From Parelaphostrongylus tenuis (Eukaryota; Nematoda; Chromadorea; Rhabditida; Metastrongylidae), in NCBI GenBank assembly GCA_019055375.1, contig JAHQIW010007363.1, positions 186,001 through 250,000 of the forward strand: DNA of 64,000 nt. The letters are read 5' to 3'. Every line of letters starts with the position of its first letter. Positions within the stretch are counted from its first letter, which is position 1. Positions 1-64,000 of this stretch are shown in pieces. Position numbers and translations under genes: made by a program. The notes below the pieces were generated by a model, which worked only from the letters and a program-made list of their open reading frames with translations, did not search any database and was not told where the DNA came from.

Positions 1-1
1 A

Positions 2-204
2 TTTGACTCCTTCTTCCTATCCATAATTCGAACATCCGGCGAGATGAAAGTTTCAATGAATCCAGAGCTTAATTGGATGAGTAGCGTGTTCTTGGAGACA
101 GCGTCACTGTCACCGCTTTACTCCAGCGCACTTTTCATACAGTACTTACAGATGCTTGTATGATTGGGAGAAAACCGTCGAAGCAACTGCTAAAACAACT
201 GTGA
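2..204 (+). CDS. possible last two exons of a gene truncated by the window edge
   Basis: An open frame runs in from the window edge and reads FFLSIIRTSGEMKVSMNPEL and onward to a possible donor (GTAGCG at 81). A 71-bp intron would end in TACTTACAG at 143-151. Splicing keeps the phase (A plus AT) and gives NACMIGRKPSKQLLKQL with a TGA at 202-204. An alternative is that the second exon is read in another frame (CLYDWEKTVEATAKTTVKG) into a good GTAAGT donor at 211. Both frames look protein-like, so the frame is unresolved. I recognise no family. The downstream 214-540 is A/T-rich without a clear exon. Confidence 0.3.
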
Positions 205-540
205 AGGGCAGTAAGTCTCGAGTCATGGAAAGAATTAATTTTTCAAAGCGTAACCAAATCACTAAACTGTTTTTGCAATTTATTTGCCTAGCTTTTTCTT
301 ACTCTGTATTATTCACATTGTGATAGCTCTTCTATGGACCTATGTCATTCACAACATGTTCTGCGACCTTCTCCATCTTGCAGAATACCACTGAAAATGG
401 TTTACGCTGCATTGATAGCCATGGCAACGCTTAAACTTAATGCGGAGTCTTCGAGCGAAATCACACTATTTTATCATTTTCAAAGCGATGTTTATGCAAA
501 AAATAAAAAGTTAAAAAATTATTGCTCTTAACTCACACGT

Positions 541-910
541 CAAAAAAGGAAAAGTTCTAAGATCATTGTTCACTTTCTTTTGTTTTGAACGCGGCTGATC
601 TTCCAGACTTACGTCACCTTCGTCAAACTTTTTGAATCACCTGTCCACTGTGCTTTTGCCAACTGTGTCTTCGCTCCGAGCCAGATTGATGCGTTCACTA
701 GCCACAGATGCATTTGAACCCCACAACCATTCGTGCACCATCAACAACCTAATTTGCTCGCTTGTTAACTTCATCTTGAACTAAGTAGATAAATTATATA
801 CTAATCAACGCAAAAGAAGACGGGCTTTCATATGAGCGTAAAAACACAAAAAATGGTCAACACCCAATAGAATTGCATGGGTTTTCTCAGGACTTTTTTC
901 CAAAGTATTG
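541..910 (-). mobile_element. internally deleted mariner-like DNA transposon (copy 1)
   Basis: On the minus strand from ATG at 774 the frame reads MKLTSEQIRLLMVHEWLWGS, then (after more residues) SEDTVGKSTVDR, a stop in place of the usual Trp, and FKKFDEGDVSLEDQPRS. This is the N-terminal helix-turn-helix region of mariner transposases. The catalytic D,D,D part is absent. Degenerate terminal repeats are visible at about 541-566 (GGAAAAGTTCTAAGA) and 883-909 (TTTTCTCAGGACTTTTTTCC), matching the better preserved copy at 38166-38542. It is a non-autonomous, dead deletion derivative, possibly of the hookworm mariner type; the subfamily is not certain. Confidence 0.7.
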
Positions 911-916
911 CAACAA

Positions 917-2040
917 AAAATTGTTTATTAGCGTATTAATATTAGTAATTATTAATATTAATATATTGATATTTATATTTATTGAAAATATGTCTTTCTT
1001 CCCATGGTGTAGGTTTTCCATTGTGAAAAAGGAGAGGGTCCAATAAAAGTGGGCAATGTTGATGCTAAAAAAACGTTCTCCTGAAAGTAATTAGCACTAA
1101 TATTTTGGACAGCGAAAAGTGAATATTCGATCTTGTTCGCTAGAAACTAGCGTCCCATTCGAGTTTTTACAATCATTCGAAGGATGAAATCTCGTTTGTA
1201 ACCTCACCTGGCCGGGTTTTCAAAACATGCTTTTATATTGCTGAAGAATTAAAAATAAAAGGAGTCATTCAATTCTATAGGGAGTTGTGTTCAAAGCGGA
1301 GAAAAATTCCCAAATGAAAAAAGCTGCACCCCACATATTACTTTGAGGTCCATGAGGGACGTTTCGACCCGCACCGCTCTACGTCAAATCTCCCTAGTTA
1401 CTGTGATGGCGGCGTTGCGACCCGTGAGAAAGGCGGCGAATCTCGTGACAAGGCAGACACCAGACATCATGATGGACGAAGGAGACGAAAGAGGACATGA
1501 TCATTAATAACCCCCAAGGGGCGACGTGTGCCTGTTAAGGTCAAGAATGTTTGAAGACCTTTCTCGCTGCATAGAAGTTTTTTCTGAGACATTTAATGAT
1601 CATTCGAAAGCACAAATTCCTGCGATTTCAATAAGTTGTTCAGGTTTAGAAAAAGAGTTTTGATTACGTTTGCAGCAGCAAAAATCAAATTGTGTTTCGC
1701 AATTTTCTTCATTTGCTCGGTTAAGGCTTCGATATCGTTCTTAACTAAAGTTTTATTAGCCATTAGATCGTTCAGATCGCGAGGATTTTGGTGATATAGT
1801 TGGTCTTTTGAAAGGTTATCAGTGAACGGTGTTAGGGAGAGAAAGGATCACATTTCACGCCTAAAATGTTACCCGCTGCTTGGACGTCATAGGTGGCTTA
1901 TTGGTAATTAGATGTGAAATTTATATGTCAGAGGCATCGTATCCTTACATAAAGAATGGAACATAACGAATGAATCTTTAACAAGGACTCTGATATAAAA
2001 AGTGATTTCTCTCAGAATCCTTCATTTTTCAACGGTAATA
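917..2040. other. no gene seen; AT-rich tract and one low-copy repeat
   Basis: Positions 917-990 are an AT-rich simple tract (ATTAATATTA-like units). Positions about 1290-1500 resemble 55050-55240 (shared GTGATGGCGGCGTTGCGACC-like core and a GAGGTCCATG start), so this is a two-copy repeat in the window. The remainder shows no convincing exon or RNA gene. Confidence 0.4.
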
Positions 2041-2044
2041 CGAC

Positions 2045-4000
2045 GTCCTTATTAACAAAATAAGCAAGCTTCCAATCATTTGTATCGCCTGCCTTGCGAG
2101 TATGCCGCTTGAAAGCACATCTTTTTCAACCAAGCTCTTCTATAGAGAACTAAATGAAGGTAATTCTAATATGACGCCCAATTAAGTGTAGGGAGTGCGC
2201 GCGTTCATCATTGCGTATGGCACGCTCCTCCCTCTATCAGCACCTATATTCAAAAAAACGTTTCTTTCTCTCTTTTTAGACATTTTAGCAGCTATTCGAC
2301 AGCTAAAATCACGAAATTTGAATGGTATATCTTTTTTTTCAAAGGTCCTCATATTACACTGTAAACACAAGCATCTTTTTGATGAACAAAGCTTTTCCTC
2401 AGAAAATTGAGCAATCCTTCGAAAACACATATATCGGTGAATTTAATAATATTCCTGGTTGTCCAAGAAATTTCCTTATTGCGCTGCAACACTGAAACTA
2501 AGATTCTCTTTCACATGCAGCGCGTATGTTTCCCACCGATATGTGCATGTATACTGCAACAGTGGCATCAAACCGGCGCCATTCAGTAACCTGTCGATAG
2601 CTCAAATCTCGAGGCTTCCAAAGGTGTGCTTGCTTTTTCGAAAAATCTTCCTTATAAGACGTAGCAATAGGAATAAAATAGTTTTGCACATGTGAGTATT
2701 TTTCGCTAAACACGGCCTTTCTTTAATGCTTGCCATTGGGTAGTTTAAATCTCCACAAATTCAAGGATATGGTTAGTTTTTGAAAAAGATCTCTTAGTGC
2801 GTAGTTACAGATGGAAGAATATTGAGTTTCACATCGCCGTGCACCGCACGCCAGGTGCAAATTTTACTCGACGCCGAGTGTGAAGCTCAATAATCTTCTA
2901 GCTGCGACGACGCAATAAAACGTCCTTCTCAAAAACCAAGCCTACGGTTAAAATCACAGAGATTTGTCCATCGAATGGCTACTGAAAGTCTGAATGAAAA
3001 CTTCTCTACAGCGTAAGGTGCTTGAGTTTGAAAGAAAAATTAGTACTTATATGTTAGAAGCTGACATCTTTTCAAGTCGATCTCATTCATTGGACAAAAA
3101 TTTTCCATGGGATTGTTAGCAATTGTTCGAAAGTGTAGATTTCTAGCTACAACTCCACGTCACCAGCTTTTCAAAATACCCTTTTATAACGCTGTATCAT
3201 CCACAATAAAATTTTGTTACACCTCACTTTTCGTCTTCGTCTTTACCACAAGTATAGATCGCTGGAAGCACAAAAAGCATATCAGCGTGTAGAAAATTTT
3301 TCGTACTATCAGGATCTACGTTTCTATTTGAAGTTTTTCCCGATGCATTGAGAAAACCCGCAATACAATAATAGGTGCCGTTCTTAACGCATAGTGCGGC
3401 AGATCATTATAAAGTTGCGCGATAGATCAGGCGATTACCTTCCCAGCAAGCCGCTGCTGTGACTTTCCTTTACATTCTACTCAGCTATGAACCTTTTCGG
3501 AGACTTTGCTTACTGGCCAAATCACGTAGAGGGGGGGAAGGAGAAGTGGTGACCGATCGCTTATAAAATATTGCTATTCAATTGGGGATTTCTCTACCAC
3601 ATCGACAGGAACTTCTTGTAAAAACGTAGACTCTGATGCTAGCAAAAAATGTCCAAACGCTGATATGCTTTTCGTGCTTCCAGTGATTTATACGCGTGAT
3701 AAAAAAAGAACACGAAAAGCGAATAAAAAACAAAATGTCATTGTGAATGCTACAGCGTCATAAAAGAGTATTATAAAAAAAGGGCGGTGTAGAGTTGTAG
3801 CCAAAGACTTAGGCTATCGAACGATTACCAACACTTCTGCCAAAAGTTCTTGTCCAGCTAATGAGATCGGCTTACAACTTTGTAGCGATCTAACATGCAA
3901 GCAGCCAAAATTTCACTTCACCTCTACAGCATAATATAATAACCATTTGAAAAATAATTCAGATCCTTCCATTCAGATTCTTAGTATTCATGGCGTCGAG
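2045..4000 (+). repeat. old third copy (P1) of the left part of blocks A and B
   Basis: This stretch aligns by eye with 38550-40450 and, from about 2640 on, with 56541-57800. Shared landmarks include CCGCCTGCCTTGCGAG-like sequence, CAAAGCTTTTCCTCA, CGAGTGTGAA...CATAATCTTC and CAGCTATGAACCTTTTCGG. It lacks the coiled-coil gene that follows in A and B, and it is clearly more diverged than A is from B. Confidence 0.65.
3042..3902. repeat. foldback (long inverted repeat) element, copy 1
   Basis: Arms of about 240 bp face each other. The left arm (TTAGCAATTGTTCGAAAG ... AAGCATATCAGCGTGTAG) is the reverse complement of the right arm (CGCTGATATGCTTTTCGTG ... CGATTACCAACACTTC). The outer ends GTACTTATATGTTAGA and TCTAACATGCAAG also pair. 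About 370 bp of unrelated sequence with a G-run (3529-3535) lies between. The same architecture recurs at 39636, 41714, 56958 and 59079. No ORF is inside. Confidence 0.65.
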
Positions 4001-4399
4001 TAGTTACTGAAACCTGGAACAGGAATAAAACGTACTTTCTTCTTCAATACGTGTGCTGATTGGGAGATAAGGGACATTCATATGTTGATTAAAATTATTT
4101 TATATCTGTTATAGGCTATACATAAGACGTCGTGATCAAAATGAACCTTTTGAAACGAAAATGACGTCCACAGATATCATGTATGACAGTGTGTGCCAAT
4201 CAAAGTGATGCCAATAGGCGTCATGTTTTACGATTGTATTAATGATTGCCTTTGGTTCATTCTCACTAAAACGACACGCAAACTTTTCAGAAAAATTATA
4301 GACTGAACTAAAACGATCATAACAACGATCAAAATGACGAAGTGTCAACTCAACTCAAATAGACCAACTTCGAATATTATGCAACTTTTAATGTGCGAT

Positions 4400-5600
4400 A
4401 GGTGATTGCTCTAACAGACTATTAATGAATGCCATTTCTAGTTGCTGATGAGCGTGGTCTACCTCCCGCCACCTCATGAATAGTGGAGCTTTCTACCGGA
4501 AATCTCAGAGGTAAAGAATAATAGAGGTTTGTTGTTTCACGAATATGGTGTTGAGAGTCAAAATATAAGCTAAACGAGAAGTAGATAATCAAGAGATCAA
4601 AGCGTTCACTATCGTTGAATTGACACATTCGCCTTAGTGCATCCATAACTCTAAACGTTACTTTTTGGAAGTTCATCGACCAAACCCACGAATGTTGCAG
4701 TAGAATGGATCGTTTAACTTATCAAAAACTGCATTCATTTTTTTCGGTTGTCATGCAAATGCTGGTTGTTCAAATCCAACCGACATATAGTAGAACTCTA
4801 TACATTTCTACATATACCTAGAGTCTATTTGATACAATGCTTAGTTCGGAGCGGTCGAGCAGATGGAGGTCGCCAGGTCCAGTACCGAAATCAGCTGAGC
4901 GCGTGAAGTGTTTTACCAAGAAGAGCCGAAGACGACGCTGGGCTGTGCGTCGACGTAAACGCAAAACGTGCGTCGTTCAGCTCCATAGTCTAGGGATTCA
5001 GAAATTGTCATACTGTTAGAAGAGACTGTGTCTATCATACGAGGGAAACACATGTTTTCTACAATCATACCTTGATTCGAAATATGTTTACTTGATACGC
5101 TTGCTGCGAGCGGAAGGGCAGAGGAGGTGGAGGTGCACGGATTTGCAAATTAGGTTCAAATTTTAGACTTTGAATACAAGGTAAGCAGCTGTAAACATCA
5201 CCCTTGTCCTTTCCAAAGCAGTTTCGTTATTTCTACGAAATCGAGGCGTAATTCCAATAGAGGTTTCAAGGGAGAAATTTTTTCCCCATTCGAAGATGTA
5301 AAAACGTGATAGAAAGCCTCAGTGCAGCTTCAACTGATTGAAATTTCAGTAGACTTTCCTTCTTTGATTGAGTAGCCTGAAGACTTCAATAGACTTTCCT
5401 TCTTTGATTGAGTAAGCTAAAGACTGCTTATGAGTGAAAGTTAGTTCATAAAGGTCAATTAATTACGAATGAGATTAAATCGACTCTCGTTATCATAGAT
5501 TGTTGAAATGATCAGAAAGACTCGCTTGTCACAAATTAAATAGGTAAATCAAGAATGAATGCGCAAATCTGTTTCATAAGGAACGTTTGCAGTTAGTGTA
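4400..5600 (-). repeat. 1.2-kb duplicated segment D1, paralogous to 11270-12425
   Basis: The two segments align throughout. On the minus strand both keep matching open frames: here NFQKVTFRVMDALRRMC...ERFDLLIIY, there NFQEITTFTVVDTLRRRC...KRFDLLTIY. A second shared frame is TSIGITPRFRRN...VMFTAAYLVF here and ETSAGNGPRLRRK...VMFTAASLVF there. Frame conservation suggests both descend from a minus-strand coding gene. This copy has stops between the frames and a short tandem duplication (AGACTTTCCTTCTTTGATTG at 5351 and 5391). I do not recognise the protein; it is probably a pseudogene remnant. Confidence 0.55.
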
Positions 5601-5689
5601 GCACAATAATACCCACACAGACTGTACACACTATGGAAGAGGAGGGTGGGAAAGGAAGTATGGGAATAAAGGAAAACTTGCCTTTGCTA

Positions 5690-6300
5690 TTGAGAAAAAA
5701 AACCGGCAACCTATAACTGTAGCCACTGATAGCCAAGTGAGAGAAAACTGATTCACGAGACTTCGTTCTTGGAGCATAAGGAGGGAATTCATTAGCAATT
5801 TGTTATCCTTATGTTATCTGAATATGCTATAAACAGATTATGCTAAAATTGAACTGCTTTTCAGCTGACTGTTGAGAGAGGGAAACTGACGACTTTGCTA
5901 CTAAAGTGGACGAATTGCTACCACATGACGTCGCTGCTCAAAATTACTAAACATCTCGAAGTAATCATTGCCACATTGTAAAGTAAAAATAGTAAAGTAT
6001 TAAGGATAAAAGACTAGTAAAAAATTAGTTGTGGTTAGGTTTGATATTACTACTGCTAGTTTGTTGAAACACCAAGCAGTAACATGCTCTCTAACACGAC
6101 ACTTTTGTTCCATAACTCCGCCGTAATATCATTTAACAGAATGCATTCATGAAGTAATCCCCTTGCGTCGTTCACGAAGGTCTTCGGATTCGAACATAGA
6201 TCCAGCTGCAACTTGCTAATACTGTTATCTTCAAGGAGGTTTTTATCTTATAGTGATCATCTGTCTGCCACCTACCGTTCTGCTGATCGTTGAGTTGCAC
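5690..6300 (+). repeat. diverged copy of a segment also found at 43460 and 60790
   Basis: Shared landmarks with blocks A and B are AATTGAACTGCTTTTCAG, ACTGTTGAGAG, TAACATGCTCTCTAAC and GAAGTAAT...GTCGTTC. This continues the P1 paralogue after the D1 insertion. No coding frame is preserved. Confidence 0.55.
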
Positions 6301-6579
6301 GAGCGGGCATCACTAATACTTCCAATGTTCCCTGCTCATGTGAAAAAGTAGCACGGATACGATATTCGCTACTCTCTCTCTCCTCCTCTATTGGCTGGTT
6401 TGAGCAGCTCGTAATTAGTGTCTGACCTCACGTATCAAATCCAGGTACAATATTTGCTAATCTCTCTCTCTCTTTCTATCGACCAACTTGACCAACTTAC
6501 AGGCAGAGTGATTTGATATGTTCTCTACTCTTCGGTGCAATTTGATGCCAGTGGTACTGTTGCTTAATTTTCTGTTGTG

Positions 6580-7020
6580 GACGCAGAGAAGTAAACAAGG
6601 ACATCAGACCCCCTGCCCACCTTCTCGACTCTATGGTCATCTCTACCATAACGTACCTAGCTGAGACCTGGTCGCTACGTAAGAAAGATGAAAAATCACT
6701 TGGTGTTTCTGAACGCGTTGTCGCGAGGTCGACGCTAGGAGATCCCGTATCTCACAGTGTCGTATATCGAGAGAGATAGCGTATGGAGAGTAAGCATTTG
6801 ATGTTCTGACTTACGTCATTAATCGGAAATCAATGATACCGTTTCACACGCCAGCCTATCGAAAATAAGGTGGATCGAGCACGTATTATGTTTTAACGAC
6901 AATCGATGGACGAAAGCCGTTGCCGACTATATTCTTTCGGCTATCAATCGCTTCACAGGGAGACCACAAACCCGATGGTCCGATTTCTTCACGAACAGAC
7001 TAGGAAAAAGAGTACTATGC
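6580..7020 (+). mobile_element. RTE retrotransposon fragment (3' part of the reverse transcriptase ORF)
   Basis: It matches 26555-26950 of the long RTE copy: CACCTTCTCGACTC, CTGGTCGCTACGTAAG, GGTCGACGCTAGGAG, CGATGGACGAAAGCCGTTGC and GATGGTCCGATTTCTTCACG. The encoded signature (DNRWTKAV.DYI, RWSDFFT) is the RTE C-terminal domain. Several indels break the frame, so this is a 5'-truncated, dead insertion. Confidence 0.8.
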
Positions 7021-7039
7021 GGTCATGATGTTACAAATG

Positions 7040-7500
7040 AGATAACCGATCTCATCTGCTGGAGAGGAGCTTTTTATAGGAGTATTAGTAACCACTCGAA
7101 AGCTGAGACTTCAGCTGCAGTCCTACGACGCCAGTTTGCGATGAAACCTTTTTTGACGTTGCTACAGAAGGAGATTACTTTGTAGATGCGCACACTTTTC
7201 GCCGGACAAAGCCCTTTTTTTGGACTATTAGTAATCATTGGGCAGCGTAGTCGTTTGATTCCAACGCTGTGCTTATATCCTGCAAAGACCGTTTCTCTAC
7301 AGCGCAGCAGGCAAAGTTGAATTCGCATGTGTAAGCAAGGAGGTCTTTGGTCAGTTCACGTGCCTGCGCAAGAGGCGGCCGCTTAAACTGCTGACGCAAT
7401 ACTTCTCTACGCTTTCATGTGCTCGGTAAATTCATGATCATCGCGTTATGGAACCTGGTCGCCTCACGCTCAGGCGCGTGAATTGGTCAAGATCCCCTTG
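7040..7500 (+). repeat. left half of a foldback element
   Basis: It starts with AGGAGTATTAGTAACCACTC and continues through TTTCGCCGGACAAAGCCC, TTAGTAATCATTG and TTCACGTGCCTGCGC. It corresponds to the left arm and centre of the complete foldbacks at 37240-37975 and 51489-52072. The right arm is missing. Confidence 0.55.
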
Positions 7501-8840
7501 TTTACCCACGCGAATTCAACTAATTTTAATTGCAGCGTTGCACAGAAACGGTCTTTTTAAAATAAAATCAAAGTGTTATAACCAAATTTACCAACGTTTT
7601 GCGCGGAGCTTGAAAAGTTAGCACCAGGTTTGGCGGCTGCCTGTAACCAGGGTGATTACAAGTTAGCTTAGCAACTGGAATGTCGTAGAAGGCGAACATC
7701 TCTTGGTGACTTTTGGACTATCGGCTTTCATAGCGCTAACGTGAAGATGTTGAGTTAGTCGGTCGCATTCTTCGTTGGTGTTTTTAAGCGACATCTCCTC
7801 AAAGCCAACAAATGGTTTGCATAAATCCCAGTTTATGGTGATTTTCTGAGTTTATTGCCTGAACATAGCAGCCTTGCCTTCCCTTCCATTCGCAAGGGCT
7901 GGAGTATTGCGCCGTGGAGCGATCGTCTGATTTCGTGTGAAATTTGGAACAACAACAGCATCGAGTAAACCAAATCTACGATTGAATTAGACGTGGCATG
8001 TATCGCTACCATACTTTTCATAAAGAGATCCCACGCCCACCTCCGATAGTGGGACTTTTACAGTTGTAGCTGACAGGAAGAGTTTTGGTCGCAATGATAA
8101 GATCAGGAAACCTCTCACTGTGCTGTCCACTGTAGGGATGGAAGGGAGACGTAGGTGCGAGCCTCATGCCGTGATCGATGAAACATCGACAGCTACGAGT
8201 AAAGTGGACAAGTTCCGCTAAGAACACGTACGCCCAGAGATATCTCTGAGGTGCAGTATTAATGTTCGTGAACGCTACTCTCTATTCCTTTCATCCATTT
8301 ATCGCGTGTTCGTCTTACTACATAGCCGGGCGATCAATGTTCCACTATCGATTTATATTCTTCTTAGTCCTGAAGATGTTATAGATTCGAAGATCTGAGT
8401 CGCTATCCAAGCTGGCTAGCAATTGTCAGCGCGGCTAAACTTCAGAAGACAACTTTTAAACCTTCTGTAAGTTTTCCACAGTACTGATGACGTGGGCCTG
8501 GAGTTTGTTACGATGAATGGTAGTGTTTTGTGAGTTCAAATAAAATTAATCAGATTATTCATTTCCAGATATCCATACTAGAGTAAACTGCCAATCGGAA
8601 ACGTTTGCCAACAAGGTGCTATCGTGCACACGACAGAAACATGCAAAATTATGGGAAAATATTAGCAGCATGTATAAATGGCACCCAGAAGCCTTCTGAC
8701 CTTCTGCTCAGTATGTAGAGACCACGAAATGGTTGTCCAAAAGCGCTCCTGCTATTGAAACCACTTTGTCGATAGTTTTATATTGTCCGGTATGATGAAA
8801 AATTGGTTGAATGTAATTGCCAGCTTACTTTGTATTTCAC
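7500..8840. other. no gene recognised
   Basis: Only short ORFs of unremarkable composition occur on either strand. I see no clear splice pairs with coding sequence between them, and no repeats that match elsewhere in the window by eye. Confidence 0.4.
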
Positions 8841-8845
8841 TGACA

Positions 8846-9239
8846 TTTATTTAACCGTTTTCTAGCTTATTTCATTGTGCGTATCCCAGTAATAGCAATC
8901 AGTTCGTTTTCCTCTTGTTCTTGAATATCGTAGAATACTGACTGAGCGAGTCTCCTAGCAGCTTCGAGGATAGCCTGGTTCTGGCGTTCCATAAGGCAGC
9001 ATTCCTCGTTGAGTGCCGCAGAGTGTTGAGGGTTTAGCTTGATTCCATGGGCGCCGTGACGAGCATCAGAACCAGTCGACCACGGCGTCCCAATTCATCG
9101 TTACTCAATTTTTGGCAATAGTATCTGAGTAGTGAACAGAAAAATTAGGAAACATGATTTTGACAGTATCAAGTCAGTACTGGTCCTGTTGTAAAATCAT
9201 ACCTTGCAGTGTACTTAACATCTCACTGCCGTCTTGGCG
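8846..9239 (-). pseudogene. minus-strand gene 3' end with a frame break (repeated C-terminal module)
   Basis: On the minus strand, from about 9088 to a TAA at 8867-8869, the frame reads TPWSTGSDARHGAHGIKLNP, then HSAALNEECCLMERQNQAIL, then EAARRLAQSVFYDIQEQEEN and a short tail. An AATAAA lies at 8846-8851, 15 nt past the stop. Just upstream, in another frame from a TTTTCTGTTCACTACTCAG acceptor (exon start 9124), is YYCQKLSNDELGRRGRLV. A further possible exon is 9203-9239 (RQDGSEMLSTLQ, donor GTATGA). The frames do not join, so at least one indel is implied. Related C-terminal segments occur at 15890-16050 and 36270-36466. The family is not recognised. Confidence 0.5.
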
Positions 9240-9285
9240 CTACAGGTAAAAAATTTTCTGGAACGGTATATGGGTGATTGTGCAG

Positions 9286-9543
9286 TTACACCAAAAGCGC
9301 GACAAGATAATTATTTGCACCGGATTGTACGGCAAACGCATTTTTGGACAATGTGCCTCCTCAGCTTACTCTATTCAGAACCCTGCGATGGCTGAGAACC
9401 ACCTGCTCCCAGCAGGGACCATCTTCTAAGCACTCGGCCCGAATTACTCTCCATTCAACCTACTCTTTATTGATCGGTGCTCCTTGTTGCTTGCAGACGC
9501 CACAATGCAGCCGCGTGGCGTCACTAGATCTGTGTCGGAAATG
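9286..9543 (+). CDS. possible exon(s) of an unrecognised gene
   Basis: After a TTGTGCAG acceptor (285) the frame reads LHQKRDKIIICTGLYGKRIF, GQCASSAYSIQNPAM and AENHLLPAGTIF, then TAA at 9427-9429. The same frame stays open after the stop (ALGPNYSPFNLLFIDRCSLL). It ends at a strong GTAAGT donor at 9544. A separate short exon 9497-9543 (TTGCTTGCAG acceptor, then an ATG at 9505 giving MQPRGVTRSVSEM) is an alternative and would fit a first coding exon. Which model is right cannot be decided from sequence alone. Confidence 0.3.
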
Positions 9544-9970
9544 GTAAGTGGTTGACTTAGCGGTTTTCAGTATAGAGCCTAGAATAATGTAGGAGCGAGT
9601 TACTCCTACAAATAAGCATATGGATCATCATCAAACTTGCGATCGATAAAGTCCAAGCGCTTTTTGCTGTCCTCTCTTTGTGCACAATGCAGAAGTGATT
9701 CTTAAAAGAAAAAGCCATATAGCACGGTATTATTCGAAGTCACTGGTGTTCGCGAACCTTAAGAATCTAGAAGTTTGACAAAGCAACATCTCACATTGCA
9801 GTACACCTTTTTCGGGCGTTGATCTTTATTTCGCCAACGAAAATCATGAAAAGAATGAAGGTTTTAGAGTTCACTCTTTGAAGGATGGACCATGTGTTAG
9901 ACTTCATAAACACATCTTTAATGACACCTGATTTAATACCTAAGATAATTGATTAGTGCACAAAAACACG

Positions 9971-10042
9971 GCCTCAGGCGGGAATCGAACCCGCGTTTCA
10001 TCCATACCTGGGATGAGCGTACTACCACTACGCCACAGAGGC
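9971..10042 (-). tRNA. tRNA-like sequence, probably a pseudogene
   Basis: The minus strand folds as a cloverleaf. The acceptor ends are GCCTCTG and CTGAGGC, with one mismatch. The D arm is GCG...CGC. The anticodon stem is CATCC/GGATG, with loop CAGGTAT. The T arm is GCGGG/CCCGC around TTCGATT. The B box GGTTCGATTCC is intact. The loop would present GGT (Thr) but has A instead of the universal T at position 33, so it is more likely a mobile tRNA-derived module than a working tRNA. Confidence 0.5.
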
Positions 10043-10170
10043 ACGTTTGCTCCACCACTCATTTTTCAACATCTTTATGTCAGCTATCGGCCACCAACCT
10101 TTAACAGGTTCAATCGGGTGTGCGATTAGCTAACATAGAGATGTTCAAGAATGAGCAGTGGCGAAACTGT

Positions 10171-10243
10171 GCCTCGGCGGTGTAGTGGTAGTTGCGCGCG
10201 TCCCCGGTATGGATGGAAGTCTGGCTCGATTCCTTCCTGAGGC
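10171..10243 (+). tRNA. tRNA-like sequence, diverged partner of 9971-10042
   Basis: It begins GCCTCGGCGGTGTAGTGGTA and ends TCCTGAGGC. The A-box-like TGTAGTGGTAG is present, but the B box is GGCTCGATTCC (one change) and the T-stem is weak (CTGG...TTCC). It is the inverted partner of the module to its left and is probably non-functional as a tRNA. Confidence 0.4.
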
Positions 10244-10275
10244 CGTGTTTTTGCTCACCACTCACTTATCTTAGG

Positions 10276-11265
10276 TATATATGTAGCATCATAGCACTGC
10301 GAGAAAATCAGCAGAAATGCTAAAACTTCGCAATACCACTTGATTTAATTTTTTGGGATTTGAACAATGGAACAATAATCTCGAAAAATTTAGTGAGTTG
10401 CCCATTTTATGAAGATTTGGAAACTGTAGACTGATTTGAATGCACATAGACATAATGCTCAATGGCGCGCCCTAATCGGTGATTGTCAAATGGTTGGCCG
10501 TTTAGCTAACACATGAGCCATTTTATGTAATCTTACGCGGGGTCGCACCTAGGAACCAATTTGTGTTGGAGGGCGCCACATTTGGAATAGGTTAATATGT
10601 CTAGTGAATTTTGTTTGTAAATTGATCTTATCACTACACAATGATGTAATACTGAGAAGAAAACTTTTAGACTAGATATTGATAATGGTCCAAAACCTAC
10701 TTGTTTGTATTTATTTTCTCAATGAGAACTTCAAAGCCTTGGAAATAGCATTGACCTTGTTATATCTACAAAAAGCATTAATGGGATCTCTTACTTTTAT
10801 TTGCTAACCAGAAATCTTCCCAGTGACAAAAAACTTTCGATTTCATAATGGAACTACAAAATAGTGATGAAGCGGTCCATCCGTAGTTTGATGGCGCCGA
10901 CTGCCTCAGGAAAACTCAGCGCTTTCTACAAACGGCAGTATCCCAAGAATTCTGATTGATTCGCTCGAGAGAGCAAGGTTAACTGGGTGACGCCTGCTCA
11001 AATCGCTTGATGAATAATGATGTTCTAAGTGAGACATGTAAGCAATTGTGGTTGAAAATTTTGCCCTCTGAACATGAGTATCTGTGAAATTCGGATTTAG
11101 AGCAACGACAAAATGTCATGGCCTTATTAAATACCACTAAAACACTTCCAATAACGTCAGTGAGTGCTCTCGGAAGAGGTGACACCTTGAGTTGCATATT
11201 TCGAACGTAATGCTTTGCGAAAATCCGTCTCGTGAAAGCCATCGATTTTTTTCAATTGATGGCAC
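10276..11265. other. no firm gene; one 29-codon open frame worth noting
   Basis: A plus-strand frame from ATG near 10869 reads MKRSIRSLMAPTASGKLSAF followed by YKRQYPKNSD and a stop. It is preceded by CTACAAAATAG, a possible acceptor, but has no homologue I recognise. The rest of the interval shows no structure. Confidence 0.2.
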
Positions 11266-11269
11266 TAAC

Positions 11270-12425
11270 GCCATTAATGAATGGCATTTCTAGCTGCTGA
11301 TGGGCATGATTTACCTCTCGTGACGCCCATGAATAGTGGAGCTCCCTACCTTTTATCTCAAAGGTGAGGAATGATTGAGTTATGCTGTTTCACGGATATG
11401 TTATTAAGAATCATAATAAAAACAAAACGAGCCATAGATAGTCAAAAGATCAAAGCGCTTACTGTCACTGGATCGACACCTGCGCCTTAGTGTATCCACA
11501 ACTGTAAACGTCGTTATTTCCTGAAAGTTCTCTACCGGAAGCGCGAGTGTTGTAGTAGAATGGGCTATGTTTAACTTGACAAAAGCTGCTTTCACTTCCT
11601 TTTGGTTCTCATAGAAATGGTGGTTGTTCGAATCCAATGAATACATAGTCAAACATTTCGGACTTTTATATAGAATCAAAGTATAGTGATACACTGCTTG
11701 GGACGGAGCGGTCAAGAAGATGGCAGTCACCCAGTGCAGCTCCAAGATCACCAAAGCGTGTGAAAAACTTCTCTGAGCAAACGACGCTCGGCTGTGCTCC
11801 GACGTCAACGCACGAAGACGTAGGTTGTTCAGCTTCACAGTTTAAGGCTCCAAAATTTGAAGGATCGTAGAAGACACTACATTCTATCATGCGAGGGAAA
11901 CACGTAAGTTTTTCAGAATCACACTTCGATTCGATGTGTGCCTGTTACGCTAAGGTGCAAAAAGAAAGACAGGGGAAGGGGGAGGGGAGAGAATAGAGCA
12001 AATAAGGTTTAAATTTTGAACTCGAATACAAGGGAAGCAGCTGTAAACATCACCATCGCCTTTTCCGACAAACCTTTGCTTTTTCTACGAAGTCGAGGCC
12101 CATTTCCAGCAGAGGTTTCAAGATAGAGGGTTTCTGCGTCTAAAAGTCGAAGTTGCAAAATCGTGATGGCAAACCTCAGTCCACATTCAGATGATGTAAA
12201 TGGCAATAGGCATTTTTCTTTGGATTGAGTGGCGCAGTAATTTCGCCTATAAGTGAAATCAGCTCATTAATTCCAGTCAATTGCGAATGAGATCGAATTA
12301 CTTCCGTCATCACAAATATGTCCCAATAATCAGAAAAACTCAGTTGTTAGAAGTCGAACCGGTAAATAAAGAATGATTGGTCAAATTCGTCCTAAACCGA
12401 ACGTTTACAGTAAGTGCTTGCTATT
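11270..12425 (-). repeat. duplicated segment D2, paralogous to 4400-5600
   Basis: This is the better preserved copy. On the minus strand there is an open frame at 12009-12206 that includes RLLDAETLYLETSAGNGPRL and VMFTAASLVF. A second frame at 11404-11540 includes TFTVVDTLRRRC and SKRFDLLTIY. Both frames match the D1 peptides with mostly substitutions, as expected for former coding exons. The product is unknown and the exon-intron structure was not resolved. Confidence 0.55.
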
Positions 12426-12540
12426 TGTTTCCGTCCGAAAAATCCTTCTTGACTATGAAAATGAAGGTAAGAGCGACATCAGATATATGCAAGATAGATG
12501 CGCTGTGACGTAGAAAGAGTGGAGTGAAAATTGGGCATCA

Positions 12541-12620
12541 GTAGTGTGACGAATAGAGCACGCGCTCCCGGAAAGAGTGAGGTGCGGGTTCTAGTCCCGC
12601 CTTGCGGGAACGTTATGCAT
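12541..12620 (+). repeat. tRNA-derived repeat, family 2
   Basis: It reads CACGCGCTCCCGGAAAGAGT, then GTGCGGGTTCTAGTCCCGCC with a good T-arm stem (GCGGG/CCCGC) and a B-box-like GGTTCTAGTCC. Sequence downstream to about 12690 (CCACCGCTAGAAGCAGTTAA) is shared with 28730-28770. Related copies lie at 28620, 43030 and 60370. It is not a canonical tRNA because the acceptor stem is missing. Confidence 0.45.
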
Positions 12621-12904
12621 ATCACTCTACATCAATGGATATATTGGAAACATCATTCCACCGCTAGAAGCAGTTAACTAAAAACAATTCCATCTGGTCT
12701 TAAATTTCCTAGAATGTAGTGAGGTGGTTATAACAGAGGTTACAGAGTTTAAGGAATGCCGTCACTTCTTTTTCGTAAACTGCTTCTGCTCATAAATGTC
12801 TTGAAGTATGGGTATGGGTTGGATCATAATGCACGGTGTGTTTACATCTTGATTGTTCTGTCCAGTCAGACAGAATCGCTAGAAAGAGTGGCAGTATAGC
12901 GATG

Positions 12905-12976
12905 GCCTCGGTGGTATAGTGATAGCATGCGCCACCCACTATGGGTGAAACACAGGTTCAGTTCCCGCTTATGGTC
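12905..12976 (+). tRNA. solo tRNA-like module, family 1
   Basis: It reads GCCTCGGTGGTATAGTGATA ... GGTTCAGTTCCCGCTTATGG. The downstream flank TTTGTATACTACTCA matches the flank of the right module of the foldback at 53600. No inverted partner is seen nearby, so it looks like half of such an element. Confidence 0.4.
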
Positions 12977-13196
12977 GAATGTTTGTATACTACTCAATAC
13001 TCAAAGATCTATACTTGTAACATAATAACTGCTAAAAAGCAATAAAAAGAGGGGATCCAAGTTATTATGCATTGCAAACTGCTGTCGCTTTGAGTGGGTT
13101 CAATGCCAAACTGTGCTTACCAGACCGAAATTAGAAGCTGATTTCCGACATTTACGGTAGGATATATCGGACTGAAGAAGAAATAGTTTCTAACAC

Positions 13197-13270
13197 GCTT
13201 TCTTGGTGATGTAGAGGTAGTGCGAGCCCCGATATGGGTGAGGCGAATGTTCAACTCCCGCCTGAGGTAA
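13197..13270 (+). tRNA. solo tRNA-like module, degenerate, family 1
   Basis: It reads TTGGTGATGTAGAGGTAGTG ... GTTCAACTCCCGCCTGAGG. The B box resembles that of the 53408 and 53600 modules (GTTCAACTCC). The acceptor and anticodon stems are poor, so it is a relic. Confidence 0.35.
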
Positions 13271-13381
13271 AGACTGGACCATTCAATACTCTTAGAATCG
13301 CTAGACAGTGTATTTATTTTTAATGAGGTCTTGGTGAGTTTAACTGAGTCAGGAATGGGCTTCTCTTATGGCTTTTTCCAG

Positions 13382-14111
13382 ACCTCGAGTGGACCAGCTA
13401 TTGAACAAGGATCGCGTAGATCCATTTGAAGTACGAGCTTCAGATGATCCTCTTACTGCGGACAAGATCGCAGCTCTCAAGCAAAAAAAAACTGACTCAC
13501 CAAGAGACAAAAATTGTTGCTGTTGATCCGTAAGTCCCATAGTTGTCTGAACTTCAACTTTACCACAGTCTTAATCTTTTTCTACTTGTTTTACTTTTTT
13601 TGTCTTGACAGTAGGATACGATGAGGTTTGTGACTACGGAAGTGCTGGGATACGAGCAAAATTGAAGTGCGCTTTTTTTTTTGTCATAGACTCTACCCGC
13701 CAAGTAGACGTGCTCAGCAATAGATATAGTGGCGGCTGAACCTGGGAGTCAAAAATTTTCGAGTTTCAGGTCTCGTTCGTATTTCAACTCTCTTATGGGT
13801 TTGATCTAGCTGCTCTTTTTTTACATACTTTAGGGATACCATCGACAATGCTGCTCCTACCGAACCACTTGTTACTCGTTATTCCATGGACGTCCGAAAG
13901 GTGGAACGTGTTTACGGGACGGGGAAGACGGTCATGAATGCTCCGAAGAAGACGTCTACCTTCATATTTGACATGTCAGAATCAATCAAAGTGGGTCGCT
14001 GTATTAGTTCTGATTGTTTTACAGGAGTTTCTAGTAAGAATACTTTTACATAAAGATTAACTGTTTACTTTCACACTTCAGCATAAAATCAGGGGTTCCT
14101 TTCTGCTATAA
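13382..14111 (+). CDS. three-exon 3' part of an unrecognised gene, with a poly-A frameshift
   Basis: Exon 13382-13529 follows GGCTTTTTCCAG and ends at GTAAGT. It reads PRVDQLLNKDRVDPFEVRAS, DDPLTADKIAALKQKK and then, one base out of frame, LTHQETKIVAVDP. Exon 13834-13990 follows TACATACTTTAG and reads DTIDNAAPTEPLVTRYSMDV, RKVERVYGTGKTVMNAPKKT, STFIFDMSESIK. The phase across this intron (CC plus G) fits the second frame. A final exon 14082-14111 after TTTCACACTTCAG gives HKIRGSFLL and TAA. The break is a run of nine A (13483-13491), where eight would keep the frame. It is either a pseudogene or a base-calling error. The 5' exons were not found. A 9-nt microexon (GAGTTTCTA near 14024) is possible. 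Confidence 0.55.
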
Positions 14112-14139
14112 AGGGGCAAATGAATATCTAATCTCATTC

Positions 14140-14510
14140 GCTAGACCGTAGCTTTTCGTAGGGGCGTTAGTAATCATGCAAGAGCTTAAACCTGTGGTCA
14201 GAGCTCTACGTGGTCGGTTTTCGAAAAGATTCTTTTATAGCGCTGTAAATTTCAAGTGAAATTGTGTTTCACACGAGCTTTTTTCGCCGAGCAGAGTTTT
14301 TTACCTAGACAGTTAGTAATCGTTCAATGGCTTAAAATTTGCCGATTCCAACGCTATGCTTATATCCTGAGAAGACCATTTTTTCTCAACGCAGCAGAAA
14401 TTATTAGATTGATTCAAACAGGTGGTCTTTGTCCAATTCACGGGCCGCTGGCCGAGGCAGCAAAGCGGGCTGAAGCGATGATCGATCGGTATTCGAGATA
14501 ACATGAAAGA
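14140..14510 (+). repeat. left half of a foldback element
   Basis: It carries CTTTTCGTAGGGGCGTTAGT, TAATCATGCAAGAGC, CGGTTTTCGAAAAGATTC, TTTTTCGCCGAGCAGAG and CAATTCACGGGCCGCTGGCC. These are the arm and centre landmarks of the elements at 37240 and 51489. The right arm is absent. Confidence 0.5.
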
Positions 14511-15740
14511 GGAGTAGATACGAGAAGGACCGCCTCGTGGACAGCCTTTGGGTCACTTATGAAGCTAGTAGCCAAATAGAGGGCTCCAAACTGCATTCTC
14601 ACCTTTTCTGATCAATAGCCCTCCTAGCACTCCGTTAGGCACCAAAGACGTGAACTGATAGTACAATCATGTCAAGATTTCTGCGCACCACAATGAGCGC
14701 TCAAACAAGATCTTTTGAAGGTCAATCTACACTTACAACGTATAGCAAGATGGCCCAGCTCAGATCTTCAAAACCTATCCCACCCAGTGATCCAGAAACA
14801 TCCACATCGACGGCGTATTACAGATGAGCCAGTCACGTAACAAAAAGACCAGATGATAGATGAATGAAAGGAACACTGGAGTAGATTCTTGGAAAATGCA
14901 AGAGTATTTTTGAACGACCCATCTAAACGACGTTTTCTGTGATCAACATCACATGCGAACGGCAACGAGTTAGAATGACGCGATGGATCTCGCGTAAATC
15001 ACCATAGTCAAGATAGACCACCACCATGACTATTGCGCGAGAGACAAACGAATGAACTACGCTGGGGTACACATTAGGAGCGAAGAGGTGCCGTTTTAGT
15101 AACTATCCATGTAGTGTAATTTTGAAGCTGTCATTTGCTTCATTTTCCTACCTTTCCAAACAGTTATCGTGCTTATTCTTTATTACCTATCATGAATACT
15201 TATTCTTCGCCGCTTAACAATCTTCAGCATTTGTAAATCTTGTGTTGTTCTTACCTTTATTACTCACTGATTTGCATCTCAAAATATGGAGAGATGCTGG
15301 TCAAAGCGGATCTACGACTGCAGAATTGTAAAGCAACTTTTCATTAAAAGACGTTGAGCTTATGATCTCAAGACTTTCGTAGCAACTTTACAATTCTTTG
15401 ACTTTGTCATGCTTTTGTTTCATTGTCATTGAAAAATTTTGGTGTGTCTGATCGCATAGATCTCCACATCCACCTAGAAAACTGATTTTTGAAGGGATTA
15501 TTTCTGTCATTCTCATAAAAAGGATAATCAAAAGGCTTTGTTGACATAGATTTCTTCAGAGTAAGTGAAAGCGACGCTGACTCAAAGAGCACTAACGAAA
15601 AACGCGCACGATACCGGTACAACTCTCCTGCAAAGAGACGATGGAAAGGATATTAGTGCTATCCAGGTACATTATTAGAAATTCAGATGATCACACCGCT
15701 GTTATTTTTCGGATGTGATCCGCGGACAGCCGGAATTCGC
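14511..15740. other. no gene seen
   Basis: Short ORFs only. I found no tRNA-like, foldback or duplicated sequence here by eye. Confidence 0.35.
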
Positions 15741-15747
15741 ATAGACA

Positions 15748-15825
15748 AACATTCATTTCACATTTCACATTTCATTTCACATTTCACATTTCACAATTCA
15801 CATTTCACAATTAACATTTCACTAA
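15748..15825. repeat. short tandem repeat, CATTTCA units
   Basis: About ten imperfect copies of a 7-9 bp unit (CATTTCA / CACATTT / CACAATT) occur in a row. Confidence 0.85.
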
Positions 15826-15889
15826 TGACAACTACTTTTACTGGCGTTAAATAATTGAATTTCATCAGCAAATCATACTGTCATCTATC

Positions 15890-16060
15890 ATCCGGCAAAA
15901 GCGAACGCCCTATGGAACGCCACAACCAAACTATCCTCGAGATTGCAAGGCGACATGCCCAACCAGGATTTTAAGAGCTCCAAGAAAGAGACGAAAGAAA
16001 AAGCAAATTAAATGTTAGAAGTACTGCGATTCTGGCTGAAAAGAAACACTGTTGAGAAGG
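15890..16060 (+). pseudogene. relic of the repeated C-terminal coding module
   Basis: The frame reads ERPMERHNQTILEIARRHAQ, then a premature stop, then ELQERDERKSKLN. It aligns with the module at 8867-9088 (MERQNQAILEAARRLAQ) and at 36360-36466 (ECHSQALLEIARKLAQ). The stop inside the module and the missing upstream part mark it as dead. Confidence 0.5.
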
Positions 16061-16089
16061 ATCAACGAAGTATCAATATAAGAAATTGT

Positions 16090-17765
16090 TTACGTTTCCG
16101 TTATTTTTACCCCGTTTCGACCTCTTAAAAAAACGTATTCTTTGGTTGTTTTTAACGTTCCAGTAATCACTCGATAGCATGAATCAAAAGAATTTGAATG
16201 ATACACCTTATTTTCTGAAACGCTTCAATATTGCGCTGAGAGAGCAAAACTAAAATTTTGTTTCTCACTCAAGCATTTCTTGCTGACCAGACTTTTTCTT
16301 GACGGTTTTAATGGTCAATCGCTAGATCTATTTTTTAAGATTCCCATCTTGTGTTTGGATTGTCGAAATGGACTTTGTAATGCGTTTTGACAATTAAATG
16401 AAGATTGAGTTTCGCAGTGTAGATTATTTCCATTACCCGCGCCTTGTTTCAGCTCTTCAGTAGAAACGTATTTTTTAGTCGCTTCCAATGTTTAATTTAT
16501 CAGTAAATAGCTTGGTTCTAAAAAATTCGATTAGCATACTTTATTTCGAAAGAGACTTTATTATTGCACTGAAAGAGCGGAAATAAAATTTTGTTTCCCA
16601 TTTGAAAATTTCTTTTTGAATACTGGTTTTTTTGAAATTTTGTTAACTCTTCGATAGATCAAATCTCAACAAGTCTCAAGATATCTTTGATTTTTCAAAT
16701 AGACTTCTCAACGATCTGTGACGGCCAAAGGCATATTTTGCTTCGCACTCGGCGTGCAGGCTGTGTCTTAACCGAAGAGGCTTTTTTGAAACATGCTTGT
16801 AACATCGCAACAAAATTTTTGGACTGGACTCAAGCTTCATTCAATGACCGTTCTGGCACGGACGTTCGATTTGCAATTTGCTATGTTGTAGGATCATGGC
16901 TGAGTCTTGTTCAGTACTTGATAAACACGAAGGCTCATACTTGAGAGAAATCGACGAAAATCAGCAAAAACAAGTTAAAGGCAAAGATATGCTTGGTGTT
17001 TCTGGCTGCAAAATTCTGTTCACACAAAGGTAAAAGCGTGTTGGCTTAGCACCAATATGGCAAAGTCTTACCCACATATCGCCAAAGCGCGGTGGCTTGA
17101 ACCCGACGTCGCGCTGTGCGAAAAGTGACATTCTTTTGCAGCTACAACGCAATAAAAAGTTTGTGTTCTACAAAACACGATCACTGACAGAATTAAAAAG
17201 ATTTAGGCAGTCGAATCTTTGCTGAAAGTCTGGAAGAAAAGTTTTGTCTAGCGAAAAATATTTCAATGAGAAACAAAATTTTATTTTTACTTTAGTGGCG
17301 CAACAGTGTAACCATATTGAAAACAATTTTTACCATTGAAATCTCTGAAACTTGTTCTGTTAAATGATTGTTAAAACTTCAAGGAGAAAGAAAAGTTGCC
17401 TTTTTCATAAGATTCCAAAGAATAAAGGATTATAGGGGTGATCCAGTTTTGCGAAATCCAATCCTCTTTTAGATGTTGTAGCGCACAAAGAAGTCGGTCT
17501 CAAAAACCAAAAACATTATTGGAATCCTTTATGCTTAATCTATCGATTGGGTTTAAAAGTCTCGGAAACATACTTGGATTCGCGACAAATTTTCGAATGA
17601 GAAGCGAAAGTTTACTTTTGCTTTTCCAGCGTAATAGTAAAGTCTCTTCAGAAATAAAGTGGACCATTCAAATTTTTTAAACTATCGAACGGTTTTTTTA
17701 ACATTAAAAATGACTAAAAAGTGAGCTCTTCTGAGGGGTCGAAACAGGGTCAGGATAGCGAAAAA
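16090..17765. repeat. large foldback repeat with about 200-bp or longer arms
   Basis: The left end ACCCCGTTTCGACCTCTTAA is the reverse complement of the right end GAGGGGTCGAAACAGGGT (17735-17752). Inside, TCGATAG...AATTTGAATG, the TTTCTGAA motif and GCGCTGAGAGAGCAAAACTA on the left match the reverse complement of 17580-17700. Diverged copies of the same arm unit recur within it (16500-16650, 17140-17350). There is no complete ORF. Confidence 0.55.
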
Positions 17766-18163
17766 GCACCAAAAATTGTCATCCATTGGCAGCCCACCAG
17801 GTGGTAACCGCGCCGTATGCTCTGGGGAAAATTAGTGCGATACCTATAGAAGTTATCTTCTTTAGTTAACAGAATGTCACGAGAATGACAAGTGAAGCAT
17901 TATAAGTACCCTCCTTTGGTTTTATCAGAAGTAACATAGCTTTCAGCATGTTGACTTAATCTTGATGTAGTAATAGGCCTTTTCGAAAGGAAAGATCTCA
18001 TGGAGTCACTTTTATATATTCACTCATATTTTCCTATCCATTTAATAGCAGAAAGCCACTTAAATATTCGAAAAATGATTCACAAGAGTTATGAATTCTA
18101 ATCGTACTTTATTACTTGAAAAGATTATCAATGTTGGCTACTGATACATTTAGCCTGTTACAG
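17766..18163. other. no gene seen
   Basis: A/T-rich sequence with several pyrimidine-rich tracts but no exon I can support. Confidence 0.3.
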
Positions 18164-18243
18164 TGCCCGGAGCTATGGAACTTGCAGGAACTGCACTCGA
18201 GAATGAAATGCTGGATTTGACTGAGCTGAAGTGCACATCATAG
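18164..18243 (+). CDS. possible terminal exon, unrecognised
   Basis: After TAGCCTGTTACAG the frame reads PGAMELAGTALENEMLDLTE followed by LKCTS and TAG. The acceptor is good, but no upstream exon could be joined. It may be chance. Confidence 0.25.
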
Positions 18244-18619
18244 TTTCGCAGTCCCTTCCATAATGAGTGCGTCGCCGCTGTTCTTCATCCCGTTAACCTA
18301 GAGAAGATTTGCTATCTTCTCGTCTATCTACTGTTGCTCCCACGAACATTCCATGTATCCCTTGACGAGTGATGCCGAGATGCTGCGTGGTTTTATTTCG
18401 CTTTAATTATTTTTGGAGAGCAAGAGGAAAATATGGGCTATTACCTCACAGAAAGTACTCGTCATCCTTTCATCACATGACACAGTCAGTTCTCATGTTA
18501 GCTACACATCGTTTTTCGCAGCCTGCTTGACGGCATATAGCATCGTGTTACTGCTTACTCGCATCATTCGCTCGCTCTACATTGACTAACAGCCAAACAA
18601 TGCAGGATGATATGCCACA

Positions 18620-19480
18620 ATGAACATTGAACCATTTTTGTTTAGCAAGATGACTGCTGCAATAAATACCTGGCCATGACCTTTTAACTCAAGATTCATG
18701 CACTGCTCCCACCATAATTTTCCCCTTCATTCGTTTGTAGGGAACCGCACTCTAGTTGTTGTGAATTTATGTTGAATACCGAACTTAAAAGGTAGTTGTA
18801 AATTAAGTTTCTCTTCTCACAATGCACCATAAATGTGTTGTATTATGGAAGCATTCGCGACATCCTATATATACCTCTCAACTCATGTACACTTATCTAA
18901 TGGTCAAAAGACTGTGTTTATCGCCGATACTCTTGTTGATTTAGTTGTGCTTGCTATTGTTGTATAATATTACTTATGTAAAAGTTTGATTACTCACCTC
19001 TAACTGTAACACTGCAGGAACTATGCGGCAGATGATAAGGAACAGAAGCACGCTGTTACACGGATTAGTTAGGGTACTTAGGATGTATAACAAATATTAG
19101 AAAGTAGTGAAGCGTTTGTAACCGACGTCTCAGAGTTCAAGGATTCTCGTCATTTTCATGTCGTAAACCGCTCCTGTTCACATGCGTCCTAAAGTTTAAG
19201 AATCACAGGTGAGTAACTAATGTTGACATTCGCCTCTTAATACTGAGTTATTTTATGCTCCAAAAAATTTCTTAGACCATTTGATCGTTTTGCATGCGTA
19301 AATGTCAACATCTAATACATAGTGACGTGAGCAAGAAGCTGATGTATCTGATCTAATCATAAACGAGAGAAACATACACGTTGAACAGAGGGTCAAGTCA
19401 TTGTTAAACTCGACCATTACGCAATGGTCTTTGTTGCAGTAATGCAATGACCACTGCTTTATGAACTATGCAAGTGGACA
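18620..19480 (+). repeat. diverged copy of the segment at 44000-44700, 49150-49850 and 61380-62300
   Basis: Landmarks are CACTGCTCCCACCATAATTT, TCTCTTCTCACAATGCACCA, the GTCAAAAGACTGTG region, AGTGAAGCGTTTGTAACCGAC and the CATGCGTAAATGT region. No shared open frame was found. Confidence 0.5.
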
Positions 19481-19799
19481 ATTAGAAACGCTAACCATTT
19501 TGCTGATTCTCTATCAATGCAATCAAAATAAAAAGTGGGCTCAAGTCTAAGTTACCATGAGGACATGCTCTGTTCTATCTCAAAAGATTCATGTCTTCGA
19601 TATCATTTCGACTAAACCAGTATCACTCACTTTGTAAGGAGTGGCAACAGCAACTATGTCATTATGACAAATTACTAATGTTATGGAGCTCACAATTATT
19701 CGAGATCGAGTTATTTAGACTGGTGAACGCAATACTCACCTGCTGAGTGTGTATAGTTGAATAAGGAAATTTTCATTCTCATCTGTCACCCTATCTCAT

Positions 19800-20069
19800 T
19801 TGGTGGATAGGAACTTTCCATAAGAGTGTTGGCGGCCAATCGAAGGCTCAAATTTCTGGTTACAGCATCGTATCATATACATTATCAAAGTACCGTTTTG
19901 AAACACGGTAGAATCCGAAAATAGATTTATTTTACACTTGCCTTTTGCCGTCATTTTTATCACACGTATGATTCGCTGGAAGCACGAAAAGCATTGAGCG
20001 TGTAGAGAATTTTCCGTGGTATCAGAATCATCGGTTTTTATCCCAACTTTCTGACAATATATCATATCT
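19800..20069 (-). repeat. fragment of the foldback arm repeat
   Basis: It contains GTCATTTTTATCACACGTAT, TCGCTGGAAGCACGAAAAGC and GAGCGTGTAGAGAATTTTCC, matching the arm sequence of the foldbacks in P1, A and B. Confidence 0.5.
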
Positions 20070-20368
20070 TTCGTTTCGAGTGTTTTCTTAAGACCACAGC
20101 TCAAATTTCAATATGCCTGATAATCATTATTTGAGCCACGCATGTTAGTGGTCTGTCAATTTTTCACTGGACATAGAGTGTAAAGCGTTCGTCGTCGCTA
20201 ACTCTTATTGTGGGGACTGGAACAACCACAGAGATTAGCAAAAGACGAGAAAGGGTAACTGCCCGACTGACGAGATAGCAAGATCGAAACACGTGTATCG
20301 GGCTCTATAAGTCAGCCCACATTGACAGACCACTGACATGCGTGGCTCAAATAATGATTATCGGGCAT
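20070..20368 (+). mobile_element. short non-coding element carrying a hammerhead ribozyme (copy H1)
   Basis: The element has a body and an inverted tail. The left GATAATCATTATTTGAGCCA...GTGGTCTGTCAAT is the reverse complement of the right ATTGACAGACCAC...TGGCTCAAATAATGATTATC. The far left CGAGTGTTTTCTTAAGACC is the reversed 3' end seen forward at 63350-63382. No ORF is present. A hammerhead lies at 20261-20303. The layout (hammerhead in the terminal region, partial inverted copy) is like the long terminal repeats of Penelope-like elements or small retrozymes, but no reverse transcriptase is linked to it here. Confidence 0.65.
20261..20303 (+). ncRNA. hammerhead ribozyme, type I (H1), core intact
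   Basis: In order: helix I strand GCCCGA; CTGACGA; helix II GAT..ATC with GCAA tetraloop; GAAA; self-complementary ACACGTGT as a minimal helix III; cleavage triplet GTA (20295-20297); helix I return TCGGGC. All conserved hammerhead core residues are present. The third pair of helix II is T-A here but C-G in other copies. Confidence 0.75.
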
Positions 20369-20439
20369 ATTTTCTGACAATATTTCAAATGCCATCAATC
20401 TCCCCCCTCGCCCTTCTTCGTGAATTGGTCTTTAGACAA

Positions 20440-21700
20440 AGTCATCGAAAATGTAAAACTTGATTGATTTTCCCTGCTAAATGGTATTTTCAGAAAATAA
20501 TTCAGCGCCTAAATCAGTAAGACTTGCGATGTCTAATGATGACTAGTAATCTGGAAAAGAACTCTGCTTTGTGAGGCTTAAAGCGCAATAGTTTCTTGCT
20601 CTTACAGCGTTATCAAAAAAAGCGTTTCCAGAAACCGAACACATTTTTGAGCTCTTCGAAACTTGTACTATCGAACGAGTGCTGGCAATCTAAGGAAGGA
20701 ATTTTGTCCAGCGCAACACAAGCGCGATAATAAAAATCTCGTGGTCATGCGAAACATAATTTTATTCCGAATTTTAGAGCGCTATGAAAAGATGTTTTGA
20801 AAAACCGATCACATAAAGCTATAGCTAGAGACCCAGGTTTTTGAGTGACTACTAACATTTCCATGAATAGTTTGTTTCCAACGACTGAAATTCGTCTCTA
20901 ATTTGTCGCCGTCTAACCTATACGCACCAGATAAAATATACCGGAATTTGCTTGATTTTAGCTATCGAATGATTATTGGCAATTCAATCTAGAGCAAAGA
21001 ATACATTTTTATCAAAGAGCTCAAACATAATGGGAATAACGGAGAAGCACTAGAGGACAAATATGTATCGTAAAAGATTTGTGCAGTTTGTGATTGTTCT
21101 TGTTTGATGTGTTATTACACAATGATATTTGTCGATGAATGTATCAATGAACTATGAGCGATACCAGCATTATGTGAAATATAGTCTAGAAGCATTCGTA
21201 CTTTAAAAGAGTTGAAAAGGCGTTTTTGTCATGAATGTAACTTTCATAATGGAAAGTATGATTTTCCAGGACAACTGGGCGTTCTTTTCACTAAAAGGAC
21301 GTTTATAGAAATACCTCTATTATTGATTCACCAAATTTTTGTAATTATGATGTTTTCGTAGAACGAAGTTCCATTATGTACTTTTCGAGAAACCGTCGAT
21401 CGAAAGGATCAGTTGACTGCAGGAGGCAAAAAATTTTGTTTTCTTTGCGCTAGTAACAGTAGCAGACGATGCGCTTTTCAAAAGCCAGCTAAGGTTCTTG
21501 AAGTCTTACTTTTTGAGCTATTAAAGGAGTACTAATAATCGAATGGAATCGGGCTTTTCTAGAGAAAACCGAAGGTTCACAAGGGCAATCTTTGAAATGA
21601 GATTGCATGTGACAGAAATTCTTCCCAAAAGTGAGGATTTTTCAAGACTTCAGTGGCGGCTTTAGTGATTTTTGTTGAAGTCGTTGAAAATGCCCTGTCA
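20440..21700. repeat. run of diverged arm-repeat fragments in both orientations
   Basis: Recurring pieces are GCGCAATA...TTCTTGCTC, TTATCAAAAAAAGCG-like, AAACATAATTTTATTCCGAA, CTATCGAACGAG and TCGAATGATTATTGGCAA. They resemble the 16090-17765 repeat but are too diverged to delimit. No gene is visible. Confidence 0.4.
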
Positions 21701-22530
21701 TGCAGGTTTTGCAGGTTTAGCTCAAACTTGGGTGACTAAACCTTTATACACATTAAAATAACAGAAGTACAATAACTAACGAGAGCATGAATGTTCATAT
21801 AAGTAGGATGAATAATACACCATCAATACCACAAGTATTAGAGTTGACAATACGCAAGCGTTGAGGATTAGCTGGAAAGTAAGATGAAGAGCAGCCTTCT
21901 GAGATTACATACGTTTGGCATGAGAGCAACAACGTGTCCTGAGGGTGGCGGCCACTCTGAAAAGGGCTGATGACCTATTGCGTGGAGTAGATGTTACATC
22001 GGGTACATCAGCGTTGAGTGCAACCTTAATTAGGATTACTGTGAGCCACCTTACAGACTACGATACAAAGAGAAGAGTAGGAGGCATTTGAAGGTGACCC
22101 AGTTAAAAACGGGTCAAGTGACGGTCATTCAAATGCATAGGCATGGATGACCATCTGGAGAGCAATAACGCTACAACGATCTAACTACCTTCTGTGTCTT
22201 GTCGCCCCATGCTTATAATGCTTATATACGAAATGAGACCAATGGCGGCCCGTTCGTAACATGTTTCTCAGTTATGAGCCTTTTTCGTATGTGAGGCATG
22301 AGAAGGGAAATAGTGAACCAGGATATTCTTATTACTTAGCTTTCGCTACCACTTTGTTATGTAGTCGCTCTCGCTTAAGTATATCAGCGCGCTCAAGAAA
22401 GGGAGCCAATTATCTTTTGGTATATTGCAGGTGAGTTTCATATACCCTGACTGTTCATTTAACAATCTAAAGCAATTATTCAGTTCCTCTTAAGTGGAGC
22501 AGATAATCAAATAATCAATTATATATATAT
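21701..22530. other. no gene recognised
   Basis: Short ORFs only. An (AT)-rich dinucleotide run lies at about 22520-22532. Confidence 0.3.
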
Positions 22531-22535
22531 ATCCA

Positions 22536-22820
22536 TCACTGGTGCTTCCACTGTCCACATAAAGGCAATAGCCAGCGTAGGTACCATCGCTGTCCCACTG
22601 CCAACTCTCTCATTTGAGCATAACATTTCCTGGAGTTCCTAAAGACTGAACAGTTTAGTTCTTTGCACGATCGTAAGTACAGTTTACCTAATCTCTTGCA
22701 AAGCGTGCAGCCACAAACATAATGGCGAAAGGGGTAGTCCGGTCTATGTTCGCGTAGAAGTACACTTAGCTGACAAGCGTCATAACAGACGAAACACTTT
22801 GCTAGTGACACATAGAGCAC
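22536..22820 (-). CDS. possible cysteine-rich 94-residue ORF or exon
   Basis: On the minus strand the frame contains CFVCYDAC near residues 9-16, YVCGCTLCKRLGK near 34-46, and CKELNC and RKC further on. That is ten cysteines in spaced pairs, followed by a Trp-rich end (RWYLRWLLPLCGQWKHQ). The pattern could be a disulphide-rich or metal-binding module. No signal peptide is evident at the first ATG, and I could not match a family. The upstream exon structure is unresolved. Confidence 0.3.
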   Translation of the reverse strand: MLYVSLAKCFVCYDACQLSVLLREHRPDYPFRHYVCGCTLCKRLGKLYLRSCKELNCSVFRNSRKCYAQMRELAVGQRWYLRWLLPLCGQWKHQ

Positions 22821-22829
22821 AGAAGCATA

Positions 22830-23765
22830 ACGGAGTAGATTTTGACATCGAAGTCACCATTCTTACGCAGGAACATAAGCATCATAGGGGAAGATTTTAA
22901 AAGCATTTTGGATAGACACGACCAACCCAACCATCCCTTTCGGGTGATCTTCACTTGAATCATTGAGTGGAACACATATAAAAAGCGGTGAGTATGTTGA
23001 GGGTTGATTTTGTACGCGATTGAATTCTAGGTCTGGTGACTATTTTCTGAAGAAATAATGGAGGTGTTCGACTGATTGGATTGCAAACAATTTAACCTTC
23101 TCAGGCTCTGAAGAAGGCGAACTGCAGAAGCCTGACCTTTTGAATAAATAAAGAAATCATACGACACCTCGTTCTTCACTTACACAGGAAAATTAGGATG
23201 CACTGAGGCATGCCGACGTTAATAGACTGTGGGTTTTGGGAATTGAAAGAAATTGTTTTCAAAGTTAAAGATTTTTGATACAGTTGACGTTTTTCTCTTT
23301 TAAAATACGTTTACAAAAGCTTTCTTAGTGATAATCTATACTTTTTTGTTAGCAGAAAACTCATAAAATTCGAAATTTAACTATGTACTCTCTAAAAAAT
23401 GCGCTATCAAATAGAAAAAATAAATTGCAGCTGCAAAACGTTATGTTTTATCTATTACTGAAACGTAACTTGTAAATCTTCTTACAGAACAAGCTCAACG
23501 TTTAAATTTTGTAAAGCTATCCATTGACTATAAAATCATTAAGGAGATAAGAGAAAATGTTAAATAAGAGCTGAAAATGCATCCCTTTCCGCAAAGATGT
23601 GGTTTTTTTCCTTGAAAGAGGCGAAATTTCCACAAGCCATTTTGTTAGTCAAATTTTAATCGGCACGTATGCTCACCCACTACTTTTGTGGCTTTGAGCA
23701 AGTATATTTCCTTCAATGTCAGTGGGCATAAATGTTAGTAGAGCTGCAGTGAAGAATGTGTTAGC
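22830..23765. other. no gene seen
   Basis: Strongly A/T-rich (for example 23260-23640), without splice pairs or repeats I could match. Confidence 0.3.
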
Positions 23766-24253
23766 TTTTGCTTGGCATGGCCCACACCACGAACCTCACT
23801 CTTCAGGAGATCCCACCCGGGTAGTCGCAAGGACACGCGGCGCGTCCCCAGGTGGTGGATAGGGAAATACGCGAACCAAGAGCGACTGTGTGCCTACCAG
23901 AGACGTGGGTGAATTCAGGGAAAACTCTCTGCTTCTGCAGCACCGACTTGACAAACTCTATTTCTGCAAGTCAAGTCAGCAAAAGGCCTGTAATCAAGCG
24001 GCTGGAAAGTACATGGGAGGCGGTCCCGCTACACAGAGAGACTGACAAGCTACTCGTGAGTACCCAGCCTTAACGTTTACAGCTTACTAAGCTGTACATT
24101 GGGTATCAAATGCTAAAAAACAGCTATGAATATGGGCCTCATTCCCCTGACCCCGAAAGAGCCCCTGGTACGGCAGCGCCAGGTAGGACGAGTACGGAGA
24201 GGCTGCTAAAATCTCAGAGCCGAACTAGGCTGCTAAAACGGAAACGGACTAAA

Positions 24254-25095
24254 ATGACGATCCGTACCTACAATGCAAGAACACTTGCTCACGAATCTAC
24301 TGCAGAGGGTCTATTGATTCAAGTAAGAGGAATAAGGTACAACGTCATTGGCTTGGCTGAAATGATAAGACGCCAACTTTTCACGCTGTTTATGACACCG
24401 GAGAGAAACTATTTCAAGGAACATGCTATAGCAGAGATATCGGCGGTGTTCGCGTCCTCGTAAAAATCGGATTTGACCGTGAGAATCGATGCATTCGAGC
24501 AGTTAACAACCCCTATCGCACGATTGCGGTGGAAACGATGTAGATCAATGTCGGCTCTGACCATCTTCGTTGCTTACGCACCAACATCAAGCTATGACAA
24601 GACGAAGACGATGCTTTCTTTATGAGCCTCGAAAAGTTTTTCAGAGAAGACCATACATTCTTCAAGGTCGTTGTTGGAGATTTAAACGCGAAAATTGGAC
24701 CTAAAAGAATTCCCGAGGAACGTCACATTGGGACTCACGGACTAGAATGGAATGATCAGGATGAGAGGCCATCTGAGTTTATCACTGCAACCCAAACCAG
24801 CCATGGTAACTCACGATTCCAAAAGCCTCTTTCTCAACGGTGGATGTGGAGCCTCCCAATGGAGAGAACCATAACGAAAAGACCATATCTTAGTAAATCA
24901 AAGGTTTTGCCTGAACGATGTCGCTGTTGTTCTTATGTTCTACACAGGATCAGACCATCGCCTTCTTCGCACAACGTTCCGTTTTTCGCTGAAAGGAGAG
25001 AAAGCCGCCAAATCCAAACAACGAAGTCCCAGAACTACCATAAATTGGGATGTATTCAAATCGCAAGTCGGCTTATGAGAAGACACCGTTGTTGA
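24254..25095 (+). pseudogene. RTE endonuclease domain (AP-type), broken
   Basis: It starts with MTIRTYNARTLAHESTAEG, the N-terminal strand of the apurinic/apyrimidinic-type endonuclease. Further on is the YNVIGLAE segment with the catalytic Glu. After a stop (24461) and a frameshift, 24622-25095 reads MSLEKFFREDHTFFKVVVGD, LNAKIGPKRIPEERHIGTHG and HGNSRFQKP; the GDLNAKIG block carries the catalytic Asp and Asn. The C-terminal SDH motif is visible only in another frame (GSDH, about 24951-24962). Frameshifts exclude activity. Confidence 0.85.
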
Positions 25096-25184
25096 ACAAC
25101 ATCGACGGAGAATACATCCGGCTTGTAGAATATCCTCACGTTAGCGCTTTGAAAGCCGAGAGTCCTAAAGTTTAGAAACAAACT

Positions 25185-27045
25185 TTGTCCTCGCAGACAC
25201 TCGAGCTGATGCATCAACGTGGAATCGCACGAGCTACAGGCAAGCGAGCGCTCACGTCCGAACTTGCGAAACGTTACAGGAAAGTGATAAAAGAAGACTT
25301 CAAAGAGAGAAGAACAGCAGTCATGGCAAAGACTGCAGAAGCTGGAAAGAGCATTCGCATAGCCCACCGAAGCTTCGCCAAGTACAAGACCAAGATGGTT
25401 GCACTCCGATGCCCTGATGGGACATTTACAGCTTCCAGAAGGGCAATGGAGAAAATCATTCACCAGTACTGCTCGGCTCTCCTCGTTAGCCACGTCCTCT
25501 TACAGTCATGTGAATTGAAAGAGGATTAATCAGTCGTTTCACCGGTCCTACCTTCTAAAATTCGACATGCTATATCGTCGGTGAGGAACAAAACAATACC
25601 GGGTCTAAACAGGATTAGATTTAAGCGCCAGAAGAACCCATCGCCAGTTTTCATCAACAGCCTAGCTCGGCTCTTCACTCGCTACCTATCAGAATGCAAG
25701 GTTCCCATTCAATGGATAACCAATAAGACCGTTTTGCTGTTCAAGAATGGAGACTTTCACGACATAGGCAATTATCGCCCAATCTGCCTGCTGTTCGTTG
25801 TCCTTAAACTCTTCACTCGACCAGAGTCAATTTAAACAGGATTTGACAGAACACTGGACAAAGGACAGCTATGCGAACAGGCAGGGTTCCGAAGACGAAT
25901 TCCTGCCATAGACCACATTCACACAATCACAAGACTTATTGAAGTTTCACGAAAGTACAAACAATCACTCTGGCTCACTTTCATCCATTTGATGATAATG
26001 GGAACAGAGCGGTTATAGAGACTTTGGATAACCAGGGCGTCCCTACTCGGTGCATAATGATCCTTCGTGAGCTGTATAAAGATTTCACGACTAAAATATC
26101 TCCATTCTACAGGATTATCAACATCGACGAAAGAAAGGGAATTCGACAAGGCGATACAAATGCGCCAGATTTATTCGCTGCCATCTTCAAAATGTCATGC
26201 GAACATTAGAATGGGACGATGTGGGAGTGAGGATTGGTGGTCGCCAATTAAACCATCTTCGCTTTGCTGATGATATCGTCTTCATAACACCAAGCATCAG
26301 CCAAGTGCAACGAATGATGACCAATTTTGACAACGGCCGTGGAAAGATTGGCCATTAACTAAATCTAACGAAAGCGATGTTCATGAGGAACGGATGGGTC
26401 TTGAATGCCCCATTTACGCTCATCGGAACGACAATCTCCATATGCTCCAGTTATGTCTACCTACGTTTTGAAATCAACATGATGAACGACCTAGCTCCAG
26501 AGTTGAGCAGTGGGAAACGAGCGGCTTAGGAAACACTTAAGAGCATCGGTGATGCAGTGAGGAGGACAAAGAACATCTGACTCCGTGCCCACCTTGTCGA
26601 CTCGACGATTTTCCCTGCCCTAACGCAAGAAGCAGAAGCCTGGTCGCTACGTAAGCAGGATGAAAGATCACTGGCGTTATCGAACGCGCAGTCGAAAGGT
26701 CGATGCTAGAAGTATCCCGTATCTCGCAAATGATAGAAAGGATCCGAAGTTCTAACCTATGTCAACGAATGCAGATCAGAGACGCCGTTCTACACGCTAG
26801 GATATCGAAACAAAAGTGGCCGGACATGTGATGAGCTTCAGCGACAACCGATGGACGAAAGCCGTTACCGACTGGATTTCTCGGAACATCAAGCGCTCTA
26901 CAGAAAGATCACCGACCCGTTGGTCCGATTTGTTCACGAAAGCTATGGAAAAAAGATATGACGCTCAGCGAATCCCTAGAGCAAGGAGGACCCACTGGGC
27001 TACTCTTTCACGCGATAGGGAAAAGTGGAAGTGTTGCTGAGACCA
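25185..27045 (+). pseudogene. RTE reverse transcriptase domain and C-terminus, broken
   Basis: 25185-25529 is the linker (ELAKRYRKVIKEDFKERRTA). 25581-25835 contains the fingers block GDFHDIGNYRPICLL. At about 25970-26010 the first catalytic Asp region is degraded (LTFIHL in place of a LTFIDL-type motif). 26024-26209 has the KGIRQGD block. The palm motif FADD is intact at 26263-26274 (LRFADDIVFITP). 26816-27040 is the C-terminal segment (DNRWTKAVTDWIS, RWSDLFTKAMEKR). The pieces sit in different frames with in-frame stops. Confidence 0.88.
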
Positions 27046-27210
27046 GCTCGAGGCACTCGACGATCAACGGGACGACAGGTGATACAGGCGATACGGGCGA
27101 TACATTGAATTTGAAATGTGTAGTCCCGGAGTGGATATATTTGTACCTTCAAGTTTTCAATTAACACTATCGTGTTGAAGTTAATAAATTGAATTAGAAG
27201 CCATAAGAAT

Positions 27211-27616
27211 GTGCAGATCGCTCTTAATACGATGGTGCCTTACTACTTTGCAATAAAATTTTCGTTCCTGAAGTTTTGGAAATCCTTAATTTGTTTTCCG
27301 TCATTCTTTGAAACTCGCACAGGACAGGTAGTGCTCCTAATGGCAAATATGTTTATAGCTATAGTGTGCTGGGATGCTTTCGTTTTAGCGACAATTTTAT
27401 TGGCGTTGTGCTCAATACTCACAACCGTTTGTGCAATTAGATGGCAAAATTGAGGGATCTGCAAAGACTAGGAGAATAAAGATTGGGAGACACAGAGAGA
27501 TAGCAAGGAGAACTTTGAATACAACTATTTACAAAGAAATGGTCTGTCGAACGTTGCAGCAATTGATAAATGAAAAACAGAAGAGACTAAAGGCACTAGA
27601 GGAGAAGAGAGAATGA
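27211..27616 (+). other. two overlapping short ORFs, doubtful
   Basis: ORF 27211-27453 (80 codons) is hydrophobic (MANMFIAIVCWDAFVLATIL). ORF 27431-27616 (61 codons) is basic with a coiled-coil-like end (EKQKRLKALEEKRE). Neither has splice context or a recognisable family, and they may be chance. Confidence 0.15.
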
Positions 27617-27639
27617 GGAAGATTTTATATAGGTAAAGT

Positions 27640-29090
27640 CGAATGGGAGAGTAAATGCGAGACAATAAAGTCAAATAAAAAAGTAACCACAGAAGGGTTT
27701 GATGTGAAGATCAAAACCGCAGGGTAAAGATATGGAGGAAGCTGGAAATAACTACAAGTGGCTGTGAAAAACCGAGAGACGGAAAATGGAGGAAAAAAAT
27801 AAACTAGTACAATGTTCTTTATAATCAGATCCTTGGTGCAATGAAAGCATTCCCATTTACACCAACCTATTATTATTTTGCGCACGAATTCAAAAAATTA
27901 TTGAATCAAATTTTATGAGAATGTATTTTGAGATTACAGCGACAAAACCATTGCAACAAGTAATCGAGAAATCTTTTCTTCGCAATTACTGAACTCTCCA
28001 CTCTTCATCACCTAATCTTTACTAAGCCAACGGTGCTGAATATATTTCAACAGCATTAACTGATCTGGAATGACTTCCCTAGGCAATCATGAACTTTGAC
28101 GGAAACAAATTTGAAGCAAAAAATGTGCTCGAAACCAAATCACTGTGAAGAAATGTTCTTTTTTGCAACTCTAAATTCCTGCTATCGACGCTATTTCGGC
28201 CAAGTCAGTACCATTTCACTTTTCAAGAAATTGCAAAAACGCCTAAGTCAATACGGAATTAGCTATTTCTCACAGGACTCATGAATCTCTTGCATAGAGT
28301 AACTCACACAGATAAGCGATGTACTTACCGAACTAGGCTAGATAGTTAGGCAGTTGCGAGGGGAGCTATCGGATATAAGCGAAATGATGAAGCTGCAGCT
28401 GTGTAGTAACTATCCGGTCCCCTCTGGCAACTCAATTATTCCTCTGGATGTTTAAGTAGCTCATGATCACGATTCATGTAAGATAGTAGACTACACAGCA
28501 AAAGTTCCACAAGTTTAAATGATTAAACTAATGTACCCTTTGTATGGAGTGATTTGCGAAACTTTTGCGACTGACAGATAGATGTGTTGAAGCGTAGAAA
28601 GAGTGGCGCCCAAAATGGGCTTTAGTAGTGCAACGAATTAGAACACGTGCTTCCGGATAGAGTGAAATGTGGGTTCGAGTCGCGCCTTAAGCGAAAGTTT
28701 TGCAGAATACTCTTCACAGAGGGTATATTTGAAAATTCATATCACCGCTGGAAGCGGTTAAGTAAAAAGGATTCATTTGATTAAACTAATTTTACCCTCT
28801 GAAGTTTCGAGGTTTGATAACATCAGCAAGTAATGACATTCCTACCATGATTAGCAGCTACTGCCTTGCAAGTTCTATGATAAGATTCTAGTAACTTCTT
28901 TACAGTAATTATATCTAATAAACATTTCAATCAACTGCTTTAAAACCTCGGATAGGAACAATGTAGTCAAAGAATGTATGTTGAGGCTCAGAATACATTG
29001 TTAGATTTTATTCTTCTCAAGCTAGGTCTCAAAGCAAAGAAATGTTTGTTACATATGACCATGTAACCGCCATACTCCATATCACCGGTA
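27640..29090. other. mostly featureless; one tRNA-derived family 2 repeat
   Basis: Positions 28600-28770 hold a family 2 tRNA-derived repeat: GTGCTTCCGGATAGAGT, GGGTTCGAGTCGCGCC with B box GGTTCGAGTCG, then CACCGCTGGAAGCGGTTAA. No gene is visible in the rest. Confidence 0.4.
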
Positions 29091-29094
29091 ATCA

Positions 29095-29310
29095 ATTTTC
29101 TGAGAGAACGCCACGATGACTGCTTTAACGTACGCTGAGTGTAAACAGTTCAGCGTCGATTCCTTCATATAAGGGATGTGTCTCCGAAGAAATAACCAAT
29201 GGAAAGACAACTTGCAACTGGCGATGCTGTAAGGTCAAAACACGTGTCTTACGCTATATAAGTGATTATATCAGACCTCACAATCAGATTACTGGAGAGA
29301 ACAAGTAAAA
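29095..29310 (+). mobile_element. degenerate hammerhead element (H7 relic)
   Basis: It retains GAGTGTAAACAGTTCAGCGT upstream and GCTGTAAGGTCAAAACACGT plus CTATATAAGTGA downstream, in the same order as H1. The core is lost: CTGGCGA in place of CTGACGA, and AAAA in place of GAAA. Confidence 0.5.
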
Positions 29311-29319
29311 ATTCTCATA

Positions 29320-30455
29320 GTGAATACAGTCGCTATATAAATCAACGACGTTTCCTTCATAATCACACTTATGCATAACATAATCGGCCGATGTTCTTCT
29401 CATCTTGCAGCAACCCTTTATAGCTTCCGTTAAAAAGAGGCGCAGTAGTGAAGGCGCTGACAAATGTGTTTAAGTCATACGAATAACAAACTTATTGTCG
29501 TGAAGAAAATTGATTGACGGTCACCGAATAAGCTGAAAGAAAGACATAGTGAGCGTTTCGATGATGCTGTGCGATAATTCGCTGGCATTTTGTTCAAATC
29601 TCTGCATTCTTGTGGTTACACTTTACTTTACATCGTGCCGTGGCCTTTAAATTGTGTTTAGATGGTAAGGAGAAGATTAAAACTGTAATTTTATCCAGAA
29701 AACAAACATTCAGAGAGTCGATGTTTACTTTGGCACTGTCCTCCAGCTTTTTGAATAACTTTTTAGTATCGATGTTCTTATTTGCTCCTAATCGGATAAA
29801 GGCACCGGTTTCTTGAGGGACGTGAATAACTACTCACCAATATTCAACAAAGTTTGCCGAGATTCTGAATAGAATTTCACGAAAGATGAATTCATGGTTT
29901 GAAAACTTTCATAGTTGTTTGAATAGCTTTAATGGTCTGAAAGCGCTCTTAATTGCTGTCATATCTTTTCTCATGATGATCTAGGATCTTTGGCTTGATG
30001 CTTTTCAGTTTTGCTCAAGTTAATGAAAATTCACTGATTTCTTCCATTTAATTTCCCTTGCTTGACTCTCATGTGCCAAAGCATAGTGTGTTGCTGAAAA
30101 TCATGTTATTCTGTCCATTTACTTCATTGGGTATGAAGTGTAAAGATAGCAAAGTCGTTACACAAACATTCTAATGGGTCATCCCAGTATGTAACCATCA
30201 GACTTAATCCCTCTAGATAGAGAAAATGGTGTCAAACTTGTCTGAGTCCAGCTCACTTCGCCTTATTCGTGCGGAATTGCTTTAGTACAATTATACCGGC
30301 ACGAGAGGTAGAGTAGATTTGAGTAATTTGAGTAACATTCAACGATATCTATAAAAGAGACGAAGCTCTTTAAGCAGCAACGAAAACATTACGCGAAAAG
30401 TGCGAACACATATGGATATGAAGCTTGTGAGGAAAACATATCCAGTGTGATAAAT
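29320..30455. other. no gene recognised
   Basis: A/T-rich with short ORFs. I see no repeats matching elsewhere by eye. Confidence 0.3.
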
Positions 30456-30460
30456 ATAGT

Positions 30461-30857
30461 TTATTTGTACGGGTAGAAATATGTGATCCACGCAGCATAT
30501 AATGAGCAAAGACGAATATCGTTAAAAAAAGTCGTCAGTGTATTTGCAGATGCTTTGATTAGAGCTGTTACCAATGGCACCTTCCATCCTTCAACATGGT
30601 GAAAGCGTTGGAAGAGTAGACTATTCAAATGGGAAAAGCAGAGCCTTGTCATAACGAATGGCATTGTACACCGTCCAAATAATGTTCCAAGCTAAACTAT
30701 CAGTGAATGAAATAAGGGAAGCACTTGAATAGTTGGTTGACGTGCACTCACAAACAGTGCATGCTAGATCACAAACTACATTAGTTTTTTTCTCGCTCAA
30801 TCGTAATCTAGTGAAGTGCAACTCAGTAGCTTTGCCTAACTGCTGTCGATGCCGCAC
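30461..30857 (-). other. two adjacent minus-strand frames, possible exons
   Basis: One frame ends SLAWNIIWTVYNAIRYDKAL plus LFPFE and a stop. The overlapping frame continues FQRFHHVEGWKVPLVTALIK and ASANTLTTFFNDI. They look protein-like but need a frameshift or an intron to join, and no family is recognised. Confidence 0.2.
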
Positions 30858-30899
30858 CGAAATTTTACATATGATTCAAAGTATTGCCTCATCCGCATA

Positions 30900-31520
30900 G
30901 GATCCCACTTTTTTAAAGACGAGGGAAAGCCGCTATATTCAAAAGCGAAATACTAACACTGCCAAGGATTGGTACAGATAAACAAGACATAATACTGTTT
31001 GTATAGAAGCACTGCTGACAATAGTGGACTCTATATGATATTCTCACGTTTGCCTCTGTATCCTAAAATTTTTTCATTCCTTCATATAAAATCTAGCATT
31101 GAAAAAACATATTGCTTATCTAACATTGCTTCTGAGTTAGTGAATTTTTTAAGGAATAATGAAAGTTGCTTCAGAAAGTGACGGAAGGCAAAAAGGAGAG
31201 TAGATTCACTCAGTAGGCTATGAATATTCGGTTGATGTCCTGCTGGAACCACAGCTAATATCAAATTAGTGACACTACGATTGCCTACTGCTGCGGATCC
31301 AACAGCCGGGTCAAAAAATAATTGGCGTCATCAGGTATTGGCAAGGTGTTGGATTGGCAAGAAATCTTACGGTCTTTCTCATTTTGTTGACTACTTTTCA
31401 TTCATTTGAACTTTTGTTTTTATTATCGTTTAGAGCAGCTTCTCGCGTGTTTTGATAAATAACGTACCTACATTTGTTTGTAGATGGAATTGTCCCGAGA
31501 GCAAAAACGATTGCTGATAA
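30900..31520. other. no gene seen
   Basis: Short ORFs only, A/T-rich. Confidence 0.3.
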
Positions 31521-31823
31521 AAGGATGAGGGATAAAGCTCTCGGAGTTGATGAATCCCTGAGGGATCATCTTCAATCCTTGCACACATCTTCAATCCTTG
31601 ATTTCTCTTGAGATAATAGAATGTATATCTGGCCTTTAATGACTAGCGGGGGCCTCCCGCTGTAGCAAGCTAGTGCTGCTTAACCTCTCAAACTCTCAGA
31701 CATGTCTGGTACCAGTTTAGCGACCCCAGGGGGATGGATGGATTGGTGAACCAAGAGCATGAGGTCGCACCATCGACCTTATGTGCGTCATAGAGCGCTT
31801 GTAAAAACTGCGCCCATATGCGC
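31521..31823 (-). mobile_element. tRNA-derived SINE, minus strand, full length but diverged
   Basis: Read on the minus strand it has a tRNA-like head (GCGCATATGGGCGCAG), the body CAGACATGTCTGAGAG...GCGGGAGGC, the TGAATC...CTCCGAGAG region and a tail before AAAGCTTTATCCC-like sequence. It matches the copies at 50437, 32447, 52957 and 61753. The B box region is degraded. Confidence 0.65.
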
Positions 31824-32446
31824 TCCTTGTTGATACAGCACAAATATAGTATCATGCCAAAGCAGCACTTGAACTCATATGGTACTCGTGTAGCATCAAC
31901 AATCACATTTGCCTCGAGACAATTCCATCTTATAAAAATTGTAAAAGTGATATATTTATAATAACCGCAAGAAGATGATCTAAACTATAGTACAAGCAAG
32001 GACTTACATAAAAAAAAACACAAAAAAAACACATAAGTCTAAAAAATTTCTTGCCAATTCAATAAACATCGGTTGGACAAGAGTCGTCAGTATATATTTT
32101 GTGAAAAAAGTTCAATTCATTGAAAATTCTGCCTCACTGGAGAAAAAGAGTATGGCTGGGTACATTGTCACGAATATCTTTTTTGTAAACACTGATATAT
32201 TGAGTGCGAAAGTGGATGTGAAGAGGGGATGCATGTAAAGGGAAGGATGGTGATAAGGGACAGGATTTTGCCTATGTGGTTGTGTTGATGTTGGTTGAAA
32301 TGGGAAGAAATCTTCCTCAACTAAATGGCCTTTTCAAAGGATTTGTTTGCTCATCCGCACTACTCAAACATCAATGGACTGTGCAGGTCATTCTTCAGTT
32401 ATCCTGGAAAATCGACTTGCAATAACAGTACAAGGTTTAAAAGCAA
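31824..32446. other. no gene seen
   Basis: Contains A-rich simple sequence at 32008-32040. No exons or known repeats were found. Confidence 0.35.
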
Positions 32447-32721
32447 AGTAAAGGATAAAAGGGATACAGCCCTCGCGCTTATCAATCCCTGAGGAATTCG
32501 CCATGCATTCGTGCTCAATTTTTAACTTAGTCTGAGGTGATTGAATGCATATTTGGCCTTTACAATGACTCGCGGTGGCCTCCCGCTGTACCGAGTCAGT
32601 GCTGCTTATCCTCCTAGACAAGTCTGAGATCTGTTTGGTACCAATTTACCCATCAGCGCGGGATCGAACTATGGACCTCGCGTGCGACGCGCTGCACCTC
32701 TAACCGCTGCACCACATGCGC
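32447..32721 (-). mobile_element. tRNA-derived SINE, minus strand, full length
   Basis: On the minus strand the head is GCGCATGTGGTGCAGCGG with B box GTTCGATCCC. The middle contains CAGATCTCAGACTTGTCTAG and AGCAGCACTGAC. The tail region is GATTGATAAGCGCGAGGG and CTTTTATCCTTTACTT. The tRNA promoter boxes are well kept. Confidence 0.75.
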
Positions 32722-33770
32722 TGCCGGCAGAGTATGATGCGAAAATAATTACAAACGTGTAAGATATGAGCCAGACTCGAAACGACAGGTGGTATTCGAA
32801 TCAATGATTACCTTAATTGAGGGGATTGCATTCGACAGCCGCTTCAGAATGACTGGGTTTAATATCAACTTATTAAGTCATTCATGTTGACAGATGATTG
32901 TTGATGGCCGCGATATATAAAATGTGGTTGCTAAAGGAAAGTAAGGCAAAGGCATTGAAGGTATGAAAAAGAGCATGTGACCCCTCCCTGCCTCCGCTCC
33001 CCACCCCACCCTAGAGTAGTCGCGAGGTTCGATGCGCATTTGGAACTCCCACGGGATGTTAACCATCTTGTGAAATAGAAAAGAACTTTTAACGTCGGCG
33101 ATAATAAGGTTGCCAACAGGTTGAAAATGTGCATAAGGCAGAACCATACAAAATTAGCAAAAAACTGCACCCGAAAGACTTTCCATCTCTAGTCAGGTCG
33201 CCTTTGAATCGAACCACAATGTGGATGTTACATTTAGAACTTTAAAAGCATATTTACTTGCAATATCTTGTCAGTAGCGAGTTATCGTCCAATGCAATCG
33301 AGAATTCCAATTTGCTAGACATGATTCTGGTTCGTGGAAATGATTCGTGTAAATGATCTTTGAGCTTCGAATGGCAAAACTATAAGACATCGCGAGACAA
33401 AAAAAGTCAAAAGTAGTTATAGTATAAAATCATGCTTTACATTGTAATCAAAACGTAACTATCACTTATAACTCAAAAGAGGAATTCTTTCTTTATAACG
33501 GTATTTGAACGATTCTGTAACTGCACCATAGGGGCAAAAGTGAGTCATTCACATCGGACGCACGCTTTCCGAACATTTACATAGTGCTTCTAAAGCCTTC
33601 TCTATGCAGATCATTGCCATCTAGCACATGCCATGTGGGAGCATCTGCTTAATACTGGCTTAAACTGATCGTCGCTCTGAATACGGTAATATTGCGTTTA
33701 GTATTAATCTTTTGCAAGAGTTTATAAACGAAAACATCAGTTCAGTAGCTTCAGACACTTGCTTAATTCC
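32722..33770. other. no gene seen
   Basis: A GC-rich pyrimidine patch (32990-33012) lies inside A/T-rich sequence. No exon could be supported. Confidence 0.3.
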
Positions 33771-33785
33771 TGTTTCTCCCTCCAT

Positions 33786-33839
33786 CCGTCCCTCTCTCTC
33801 TCCCTTCCCCTCTCTCTCTCTCTCTCTCTCCCTCTCTGA
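33786..33839 (+). repeat. CT-rich microsatellite
   Basis: Interrupted (CT)n run immediately before the duplicated segment C1. A similar CT-rich run precedes C2 at 35460-35545. Confidence 0.9.
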
Positions 33840-34560
33840 GGCTCTCAGCTTATCATTTGTGAAGTTGTGCGATGCATATGACTTCCTTAACAAGTTCGCG
33901 CCGACACCTGACCTGTCATGGCGTGCTCATAAAACAACATGTTATCTTTTGCCTGACTCACTATGACGTCTCTGCAGGTCACAAAAGACAATGATTCGTT
34001 GTTTGGAAGTTGCACCATTTGTGCTGTACAACTAATTTTTTTCTTACATTCTGAGAAAATTTCTGCGCTTTGTTCATCTCGTATAGCTGCAAACTACATG
34101 GTCCTCAACTCACCCTTTTGTATTTATGGTGCATTGCGCTTAAACTCACTCTCTCATGTTTTTAGTGCATACACAACTTTTCCGTGTAATAACTAGAAAC
34201 TTGTTCCACGCTGTCGACAGTTTTATAAGTTGTATGAGCTGCGGAAGAATTGCGATCTTTACTCCGTGGATTTGATAATGTATCATCCAAGCAAGATCTG
34301 AAAGATATTATAGTGATTTGAAATCAATAAAAATTACGCATTGCTGGTTCGAAATAATACTGCATACTGCATGCGATGCCAGTTAAAAAAGGCAGGAGCA
34401 TTTCTGCGCCTCTCCACACACTCTACGCTGCACATTCCCTTCAACAGCAAAAGTCTCTTGCAGAAAATGAGAAACTAAGTGCAACTTGATTCAAGAAGGC
34501 TCTGTGCGAGCTTTGGTTTTCATCTGTTTCGGTCTGTTTGCCCTTTTGATTAGCTGAGGA
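33834..34560 (+). repeat. duplicated segment C1 (paralogue of 35544-36277)
   Basis: The first 159 bp (33834-33992) are identical to 35544-35702; the remainder is around 90 percent identical with small indels, by eye. The identical part encodes LSFVKLCDAYDFLNKFAPTP and DLSWRAHKTTCYLLPDSL followed by TGA at 33964-33966, in both copies. I do not recognise the peptide. The CT microsatellite precedes both copies, so it could be an exon, a conversion tract or a recently spread repeat. Confidence 0.6.
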
Positions 34561-35150
34561 AACCAGAGTATTCAATGATGACAGCAGGAGAAAGTAATTT
34601 TTTAGAACACTGTATTGTGTACTGCATTATCAAAGCTACACTTTTAGGCTTCCCTACCTTTGTGGCGATTCCTATGCCAGTCATCTCAAGCTATTTACCA
34701 AGGCATGCGTCTTAATATTGTCCTTCTAGTACTTGCTTATTTCTTCGTGTTTTTGCTAATTAGTTGTTAAATTTCTGATAGATCTGCAGATGAAATCGTG
34801 TTCTCACTAACATCTTTTTGAAGATATATGCTGCTATTTAAATATTTAGATTATAGACAAACCACTCAGTATGCTCAGGCGTTGCCTGTAGCTTCACTGA
34901 AATATGAGATCTGTGGCACTGCGTACCATTCAACTGCGTCAAGGTACCGTCTCCTATATATTAAGAAATTCTCATATCTATGACTGCCTTTAGACATTTT
35001 CGTTGAGTTTGGAAATGGCTTGTCTACAAAGCCTTCAGTTCTCACCGGTCAACACCTTCCTGTTCTCTGTTGCTGACATTTCTCGAACAATTCACGTGTT
35101 TGACGCATCCTGTTGCGAAAACGGAATGTAACACGGAAATAAGGTTCTTT
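34561..35150. other. spacer between C1 and a foldback fragment
   Basis: No exon, RNA gene or repeat is recognised. Confidence 0.3.
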
Positions 35151-35420
35151 ATTTCAAATGTTTTTTACTTTCAAAATTCCTTTCATTAATGTATGATAAA
35201 AAGTACTAATTGGATATTTGTCTGGTACACGGCAAGAAGTAAAGATTCGCGCCCCTTCGCTGGACGAGATCTTTTCATACGAGTATTTGTAATCATTGAA
35301 AACCTCAAATCTCTTTCTAGTGTGCCACCTGGCCGTCCATTCAAAAGCCCTTTTATAACGCAGTAACACAAAGAAAACATTTCTGTTTCACACATGTATA
35401 TTTTTCACACAACAGAACTC
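35151..35420 (+). repeat. foldback arm fragment
   Basis: It carries TTCGCTGGACGAGATCTTTT, ACGAGTATTTGTAATCATTG and CCCTTTTATAACGCAGTAAC, then TTTCTGTTTCACAC, in the order of the left arm of the 51489 element. Confidence 0.5.
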
Positions 35421-35543
35421 GGTCCGGTAGATTTATAACATTTCACTCGAAGTCCTCCATCTCTCTCTCTCTTCGTCACTCTCCCTCCCCCTCTCTCTTT
35501 ATTCTCTTTCTCTCTCTCTTCCTCTCCCTTACTCTATCTCTCA

Positions 35544-36277
35544 CTCTGAGGCTCTCAGCTTATCATTTGTGAAGTTGTGCGATGCATATGACTTCCTTAA
35601 CAAGTTCGCGCCGACACCTGACCTGTCATGGCGTGCTCATAAAACAACATGTTATCTTTTGCCTGACTCACTATGACGTCTCTGCAGGTCACAAAAGACA
35701 ATAATTCGTTGTTTGGAAGTTGAAACCAATTTGTGCTGTACAACTAATTTTTTCTCTTACTTTTAAGAAAATTTCTGCGCTTTGTTCATCTCGCATTGCT
35801 GCAAACTACATGATCCCCGATTCACCCTTTTGTGTTTATGGTGCATTGCACTTTTGATCACTCTCTCGTTTTTTGGGCGTATACTACTTTCTCGTGTAAT
35901 AAATAGAAACTTGTTCACAATGCAATCACACGCTACCGACAGTTGTATAAGTTGTATAAGCTATGGACGAATTGCAATCTTTACTACGTGGATTTGATCT
36001 TGTCTCATCCAAGCAAGATCTGAAAGTTATTATAGTGATTGAAAATCAATGAAAGAACTGATTACTGGTTAAGAATAATACTGCACATTGTATGCTATAT
36101 ACAGCTCACAAGGCAGGAGCACTTTTGCGCCCTCTCCACACTCTCTACTTTACACACTACTTCAATAGCAAAACTCTCTCTCAGAAAATGAAAACCTATG
36201 TGCAACTTAATTCAATAACACCCTGCGCGAGCTGTGCATCTGTTTCAATTTGTTTGCCCTCTTGGTTATTTGCCGAG
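35544..36277 (+). repeat. duplicated segment C2 (paralogue of 33834-34560)
   Basis: It carries the same 159-bp identical head and then a diverged tail ending TGCCGAGG. Unlike C1, it runs directly into the C-terminal coding module at 36270. Confidence 0.6.
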
Positions 36278-36466
36278 GCCGAGTGGTTATGAGCGTCATG
36301 GAGCGCGCTGGCTAACCCTCTCCTTCCCTCCACACTCTGCGGCACTCAAAAACGAATGCCTTGTGGAATGCCACAGTCAGGCTCTCCTCGAGATTGCAAG
36401 AAAACTCGCTCAAACAGTATCCTACAATGTTCAAGAGGGAGACGAGAAAAAACGAATTGAATGCTA
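36234..36466 (+). CDS. C-terminal coding module, open copy
   Basis: The frame reads RPSGYERHGARW ... PPHSAALKNECLVECHSQAL, LEIARKLAQTVSYNVQEGDE and KKRIEC, with TAA. It aligns with the module at 8867-9088 (GSDARHGAHG ... HSAALNEECCLMERQNQAIL ... RRLAQSVFYDIQEQEE), including the spacing between RHGA and HSAAL. An AATAAA follows at 36518-36523. It could be a last exon of a small gene family or a relic. The ATG at 36234 is only the first in frame, and the true 5' end is unknown. Confidence 0.4.
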
Positions 36467-36539
36467 AAAGTATTGAGGCCCGCATACTGAAAGAACAAGC
36501 ACTGTGATGACGGATCAATAAAGTTTCTGAAGTGGTTTA

Positions 36540-37235
36540 TTAGCTGAGCTAGTCTTCCTTTTATCAGTCACACTGGAATAGTATAAAATGAGGGTGCGCT
36601 TACGTTCATGTTGCTCCATCGATACCCTGGCATTGCCTTTCTCTCACTTGCGTTCCAAATGTAATTGACGACTGTCAGCAATCACTTGTGAACGGGTTAC
36701 TTTGTAGAGTGCAGATTGGTATCAAATACAGCTGAGTTGGAGTTGCACTTCTAAACACAATGGTAACTCTCATTTCTTATCTATTTTCTATCACAGCTGG
36801 TGAGATACGAGCAAAACTCAGAGTTCGAGGTGTCTTAACAATGGCGTGTAAAATCAAGGGAGAACCAGTTAATCAACGACCATCTTGTATAAAAGGAGCT
36901 TTTGAGTAAGATTATTTCATTCGCCGAAGATGGCGAGTTAATCAGCGGTTATCAACTCTCTCGATGCACGGTAGCACAAGCGAAGGCGAGTTTGGGGAAA
37001 GGTTAGTTGGCCTGGTAATAGTTATATAGCATTTTCAACTACTGTGTAGCTCAAGTGTTCATTAGACGGCTCGGCTGTGAATTGTGGTTTATCTACTTTT
37101 CGCCAAATGATTTTTAGACCGTTTTTTGAGTTCAGATAATGAGAGCAACTTCTTTACATATAAATCATAAGTTTTTTCCGTAATTTTCACTTATAAGAGG
37201 GTAAATAAAGGACCGATCCAATTCACTGAGGGAAT
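36540..37235. other. no gene seen
   Basis: A short shared phrase (GATACGAGCAAAACT near 36810) resembles 13640-13655, but no structure could be delimited. Confidence 0.3.
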
Positions 37236-37239
37236 AATT

Positions 37240-37975
37240 TTCAGAGGAGTGTTAGTGATCGATCGAAAGCTGAGACCTTTGGCCACTGTTCCACGTAGCC
37301 GGTTTTCGAAAAAGCTTTTTTTCTTGACATTGCCACAGGGGGAGAATTCTTGCGTTGCATATTCGCATATTTCACTCCGAACAGATTTCTTTCTTTGAAC
37401 TATCGGTAACCATTCGATAGCGCAATCGTTTCTGATTCCATGCTGCGCTTATATCCTGAAAAGGCCGTTTCACTGAATCGCAGCAGGTAAAGTAAGTTGA
37501 ACTTCCATCCGCGATTATGGGGTATTCGGTCAATTTACGTGCCTGTGTGTGGGACGGCCACGGGAATTGCTTACGCGTTGCTTCTCTATGCATTCACATG
37601 TCCAAAAATCGATGCTCATCGCGACATCGAGCGTGGCTGCCTGCGCCAGCGGCACGTGATGGCCAAGGACCCGTTTGACCGTAGATGGGTTTTCTACTTA
37701 TTTTTCCTGCTAGGTTTCAAAAAAAACACTCTTTTCAGAATATAAGCGCAGTGCTGGAATCAGAAACGATTGCGCTACCGTATGATTACTAATGGCCCAA
37801 AGAACGATTTTGTCCCGCAAGGAATGCGCGCGTCTGTAACGCGAGAAGTCTCATTCTGTGGTAACGTAAAGAGGAGGCTTTTTCAAAGCAGGCCAAGTGG
37901 AACTGTAGTCTGAAGCCTCAGCTTTCTAATGAGTACTAACAACCCCATAGAATATTCCTCCCCAGCAAATAAGAT
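37240..37975. repeat. complete foldback element
   Basis: The left arm AGTGTTAGTGATCGATCGAA ... CCACGTAGCCGGTTTTCGAA pairs with the right arm TTTTTCAAAGCAGGCCAAGT ... CTTTCTAATGAGTACTAACA. The pairing continues inward: the TTACGTGCCTG region and the GGCACGTGATGGCC region are complementary. It is non-coding and in the same family as 51489-52072. Confidence 0.65.
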
Positions 37976-38165
37976 CGGTCTTTCGTTTGTCCTCTCATAA
38001 CTGAATAGTACCTTTTTTATAGCGCTTCATCATTCAGTAGCGTCCACTAGTATCTCACGCAACTGATATGCATTGTTTTGATGCACTTGGCCGTCCTAAC
38101 TTGTTTTTCTTAAAGCTTATGTGCTCTTCATGATGTGCCAACGGAAGTACAACGTTATTGTAATA

Positions 38166-38542
38166 GGTTGGGGAAAAAGTTCTGAGAAAATGCTTGTAAG
38201 ACATTTATTTATGCATCTATTACACCCGAACAAAGACGAAACTAATAGTCAAAGTAGTTCCCTTCAACTTCAAGCACTTTATGCCACTTCTCCGGCAAAA
38301 AATTGAGTCTACGAGCATAAAATTGCTTGATGCGTTCACTTGCCACCGTTGCATTTGAATCGAACAGCCATTCGTGCATCATTAACAAGCTAATTTGCTC
38401 GCTTGTTAACTACATCTTGAAATAAGTAGGTATATTATATATCACTCAACGCCGGAGGACACGGAATTTCAAGTGAGCCCAAAAGCACAAAAGCCGACAC
38501 CAAAAAAATTAGGAGCCTTTTCTCAGAACTTTTTCCCCAACC
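38166..38542 (-). mobile_element. mariner deletion derivative with intact inverted repeats (377 bp)
   Basis: Terminal repeats GGTTGGGGAAAAAGTTCTGA and TCAGAACTTTTTCCCCAACC are perfect inverted copies, flanked by TA (38164-38165 and 38543-38544), the mariner target duplication. Inside, on the minus strand, is LTSEQISLLMMHEWLFDSNA followed by SERIKQFYARR and then LPEKWHKVLEVEGNYFDY and a stop. The N-terminus of a mariner transposase is thus fused to its last residues, with the catalytic core deleted. Codon 2 is a stop (ATGTAG). It is MITE-like and needs an outside transposase. Confidence 0.9.
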
Positions 38543-38899
38543 TATCAAAAAGTAAACAAACTTCCAACTCCTATTGTGCATTTGTGCCGCCTGCCTTGCG
38601 AGAACGCAGCTTGAAAGCACATCTTCTGCAAGTAACTGTTTCTAACAGAGGTCTATGTGGAGTTAATTCTTACGTAGCTTGAGTAAGTGCAGGAAGAGCG
38701 CGCGCATCATTGCGTATGATGCGGTACTTCACCTATCAGCACCCATATACAAAAGAAACGTAATTTTCACTCGTTTTTAGACATATTAGTAGTTATTCGA
38801 CAGCTCAAATCTTGAAAATTTGAAAGGTATATTTATTTGAAGGTCTTTGCATTACGCTGTAACAGTGAAAAGAAAATATTATTTAACAGTCAAGCACCT

Positions 38900-39035
38900 T
38901 CACCTATATCACCTGTCGTCACGTGGATCGTTGAGTGACTCGAGTAGGTACCAGCAACACTTCTGTATTTCTCTATCGCTTGCATGAGAAGCCCAGTGGG
39001 TCCTCCTTGCTATAGGGATTCGCTGAGCATCACAC
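38900..39035 (-). mobile_element. RTE 3'-end fragment, minus strand
   Basis: It is the reverse complement of the last 140 bp of the long RTE: ACCTGTCGTC, GAGAAGCCCAGTGGGTCCTC, CTTGCTATAGGGATTCGCTG. It lies inside the P1/A shared repeat and is absent at the matching site in P1 (about 2375). Confidence 0.85.
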
Positions 39036-39635
39036 CCTTCAACATCAAAATGCCAAAAACAGTAACTCAAGCGCGCTACGATAAGCAAAGCTTTTCCTCA
39101 AAAAATTCAGCAGTTCTTCTGTAATACACACCTCACTTAATTTAATACTGTCCTTGGCTTTCCAAAAAATCTGTGCTGTAACACTAAAATTGAGATTGCA
39201 CTTCACGTTCGGCGCGAGGTTCTTTCACCAGCATGCGCATGTATATTGTCACATTGGCATCAAATCGGCGCCCTTCAATAATCGCTCGATAACTCAAACC
39301 TCAATAATTTCAATAATGTGCTTGCAATTTGGAAAAAAATGGGGTTTACGAGCTGGAGCAACAAGAGCAAAACTGTGTTGGATATGCGTATTTTTTGCTA
39401 GACACGGCTTTTCTCTCAGGCTTTCACACCCATTCGATAGCGCAAATCTTAACAAGTTCGGGTTATGCTTGATTCCTGAGAAAGACTTCCCAGTGCGCCA
39501 TTACAGTTGGAAGAAAATTGCGTCATACTCGTCACACTTCCATACCACATATAAACTGCACTGCACGTCGACACGCGTCGAGTGTGAAACTCATAATCTT
39601 TTGACTGTAATAACGAAACAAAACGTCCTTCTCAA

Positions 39636-40436
39636 CGTTGGACAAGAACTTTCCATAGGAGTGTTAGCAACCGTGCGAAGGAATAGATCTTTATCTCCAA
39701 CTCCTCGTCTTCGGTTTTTCAAAACACCCCTTTATGATGCTGTAGTATCCGGATATAGATTTTTGTTTTTCACTAGCTTTTCGTCATTTTTATCGCAAAT
39801 GTAAATCTCTGGAAGCGCGAAAAGCATATCAGCGTGTAGGGATTTTTATGTAGAATCAGAATCCGCGTTCCTATTTAAAGTTTCTGTCGATGTGCTAGAA
39901 AAAATTCTCACTAAAATAACAATAGTTGCAGCCATTTCAATGCATAGTGCGATATTTCAGGTGATTACCTTACTAACAAGCAGCTGCTGCGACTTCCCTT
40001 CACATTTTACTCAGCTATGAACCTTTTCGGCGACTCTGTTTATCAGCCAACTCACAGAGTGGGGTTGGGGGGCGAGGTGGGCGAACAATCGCGTCTATTA
40101 TTGCTATTCAATGGGGCTTTCCTCACCTCATCAACAAAAACTTCAGAAAAAAATATAGGCTGTGATGTTACTGAAAACTGTCTTCGCAATGGTGCGCTTT
40201 TCTTGCTTTAAGAGATCTATACACTTGGTAAACATGAAGACGAAAAGCGACAGAGAAACAAGATTTTGTTCTGGATGCTACAGCTTTGTAAAGAGGTGTC
40301 ACAAAAAATGGGCAATGTGGACTTGTAGCACGATAATTGAGCTTTTGAATGATTACTAACATTCCTATGAAAAACTGCTGTGCAGCGAATGGGATCGGCA
40401 TAAAAATTTGTCACCGTCTAACATACAAGTACTAAG
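39636..40436. repeat. foldback element upstream of the gene in block A
   Basis: The left arm starts GGACAAGAACTTTCCATAGG and the right arm ends ATTCCTATGAAAAACTGCTG. The centre has GGGGTTGGGGGGCGAGGTGG. It is homologous to 3042-3902 and 56958-57805. Its outermost left part was lost in the 170-bp deletion. Confidence 0.65.
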
Positions 40437-41580
40437 TCAATCATCTGAATCCACAAATGAAAGCGAGTTTACAATAGCAGAATGGATTTCGCGTAAGCCA
40501 TATTGCTAGAAACAGACTACGCCTGGAGGACAATTGTACGAGAGAGAAACTGATAGCAACTACACTAGAGCTCGCACTATTAGCGACGACGCGCAATGCA
40601 AGTATATAAGTATCGCGTCATCAAATCTGCTGTGTGCATCATAGTACTTGCATATTCAATTTATTTCTCATTCGTCCTTAATGAACACTGAGCGTTGTTC
40701 TGGCTCTTGATATGATATTTCGTCATTTATTTAAATGCCGTAGGAAGTTGGCCGACGCGATTCTTTATGATACCATTGGAATAGCCGAGTAGAGCGTCTG
40801 CATATGCTCGTACGGACGAACGATACAGAGGTAGCCAAACTTTGCATTGTGATAGCAGAAATTATTTTCACCTTATCACCCATTCTTTGATGTCTTCAGC
40901 ACATATATTGATTGTTTAATGTGACAGCATGTTGCAATTGCTTTGGTGAATTACAGCCTTTTGATTTTGAGGTGCTCTTGCTTGAGAAGCTGCTTCAAAA
41001 GAAAGCCCAGCGCGCACCTCAGGTTTACCTGTCAATTTGTGATCTGTTTGCATTCTGCTGTTCTTCTAACCATTTTATACTTTACAGCTGAATCTGAAAA
41101 TCAGCGCCACGTCAATGATGAACGAACAACTAGTGCTTGGGCAACAAGCTAGGGTCGCAGCCGAAAAACGCTGTATGGAGTTAAGGCAGGTTTTCGCTAC
41201 CTTTGAATATTCCAGCTCTCTCGTTTTACTTTTATAGATCAAAGATGCACATATTTTCACTATATTTATTGTGAGGCGTAATTTATAGAAATGGCAGGCG
41301 GCTCAATTAGAGACAAAATCCTACGTAGAAGAGGTCAGTTCCTCAGAATTTTTTTTTGTTTTTTGTATCATCCTGCATTGAGGTGACGACCGTGGTGATC
41401 CAATAGGTTTTGAATATTAGTGCTTTAGCGTGCAATTTCTCATCCAATATAAGTGCATTTTTCCGCAAAAGAATAAATGATGAGGAGCTTATGGCTCTTG
41501 GCCATGAAGAAGAGAAAAACGAGGAACTGATAGATCTCATGAGCACAGAGGACTTTCTTCTCAAAAATCAAAATTATCTT
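40423..41580 (+). pseudogene. dead paralogue of the seven-exon coiled-coil gene
   Basis: All seven exons can be placed: 40423-40492, 40529-40601, 40785-40851, 40957-41022, 41088-41189, 41289-41333 and about 41472-41583. Four lesions distinguish it from the block B gene: start ATG is ATA (40423); the exon 3 donor GT is AT (40852); the exon 7 acceptor GCGCAG is CCGCAA; and a 2-bp deletion shifts exon 7. Exons 4-6 are still open (PFDFEVLLLEKLLQKKAQRA, NEQLVLGQQARVAAEKRCME, KWQAAQLETKSYVEE). In exon 5 the copies differ by four silent and three replacement codons. Confidence 0.8.
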
Positions 41581-41713
41581 TGAGATCGCTGAGATTTGTG
41601 CTATCCAGTGGCTATTGAAAGTCTGAATGAGAACCTCTGTAGAGCAAAAGATACTTGAGTGTGAAAGAAAATCTGGTACTGATATGTTAAACGACGACAT
41701 AATTCCAAGCCGA

Positions 41714-42450
41714 TCTCATTTGTTAAACAAGGATTATTTATAAGAGTGTCAGCAATCCTTCGAAGGCATAAATCTCTAACTACAACTCAATGTCACTGGC
41801 TTCCAAGCACACTTCTATAATGCTGTAGCTTCCAGAATAAAATTTTGTTACTCTCTTGCATTTCGTCTTCATCTTTATCACAAATATAAATCTCTAAAGC
41901 ACGAAAAACATATCAACGTGTAAGGAATTTTCCGTAGTATCGGAATTTACGTTTCTATCTAAAATTTCTATCGATGCGGTGTAAAAATCCTCAATGAATA
42001 ACAATGGTAAATCCTCAATGAATAACAATGGTTATCGCCGTTTTAACGCATAGCGCGATAGATCATTATCGAGTTAAGCAGTAGATCAGGTACCTTACGA
42101 AAAAGTCGCTGCTGTGACTTCCCATCACATTTTACTCAGCTATGAACCTTTTCGGCGACTTTGCTTATCATCCAGCTGACGCAATGGGATGGGGGGGGGG
42201 GGGGGTGAGCATTCCTGTACCACATCGACAGAAACTTTAGAAAAAAAATGTAGAGTTTGAAGCTACAGAAATTTGTCTACAGACTAATATGCTTTTTATG
42301 GTTTCAGCGATTTATACGTCTGGTAGGAAGGAGACGAAAAGCGAGTGAGAAACAAAATTTCATTTTGGATACTACAGCTTTGTAAGAGAGTGTCATAAAA
42401 AATGCACAACGTAGAGTAATAGCCAGAGATTTGGCATATGCAAGAGTAGA
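41714..42450. repeat. foldback element downstream of the pseudogene, with a G15 run
   Basis: Arms: ATAAGAGTGTCAGCAATCCT ... ATAAAATTTTGTTACTC against GAAACAAAATTTCATTTTGG ... AAGAGAGTGTCATAAAA. A run of 15 G occurs at 42191-42205; the block B counterpart has 13 (59536-59548). Confidence 0.65.
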
Positions 42451-43029
42451 GAATTCCTGCGCTATCAAAGTTATACAAAAATTAGTAAAATCTCGGCCAA
42501 CTCAAGAAAAAAAAATCTTAATCCAACCACGAAAATCGCGCGCTTTCCTCTGCGCGCATCGATTTCTATAGGCTTCCGTTATGGGTTAATAAAAGGCTTA
42601 GAACATTGGCATTATGCAAACTATTGCTTAGAAATATACGTCTCCGAAGAACTGATCTCGTCGGAAACTACTGTCGTCGGATGACAGGTGAAGGCCATGC
42701 TTTTTTTTTGTTCTCTGAGCTTTTGTGAAACATGCCTTGTTCACACCTTTATTGCCCACTGATGTCACAGTGAGGTTCGTATCTCAGAACTGGCGAGATG
42801 CTGACTAAAGTGAATTTGCGACCATAAAATCGTTGAGTAAGTTCTGGGTGAAAACATTAGAGCGTGAGGCTTCATAACTATCGTTGATCATTATTATGGC
42901 TTCGACAATGTTTTTGTTTCAAATTGATCTGCACACTCGATTGAATTTCTACCATTATTTTCAAATATGATAGTGATTTAGTAAAACATCCACTTTTTGC
43001 CGTTTTGTGAAACGGCTTATTTACGAACT

Positions 43030-43140
43030 AAATCGGCATTCGCAGCGGTTCAGCATACGCTCCCGGAAATAGTGGTCTGGGTTCGAATCGCGGCTGGCTC
43101 AAATGTTTTTGTGCACCACTCTACATTATTGGGTATATCG
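43030..43140 (+). repeat. tRNA-derived family 2 repeat in block A
   Basis: CAGCATACGCTCCCGGAAAT then TCTGGGTTCGAATCGCGGCT, with a perfect B box GGTTCGAATC. The flank CACTCTACATTATTGGGTAT matches 12620-12640. It is duplicated at 60370. Confidence 0.5.
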
Positions 43141-43259
43141 AAATGGATTTCGTTTCAGAACAATAGCAAGGTCGACTCTATCAATCTTGATGGCGGATTG
43201 AAATGAGGCATGTGATAGGCATACATACTTTCCGTCAGGAAGGTGTTGGACGAGATACT

Positions 43260-45500
43260 CAATGCCCACCAGGTATTTTATCGAGATATGGATAATTAAA
43301 ACTTTGAGACATTATGGCTATTTTTGAACGTGAGGTTTTTGTAGACAGATGGAATTCATGATAACGCTCATTTCGTTACTCGCATCATTTGTCTCTTTCA
43401 AGAGCTGCGAAATGATTATGGATCACACAAAATCAAAATCCTTTTTGTTTTTGAGAAAAAGAAACCGGGTAAAAATTCATAATTATAGCCGATGAAGAGT
43501 AAACTGATTGACGAGCTTTCATTTTGAAGGACATGCAAGACAGTTTCATCAGAATTTTGTTATCATTATGTCAGTTGGCTGTGTTATAAATGGATTATGC
43601 TCAAATTGAACTGCTTTTCAGTGGACTGTTGAGAGGCGGTAAGAGTGCACTTTGCGTTAGAAATGTACGATTTGTCTCCGAGTCGCATACGCTGCCGGAA
43701 GTAATCTAATAACCAAGTCTCTCAAACACCGTGCAGCAAATTACGTGTCATAAATTTGATAATGGCTGTGTTTTATATCACTACTATGAGTTTGTTAGAA
43801 CACTGAACAATAGCATGCTCTCTAACTCAACACTTCGATTCCATAAATTGGCAGTAATATCATTCAACAAAATGCATTAGTGAAGTAATGTGCTTATGTC
43901 GTTCGCGAAGGTTTTCGTGCTTAAGCATGAATTCAGTCGCAACTTGTGAATTCTGTCTTCTTCATCAATGACTTTATCTTACGATTACCAACTGTCTGTC
44001 ACCTGTAATGATTAATTAAGACTACAATGACTAGCTGTTTCCTCCCAATCCAAAAAACCTATGCACTCCCTCCACCATCTCCTTTCTCGTTCATTCTGTC
44101 GAGTAGACTCCAATTTTCACTTTTCCTGTTGAGCTGTCGAGCTTAAGAGTTAGTTGTATGATCACTTCCTCTTCTGACAATCATGAATGCGTTGGTTTCT
44201 CTTCTTATAATACATCATAAATTTGATATATCATAGAACCGTCCATAGTATTCCATATAGACCTCTTTACTTTTGCACTTGTCTGTCAATCGTGAGACTG
44301 TATTATTGCGTATAAACTTTCTTATTTAGTTGTGTTCGTCATTGATATTTGGTATCATCTATGCAAGAACTTTGATTAATTACATGTAAGATTACTCCCA
44401 CACATGCAGTTTACACAAACGGAATATGTTGCAGTTGTTGAGCCTAGTAAAGCGTTTTTAACTGACGCTTTGAAGCTCAAGGGATCTCGTGAGCTTTACT
44501 TCTAAATCGCTCAACTCAGATACGTTTAAAAGTGTAGGAAATCACAGAATGTGACCGATAGTGGCATCCACCATTCACACACACTTATCTAATTCTTCGA
44601 AAGTATGATGATCGATTAAAATGTTTTATATGCGTAAGTGTAAACATGTATTACGCAGTGATGCGCATAATGCACTGAGTGTCTCTGATTAGACTGCGAA
44701 CGAGAGGAACACACACAGAAGGATAAGTTTTTTTTGTTTTACTCAATAGCTTCATATGGGCATTTCGGTGATGGAGTGACAACTGTATTCACTCACACCG
44801 TTTGGAGTAGGATTCCATAAACTCCCAAGCTGTAAAAATTGTCTGAATTCCCTACTATTCTATTCAATTTGATCTATTGATCTCAAAGTGATCACGAGAT
44901 GAATAAAACTAAATAGTTAATTACGTCACTTTTCCCACATTGCTATATACGTTGATGAAGGCTTGCACAAAATTAACCGTTTAGAGACTGCGGTTGATTG
45001 ATCGCACAATGCAACTAGCAAAAGACGAGCGATCTTCCTTGTTCAGTTAGGATTTTCCTCCATTTGGGAAGCAAAACTCCAGGTTTTTGTGTCGGTCTGA
45101 TACTTCATGCTGTTCTCTACAAGGTTTCGTGCATATGCATCCTTGACTGCGAGACCTTACTTTCTTTTTCTCTTACAGCGTTCTATGGTAACCTTAAAAA
45201 AATTAGTTGCAGCATAGTTACCTCGAGATTTGGGCTAACGAATGACTAGTAAGAATTGGACAAAGAGCCATATACAATCTCCACCAAAGAAAATAAAGCA
45301 GACTGAGTGTAAATCATAGCTTTATTTTCTCTGCTATAACGTGATAAAAGGTTGTTTCCAGAAATAAAACATGTTGTTGACATTGTAGAGATTTGAGCTT
45401 CCGAATAATTACCATCCGCCTAAAATAAATGTTTTACCCAGCCAGAAAGGCCTTCAACCAATCGTATCTCAGCTGGTACATGCCGACCCCTAGTGGTTCA
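43260..45500. other. right part of block A: non-coding repeat mosaic
   Basis: Collinear with 60620-63090. Segments recur at 5690 (P1), 18620 and 49150. AAGATT at 44388-44393 is the empty target of the SINE present in block B. No conserved open frame was seen. Confidence 0.5.
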
Positions 45501-45756
45501 GCGCTTGAGAACCGTTTGATATATAAACCAGCCGTCTAGAAGATATATATTTGCCAAGATCATTTTGCCCCAGGAATTTCTACGATGCACGCATAAGAAG
45601 TGCAAATGTGGGAAATTATGTGGCAATTTAGGTTTTGAGACAACTTTATCATTACTAGATGATGAAACATCACAAAATAGACGAAATCGACTATATTCTA
45701 GCAGAAAAAACCACATCTTCCCAAAAATGAACATATGTCCATCTGTTTTGTAATAT

Positions 45757-46070
45757 CTACCACTTCAAGCGTTTTCTTAAGACTACGCTCAAATTTCAGT
45801 ATACAGGTATGATATACTGAAGTTACCAGCTAAGAGTAATCGAGTGTACAAAACTGTATGTGCGGTGATAATCTCACTTGACTTATCGTGTAAATCGTCC
45901 GTCGACGCTACCGCTCAGTGTGGAGAGTGGAGCACCCACAGAGGATTGGCTAAAATGACGACGGGTTCTGTCCGAATGACGAGACTGTAAGGTCGAAACA
46001 CGTGTATCGGGCTGTACAAGAGCCAATTCAACAGACGACATGTCAAACTGGCTCAAATAGCAACTATGAG
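45757..46070 (+). mobile_element. hammerhead element H2, core mutated
   Basis: It starts with the inverted tail (CAAGCGTTTTCTTAAGACTA) and then GAGTAATCGAGTGTACAAAA, TGGAGAGTGGAGCACCCACA and the hammerhead at 45970-46012. It ends ACTGGCTCAAATAGCAACTA. It is present at the same place in block B (63660-63975), so this insertion predates the duplication. Confidence 0.65.
45970..46012 (+). ncRNA. hammerhead ribozyme H2, inactivated (C3 to A)
   Basis: The layout is as in H1, but the core starts ATGACGA in place of CTGACGA (C to A at 45976). Helix II GACT/GGTC with GTAA tetraloop, GAAA, ACACGTGT and GTA/TCGGGC are intact. The block B twin H6 keeps the C. C3 is essential in hammerheads, so H2 should not cleave. 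Confidence 0.7.
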
Positions 46071-46159
46071 ATTTGGTAATTATTCGACAGCTCCAGTTGT
46101 AAAGCGGCCTCCATAGCAGTCTTTGCTAACAAAAAAAAAAGATAACTTTCTACTTAGGG

Positions 46160-46285
46160 GCGCATATAGTGCAGTGGATAGATGTGCCCTACGTCGCACA
46201 CGACATCGTTGGTCCGATCTCGCAGTTATGGCTCGCCAAACCTTCCATCTCGTCGGGGTCGGCGACTTGGTGCCAAACCTATCTG
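46160..46285 (+). mobile_element. tRNA-derived SINE, 3'-truncated
   Basis: Head CGCATATAGTGCAGTGGATA, B box region TGGTCCGATCTCGC, then CTCGTCGGGGTCGGCGACTT. It ends before the body. It sits between H2 and H3. Confidence 0.7.
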
Positions 46286-46413
46286 CTAGTATTTTTATCA
46301 CATTGTACTCCGATTTCGAGTGTTTTATGAAGAGCACGCTTAAATTTTGATAGATCTCTTCATTATTATTCGAGCCAGCATGTCATGTGGTCTGGTAAAT
46401 GGGCTCTTCTACA

Positions 46414-46455
46414 GCCCGATACACGTGTTTCGACCTTACAGTTTTGTAATTCGGA
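46414..46455 (-). ncRNA. hammerhead ribozyme H3, degenerate
   Basis: On the minus strand GTAA tetraloop, GGTC, GAAA, ACACGTGT and GTA/TCGGGC are kept, but the CTGACGA core reads ATTACAA and the first helix II base pair is lost. Not expected to be active. Confidence 0.6.
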
Positions 46456-46694
46456 AGGAACCCGCCGTTTTTCATCCTTTTTTAGCCAATCTTCTGTGGG
46501 TGCTCCGGTCTCCACACTAAAAGGTATCGATAAATAACGTTTTACACTGTAAGTCAAGTGAAATATCACCAAACTTACAGTGTTGTACACTCGATTGCTC
46601 TTTGCCTGGTGCTTTTATCATATTAGTGTCATAGTGGAGAGACTGGAGCACTTACAGAGGATTGGGTGAAAAGGATTGAAAGACGACGGGTTCT

Positions 46695-46737
46695 GCCCGA
46701 CTGACGAGACTGTAAGGTGGAAACACGTGTATCGCGC
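46695..46737 (+). ncRNA. hammerhead ribozyme H4, core intact but helices weakened
   Basis: GCCCGA, CTGACGA, GACT-GTAA-GGTG, GAAA, ACACGTGT, GTA. The closing pair of helix II is G-G and helix I returns TCGCGC (one mismatch). Core nucleotides are all present; activity is doubtful. Confidence 0.65.
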
Positions 46738-46799
46738 TGTGCATGAGCCCATTTACCAGACCACATGACATGTTGGCTCAAATAATAATGAAGATCTCT

Positions 46800-47340
46800 A
46801 TCTTCTAGCATAAGCACCTTTTGTCTCAATATATCGCTAGGCCACTGCGAATGTAAATTTCAAGTATGCGTCATTTAATTGTAAATTTCAGATACGCGTT
46901 CGACCATCTCAAACGAAAATATGGGATCGCTTCAGTTACCCGGTCCCATTTTCCGCTCTCGTGTAAGAGTAATTTTTAGGTGATTTTTAACGGCTGAGTA
47001 GTCATTCGATAAATTAAATCTCAAAAATTTGAAAATATATTTCGTTTTTGGAACTGATTTACTACTGCGCTGTACCAGCAAGAATGAAATCGTGTTTCTT
47101 GGCTATATTACTGCCTAAACAACATTTTTCTGCTTCATTTTTTGAGAGCTTGTAAGTTATTTTTCGTACTTTTCAAATCATAAATATCAACCCTCCGAAA
47201 TACATGTGTTATTCAAAACAGCCATTTTCGACGATCCGGGTTTTCGCGTAAGATAGCAGGTTTTACGAGTTCTGCCTGCACTACTGACATTTATAGAAAC
47301 GTTAACCTACTCCGAAAGCAGGCTACTGCTTTACAACATA
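46800..47340. other. no gene; diverged arm-repeat fragment
   Basis: 46960-47120 (GATTTTTAACGGCTGAGTAG, TCATTCGATAAATTAAATCT, GCGCTGTACCAGCAAGAATG) matches the 16090-17765 repeat arm. Confidence 0.4.
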
Positions 47341-47346
47341 CTTTGC

Positions 47347-47760
47347 TTGTTTTTGTCCTATTTGACGGAGTCACAATGTAGCGTTGATGATGTGCTGTTA
47401 AGGCGCTGCATAAGAAGCGAAGTCTTACGCCAAGGAGGACTCTATATAGAATTCGCTGAAATTTTATCGTTCAACGAGAAGAAGTTAGACTTTGAGGTGG
47501 ACAACTTGCTGCGAAGTTTTTTTCTTAATCACAAAAGTGGAATTTACATTAAGCAATACAAGAATACAAAGATGCCTATAATAGTGGGCAATAGAAACTC
47601 CTGGTGTCAAAGATGGAAAAAAGTTGGAAAAAGTCATTATTTTGCGTGGCTCACAGCCTATTTCAATGTTTATAGGTACATTCATAGGATGGACTGCCGA
47701 TATCCTCTGCATGCTAACCATACCGTAAACTATTGGGTCCTACACGCCATCAATGAATAA
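47347..47760 (+). CDS. hypothetical 137-codon ORF
   Basis: This is one of the longest uninterrupted ATG frames outside recognised repeats, starting MFLSYLTESQCSVDDVLLRR and ending YPLHANHTVNYWVLHAINE. The middle has an aromatic- and basic-rich stretch (WCQRWKKVGKSHYFAWLTAY). I recognise no domain and see no clear signal peptide. It could be an unspliced gene, an exon with its frame running into the intron (GTGGAC at 47499), or chance. Confidence 0.3.
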   Translation: MFLSYLTESQCSVDDVLLRRCIRSEVLRQGGLYIEFAEILSFNEKKLDFEVDNLLRSFFLNHKSGIYIKQYKNTKMPIIVGNRNSWCQRWKKVGKSHYFAWLTAYFNVYRYIHRMDCRYPLHANHTVNYWVLHAINE

Positions 47761-48290
47761 TCGACCTTCTCTTTGGAATCGCCACTAAGGTTTAGTTTAG
47801 TAAACTCAATTACTTCATGCAGTCAACAGCCGATGAGAAACAAATAAGTCGATGAAAGAAGTTGGAGAAAACAGTTTCACTTCAGGCTTTTTTTGTAGAG
47901 GAATGTCCACCATAGACTCGTAACTCGTTGACGATAATGGCAACAGCTAGCTAACTTAGTATTGTCATCTGAAATTTGTCAAAAGACTAGAGACAATTTT
48001 ATCTCGTCTACTTCATGACTTATTTATATATGAAGTTCTTGTGATGAAAATTCAATGGTCTTGTTGTTTTGATCTGCTGCCAACTCGTGTCTCGCAACGG
48101 ACAAGAGAGCAAAGTTCAAATCCTTCATTTGGGCTATACCAATCAACCTATAATAAACATAGATTACATAATGATAGCATAATAACAATATATACATGAT
48201 TACGACATATCGTTATGCTAACATATGCCTAAGTCAATATGAGTGATGTATTAATGAGATGTATCGTCATCCGACGATACTATGAATGTT
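47761..48290. other. no gene seen; AT-rich
   Basis: 48150-48240 is AT-rich simple-like sequence (ATAATAACAATATATAC). Confidence 0.35.
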
Positions 48291-48292
48291 AC

Positions 48293-48440
48293 CGTAAGCG
48301 ACAGTGTTGTGGTAAGTGGTGTTATTGTAAGTTATGATGTTATTGTAAGTGATAAGGTTATTTAAGTGATGATGATCGTAAGTGATGATGTTATTGTAAG
48401 TGGTGATGTTACTGTAAGTGACGATGTTATTATAACTGAC
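48293..48440 (+). repeat. minisatellite, GTAAGTGATGATGTTATT units
   Basis: About eight imperfect units of 15-21 bp, with core TGTAAGTGATGATGTTAT. Tandem and non-coding. Confidence 0.85.
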
Positions 48441-48650
48441 GAAACATCACTAGACGGCGGAGCCCGTTTGAGTTATTATGTTCGCCCCGGAGTAACAAGC
48501 CAACGGTGGGATCCAGTGGGTGAATATATAGTGTGTTAGCAGTGGGGTCACTACTGATTATATATGGGTAGAATCCCTTGACCGCGGTGGTGGGCCGAGC
48601 ATAGCCTAAGTGAGTTCGCCCCGCCACGGAAGCAATATGTTCCGCTCACA
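48441..48650 (-). other. GC-rich segment of unknown nature
   Basis: Composition changes sharply (GGCGGAGCCCG, GTTCGCCCCGGAGTAACA, GTTCGCCCCGCCACGGAA). The minus strand is open for 65 codons (ARPTTAVKGFYPYIISSDPT, IHPLDPTVGLLLRGEHN). It could be a fragment of a repetitive coding element or a structured RNA. It occurs once in this window. Confidence 0.3.
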
Positions 48651-49149
48651 ATTCTATTGAGTTCATTTAACAATTATATGAACAAAACCTTATGATAGCA
48701 ATTAGGTACATGACAACGAGATTGTGTGGAGAGAGCAATAATTGATCGATTACGATTTAAGGTGAGGTGGTCTGGATGAAGTCAAACGACCGTTCGGATG
48801 ATGGCCCCTGATCGAATTGACTAATGAGGTTGCTGCCAGCTGGATGCCGCTCTCGCCACTTGGACCATTTTCTCTCAAAGGTTCTCGAACTTTTGCGATA
48901 CCACTTGCTCTCTAGAGTCACGGACCATCTGCGTTGCCTAAAATATAATGTAACTCCCGAAAAGATTGCAAAACTCCCTTGGGAGGTTTGCTATAGTCCT
49001 TCCACTAATTTGAAAGGCCGACTTTTTTGAAATCTCGGCATGTTTACGCCGGAATCGTTCACTCACTTTTTGCATTTTTAAGCCATTACCACTCAAAGTG
49101 TTTGAAAGTTTTTCGCTGTGTTCATCCTTCCATGATTATCCGCCAAGCA

Positions 49150-49860
49150 TGGCATGATAATATGCCACAATGAATACTGAACCATTTTCTGCTTAGCAAG
49201 ACAACTTGTTCACAATGATCACCTAGTGAAGTTCTCACATTTCAAATAATCTATTCACTGCTCCCATCATCTCTTTTCTCCTTGATTCTGTGGATAGGAC
49301 TTCCGAATGTTGAGATTTCCTGCTGAGTTGTGGAGCTTAAGAGATTCTTGTATGATAGGTCTCTCTTCTCACAGAACATCATGAATTTATTGTATCATAG
49401 AAGCGTCTATGCTAGTTTCTGTACACTACTTATGTTGCACATGTCAACTGATCATGAGATTCTATTTATTTTATACACATGGCGATATCGTTGTTTTGTC
49501 GTTGTTGTCATTAAAGCACTTTTATGGAGGTTTTATAACCTACGTTGTGCTCAAACTCCGGCATTGCAAATAACCAACTTGGCAGGCCAAAAGGGACACA
49601 GGCAAACTGTCGTGTGAACTAAGGTTGAGTACTTGGCAGAGCTTAAGAGGTAGCAAAGTGTTTGTAAGTGAGGGAGATCTCGTCTCTTTTCCTTATTCAA
49701 CCGCTACTGCTCCTATACGTCTAAAAGTCTAAAAATTACATATAAGCTTGATGGTGCCCTCCGACTTGTAGTACTCACTTGCCTAACATTTCGGAAAAAT
49801 AGCCAAAAAAATTTGTTGATTTTTAACATTTGTAAATGTAAACATAATACATAAAGGTAC
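49150..49860 (+). repeat. diverged copy of the 44000-44700 segment
   Basis: TATTCACTGCTCCCATCATC, TGTGGATAGGACT, TTGAGATTTCCTGCTGAGTT, ATCATGAATTTATTGTATCA. The 95-codon ORF here (49330-49617) lies within this repeat and is probably not a gene. Confidence 0.5.
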
Positions 49861-50436
49861 AATTATTACACTGAAGGTGTTGGCCAGACTCCATAGAAGG
49901 CCAAACCATACCTCCATCCTTCCGGATTCACGAATTTTTGAAAGATGTATGTGAAATCAAGTCATTTTATCCAATTCGCTTGTGGTGCTAACTGCATGTG
50001 ATGAAGATTTGTAAACGCCCTAGCACTGCCATCACCAAATTGCAGAGACAGTCAACTCTCTTTCATAAAGAAGGCCACGATTGGATGAAGACGTTAAGAT
50101 GATTGTAGCAAGAAATCGAATCATGTTCCTGCTCAATCCAAGCTTCACTCGACCAGGGCATTTATTGACTCATACCCAAAGTGGTGACACAGCAACAGAT
50201 AGATGTGTACATGGTCTGCATAATGAGCAAAGATCAAAACGAAGGATAATCAGTGAGGACTTTGGGTTTGCATAAGAGGTTGCCATAAGTCACTATTAAG
50301 AGTATGAGAAAGGAACAAAGTGATCCTTAGTTGAGAACGTAATATTATATCTATAGGTTAGCATTTTCGTCCCTTAACTGCTTGTGTCGATCATTTCAAA
50401 ATTTTACGTTCCCTATTAACTTCTGATTTAATTAGA
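49861..50436. other. no gene seen
   Basis: Short ORFs only. Confidence 0.3.
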
Positions 50437-50735
50437 GCGCATGTGGCGCAGAGGTTAGAGGTGCACTGCGTCGCACACGAGGTCACTGGTTCGATCTCGC
50501 GCTCATGGCTCACCAAGCCATCTATCCCTCCGGGGTCGGTAAATTGATACCAGACAGGTCTCAGACTTGTCTGGGAGGATGAGCAGCACTGATTCGGTTC
50601 AGCGGGAGGCCACCGCGAGTCATTGTAAAGGACAGACGTGCATTCAATCACCTCAAACGAAGTTAAAAAATTGAAGTCGAATGCATGGCGCATCTCTCAG
50701 GGATTGATCAACGCCGAGAGCTTTATCCTTTTTTA
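50437..50735 (+). mobile_element. tRNA-derived SINE, full length, best copy
   Basis: The tRNA-like head GCGCATGTGGCGCAGAGGTT has an A-box-like TGGCGCAGAGG and B box GGTTCGATCTC. The body includes GACAGGTCTCAGACTTGTCT, GCAGCACTGATTCGG and CAGCGGGAGGCCACCGCGAG. The 3' part is GGGATTGATCAACGCCGAGA and CTTTATCCTTTTTTATTTAT. Transcription would be by RNA polymerase III from the head. Mobilisation by the resident RTE is plausible but the 3' ends are not alike, so that is only a guess. Confidence 0.85.
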
Positions 50736-50959
50736 TTTATTAAGCTTACCGTCTAACGTCATAAATGGAAGTCTGTTGCATGTGCGGCAGTGAGATTAGT
50801 TCTTGCTAGTGCAAGCCTTTCTCTCCAAATAATAGTTCTGGAGCAGCCTTTTTAGGGATTTTTACTCTGTCTCTAAATGCAACTGCTAAAGCTTCATGGA
50901 GATCGAATGCATTCAATCCAGCTACAGAAGCTTAGTCAGAGCGACGTAGATAACACAAT

Positions 50960-51045
50960 CTAAAATAAGGAAACACTAAAAGTCATATATCACAATACGT
51001 TTCGGCGGTTCCGCCCTATTCAGAGTCTTGAAAGATGAGGTTGTC
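50960..51045 (-). ncRNA. possible second-type hammerhead relic
   Basis: On the minus strand: CTGAATA, stem GGCG-GAAC-CGCC, GAAA, CGTA. The GAAACGT end with a two-pair helix III is the pattern of hammerheads in Penelope-like elements. The core lacks G8 (AATA for ANGA) and helix I does not close, so it would be dead. It is unlike H1-H7. Confidence 0.3.
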
Positions 51046-51488
51046 CACAACCAGCCAGTCAAACACCTCCATCACTTCATTAGTACAAATTAGCGAACCT
51101 AGATATTCGATCGGACAAGCACAAAAATTATTTCTACAACATATTCCTCTCCTTTGAGAGCCTTTTAGTGAGTTCTTCAAGTCAGCAGTTTGATAAATAT
51201 TACTGTAAGAACTTTAGGTCAAGCTCACTAGGAAAGAAAGAGTTCTTGAAGAGTGCCGAGTTTTAGAAATAATAGAGGTCTTGGGACAAATCGTTCAGTC
51301 GTCGTCTGCATCTTCGCATCGAGTATAGTACATTGTGAAAAATGAAGCAGCTGAGAAGAGTGGCTAAACTGTAGGACAAAAACCTCAAATCATCTGAACA
51401 TGTCATTCAGTGTGAAAAGGGCAGTCAAAAATAACAAATCACTCTCACAACACCGTAACGTGGATTTGAATAAAACTTTATGGATTGA

Positions 51489-52072
51489 AAAAGATACTTT
51501 GTGGTTATGGTGACAAACGAAGAAGCAACCTCTTTCGCTGGAGACAAACTTTTCGTAGGAGTGTTAGCAACCATTCGAAAGCTGAGATTTCTGGCTACAG
51601 CTCCACATTGCCGGTTTTCGAAAAATCCTTTTTTGGCGTTGTAGCAGAAGGAAATTCCTTGCATAGCACACGTACGCATTTTCGCTGAACAGAGCTCTTT
51701 CGTTGGACCATCAGTAATCATTTGATAGCGTAATCGTTGCTTATTTCAACGCTGTGCTTATATCCTGATAAACCGTTGCTCTGTAATGAAGTAAATAAAA
51801 TGAGTTGATAGAATCAGCAACGATTACCCTATCGAAAGATTACTGATGGTCCAAAGAAAGAGCTCTGTACCCGACTAGAAATATACGAGTCTGCTACTCA
51901 AGGAATTTCTTTCTTCAACAACGCCAAAAAAGACTTTTTTGAAACCGGCGATGTGGGGCTGCAGCTAGAAATCTCAGAATTCGAATGGTTCCTAACATTC
52001 CTATGAAAATTTCCTCTCCAGCGAATCAGGCGAGCTTTTCATTTGTTCCCTTATAACCACAAGATGCCCGAA
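51489..52072. repeat. nearly complete palindromic foldback element, about 580 bp
   Basis: The left TTGTGGTTATGGTGACAAAC, TTTCGCTGGA, GTTAGCAACCATTCGAAAGC, CTCCACATTGCCGGTTTTCG and TGATAGCGTAATCGTTGC all recur as reverse complements on the right, in mirrored order, ending TTATAACCACAAG. The spacer between the arms is only tens of bases near 51780. It is the best preserved member of this foldback family and has no ORF. Confidence 0.75.
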
Positions 52073-52547
52073 AACGAGTTGTTGTTATTTTCGTCTTCTT
52101 ACGTATAATAATTGCTCACTGTTTCCAATCTCACAGCATTCAAATTTCCGCAGTCGGCAAACCTGCTGACATTCTTAGTAGTGGCGCCGGCATTAAATGT
52201 TCTTTTCCTATTCAGCCGCTTCTGGTGGCAACACTGTTACCTTATAGATATATGCCAAGACTGCATTGAAAGGATGAAACCTTAGGAGGAAGTTGAACCT
52301 GCGTCTAACCCTTTCCGGGGCGAGCGCTGACCACTGCGCTGCTGGGATTGCTGTTTTTTTCTTGCACTATTTATCGAAATGCCGAATGATGATTTATTTC
52401 ACCCGATTGTGACGGTTTTCTCTTCTCCGACTTGAGAGATCCATCAGGTTTCACAGAAAGATGTCGGATCAATGCTGTTGTGAAGCTAAAAAATTTCTAC
52501 TGGGACCGAGCTTTTGTTATTTTCGCCTTGTCCCACAGTAAATTAAA

Positions 52548-52808
52548 CCGAAGAGAATTGAGTGGTGAGCAAAAATACGACTTCAGACGGGAGTCGAATC
52601 CTCGTTTCATCCATACCGCGGAGACGTGCTACCACTACACCACCGAGGTCAAAGGTTGGTGGCTGATAGCTGAGACAGTGAAGAATGAGTGGCGGTGCAA
52701 ATGTACATTGGGTGGTGTACTGGTAGCACACGTGACCCGTGTGAATGAAACCCGGGTTCGACTCCCGTCTGAAGTTGCATTTTTGCTCACCACTCAATTC
52801 TCTTTGTC
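52548..52808. mobile_element. foldback element with two divergent tRNA-like modules (F2)
   Basis: The ends AAGAGAATTGAGTGGTGAGC and GCTCACCACTCAATTCTCTT are exact inverted repeats. Modules: minus 52579-52650 (GACCTCGGTGGTGTAGTGGT ... ATTCGACTCCCGTC) and plus about 52705-52777 (GGTGGTGTACTGGTAGCACA ... GGTTCGACTCCCGTC). The centre has GGTTGGTGGCTGATAGCTG, as in F1. Confidence 0.75.
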
Positions 52809-52956
52809 TTATCCAGAGTCTCAGAAACTTAGGTAGATTGTCCACAATCATCCACTTCATTAAAGAGCTGTGCTCTATTCCGCTTGGTCAAATTCGAGCC
52901 ACCTTACTTGGTCCTTATTGGATGAGCTTTGCCTCCATCTACGCAATGACAGCAGG
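52809..52956. other. spacer between F2 and a SINE
   Basis: No gene. GATTGTCCACAA (near 52837) recurs as GGTTGTCCACAA near 51040. Confidence 0.3.
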
Positions 52957-53238
52957 ATGAAGGTTAAAGCTCTTGGCGTTGGTCAATCCTCAAAGGAAGC
53001 GCCATGAATTCATCTTCAATTTTTGACTTCATTTTAGGCGATTGAATGCATATCTGGGTTTACAATGACTCGCGGTGTCCTCCGGCTGTGTCGGGTCAGT
53101 GCTGCTTATCCTTCCAGAAAAGTGTGGTAGCAATCTAGGGACCTCAGTGGGATGAAAGGCTTGATAAACCATAAGCGTGGACCGAACTATCGACCTTGTG
53201 TGCGACGCAGAGCACCTCCAACGAGTGCGCCACATGCA
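52957..53238 (-). mobile_element. tRNA-derived SINE, minus strand, full length
   Basis: Minus strand: the tRNA-like head GGTGCATGTGGCGCACTCG is kept; the B box region is degraded (ATAGTTCGGTCC). The body (CAGCACTGACCCGACACAGC) and tail (CCAAGAGCTTTAACCTTCAT) match the 50437 copy. It lies between the F2 and F3 elements. Confidence 0.75.
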
Positions 53239-53384
53239 CCACTGTTGTCGTAAAATATGGGCCTTGTCTGCAACTCTCATTTTTAATAACCTGAATACAT
53301 TCGACTTAGCCTTGCTATATGAGATTCATTTAGTTTTATTCTTTTTTAGCAGTGTTAGGATATTCTAATCACTCATCATAGAAT

Positions 53385-53700
53385 GTTCAGTAGGGTGCAA
53401 AACATTTGGCATCAGGCGGGAGTTGAACCCGCGTTTCACCCCATAGCGGGGCTCTTGCAACTAAACCACAGAGACCACCACTTTGCTGCCACTACCCGAT
53501 ATGATCTATCGATATACGATTGCCAGACCAGACCCGTTGAAGGCTGGTTGCTGACAGCTTTGATAGTTTATATTAAAGAAAGACTTGAAGCAAAGTGGTG
53601 GTTTCTGTGGTGTAAAGGTAGCACACGCTACCGGTATGGATAAGAGGCGGGTTCAACTCCCGACTAGGGTCGAGTGTTTTGTATACTACTCACTAATCTC
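53385..53700. mobile_element. foldback element with two divergent tRNA-like modules (F3)
   Basis: Modules: minus 53408-53477 (GGTCTCTGTGGTTTAGTTGC ... GGTTCAACTCCCGCC) and plus 53600-53671 (GGTTTCTGTGGTGTAAAGGT ... GGTTCAACTCCCG). Both share B box GGTTCAACTCC. Centre GAAGGCTGGTTGCTGACAGC is the F1/F2 centre diverged. Confidence 0.7.
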
Positions 53701-54940
53701 AGACATCTTTTGTACTTGCTAGATTTGCTGAATCTTTGAGTTTTAGCTATTGTACTTCGATTTCTTATGGAGATGGGCGACAGAGAATGACTCTGACGAC
53801 TTCACTGCCTTGTGGTAGTTTTCAGCCAATGTGGGCAAGGTAGCCTAGAGCCTAAACATGGAGAAATTGCGTACGTCGTTAACCAACACTTTGAAAAATC
53901 TTGGCGATACTCTCGCAGAAGATCTGTCAGTAAGTTCTTCAGTATTTGCTACAGAAACACTTTTTCTGTTATCTGTACCTTCCATTCTTTTGGAAAGAAC
54001 TGGGTTTTTTTGCATTTGGTCAAAGGTTTAGTAATCATTCGATAGCGGAACTCTCGATAATCTCAATGGTGTACTCGGTCATAGAAAATAGCTTCTTCGT
54101 GCGGTGTAATATCCAAAAGAAATTTGAGTTTCGCTCTCGGTCTGCATCCTTTCCTCTGATAAGTGGATGGAATTTCGCCACATTGACATAAAGCCACCGC
54201 ACCTCTTAAAAATAGCGTTTATTTGGCAACATTAATTTATACGATATTGAAGGTAACCGTGCAAAAGCTTTGTCCTATCGTTCTGTAAGCTCAGGCTTTC
54301 AATTTTCATTTCACGTTGCCAAATAAACTCGCAATAAGCCTAAAACTAAATAGCTCAATCCGATGCACGAAAAACATATGAATGTGTAGAGGATATCTCA
54401 AAGTATCACAGTTGTAATTTTCATCCTGAATTTTCTTGAAGCGGAGAGAAAATCCTTAATTCAACAACGGAAATCGCACGCAACACATGAATCGCGCTGC
54501 GCGAACGAATGCGCGACGACTGCGAAACCGGTTTTCTTTTGGCCGCTACAGCTCAGCCGAAAGTTCTTTCCGCTAACCAACTTCCTCATTGAAATCGTCG
54601 CGATTTATGGTTATTAAAACGTAGAAAAAACTTTGTGCTGCAAAAAATGCTTATGGGTAAAATACAATTTTATTTTTATTGTCATAGCGCAATAAGGATC
54701 CCTTTTTGTAAATAAATTGACCATTGAAATTCTAGAAATCCAGGCTAGCGAATGGCTATTATCTCTCTAAAAAACTAGAAAACGCGTCTTTCCCAGTGAG
54801 CTGAAATAGGGTGGAGATAGCGAATAGGTACCAAGAAAGCTATTCAGGCATCAACATCCACTTCATGTTTTGATTTTACTAATTTCTTGTGATCTAGAAA
54901 CATATAACTCAGAGGAGCCAATTTGGTGATATCTCTAACA
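53701..54940. repeat. repeat mosaic, no gene
   Basis: 54025-54130 (TTTAGTAATCATTCGATAGC) and 54360-54840 (GATGCACGAAAAACATATGA, GCGCAATAAGGATCCC, TGAAATAGGGTGGAGATAGC) are arm-repeat pieces, the last resembling the right end of the 16090-17765 foldback. Confidence 0.4.
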
Positions 54941-54945
54941 TTCAG

Positions 54946-55281
54946 ATGGACGACATGTCCGATTTCATGTTTTCCACGCAGCAGACAAATTCCGAGCTCG
55001 ATTATCCGACGAGTATTACAGGGGTTTCAAATGTGCAAAACCTATGCAGAAGTGAAGATAATGAACTACATTTAACTCTTGAGGACCATGTGCTACCAAC
55101 GCAGCACGCCGCGCGACGCCGCATCTCACTCAGCTACTGTAGTGGTGGCGTCGCGTCAGGGGCAAGGCAGTCGGCCAGAATCTGGAGTAACGATCAATGT
55201 GCGCATATCACCTGCCTGCGGTCGTCTCGCAAGCGATCAGCGCGAAGCCGCTTGCTATCAATGACGGTCCCCAAATGGTGA
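54946..55281 (+). other. ORF of uncertain reality overlapping a two-copy repeat
   Basis: The first part (MDDMSDFMFSTQQTNSELDY) follows CTCTAACATTCAG and looks protein-like. From about 55050 the sequence is the repeat shared with 1290-1500, so the frame is not a gene as it stands. Confidence 0.2.
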
Positions 55282-55413
55282 AAGTGCTAGCCGCATAAAG
55301 CGCTAACGGTCATTCAGTAGAATTATCATTTCCATTATTAGATTGAAAGATGACTTTTACTAAACCTCGGGATATATTATGCGAATGTTATTTCATTAGA
55401 AGCTTATGCGAGT

Positions 55414-55620
55414 GTGATATATTCAATCGATGGTCTTAGCGACTTCGCCTTCTTCGGAGCTCTTTTCAGTTGTGAGACTACCATCGGTATCATAGGTTGC
55501 ATGAAGACTCCGGAAGAAGCAAAGTCTTTCGAAACGATAGCCTACAATTTTGGGAAAGATATATTAAGATTGTGCATGCCTCATAAAAGGACAGTCCATG
55601 AGACAATTTTTCGTAGCTAA
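55414..55620 (+). CDS. possible terminal exon, 60 or more codons
   Basis: The frame reads SDFAFFGALFSCETTIGIIG, CMKTPEEAKSFETIAYNFGK and DILRLCMPHKRTVHETIFRS, then TAA. A TCGATGGTCTTAG acceptor could open it at 55440. The spacing of GALF, E and YNFGK is faintly like the C-terminal part of polyprenyl synthases, but no DDxxD motif is visible. That resemblance is a guess. Confidence 0.3.
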   Translation: MIYSIDGLSDFAFFGALFSCETTIGIIGCMKTPEEAKSFETIAYNFGKDILRLCMPHKRTVHETIFRS

Positions 55621-56540
55621 AAATATGGTCGAGAAGAACGGAATGTTGAATCTGAGAATAACGAAAGTATTTCTTGAATGAATCCCTTGTAGCCGAGAGC
55701 GAAATCATCTGCATACACAGCTGCAGACGATTTACGTGCCACTGAGTAGTACACCTCACACTACGAAATCATACCAAAGAGACTTTCAAGCGGAATGTGC
55801 GCCAGTGCAAGTGACCTTGAGAAGAATACTTGACAAATTTAGAGATAAAACAAGATGAGGCGTGGCAATGATCATTCACGGAAGAATCCGCTATCCTGTG
55901 ATGTTTCTTAAGCATCACTGGACGTGATTAAATGACAATCTGGAATTTATAATGACCAAGGATATATCTAAAGAGCGCCGCTATTGCCCCAAGTCTTCCA
56001 TGCATCATCACTCAAAATCTACAATGTACAGCTCAAATGTGTTCTAATTTCACTCTTCACTGGTTTGTTAAGGCGTTATCTGCACGCATTCACTCTGTTC
56101 ACACAAGCGAAAGACAATATGTGTGTAAGACCTATAGAAAGGCATTCGTTCATCCACGCCATCTGAGGAGTCACAGCCGAACGCAAAGCTCTAAAAACGC
56201 AGTTTTGTGAGTATCTTGCAGTTTTAGAACTCCCTGTCACTTTAAAGAAAGAATTTATTTCGCTCATAAAAAATTTGTTGAAAATGTTGTAAAGGGACAA
56301 TAGTACTTGTTTTTTTTTGCTTCGACAACAAACTGGAACTTAAACACCTGAAATGAAGCGAAATTTCAAGGTGGCTCGAAAGTACGGCAATCAGTACCGT
56401 GAATTTCAAATCGCAAATAATTAGGCTCCAAAATATCTTTTTTGATCAGAATAAGAACCGCTACAAAAAATATAAATGTTATGTTAATATGTAATTATTG
56501 TGTTTGATATGTTAATATTATCATTAATGTCAGTATTAAT
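55621..56540. other. no gene seen; AT-rich end
   Basis: 56460-56540 is AT-rich (TTAATATGTAATTATTG), like 917-990. Confidence 0.3.
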
Positions 56541-56957
56541 ACGAGCTGGAGCAACAAGAATAAAACTGTGATGCACATCTGGGTGTTTTTCGCTAGTCGC
56601 GCTTTTCTATCAGACTTTCAAACCCATGCGATCGCGCAATTATTAACAAATTCGAAGAAATGCTTAATTTCTGAGCAAAAAATTTCCTAGTACGCCTTTA
56701 CAGCTAAAAGAAAATTGAATGTCATACTCGTTACACACCACATGCCATATATCAATTCCGCTGCACGTCAACACGGCGCCGAGTGTGAAACGCATAATCT
56801 TCTAGCTCTAACAACGCATTAGAACGTCCTTCTGAAAAACCAAGTTCTTCACTGAGATCGCTGAAATTTGTGTTGTTGAATGGTTGTTGAAGTTTGAAAG
56901 TTTGAATGAATACATCTGTCAGCAAAAGATACTTGAGTGAGAAAGAAAATGTGGTAC

Positions 56958-57805
56958 TTATATGTTAGAGGAAGACATATTTTTTAGCCGATCTCATTCG
57001 TTGAACGAGAATTTTTCATAGGATTGTTGACAATCGTTCGAAGGCACAGATTTCTAGCTACAACTCCACGTCATCCGTTTTTCAAAACTCCCCTTTATAA
57101 CGCTGTAGTATCCGGGAATAAATTTTTGTTTCTCAACCTCTTTTCGCCTTCATTTTTATCACAAATATAAAATTCTGAAAGCGCTAAAAGCATATCAGCG
57201 TGTGGGGATTTTTCTGTAGAATCAGAATCCACGTTCCTATCTAAAGTTTCTGTCAATGTGCTAGAAAAAATTCCCAATAAAATGACAATAGTTGCAGCCG
57301 ATTCAATGCATAGTGCGGGAGATCAGGTAATTACCTTACAAGCAAGTCGCTGCTATGACTTCCCTCCACATTTCACTCAGTTATGAACTTTTTCGGTGAC
57401 TTTGTTTATCAGCCAACCCACGGAGTAGGTTTGGGGGGCGGGGTGGGCGACCAATCGCGTCTGTTATTGCTATATAATGGGGATTTCCTCACCACATCGG
57501 CAAAAACTTCAGAAAAAAATATGGACTGTGTTGTTACTAAAAATTGTCTTCACGATAGTATGCTTTTCTTGCTTTAAGCGATTTACACACTTGGTAAAAA
57601 TGAAGACGAAAAGCGAGAGAGAAACAAGATTTTGTTCTGGATGCTACAGCTTTGTAAAAAAGTGTCACAAAAAAAGGACGAAAAGGACGATGTGGACTTG
57701 TAGCCCGAGTTGAGCTATTGAATGATTACTAACATTCCTATGAAAACTGCTGTGCAGCGAATGAGATCGGCATGAAAATTTGTCAACGTCTAACATGAAA
57801 GTACT
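56958..57805. repeat. foldback element immediately upstream of the gene
   Basis: The outer left GTACTTATATGTTAGAGGAA pairs with the outer right GTCTAACATGAAAGTAC. The inner arms TTTTTCATAGGATTGTTGAC and CATTCCTATGAAAACTGC also pair. The centre has GGTTTGGGGGGCGGGGTGGG. The gene start codon (57795-57797) lies within the right terminal repeat. Confidence 0.7.
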
Positions 57806-58951
57806 AAGTCAATCATCTGAATCCACAAATGAAAACGCGTCTACAATAACAGAATGGATTTCGCGTAAGCCACATTGCTAGAAACAGACTACGCCTGTAG
57901 GACAAATGTACGAGAGAAAAACTGATAGCAACTACACTAGAGCTCGCACTATTAGCGACGACGCGCAATGCAAGTATATAAGTATCGCGTCATCAAATCT
58001 GCTGTCTGCATCATAGTACGTCTTGCATATTCAATTTCTTTCTCATTCATCCTTAATGAGCATTGCGCGTTGTTCTGGTTCTTGATTGAAGATTTCGTCA
58101 TTTATTTCAATGCCGTAGGAAGTTGGTCGACGCTATTCTTTATGATACCATTGGAATAGCCGAGTAGAGCGTCTGCATATGCTCGTACGGACGAACGATG
58201 CAGAGGTAGCCAAACTTTGCACTGAGGTAGCAAAAATAATTTTCACCTTATCACCCATTCTTTGATGTCTTCAGCACATATATAGGTTGTTCAAAGTGAC
58301 ATCATGTTGCAATTGCTTAGGTGAATTATAGCCTTTTGATTTTGAGGTGCTCTCGCTTGAGAAGCTGCTTCAAAAGAAAGCCCAGCGCGCACCTCAGGTT
58401 TGCCTGTCAACTTGTGATCTGTTTGCATTCTGCTGTCCTTCCAACTATTCTATGCTTTACAGCTGAATCTGAAAATCAGCGCCACGTCAATGATGAACGA
58501 ACAACTAGTGTATGAGCAACAAGCTAGGGTAGCAGCTGAGAAACGCTGTATGGAATTAAAGCAGGTCTTCGCTACCTTCAAATATTCTAGCTCTCTTGCA
58601 CATATTTTCACTTTATTTTTTGTGAGGTATAAATTATAGAAATGGCAGGCGGCTCAATTACAGACAAAGTCCTACGCAGAAGAGGTCACTTCCTTATAAG
58701 TTTTTTTTTTGTTATTGTATCAGTGTGGAATATCTCCTGCATCGAGGTGGCCCTCCGTGGTGATCTAATAGGTTTTGAATTTTAGTGCTTTAGCATGCAA
58801 TTTTTCCATCCAAAACAAGAGTATTTTTGCGCAGAAGAAAATAAAAGAAGAGGAGCTTATGGCTCTCCGTTATGAAGAAGAGAAAAACGAGGAACTGGTA
58901 GCTCTCACACGCACACAGGACCTCCTTCTCAAAAATCAAGCTTATCTTTGA
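57795..58951 (+). CDS. seven-exon gene, 179-residue coiled-coil-like protein, function unknown
   Basis: Exons: 57795-57864, 57901-57973, 58160-58226, 58332-58397, 58463-58564, 58640-58684 and 58835-58951. Every intron is GT-AG with matched phase, the first being 36 bp; acceptors include CTTTACAG and AATTATAG. The product starts MKVLSQSSESTNENASTITE. Other landmarks are RTISDDAQC (residues about 39-47), RVERLHMLVRTNDAEVAKLC (about 49-68) and PFDFEVLSLEKLLQKKAQRA (71-90). Residues about 104-165 are rich in Glu, Gln, Lys, Ala and Leu (NEQLVYEQQARVAAEKRCME, KWQAAQLQTKSYAEE, EEELMALRYEEEKNEELVAL), as expected for a coiled coil. It ends LLLKNQAYL with TGA. No signal peptide or membrane segment is seen, and the family is not recognised. 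The start codon lies in the flanking foldback and the last codons and stop in the next repeat, so an originally longer gene may have been cut down. Confidence 0.75.
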
Positions 58952-59800
58952 GATCGCTGAGATTTGTGCTATCCAAAAGCTATTGAAACTCTGAATGAGA
59001 ACCTCTGTCCAGCAAGATGTTTGAGTGTGAAAGAAAATTTGGTACTTGAATGTTAAGCGACGACATATTTCCAAGCCGATCTCATTTGTTAGACAAGGAA
59101 TTTTATTTAAGAGTTTAACAATCATTCAAAGGCATAATTCTTTAACTACAACTCGATCTCACCGGCTTTCAAAACACACTTTTATTATGCTGTAGCTTCC
59201 AGAATAAAATTTTGTTACTCCCTCGCATTTCGGTTTCATCTTTATCGCAACTATAAATATCTAAAAGCACGAAAAGCATATCAACGTGTAGGGAATTTTT
59301 CGTAGTATCAGAAATTACGTTCCTATCTAAAATTTCTATCGATACGGTGTAAAAATCCTCAATGAATAACAGCGGTTAACGCCGTTTTCAACGCATACGC
59401 GATAGATCATTGTCAAGTTAAGCAGTAGATCAGGTACCTTACGAGAAAGTTGCTGCTGTGAGTTCCCTTCACATTTCACTCAGCTATGAACCTTTTCGGC
59501 GACTTTGTTTGTTATCCAGCTGATCGGAATGCGATGGGGGGGGGGGGGAGCATTCCTGTACCACATCGACAGAAACTTCAGAAAAAAATGTAGAGTTTGA
59601 AGCTACAGGAATTTGTCTACAGGCTAATATGCTTTTTATGGTTTCAGCGATTTATACGTCTGGTAGGAGAGGAGACGAAAAGCGAGTGAGAAACAAAATT
59701 TTATTCTGGATAGTACAGCTTTATAAGAGAGTGTCATTAAAAATGAACAACGTAGAGTAGTAGCCAGAGATTTGGCATATGCAAGAGTAGAGAAAATCTT
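58930..59800. repeat. repeat and foldback element downstream of the gene
   Basis: GAGATCGCTGAGATTTGTGC matches GAGATCGCTGAAATTTGTGT at 56855 and continues as the same repeat. The foldback arms (59079 onward) follow, with a G13 run at 59536-59548. The gene is therefore bracketed by direct copies of the same roughly 950-bp repeat. Confidence 0.7.
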
Positions 59801-60369
59801 GTTCTATCAAAGTTATACAAAAATTAGTAAAATTTCGGCCAACTCAAGAAAAAAATCCTTAATCAAACCACGAAAATCGCGCACCTTGCTCTGCGCGCAT
59901 CGATTTCTATAGCCGTCCGTTAGAGGTTAATAAAAGGACATCGGCATTATGGAAACTGTTGGTCAGAAATATACGTCTCCAAAGAACTAATCTCGTCGGA
60001 AAGTATTGTCGTGGATGACAGGAAAAGGTCGTGTATATTTAGTTGCTTAGCAACCTCTGGGGTTTTGTGAAACTTGTCTTGTTCTCATCTTTATTACCCA
60101 CTGATGTCACAGTGAGGTTCGTATTTCAGAACTGGAGAGATGCTGACTAAAGTGAAGCGGCCATAAAATTGTTGAGTCAGTTCTGACTAAAAAATTTAGA
60201 GCATGCAGCTTCATAGCTATCTTTGACAGTCATTATGACTTCGACAATCAAATTGATTTGCACACTCTATTGAATTTCTACCATTATTTCTAAATATGAT
60301 AGTGATTTCGCAGAACATCCGCTTTTTGCCCTTTTGTGAAACGGCTTATTAACGAACTAAATCGGCGTG

Positions 60370-60470
60370 CGTAACAGTTCAGCACACGCTCGCGGAAATA
60401 GTGAGATCTGGGTTCGCATCGCGGCTGACGGAAATGTTTTTGTACAGCACTCTACATTATTGAGTATACC
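60370..60470 (+). repeat. tRNA-derived family 2 repeat in block B
   Basis: CAGCACACGCTCGCGGAAAT then TCTGGGTTCGCATCGCGGCT, one base off the B box of the block A copy at 43030. Confidence 0.5.
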
Positions 60471-61752
60471 GAAATGGATTTCGTTTCAGAACAATTGCGA
60501 GATCGACTCTATTGAACTTGATGGCGGACTTGAAATAAGACATGTGATAGGCATAAATGCTTTCCGTAAGGAGATTTCGGACGAGATACACAATGCTCAC
60601 CAGGTATTTTTATTGAAATGCAGAAAATTGAAACTTTAACACATCATGGCTATTTTTTGAACGTCAGATTTTTGTAGACAGATCGAATTCATGATAACGC
60701 TCATTTCGTTGCTCGCTTCATTTGTCTCTTATGTCTCTGCGAAATGATTATGGATCGGAAAAAAATTAAAATTCTTTTAGTTGTTGGGAAAAAGAAACCG
60801 ATAAGAAATTTGTAACTATAGCCGATTAAGATTAAACTGATTCACGAGATTTCAGTTTTAAAGGATAAGTAAGGCAATTTCTTTAGAAATTTATTATCAT
60901 AATGTCATTTAGGTGGGCTATAGATGGATTATGCCCAAATTGAACTCTTTTCAGTGGACTCTTGAGAAACGGTAAGAGAGCACTTTACGACAAAAAGAGA
61001 CGATTTGCCTACAAATCGCATCGCTGTTGGAAGTAATTTACTAACCAAGTCTCTCAAAATAAATCTTAACACACTGTGGAGCCAATGAGGTGTCATGAAA
61101 TTTATTGTGGCTGTGTTCTACATCACTACTATGAGTTTGTTGGAACACCAAACAATGGCATGCTCTCTAAGTCGACACTTCGACTCCATAAGTCGGCAGT
61201 AGTATCATTCAACAAAATGTATTAGTAAGTAATGTGCATGTGTCGTTCAAGAAGGTCTTCGGACTTAGGCATGGATTCAGTCGCAACTTGTGAATTCTGT
61301 CTTCTTCATCGCTGACTTGCTGACTCTTACGATGACCAACTGTCTGTCACCTGTGATGATTAGCTAGGATTACAATTACTAGCTATTTCCTCCCAATCCA
61401 AGAACTCTATGCACTCATGCACTTCCTCCTCCATCTCTTTTCTCGTTCATTCTATCGAGTAGACTCCAATTTTCAGTTTTCCTGTTGAGTTGTCAAGTTT
61501 GAGAGCTAGTTATATAATTATTTCCTCTTCTGACAATCAAGAATGCGTTAGTTTTTCTTCTTACAATACATCATGAATCTGTCGTATCATAGAACCGTTC
61601 ATGGTATTCTATATAGACCTCTTAACTCATATTGGACTTATCTGTCAATCGTGAGACTGCATTATTGCGTACAAGCTTTCTTATTTATTTATGTTCGTCA
61701 TTGACATTTTGATATTATCTATGCAAAACTTTGATCAATTACATATAAGATT

Positions 61753-61946
61753 GGTACCAGATAGGTCTCAGACTTGTGTGGGAGGATAAGCAGCACTGAC
61801 TCGGTTCAGCGGGAGGCCTCCGCGAGTCTTTGTGAAGGCCAGATATGCATTCAATCACCTCAAACGAAGTTAAAAATTGAAGTCGAATGCATAGCTCATC
61901 CCTCAGGGATTGATCAACGCCGAGAGCTTTATCCTTTTTTATTTTT
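61753..61946 (+). mobile_element. 5'-truncated tRNA-derived SINE with target site duplication
   Basis: It starts inside the body (GGTACCAGATAGGTCTCAGA), ends CTTTATCCTTTTTTATTTTT, and is flanked by AAGATT (61747-61752 and 61947-61952). Block A has a single AAGATT at the same place (44388-44393) and no SINE. It lacks the tRNA head, so it has no internal promoter. Confidence 0.92.
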
Positions 61947-63090
61947 AAGATTACTTCCGCACATCCAATTCGCACAAGTGGAATATGTCACAATTGTTGA
62001 GTCTAGTGAAGCGTTTTTAACTGACGCCTTCAAGCTCAAGGGATCTCATGAGCTTTGTTTCATAAACCGCTTCAGCTCAGATACGTTCAAAAGTGTAGGG
62101 AATCACAGAATGTGACCGATAGTGGCATCCGTCATTCGCGCACACTTATCTAATGCTTCGAATGTATGATGATCGATTAAAATATTTAATATGCGCAATT
62201 GTAAACATGTAATATATAGTGATGCGGGCAATGCACTGATTGTCTCTGATTCGATTGTAAACCAGAGGAGCACATAATGGTAACAGAAGAGCAAGTTCTT
62301 CTATTTTTTTCGAGAGCTCCATATGAGCAGTGCGGTATTGGGTGCGACAATTGTATTCACTCACACCGTTTGGAGTAGGGTTCCATAAACTCCCATGCTG
62401 TGAAAATTGTTTGAAATTTCTGCTATTCTATTCAATCTGATCTGTTGATCTCAAAGTGATCAAGAGTTGAATAAATGTAAATAGTTGATTACGTCACTTC
62501 CTTCACATTGCTATATGCGCTGATGAAGGCTTGCACAAAATCAACCGTTTAGAAATTGCGGTTGATTGATCGCACCGTGCAACTCTCAGGAGACGCGCGA
62601 TTTTCCTTGTTCAGTTAGGATTTTCCTCCATTTGGAAAGCAAAACCTTAGGTTTTTGTGATGGTCTGATAGTTCGTGATTTTATCTAAAGGTTTCGTGCA
62701 TATATAACTTTTCTGTACGATGGATACTTTGAGTGCGGAACCTAATTTTCTTTTTCTCTTACACCGCTCTATGGTAACTTTCTAAAAATCGTTTGCAGCA
62801 TAGTCATCCCGAGAGTTTGGCTATCGAATGACTAGGAAAAGTTGGACAGAGAGCCATATACAATCTCCAGCAAAGAAGATAAAGCAGACTGAGTGTAAAT
62901 CATAGTCTCATTTTCGCTGCTACAACGTGATAGATGGTTGTTTCCAGAAATAAAACATGTTGTTGACATTACAAAGATTTGAGCATCCGAATAATTACCA
63001 GTTGTCTAGAATAAATGTTTTACCTAGCCAGAAGGGCCTTCAACCAATCGTACCTCAGCTGGTACATGTCGGCCCTTAGTGATTAAGCGC

Positions 63091-63394
63091 GCCAGCGAGC
63101 AATCGAGTGCGCAAATACTCTGTGTCAGGCGAAAATTTCGCCTGACATAGAGTGTAAAACGTTTGTCTTCGATGACTCTACGTAAGGGAGCAGAGTTCCC
63201 GAGAGAACTGACTATAAAAACATCGAAAGAGGACGGGTTCTGCCCGACTGACGAGTCTGTAGGGACGAAACAAGTGTATCGGGCTGTACAAGAGCCCTTA
63301 TTAGACCACATGATAAGTTGGCTCATGTAATTTTAAAAGGACTATTGAAATTTGAGCGTAGTCCTGATAAAGCACTCGAAATAAAGGTATTATA
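63091..63394 (+). mobile_element. hammerhead element H5, 304 bp, limits defined by the empty site in block A
   Basis: Block A reads AGCGCTTGAG where block B has this insertion. CGC flanks it on both sides (63088-63090 and 63395-63397). The element begins GCCAGCGAGCAATCGAGTGC, contains a 16-bp hairpin (ACTCTGTGTCAGGCGA ... TCGCCTGACATAGAGT at 63117-63153), carries the hammerhead at 63242-63284, and ends with the tail TGAAATTTGAGCGTAGTCCT ... CACTCGAAATAAAGG. It has no ORF and is non-autonomous. Confidence 0.8.
63242..63284 (+). ncRNA. hammerhead ribozyme H5, intact and covarying
   Basis: GCCCGA; CTGACGA; GTCT-GTAG-GGAC; GAAA; CAAGTG minimal helix III; cleavage triplet GTA (63276-63278); TCGGGC. 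Helix II has T-A as its second pair where the other copies have A-T, a double compensatory change. All core residues are present. Confidence 0.8.
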
Positions 63395-63659
63395 CGCTTG
63401 AAAACCGTTTTATATATAAACCAACCGTCTAAGAGATATATAATTACCAAGGTCATTCCGCGCCAGGATTTTCTACGACGCAAGCATAAGAAGTGAAAAT
63501 GTGGAAACTTATGTGGTAAGTTTAGATTTTCAAGCAACTTTATCACTACTAGATGATGAAGCATCACATAAAAGACGAAATCAGCTATCTTTTAGCAGGA
63601 AAAACCACATCTTTCCAAAAATGAACATGTTTCCAACTGTTTTGTAATATCTCTCACTT

Positions 63660-63985
63660 CAAGTGTTTTTTTGAGATCAAGCTCAAATTTCAATGTATAG
63701 GTATGATATACTAAATTTACCGGCAAAGAGTGATCGAGTGTACAACACTGTATGTTGGCTGATAATCTCACATGACACACAGCGCAAATCGTTTGTCGAC
63801 GCAACCTCTTAGTGTGGAGAGTGGAGCACTTACAGAGGATTGGATAGAAGACGACGGGTTCTGTCCGACTGACGAGACTGTAAGGTCGAAACACGTGTAT
63901 CGGGCTGTACAAGAGCCCATTTAATAGACCACATGACAAATTGGCTCAAAAAGCAACTATGAGATATTGGTTATTATTCGACAAC
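63660..63985 (+). mobile_element. hammerhead element H6 (block B twin of H2)
   Basis: Same limits and flanks as 45757-46070: inverted tail GTGTTTTTTTGAGATCAAGC, then GAGTGATCGAGTGTACAACA, then the hammerhead and AATTGGCTCAAAAAGCAACT. Confidence 0.65.
63863..63905 (+). ncRNA. hammerhead ribozyme H6, core intact
   Basis: GTCCGA; CTGACGA; GACT-GTAA-GGTC; GAAA; ACACGTGT; GTA (63897-63899); TCGGGC. Helix I has one G-T wobble. Its block A twin lost C3. Confidence 0.75.
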
Positions 63986-64000
63986 TCGAGTTTTAAAGCG

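Follow-up and report, generated by a model that had tools for sequence, protein, structure and literature searches.

Introduction

The type I hammerhead ribozymes of Penelope-like elements (PLEs) are described as minimal: helix III is nearly absent, and cleavage is expected to take place in dimers (Cervera and de la Pena 2014 and Lunse et al. 2017, as reviewed in PMC7761336). As to insertion, the accounts of Adineta (PMC3846280) and of the Anolis element PAc (PMC11167929) describe a tail at one of the two pseudo-LTRs, given as 31 bp in Adineta or as 30–40 bp, with target duplications of 8–10 bp in Adineta. A lizard PLE was found in vitro to nick both strands and to extend them, with reverse transcription starting internally at two sites (PMC11167929). 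It is an open question how PLE insertion is completed, and likewise what moves the retrozymes of animals. For the latter, a 2020 review names PLEs as "likely candidates" on the grounds of co-occurrence (PMC7761336). Many short copies within one genome record their ends directly, and in the nematode Parelaphostrongylus tenuis they follow a countable rule common to a retrozyme and a PLE. The small ribozyme element is probably moved by the larger PLE, and its copies are arranged in the genome in the same manner as those of the PLE.

Hammerhead ribozymes in the window

The window, i.e. the whole stretch of 64,000 nucleotides analysed here, holds the ordered parts of a hammerhead at all seven places named in a preliminary description (Table 1). 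A covariance model, R1, returned seven confident matches (E 5.5e-20 to 1.7e-7), followed by noise at E 0.82. R1 was trained on 90 genomic copies, with the hammerheads at 20260, 46694, 63241 and 63862 in the training alignment and those at 45969, 46413 (minus) and 29211 outside of it. All seven window hammerheads are real. Core and helices are intact in three of them and damaged in the other four. A strict scan demanding an intact core, at least three pairs each in helices II and III and at least four in helix I kept three of the seven (cores at 20267, 63248 and 63869), while 60 first-order Markov shuffles yielded 0.03 loci on average. CTGACGA by itself showed no excess over chance in the window (9 occurrences vs. 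6.4 expected).

The helix I strands GCCCGA and TCGGGC, initially described as perfect complements, are so at 20.2 and 63.24 kb. There is one G–U pair at 63.88 kb and one mismatch at 46.7 kb, where helix II carries a mismatch as well. ATGACGA replaces CTGACGA at 45.97 kb, and the cores of the 46.4-kb (minus) and 29.2-kb copies are broken. Neither are the seven copies seven separate elements. They reflect about five insertion events, because the 46.4 and 46.7-kb copies are two arms of one insertion, flanked by the repeat CTATCTGCTAG/CTATCTTCTAG at 46279 and 46798 with one mismatch, and because the 45.97 and 63.88-kb copies were copied in one duplication (about 39.6–46.1 vs. 57.0–64.0 kb, 83–86% identity). 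The unit at 63.24 kb is missing at the duplicated site, leaving 45.50 kb as an empty site.

Table 1 Retrozyme and PLE features of the window
Position	Strand	Feature	Evidence
20048..20060	.	Left copy of the target-site duplication (TTTCTGACAATAT)	exact 13-nt repeat, found at either end of the insertion
20055..20160	-	Minus arm of a head-to-head retrozyme pair, with unit site 2 at its outer 3′ end	BLAST to 317-nt unit, 93%
20162..20371	+	Plus arm of this retrozyme pair, with unit site 1 (u73) at its outer 3′ end	BLAST to unit, 90%
20260..20304	+	Type I hammerhead, intact core, helix II of 3 pairs	R1 69.6 bits, E 1.1e-18; strict scan
after 20297	+	Predicted cleavage (GTA/TCGGGC) in the 20260..20304 hammerhead	
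20371..20383	.	Target-site duplication, right copy	same 13-nt repeat
22277..22658	-	Decayed PLE, RT part, minus arm	tblastn of L107 and L110 proteins
22664..23248	+	Plus arm of the same PLE (22.28–23.25 kb), with a GIY-YIG remnant, a decayed minimal hammerhead in the 3′ UTR and a tailed long end	tblastn, blastn
29211..29255	+	Decayed hammerhead (CTGGCGA, CAAAA)	R1 32.7 bits, E 1.7e-7
45771..45801	-	Short minus arm, 45.97-kb insertion	BLAST; outer end approximate, extended to about 45753 in a second comparison
45805..46057	+	Plus arm, 45.97-kb insertion; paralogue of 63699–63952	
45969..46013	+	Hammerhead, damaged core (ATGACGA)	R1 66.8 bits, E 8.3e-18
46285..46622	-	Minus arm of a head-to-head pair, with site 2 (u133) at its outer end	
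46413..46457	-	Decayed hammerhead within minus arm	R1 40.6 bits, E 6.8e-10
46669..46797	+	Plus arm, partner of 46285..46622; outer end at site 1 (u66)	
46694..46738	+	Hammerhead with a single mismatch in each of helices I and II	R1 67.4 bits
50997..51125	-	PLE 3′ UTR fragment	blastn 74%, E 6e-14
63091..63389	+	Single-arm unit, nearly full-length	
63241..63285	+	Hammerhead with ACAAGTGT as helix III; core and helix I intact	R1 66.9 bits; strict scan
63658..63694	-	Short minus arm, 63.88-kb insertion	
63699..63952	+	Plus arm, 63.88-kb insertion	
63862..63906	+	Hammerhead, core and helices intact	R1 74.0 bits, E 5.5e-20; strict scan
after 63899	+	Predicted cleavage in the 63862..63906 hammerhead	

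A check against the Rfam covariance models, as suggested at the outset, ended below the curated cut-off. No hammerhead in the window reached the gathering threshold, the best hit being RF00008 at 22.5 of 48.5 bits, and a genomic copy (L008) gave a sub-threshold RF00163 hit of 23.7 of 34 bits. This shortfall is likely owed to the minimal helix III. The three copies kept by the strict scan display the CUGANGA … GAAA … NUH core and three helices of a type I hammerhead, open at helix I, and the initial view of type I hammerheads with helix III shrunk to self-complementary ACACGTGT, residing in short non-coding mobile elements, is supported. The suggested action as dimers finds weak support in the folds: a double hammerhead was the best two-strand fold for one of four sequences (the genomic copy L015, with an 8-pair helix III) and for none of the three window copies folded. 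Self-cleavage of the hammerheads is predicted from sequence.

The retrozyme unit and its genomic family

Across the 481.5 Mb genome, the exact motif gave 8,420 matches and the reversed pattern none. The unit measures 317 and 318 nt (GC 0.454 and 0.418) and is non-coding, as the longest stop-free stretch of the doubled unit is 100 aa; no ORF with reverse transcriptase (RT) and GIY-YIG endonuclease was found in it. The element is a retrozyme with a Penelope-type minimal hammerhead, and its properties fall within those of metazoan non-LTR retrozymes (non-coding, about 170–400 nt, GC under 50%). Tandem head-to-tail copies are found as well: 22 of 120 arms exceed one unit, the rest holding at most one, and the repeat spacing in eight long arms compared is 313–318 nt.

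Over the 90 copies, helices I and II covary (0.256 vs. 0.154 ± 0.009 in shuffled data; slid pairs at most 0.092). Because the copies were selected by helix III, this test addresses helices I and II but not helix III, and since loci were picked by an exact ribozyme match, the sample is skewed to intact copies. Arms of the same locus resemble each other above most other comparisons (median rank 9% among 49 pairs, against a comparison set spanning all subfamilies), and the arm sequences suggest one template for both arms of a locus. In two of the eight long arms (L008 and L010), the internal repeats are less alike than the two arms, which makes one perfect circle a poor fit.

Geometry of insertion

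Neighbouring arms less than 80 nt apart were oriented minus/plus in 57 cases and plus/minus in none, with 4 minus/minus and 2 plus/plus. Their outer ends cluster at two positions of the unit that lie about 50 nt from each other, each arm of a pair using a different one. Across 60 pairs, the end sites were opposite in 42, the same in 7 and not classifiable in 11 (Fisher p 3.7e-7), a count that enters the 45.97 and 63.88-kb copies of one event twice; the two-end rule is kept in 42 of 49 classifiable pairs and broken in 7. Target duplications of at least 10 nt were present at 17 of 38 pairs tested vs. 0.57% of 1,406 cross-locus controls, and repeats of at least 13 nt, the length seen at 20.2 kb, in 1 of these controls. 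Wherever a target duplication reaches 10 nt or more (20 pairs), the ends are opposite, with site medians u67 and u115, 49.5 nt apart, and all seven same-end pairs are devoid of a target duplication. Head-to-head arms, a tail at one end only and a short target duplication are the features of a Penelope-type insertion, and the retrozyme family shows all three, the tail rule being broken in the said 7 of 49 pairs.

The 51-nt inverted repeats of the 20.2-kb insertion, 96% complementary and accompanied by target duplications, resemble those of a miniature inverted-repeat DNA transposon, in which case the hammerhead would be incidental and the repeats would be termini recognised by a transposase. 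We regard this as extremely improbable: the repeats are 3′ parts of one unit in two orientations, the arms span 31 to 706 nt and have inner ends that are independent of each other, and two different unit sites are used in 20 of 20 pairs with target duplications, whereas a transposase would use the same fixed terminus at both ends. Inverted repeats are also susceptible to recombination after insertion and to assembly artefacts, but there is a negligible chance that the pairs arose in either way, as target duplications bracket whole pairs, same-locus arms diverge by 1 to 29%, and the end rule repeats in those 20 pairs and in 18 of 19 PLE pairs (see below).

Self-priming by a single folded-back cDNA or antisense RNA, the route put forward for rotifer Penelope pairs (PMC3846280), would account for head-to-head pairs and for the small gaps between arms (from −5 to 7 nt in 38 of 60). 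However, it predicts a palindrome at the junction, i.e. inner ends at equal unit position, and of 60 pairs, 1 agrees to within 10 nt and 5 to within 20 nt, which does not exceed the 4.0 and 7.8 expected by chance. Differing outer ends on the two arms are likewise not predicted, making self-priming very unlikely.

The cleavage site is crossed by 92 of 108 arms, the longest of which measures 706 nt, and inner ends lie within 5 nt of it in 3 of 120 cases. The best reading is a template RNA that was uncut at the ribozyme, probably a circle. Both counts could be read as signs that the hammerheads are inactive relics without a role in movement, and a lizard PLE is described as inserting without need of cleavage (PMC11167929). 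This appears unlikely, as helices I and II hold their pairing via compensatory changes, albeit in a sample selected by the core.

Penelope-like elements of the same genome

The PLEs of this genome, two of which (L107 and L110) have RT and GIY-YIG in one open frame, carry a minimal hammerhead in the 3′ UTR. Among the best-scored 150 of 1,723 candidates, adjacent GIY-YIG hits were minus/plus in 20 of 22 cases and plus/minus in none. One short and one long outer end were found in 18 of 19 scored pairs, and two long or two short ends in none of them; the sole exception (L100) combines a long end with an arm that halts about 20 nt beyond the cleavage site without reaching the short site. Shared flanking stretches of at least 12 nt occur at 12 of 16 PLE pairs, with a maximum of 9 nt in 240 controls. 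From cleavage site to end, the distances are similar, at about 60 and 103 nt in the PLE and about 67 and 115 nt in the retrozyme. The preliminary description had linked no protein to the copies, which is correct for the unit itself but misses the decayed PLE of the window, with its RT and GIY-YIG remnants, and many PLEs genome-wide. Its tie to Penelope-like hammerheads and retrozymes stands; the head-to-head insertion rule, most telling with regard to movement, had gone unnoticed.

With geometry, two-end rule and kind of ribozyme all shared, the copies might be pseudo-LTR pieces of the PLEs themselves, and no separate non-autonomous family would exist. We consider this unlikely. Arms of up to 706 nt consist of head-to-tail 317–318-nt units without PLE coding sequence, and the unit matches 6 of 30 PLE loci compared, off the conserved UTR and seemingly as separate retrozyme copies. 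In retrozyme loci, PLE coding matches sit outside the arms; the matches at L019, L036 and L054 adjoin arms and look like retrozymes that landed in PLEs. No clear sequence is shared by the retrozyme and the compared PLE UTRs, and so we infer PLE action in trans from the geometry.

Proposed mechanism

In our assessment, it is highly probable that the element is a non-autonomous retrozyme, about 317 nt long and bearing a minimal type I hammerhead, and that the PLE protein of the same genome moves it via a double-primed mechanism. Direct backing comes from the unit, the conservation and covariation of the ribozyme, the pair geometry, the two start sites (one per arm), the target duplications and the same rule in the PLE. 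Cleavage, circles, action in trans and the order of steps would complete the mechanism as follows. Retrozyme RNA of unit length or multimeric form would be produced, the hammerhead, perhaps double, helping to yield unit-length RNA that may then be ligated to circles. The PLE protein would bind this RNA 3′ of the ribozyme, in a region with two start sites for reverse transcription, about 67 and 115 nt beyond the cleavage site. Its endonuclease would nick both target strands about 12 nt apart, allowing each free 3′ DNA end to prime cDNA on the RNA, one per start site. Joining of the two cDNAs by their inner ends would give a head-to-head pair whose outer ends are one short and one long, flanked by about 12 nt of duplicated target.

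More tentatively, a single circular retrozyme RNA, held by a PLE dimer that nicks both strands, may serve two primers. One cDNA would arise per fixed site, hence every complete insertion would consist of two head-to-head arms, the outer end of one being short and that of the other long. The autonomous PLE would obey the same double-primed rule, which would then represent the standard mode of Penelope integration, with retrozymes as its passengers. We consider this possible, though somewhat short of probable. Counting against the mechanism, the lizard PLE is described as having start sites that did not differ between the strands, with ribozyme cleavage being dispensable (PMC11167929). The rule itself predicts that cDNA is primed by both strands of the target, with a separate start site for each, and would, if true, provide a simple genomic mark by which RNAs moved by PLEs could be recognised in other animals.

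Comparison with known systems

Plant LTR retrozymes are similarly non-autonomous and hammerhead-bearing, with a presumed circular RNA (PMC4918200), but differ by their LTRs and 4-bp target duplications (PMC7761336). Metazoan non-LTR retrozymes share small non-coding units (about 170–400 nt) that bear type I hammerheads, a GC content below 50%, an occurrence in tandem and target duplications that, when present, exceed 4 bp (Cervera and de la Pena 2020, PMC7229834); in that account they are reported as tandem repeats, whereas neighbouring nematode copies are mostly head-to-head pairs following the two-end rule. The nematode hammerhead is moreover minimal, without a helix III loop. Among the minimal hammerheads of PLEs, some are described in pseudo-LTRs of coding elements and most as dispersed (PMC7761336); here, the motif resides in a separate 317-nt non-coding unit, and helix III is shorter (ACGT) in the hammerhead of the nematode PLE. 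The GIY-YIG PLEs of Adineta vaga (PMC3846280) and Anolis (PAc, PMC11167929) share the head-to-head pseudo-LTRs with a tail on one of them, and in PAc the hammerhead likewise lies upstream of two internal start sites of reverse transcription. In contrast to these PLEs, the nematode retrozyme is devoid of a protein, and while the 2013 Adineta paper describes the tail as optional and the pairs as products of self-priming (PMC3846280), the rule of one short and one long end has been counted in the nematode.

Hammerhead copies in the window

The preliminary description had listed seven hammerhead copies, and a covariance model built from 90 genomic copies (R1) gave confident matches at exactly these seven places (E 5.5e-20 to 1.7e-7), the next match in the window being noise (E 0.82). 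Four of the seven (20260, 46694, 63241 and 63862) were part of the training alignment of the model. The ordered parts that all copies were said to share are intact, in core and helices, in three of the seven by a strict scan, while the others carry damaged cores or mismatches; in shuffled windows the same scan returned a mean of 0.03 loci, as compared to 3 in the real window. The Rfam hammerhead search that had been proposed as a check gave no match at gathering scores and weak ones below, probably because the Rfam models expect a fuller helix III than these copies have. Nor do the seven copies stand as separate elements: they amount to about five insertions (see table). Among the other repeats of the window, the tRNA-like sequences are perhaps tRNA-derived SINEs, and two of their three places lie inside inverted repeats. 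Some of the further repeat families occur as long inverted pairs.

Features of the window and their positions (PLE, Penelope-like element)
Position	Strand	Feature	Remark
7004–7464		repeat family	
9936–10278		tRNA-like sequences	
12535–12606		tRNA-like sequences	
20.26 kb		hammerhead copy	pair with target duplication, TTTCTGACAATAT on either side
22.66 kb	RT minus, GIY-YIG plus	decayed PLE	RT and GIY-YIG meet here; tail-bearing end near 23.24 kb
24074–25529		open frames	which we take to resemble an RTE-type non-LTR retrotransposon of nematodes
29.2 kb		hammerhead copy	
37180–38017		repeat family	
39636–46106		duplication, first copy	~6.5–7 kb, 83–86% identity to the second copy; some elements in one copy only
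45.97 kb		hammerhead copy	in the first copy of the duplication
46.4 kb	minus	hammerhead copy	arm of one head-to-head insertion with 46.7 kb; 11-nt flanking repeat, one mismatch
46.7 kb	plus	hammerhead copy	other arm of this insertion
51488–52062		repeat family	
52543–52804		tRNA-like sequences	
56999–64000		duplication, second copy	
63.24 kb		hammerhead copy	in one duplicate, absent from the other (empty site)
63.88 kb		hammerhead copy	in the second copy of the duplication

Genome-wide copies, unit and ribozyme

The assembly that contains the window (481.5 Mb) holds 4,219 forward and 4,201 reverse exact matches to the pattern CTGANGA, 6–30 nt, GAAACACGTGTA; a reversed control pattern had no match in the whole assembly. 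In two loci the ribozymes stand in tandem, and the distance between their cleavage sites gives the unit length: 317 nt in L008 (unit A) and 318 nt in L001 (unit B). The two are 73% alike, with GC contents of 0.454 and 0.418, and neither contains a stop-free stretch of more than 100 codons, the doubled unit included. The predicted fold of unit A beats 100 of 100 shuffles (z −4.2). Compensatory changes mark helices I and II in the set of 90 ribozymes, 76 of them distinct: covariation is 0.256, as compared to 0.154 ± 0.009 for shuffles and no more than 0.092 for slid pairs. The near-constancy of helix III is uninformative because the copies were selected by that stretch. Two-strand folding of four sequences predicted a double hammerhead with eight pairs in helix III for one locus (L015); in the 20.26-kb copy helices I and III form and helix II is shifted, and the 63.24- and 63.86-kb copies adopt other structures, with no double hammerhead. 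In a divergent retrozyme subfamily (L012, L030, L053, L076 and relatives), helix I is GTGCAA/TTGCAC or close to it.

Arm orientation and outer ends

The sample of 88 loci, from which three that duplicated others were removed, is non-random: the loci were picked because they match the ribozyme pattern exactly, and nearly all are among the first-listed matches in contig order. For the orientation count the locus that follows the window (L027) was removed and the window added, giving 85 sequences, 83 of them with a match. Adjacent arms less than 80 nt apart are oriented minus/plus in 57 cases, minus/minus in four, plus/plus in two and never plus/minus; at 80–400 nt the count is 10 minus/plus, four plus/minus and two plus/plus. 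Given this predominance of minus/plus, both 3′ ends face outward.

End scoring of the 85 loci and three window pieces gave 61 minus/plus pairs and 55 unpaired arms, and 60 pairs remained after removal of one that duplicated a window pair. Their outer 3′ ends, called by BLAST with a possible error of several nt, cluster at two unit positions, referred to as site 1 and site 2. Both ends could be classified in 49 of the 60 pairs: 20 are site 1/site 2, 22 site 2/site 1, five 1/1 and two 2/2. The excess of opposite ends is pronounced in these 49 (Fisher p 3.7e-7; 11 of 60 unclassified), and the 42 opposite pairs count the 45.97- and 63.88-kb copies separately, though by the duplication they are one event.

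A correctly placed common stretch of at least 10 nt flanks 20 pairs, every one of which (20/20) has one end of each kind, and none of the seven pairs with like ends. The pairs without such a stretch also include 21 opposite and 11 unclassified ones; one opposite pair was left out of this test, the locus edge being too close. The target duplications of the 20 pairs measure 10–14 nt (10 being the threshold), and their duplication-corrected ends have medians at unit positions u67 (52–73) and u115 (104–133), 49.5 nt apart. In 17 of 38 better pairs the flanks share 10 nt or more, as compared to 0.57% of 1,406 cross-locus comparisons. Among single-arm insertions, a small sample, 4 of 13 have a common stretch of 11–13 nt near their ends (L001, L017, L036 and L040). 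All four end at site 1, and these few cases hint that site 1 is used first.

Template of reverse transcription

Both start sites are situated beyond the ribozyme. Of 108 arms whose end could be classed, 92 extend back across the cleavage site; 22 arms exceed one unit, the longest reaching 706 nt. At the cleavage site itself no accumulation of inner ends is seen, with 3 of 120 falling within 5 nt. Arms that cross this site, together with the absent pile-up, indicate that the template was whole there, so that it would be circular or an uncut multimer. Arms from the same locus resemble each other more than most other pairings do: their likeness has a median rank of 9%, with 19 of 49 in the top 5% and five of 49 below the middle, a rank that is flattered because the comparison set spans all subfamilies. 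In six of eight long arms, L008 and L010 being the exceptions, likeness between the repeats of an arm is close to that between the two arms (97.8 and 96.8% in L011; 96.6 and 95.4% in L087). A single circle that would have been read by both primers is favoured, if not proven, by these comparisons.

Penelope-like elements of the same genome

A first look at the genome for GIY-YIG (PF01541) gave 1,723 candidates, of which 150 were scored, all 150 above the cut-off. Two loci (L107 and L110) have long open frames with RVT_1 and GIY-YIG, and a 3′ UTR motif composed of CTGAAGA, a short helix II and GAAACGTC/AGC. We take this motif to be a candidate minimal hammerhead; folded alone, the two motifs gave no hammerhead fold. 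The best-scoring homologue of the PLE protein is 75% identical across the whole query. Among 120 homologues listed of 250, the named ones are all from nematodes (Ancylostoma ceylanicum, Necator americanus, Haemonchus contortus, Nippostrongylus, Heligmosomoides and Angiostrongylus costaricensis, the last at 77% identity over 53% of the query), including a single Gnathostoma sequence at 38%. This range of species makes a strongylid host probable. No solved structure matched the protein significantly (best E 0.072).

The comparison of ends covers some PLE families of the genome rather than all. Among the best 150 of the 1,723 candidates, 22 GIY-YIG neighbours lie less than 6 kb apart: 20 minus/plus, none plus/minus, one minus/minus and one plus/plus. 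Outer ends were read in 16 of the 20 minus/plus pairs and scored in 15, the end of C4986 lying beyond the stretch. All 15 combine one short arm with one that bears an extra tail of ~43 nt. Other PLE loci contained four extra pairs: three (L101, L105 and L111) have this combination too, and in L100 one arm is tailed and the other stops ~20 nt beyond the cleavage site without reaching the short site. The short/long combination thus holds in 18 of 19 pairs, and no pair is long/long or short/short. Flanking stretches of at least 12 nt in common occur in 12 of 16 PLE pairs, the maximum in 240 cross-locus controls being 9. From the cleavage site to the two ends the distances are ~60 and 103 nt in the PLEs and ~67 and 115 nt in the retrozyme.

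A weak predicted stem-loop lies between the two start sites in both elements; a common fold motif is not claimed, as the predicted folds are insufficiently alike. Comparison of the retrozyme with PLE UTRs gave no clear likeness: the retrozyme unit matched six of 30 PLE loci, at places resembling separate retrozyme copies, and the matches that PLE UTRs have within retrozyme loci are dispersed. A mixed PLE/retrozyme pair was sought and none demonstrated. At L106 (~1815–2443, reverse strand) a PLE 3′ end and, after it, a like-oriented retrozyme arm represent either a nested insertion or a template jump. Retrozyme arms at L019, L036 and L054 adjoin coding sequence of more distant PLEs (29–61% identity), as if they had inserted into these.

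Formation of the insertions and comparison with known systems

Copy 1, with its 51-nt inverted repeats, can be read as a MITE, a reading rejected on the ends and arm lengths across loci. L1-type twin priming does not fit either, because both arms begin at the 3′ sites. Fold-back self-priming is the explanation offered for PLE pairs of the rotifer Adineta in PMC3846280. In the retrozyme, junction gaps of −5 to 7 nt are found in 38 of 60 pairs, and inner ends match within 10 nt in one of 60, with 4.0 expected; as this is no more than chance, self-priming is unlikely to be the rule.

A different route is described in PMC11167929, where a purified PLE from the lizard Anolis cuts and extends both target strands in vitro. 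Reverse transcription starts there inside its RNA, at two nearby sites, to which the PLE "tail" is ascribed. In a simple combined picture, the two target strands would each prime one cDNA from a separate start site, and the inner ends of both cDNAs would then be joined. Such two-strand, two-site priming fits the counts obtained here. In the Anolis bulk assay, as reported in that study, the two strands did not differ visibly in start site; this need not conflict, because either strand may take either site in the retrozyme (20 as compared to 22 pairs).

Neither retrozymes nor minimal PLE hammerheads are new, and the same holds for head-to-head PLE ends and for the tail. Judged by titles and abstract openings, we found no account of hammerhead retrozymes in nematodes or of PLEs in Haemonchus, and nematode cases may be in print. 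Likewise, in the literature listings and passages covered, short and long ends were not counted pair by pair. For Adineta, the 2013 paper (PMC3846280) gives the tail as optional and puts it on one of a pair of inverted pseudo-LTRs. That PLEs move retrozymes has been proposed from co-occurrence, according to PMC7761336. We class the element studied here as a retrozyme whose ribozyme and insertions are both of PLE type.
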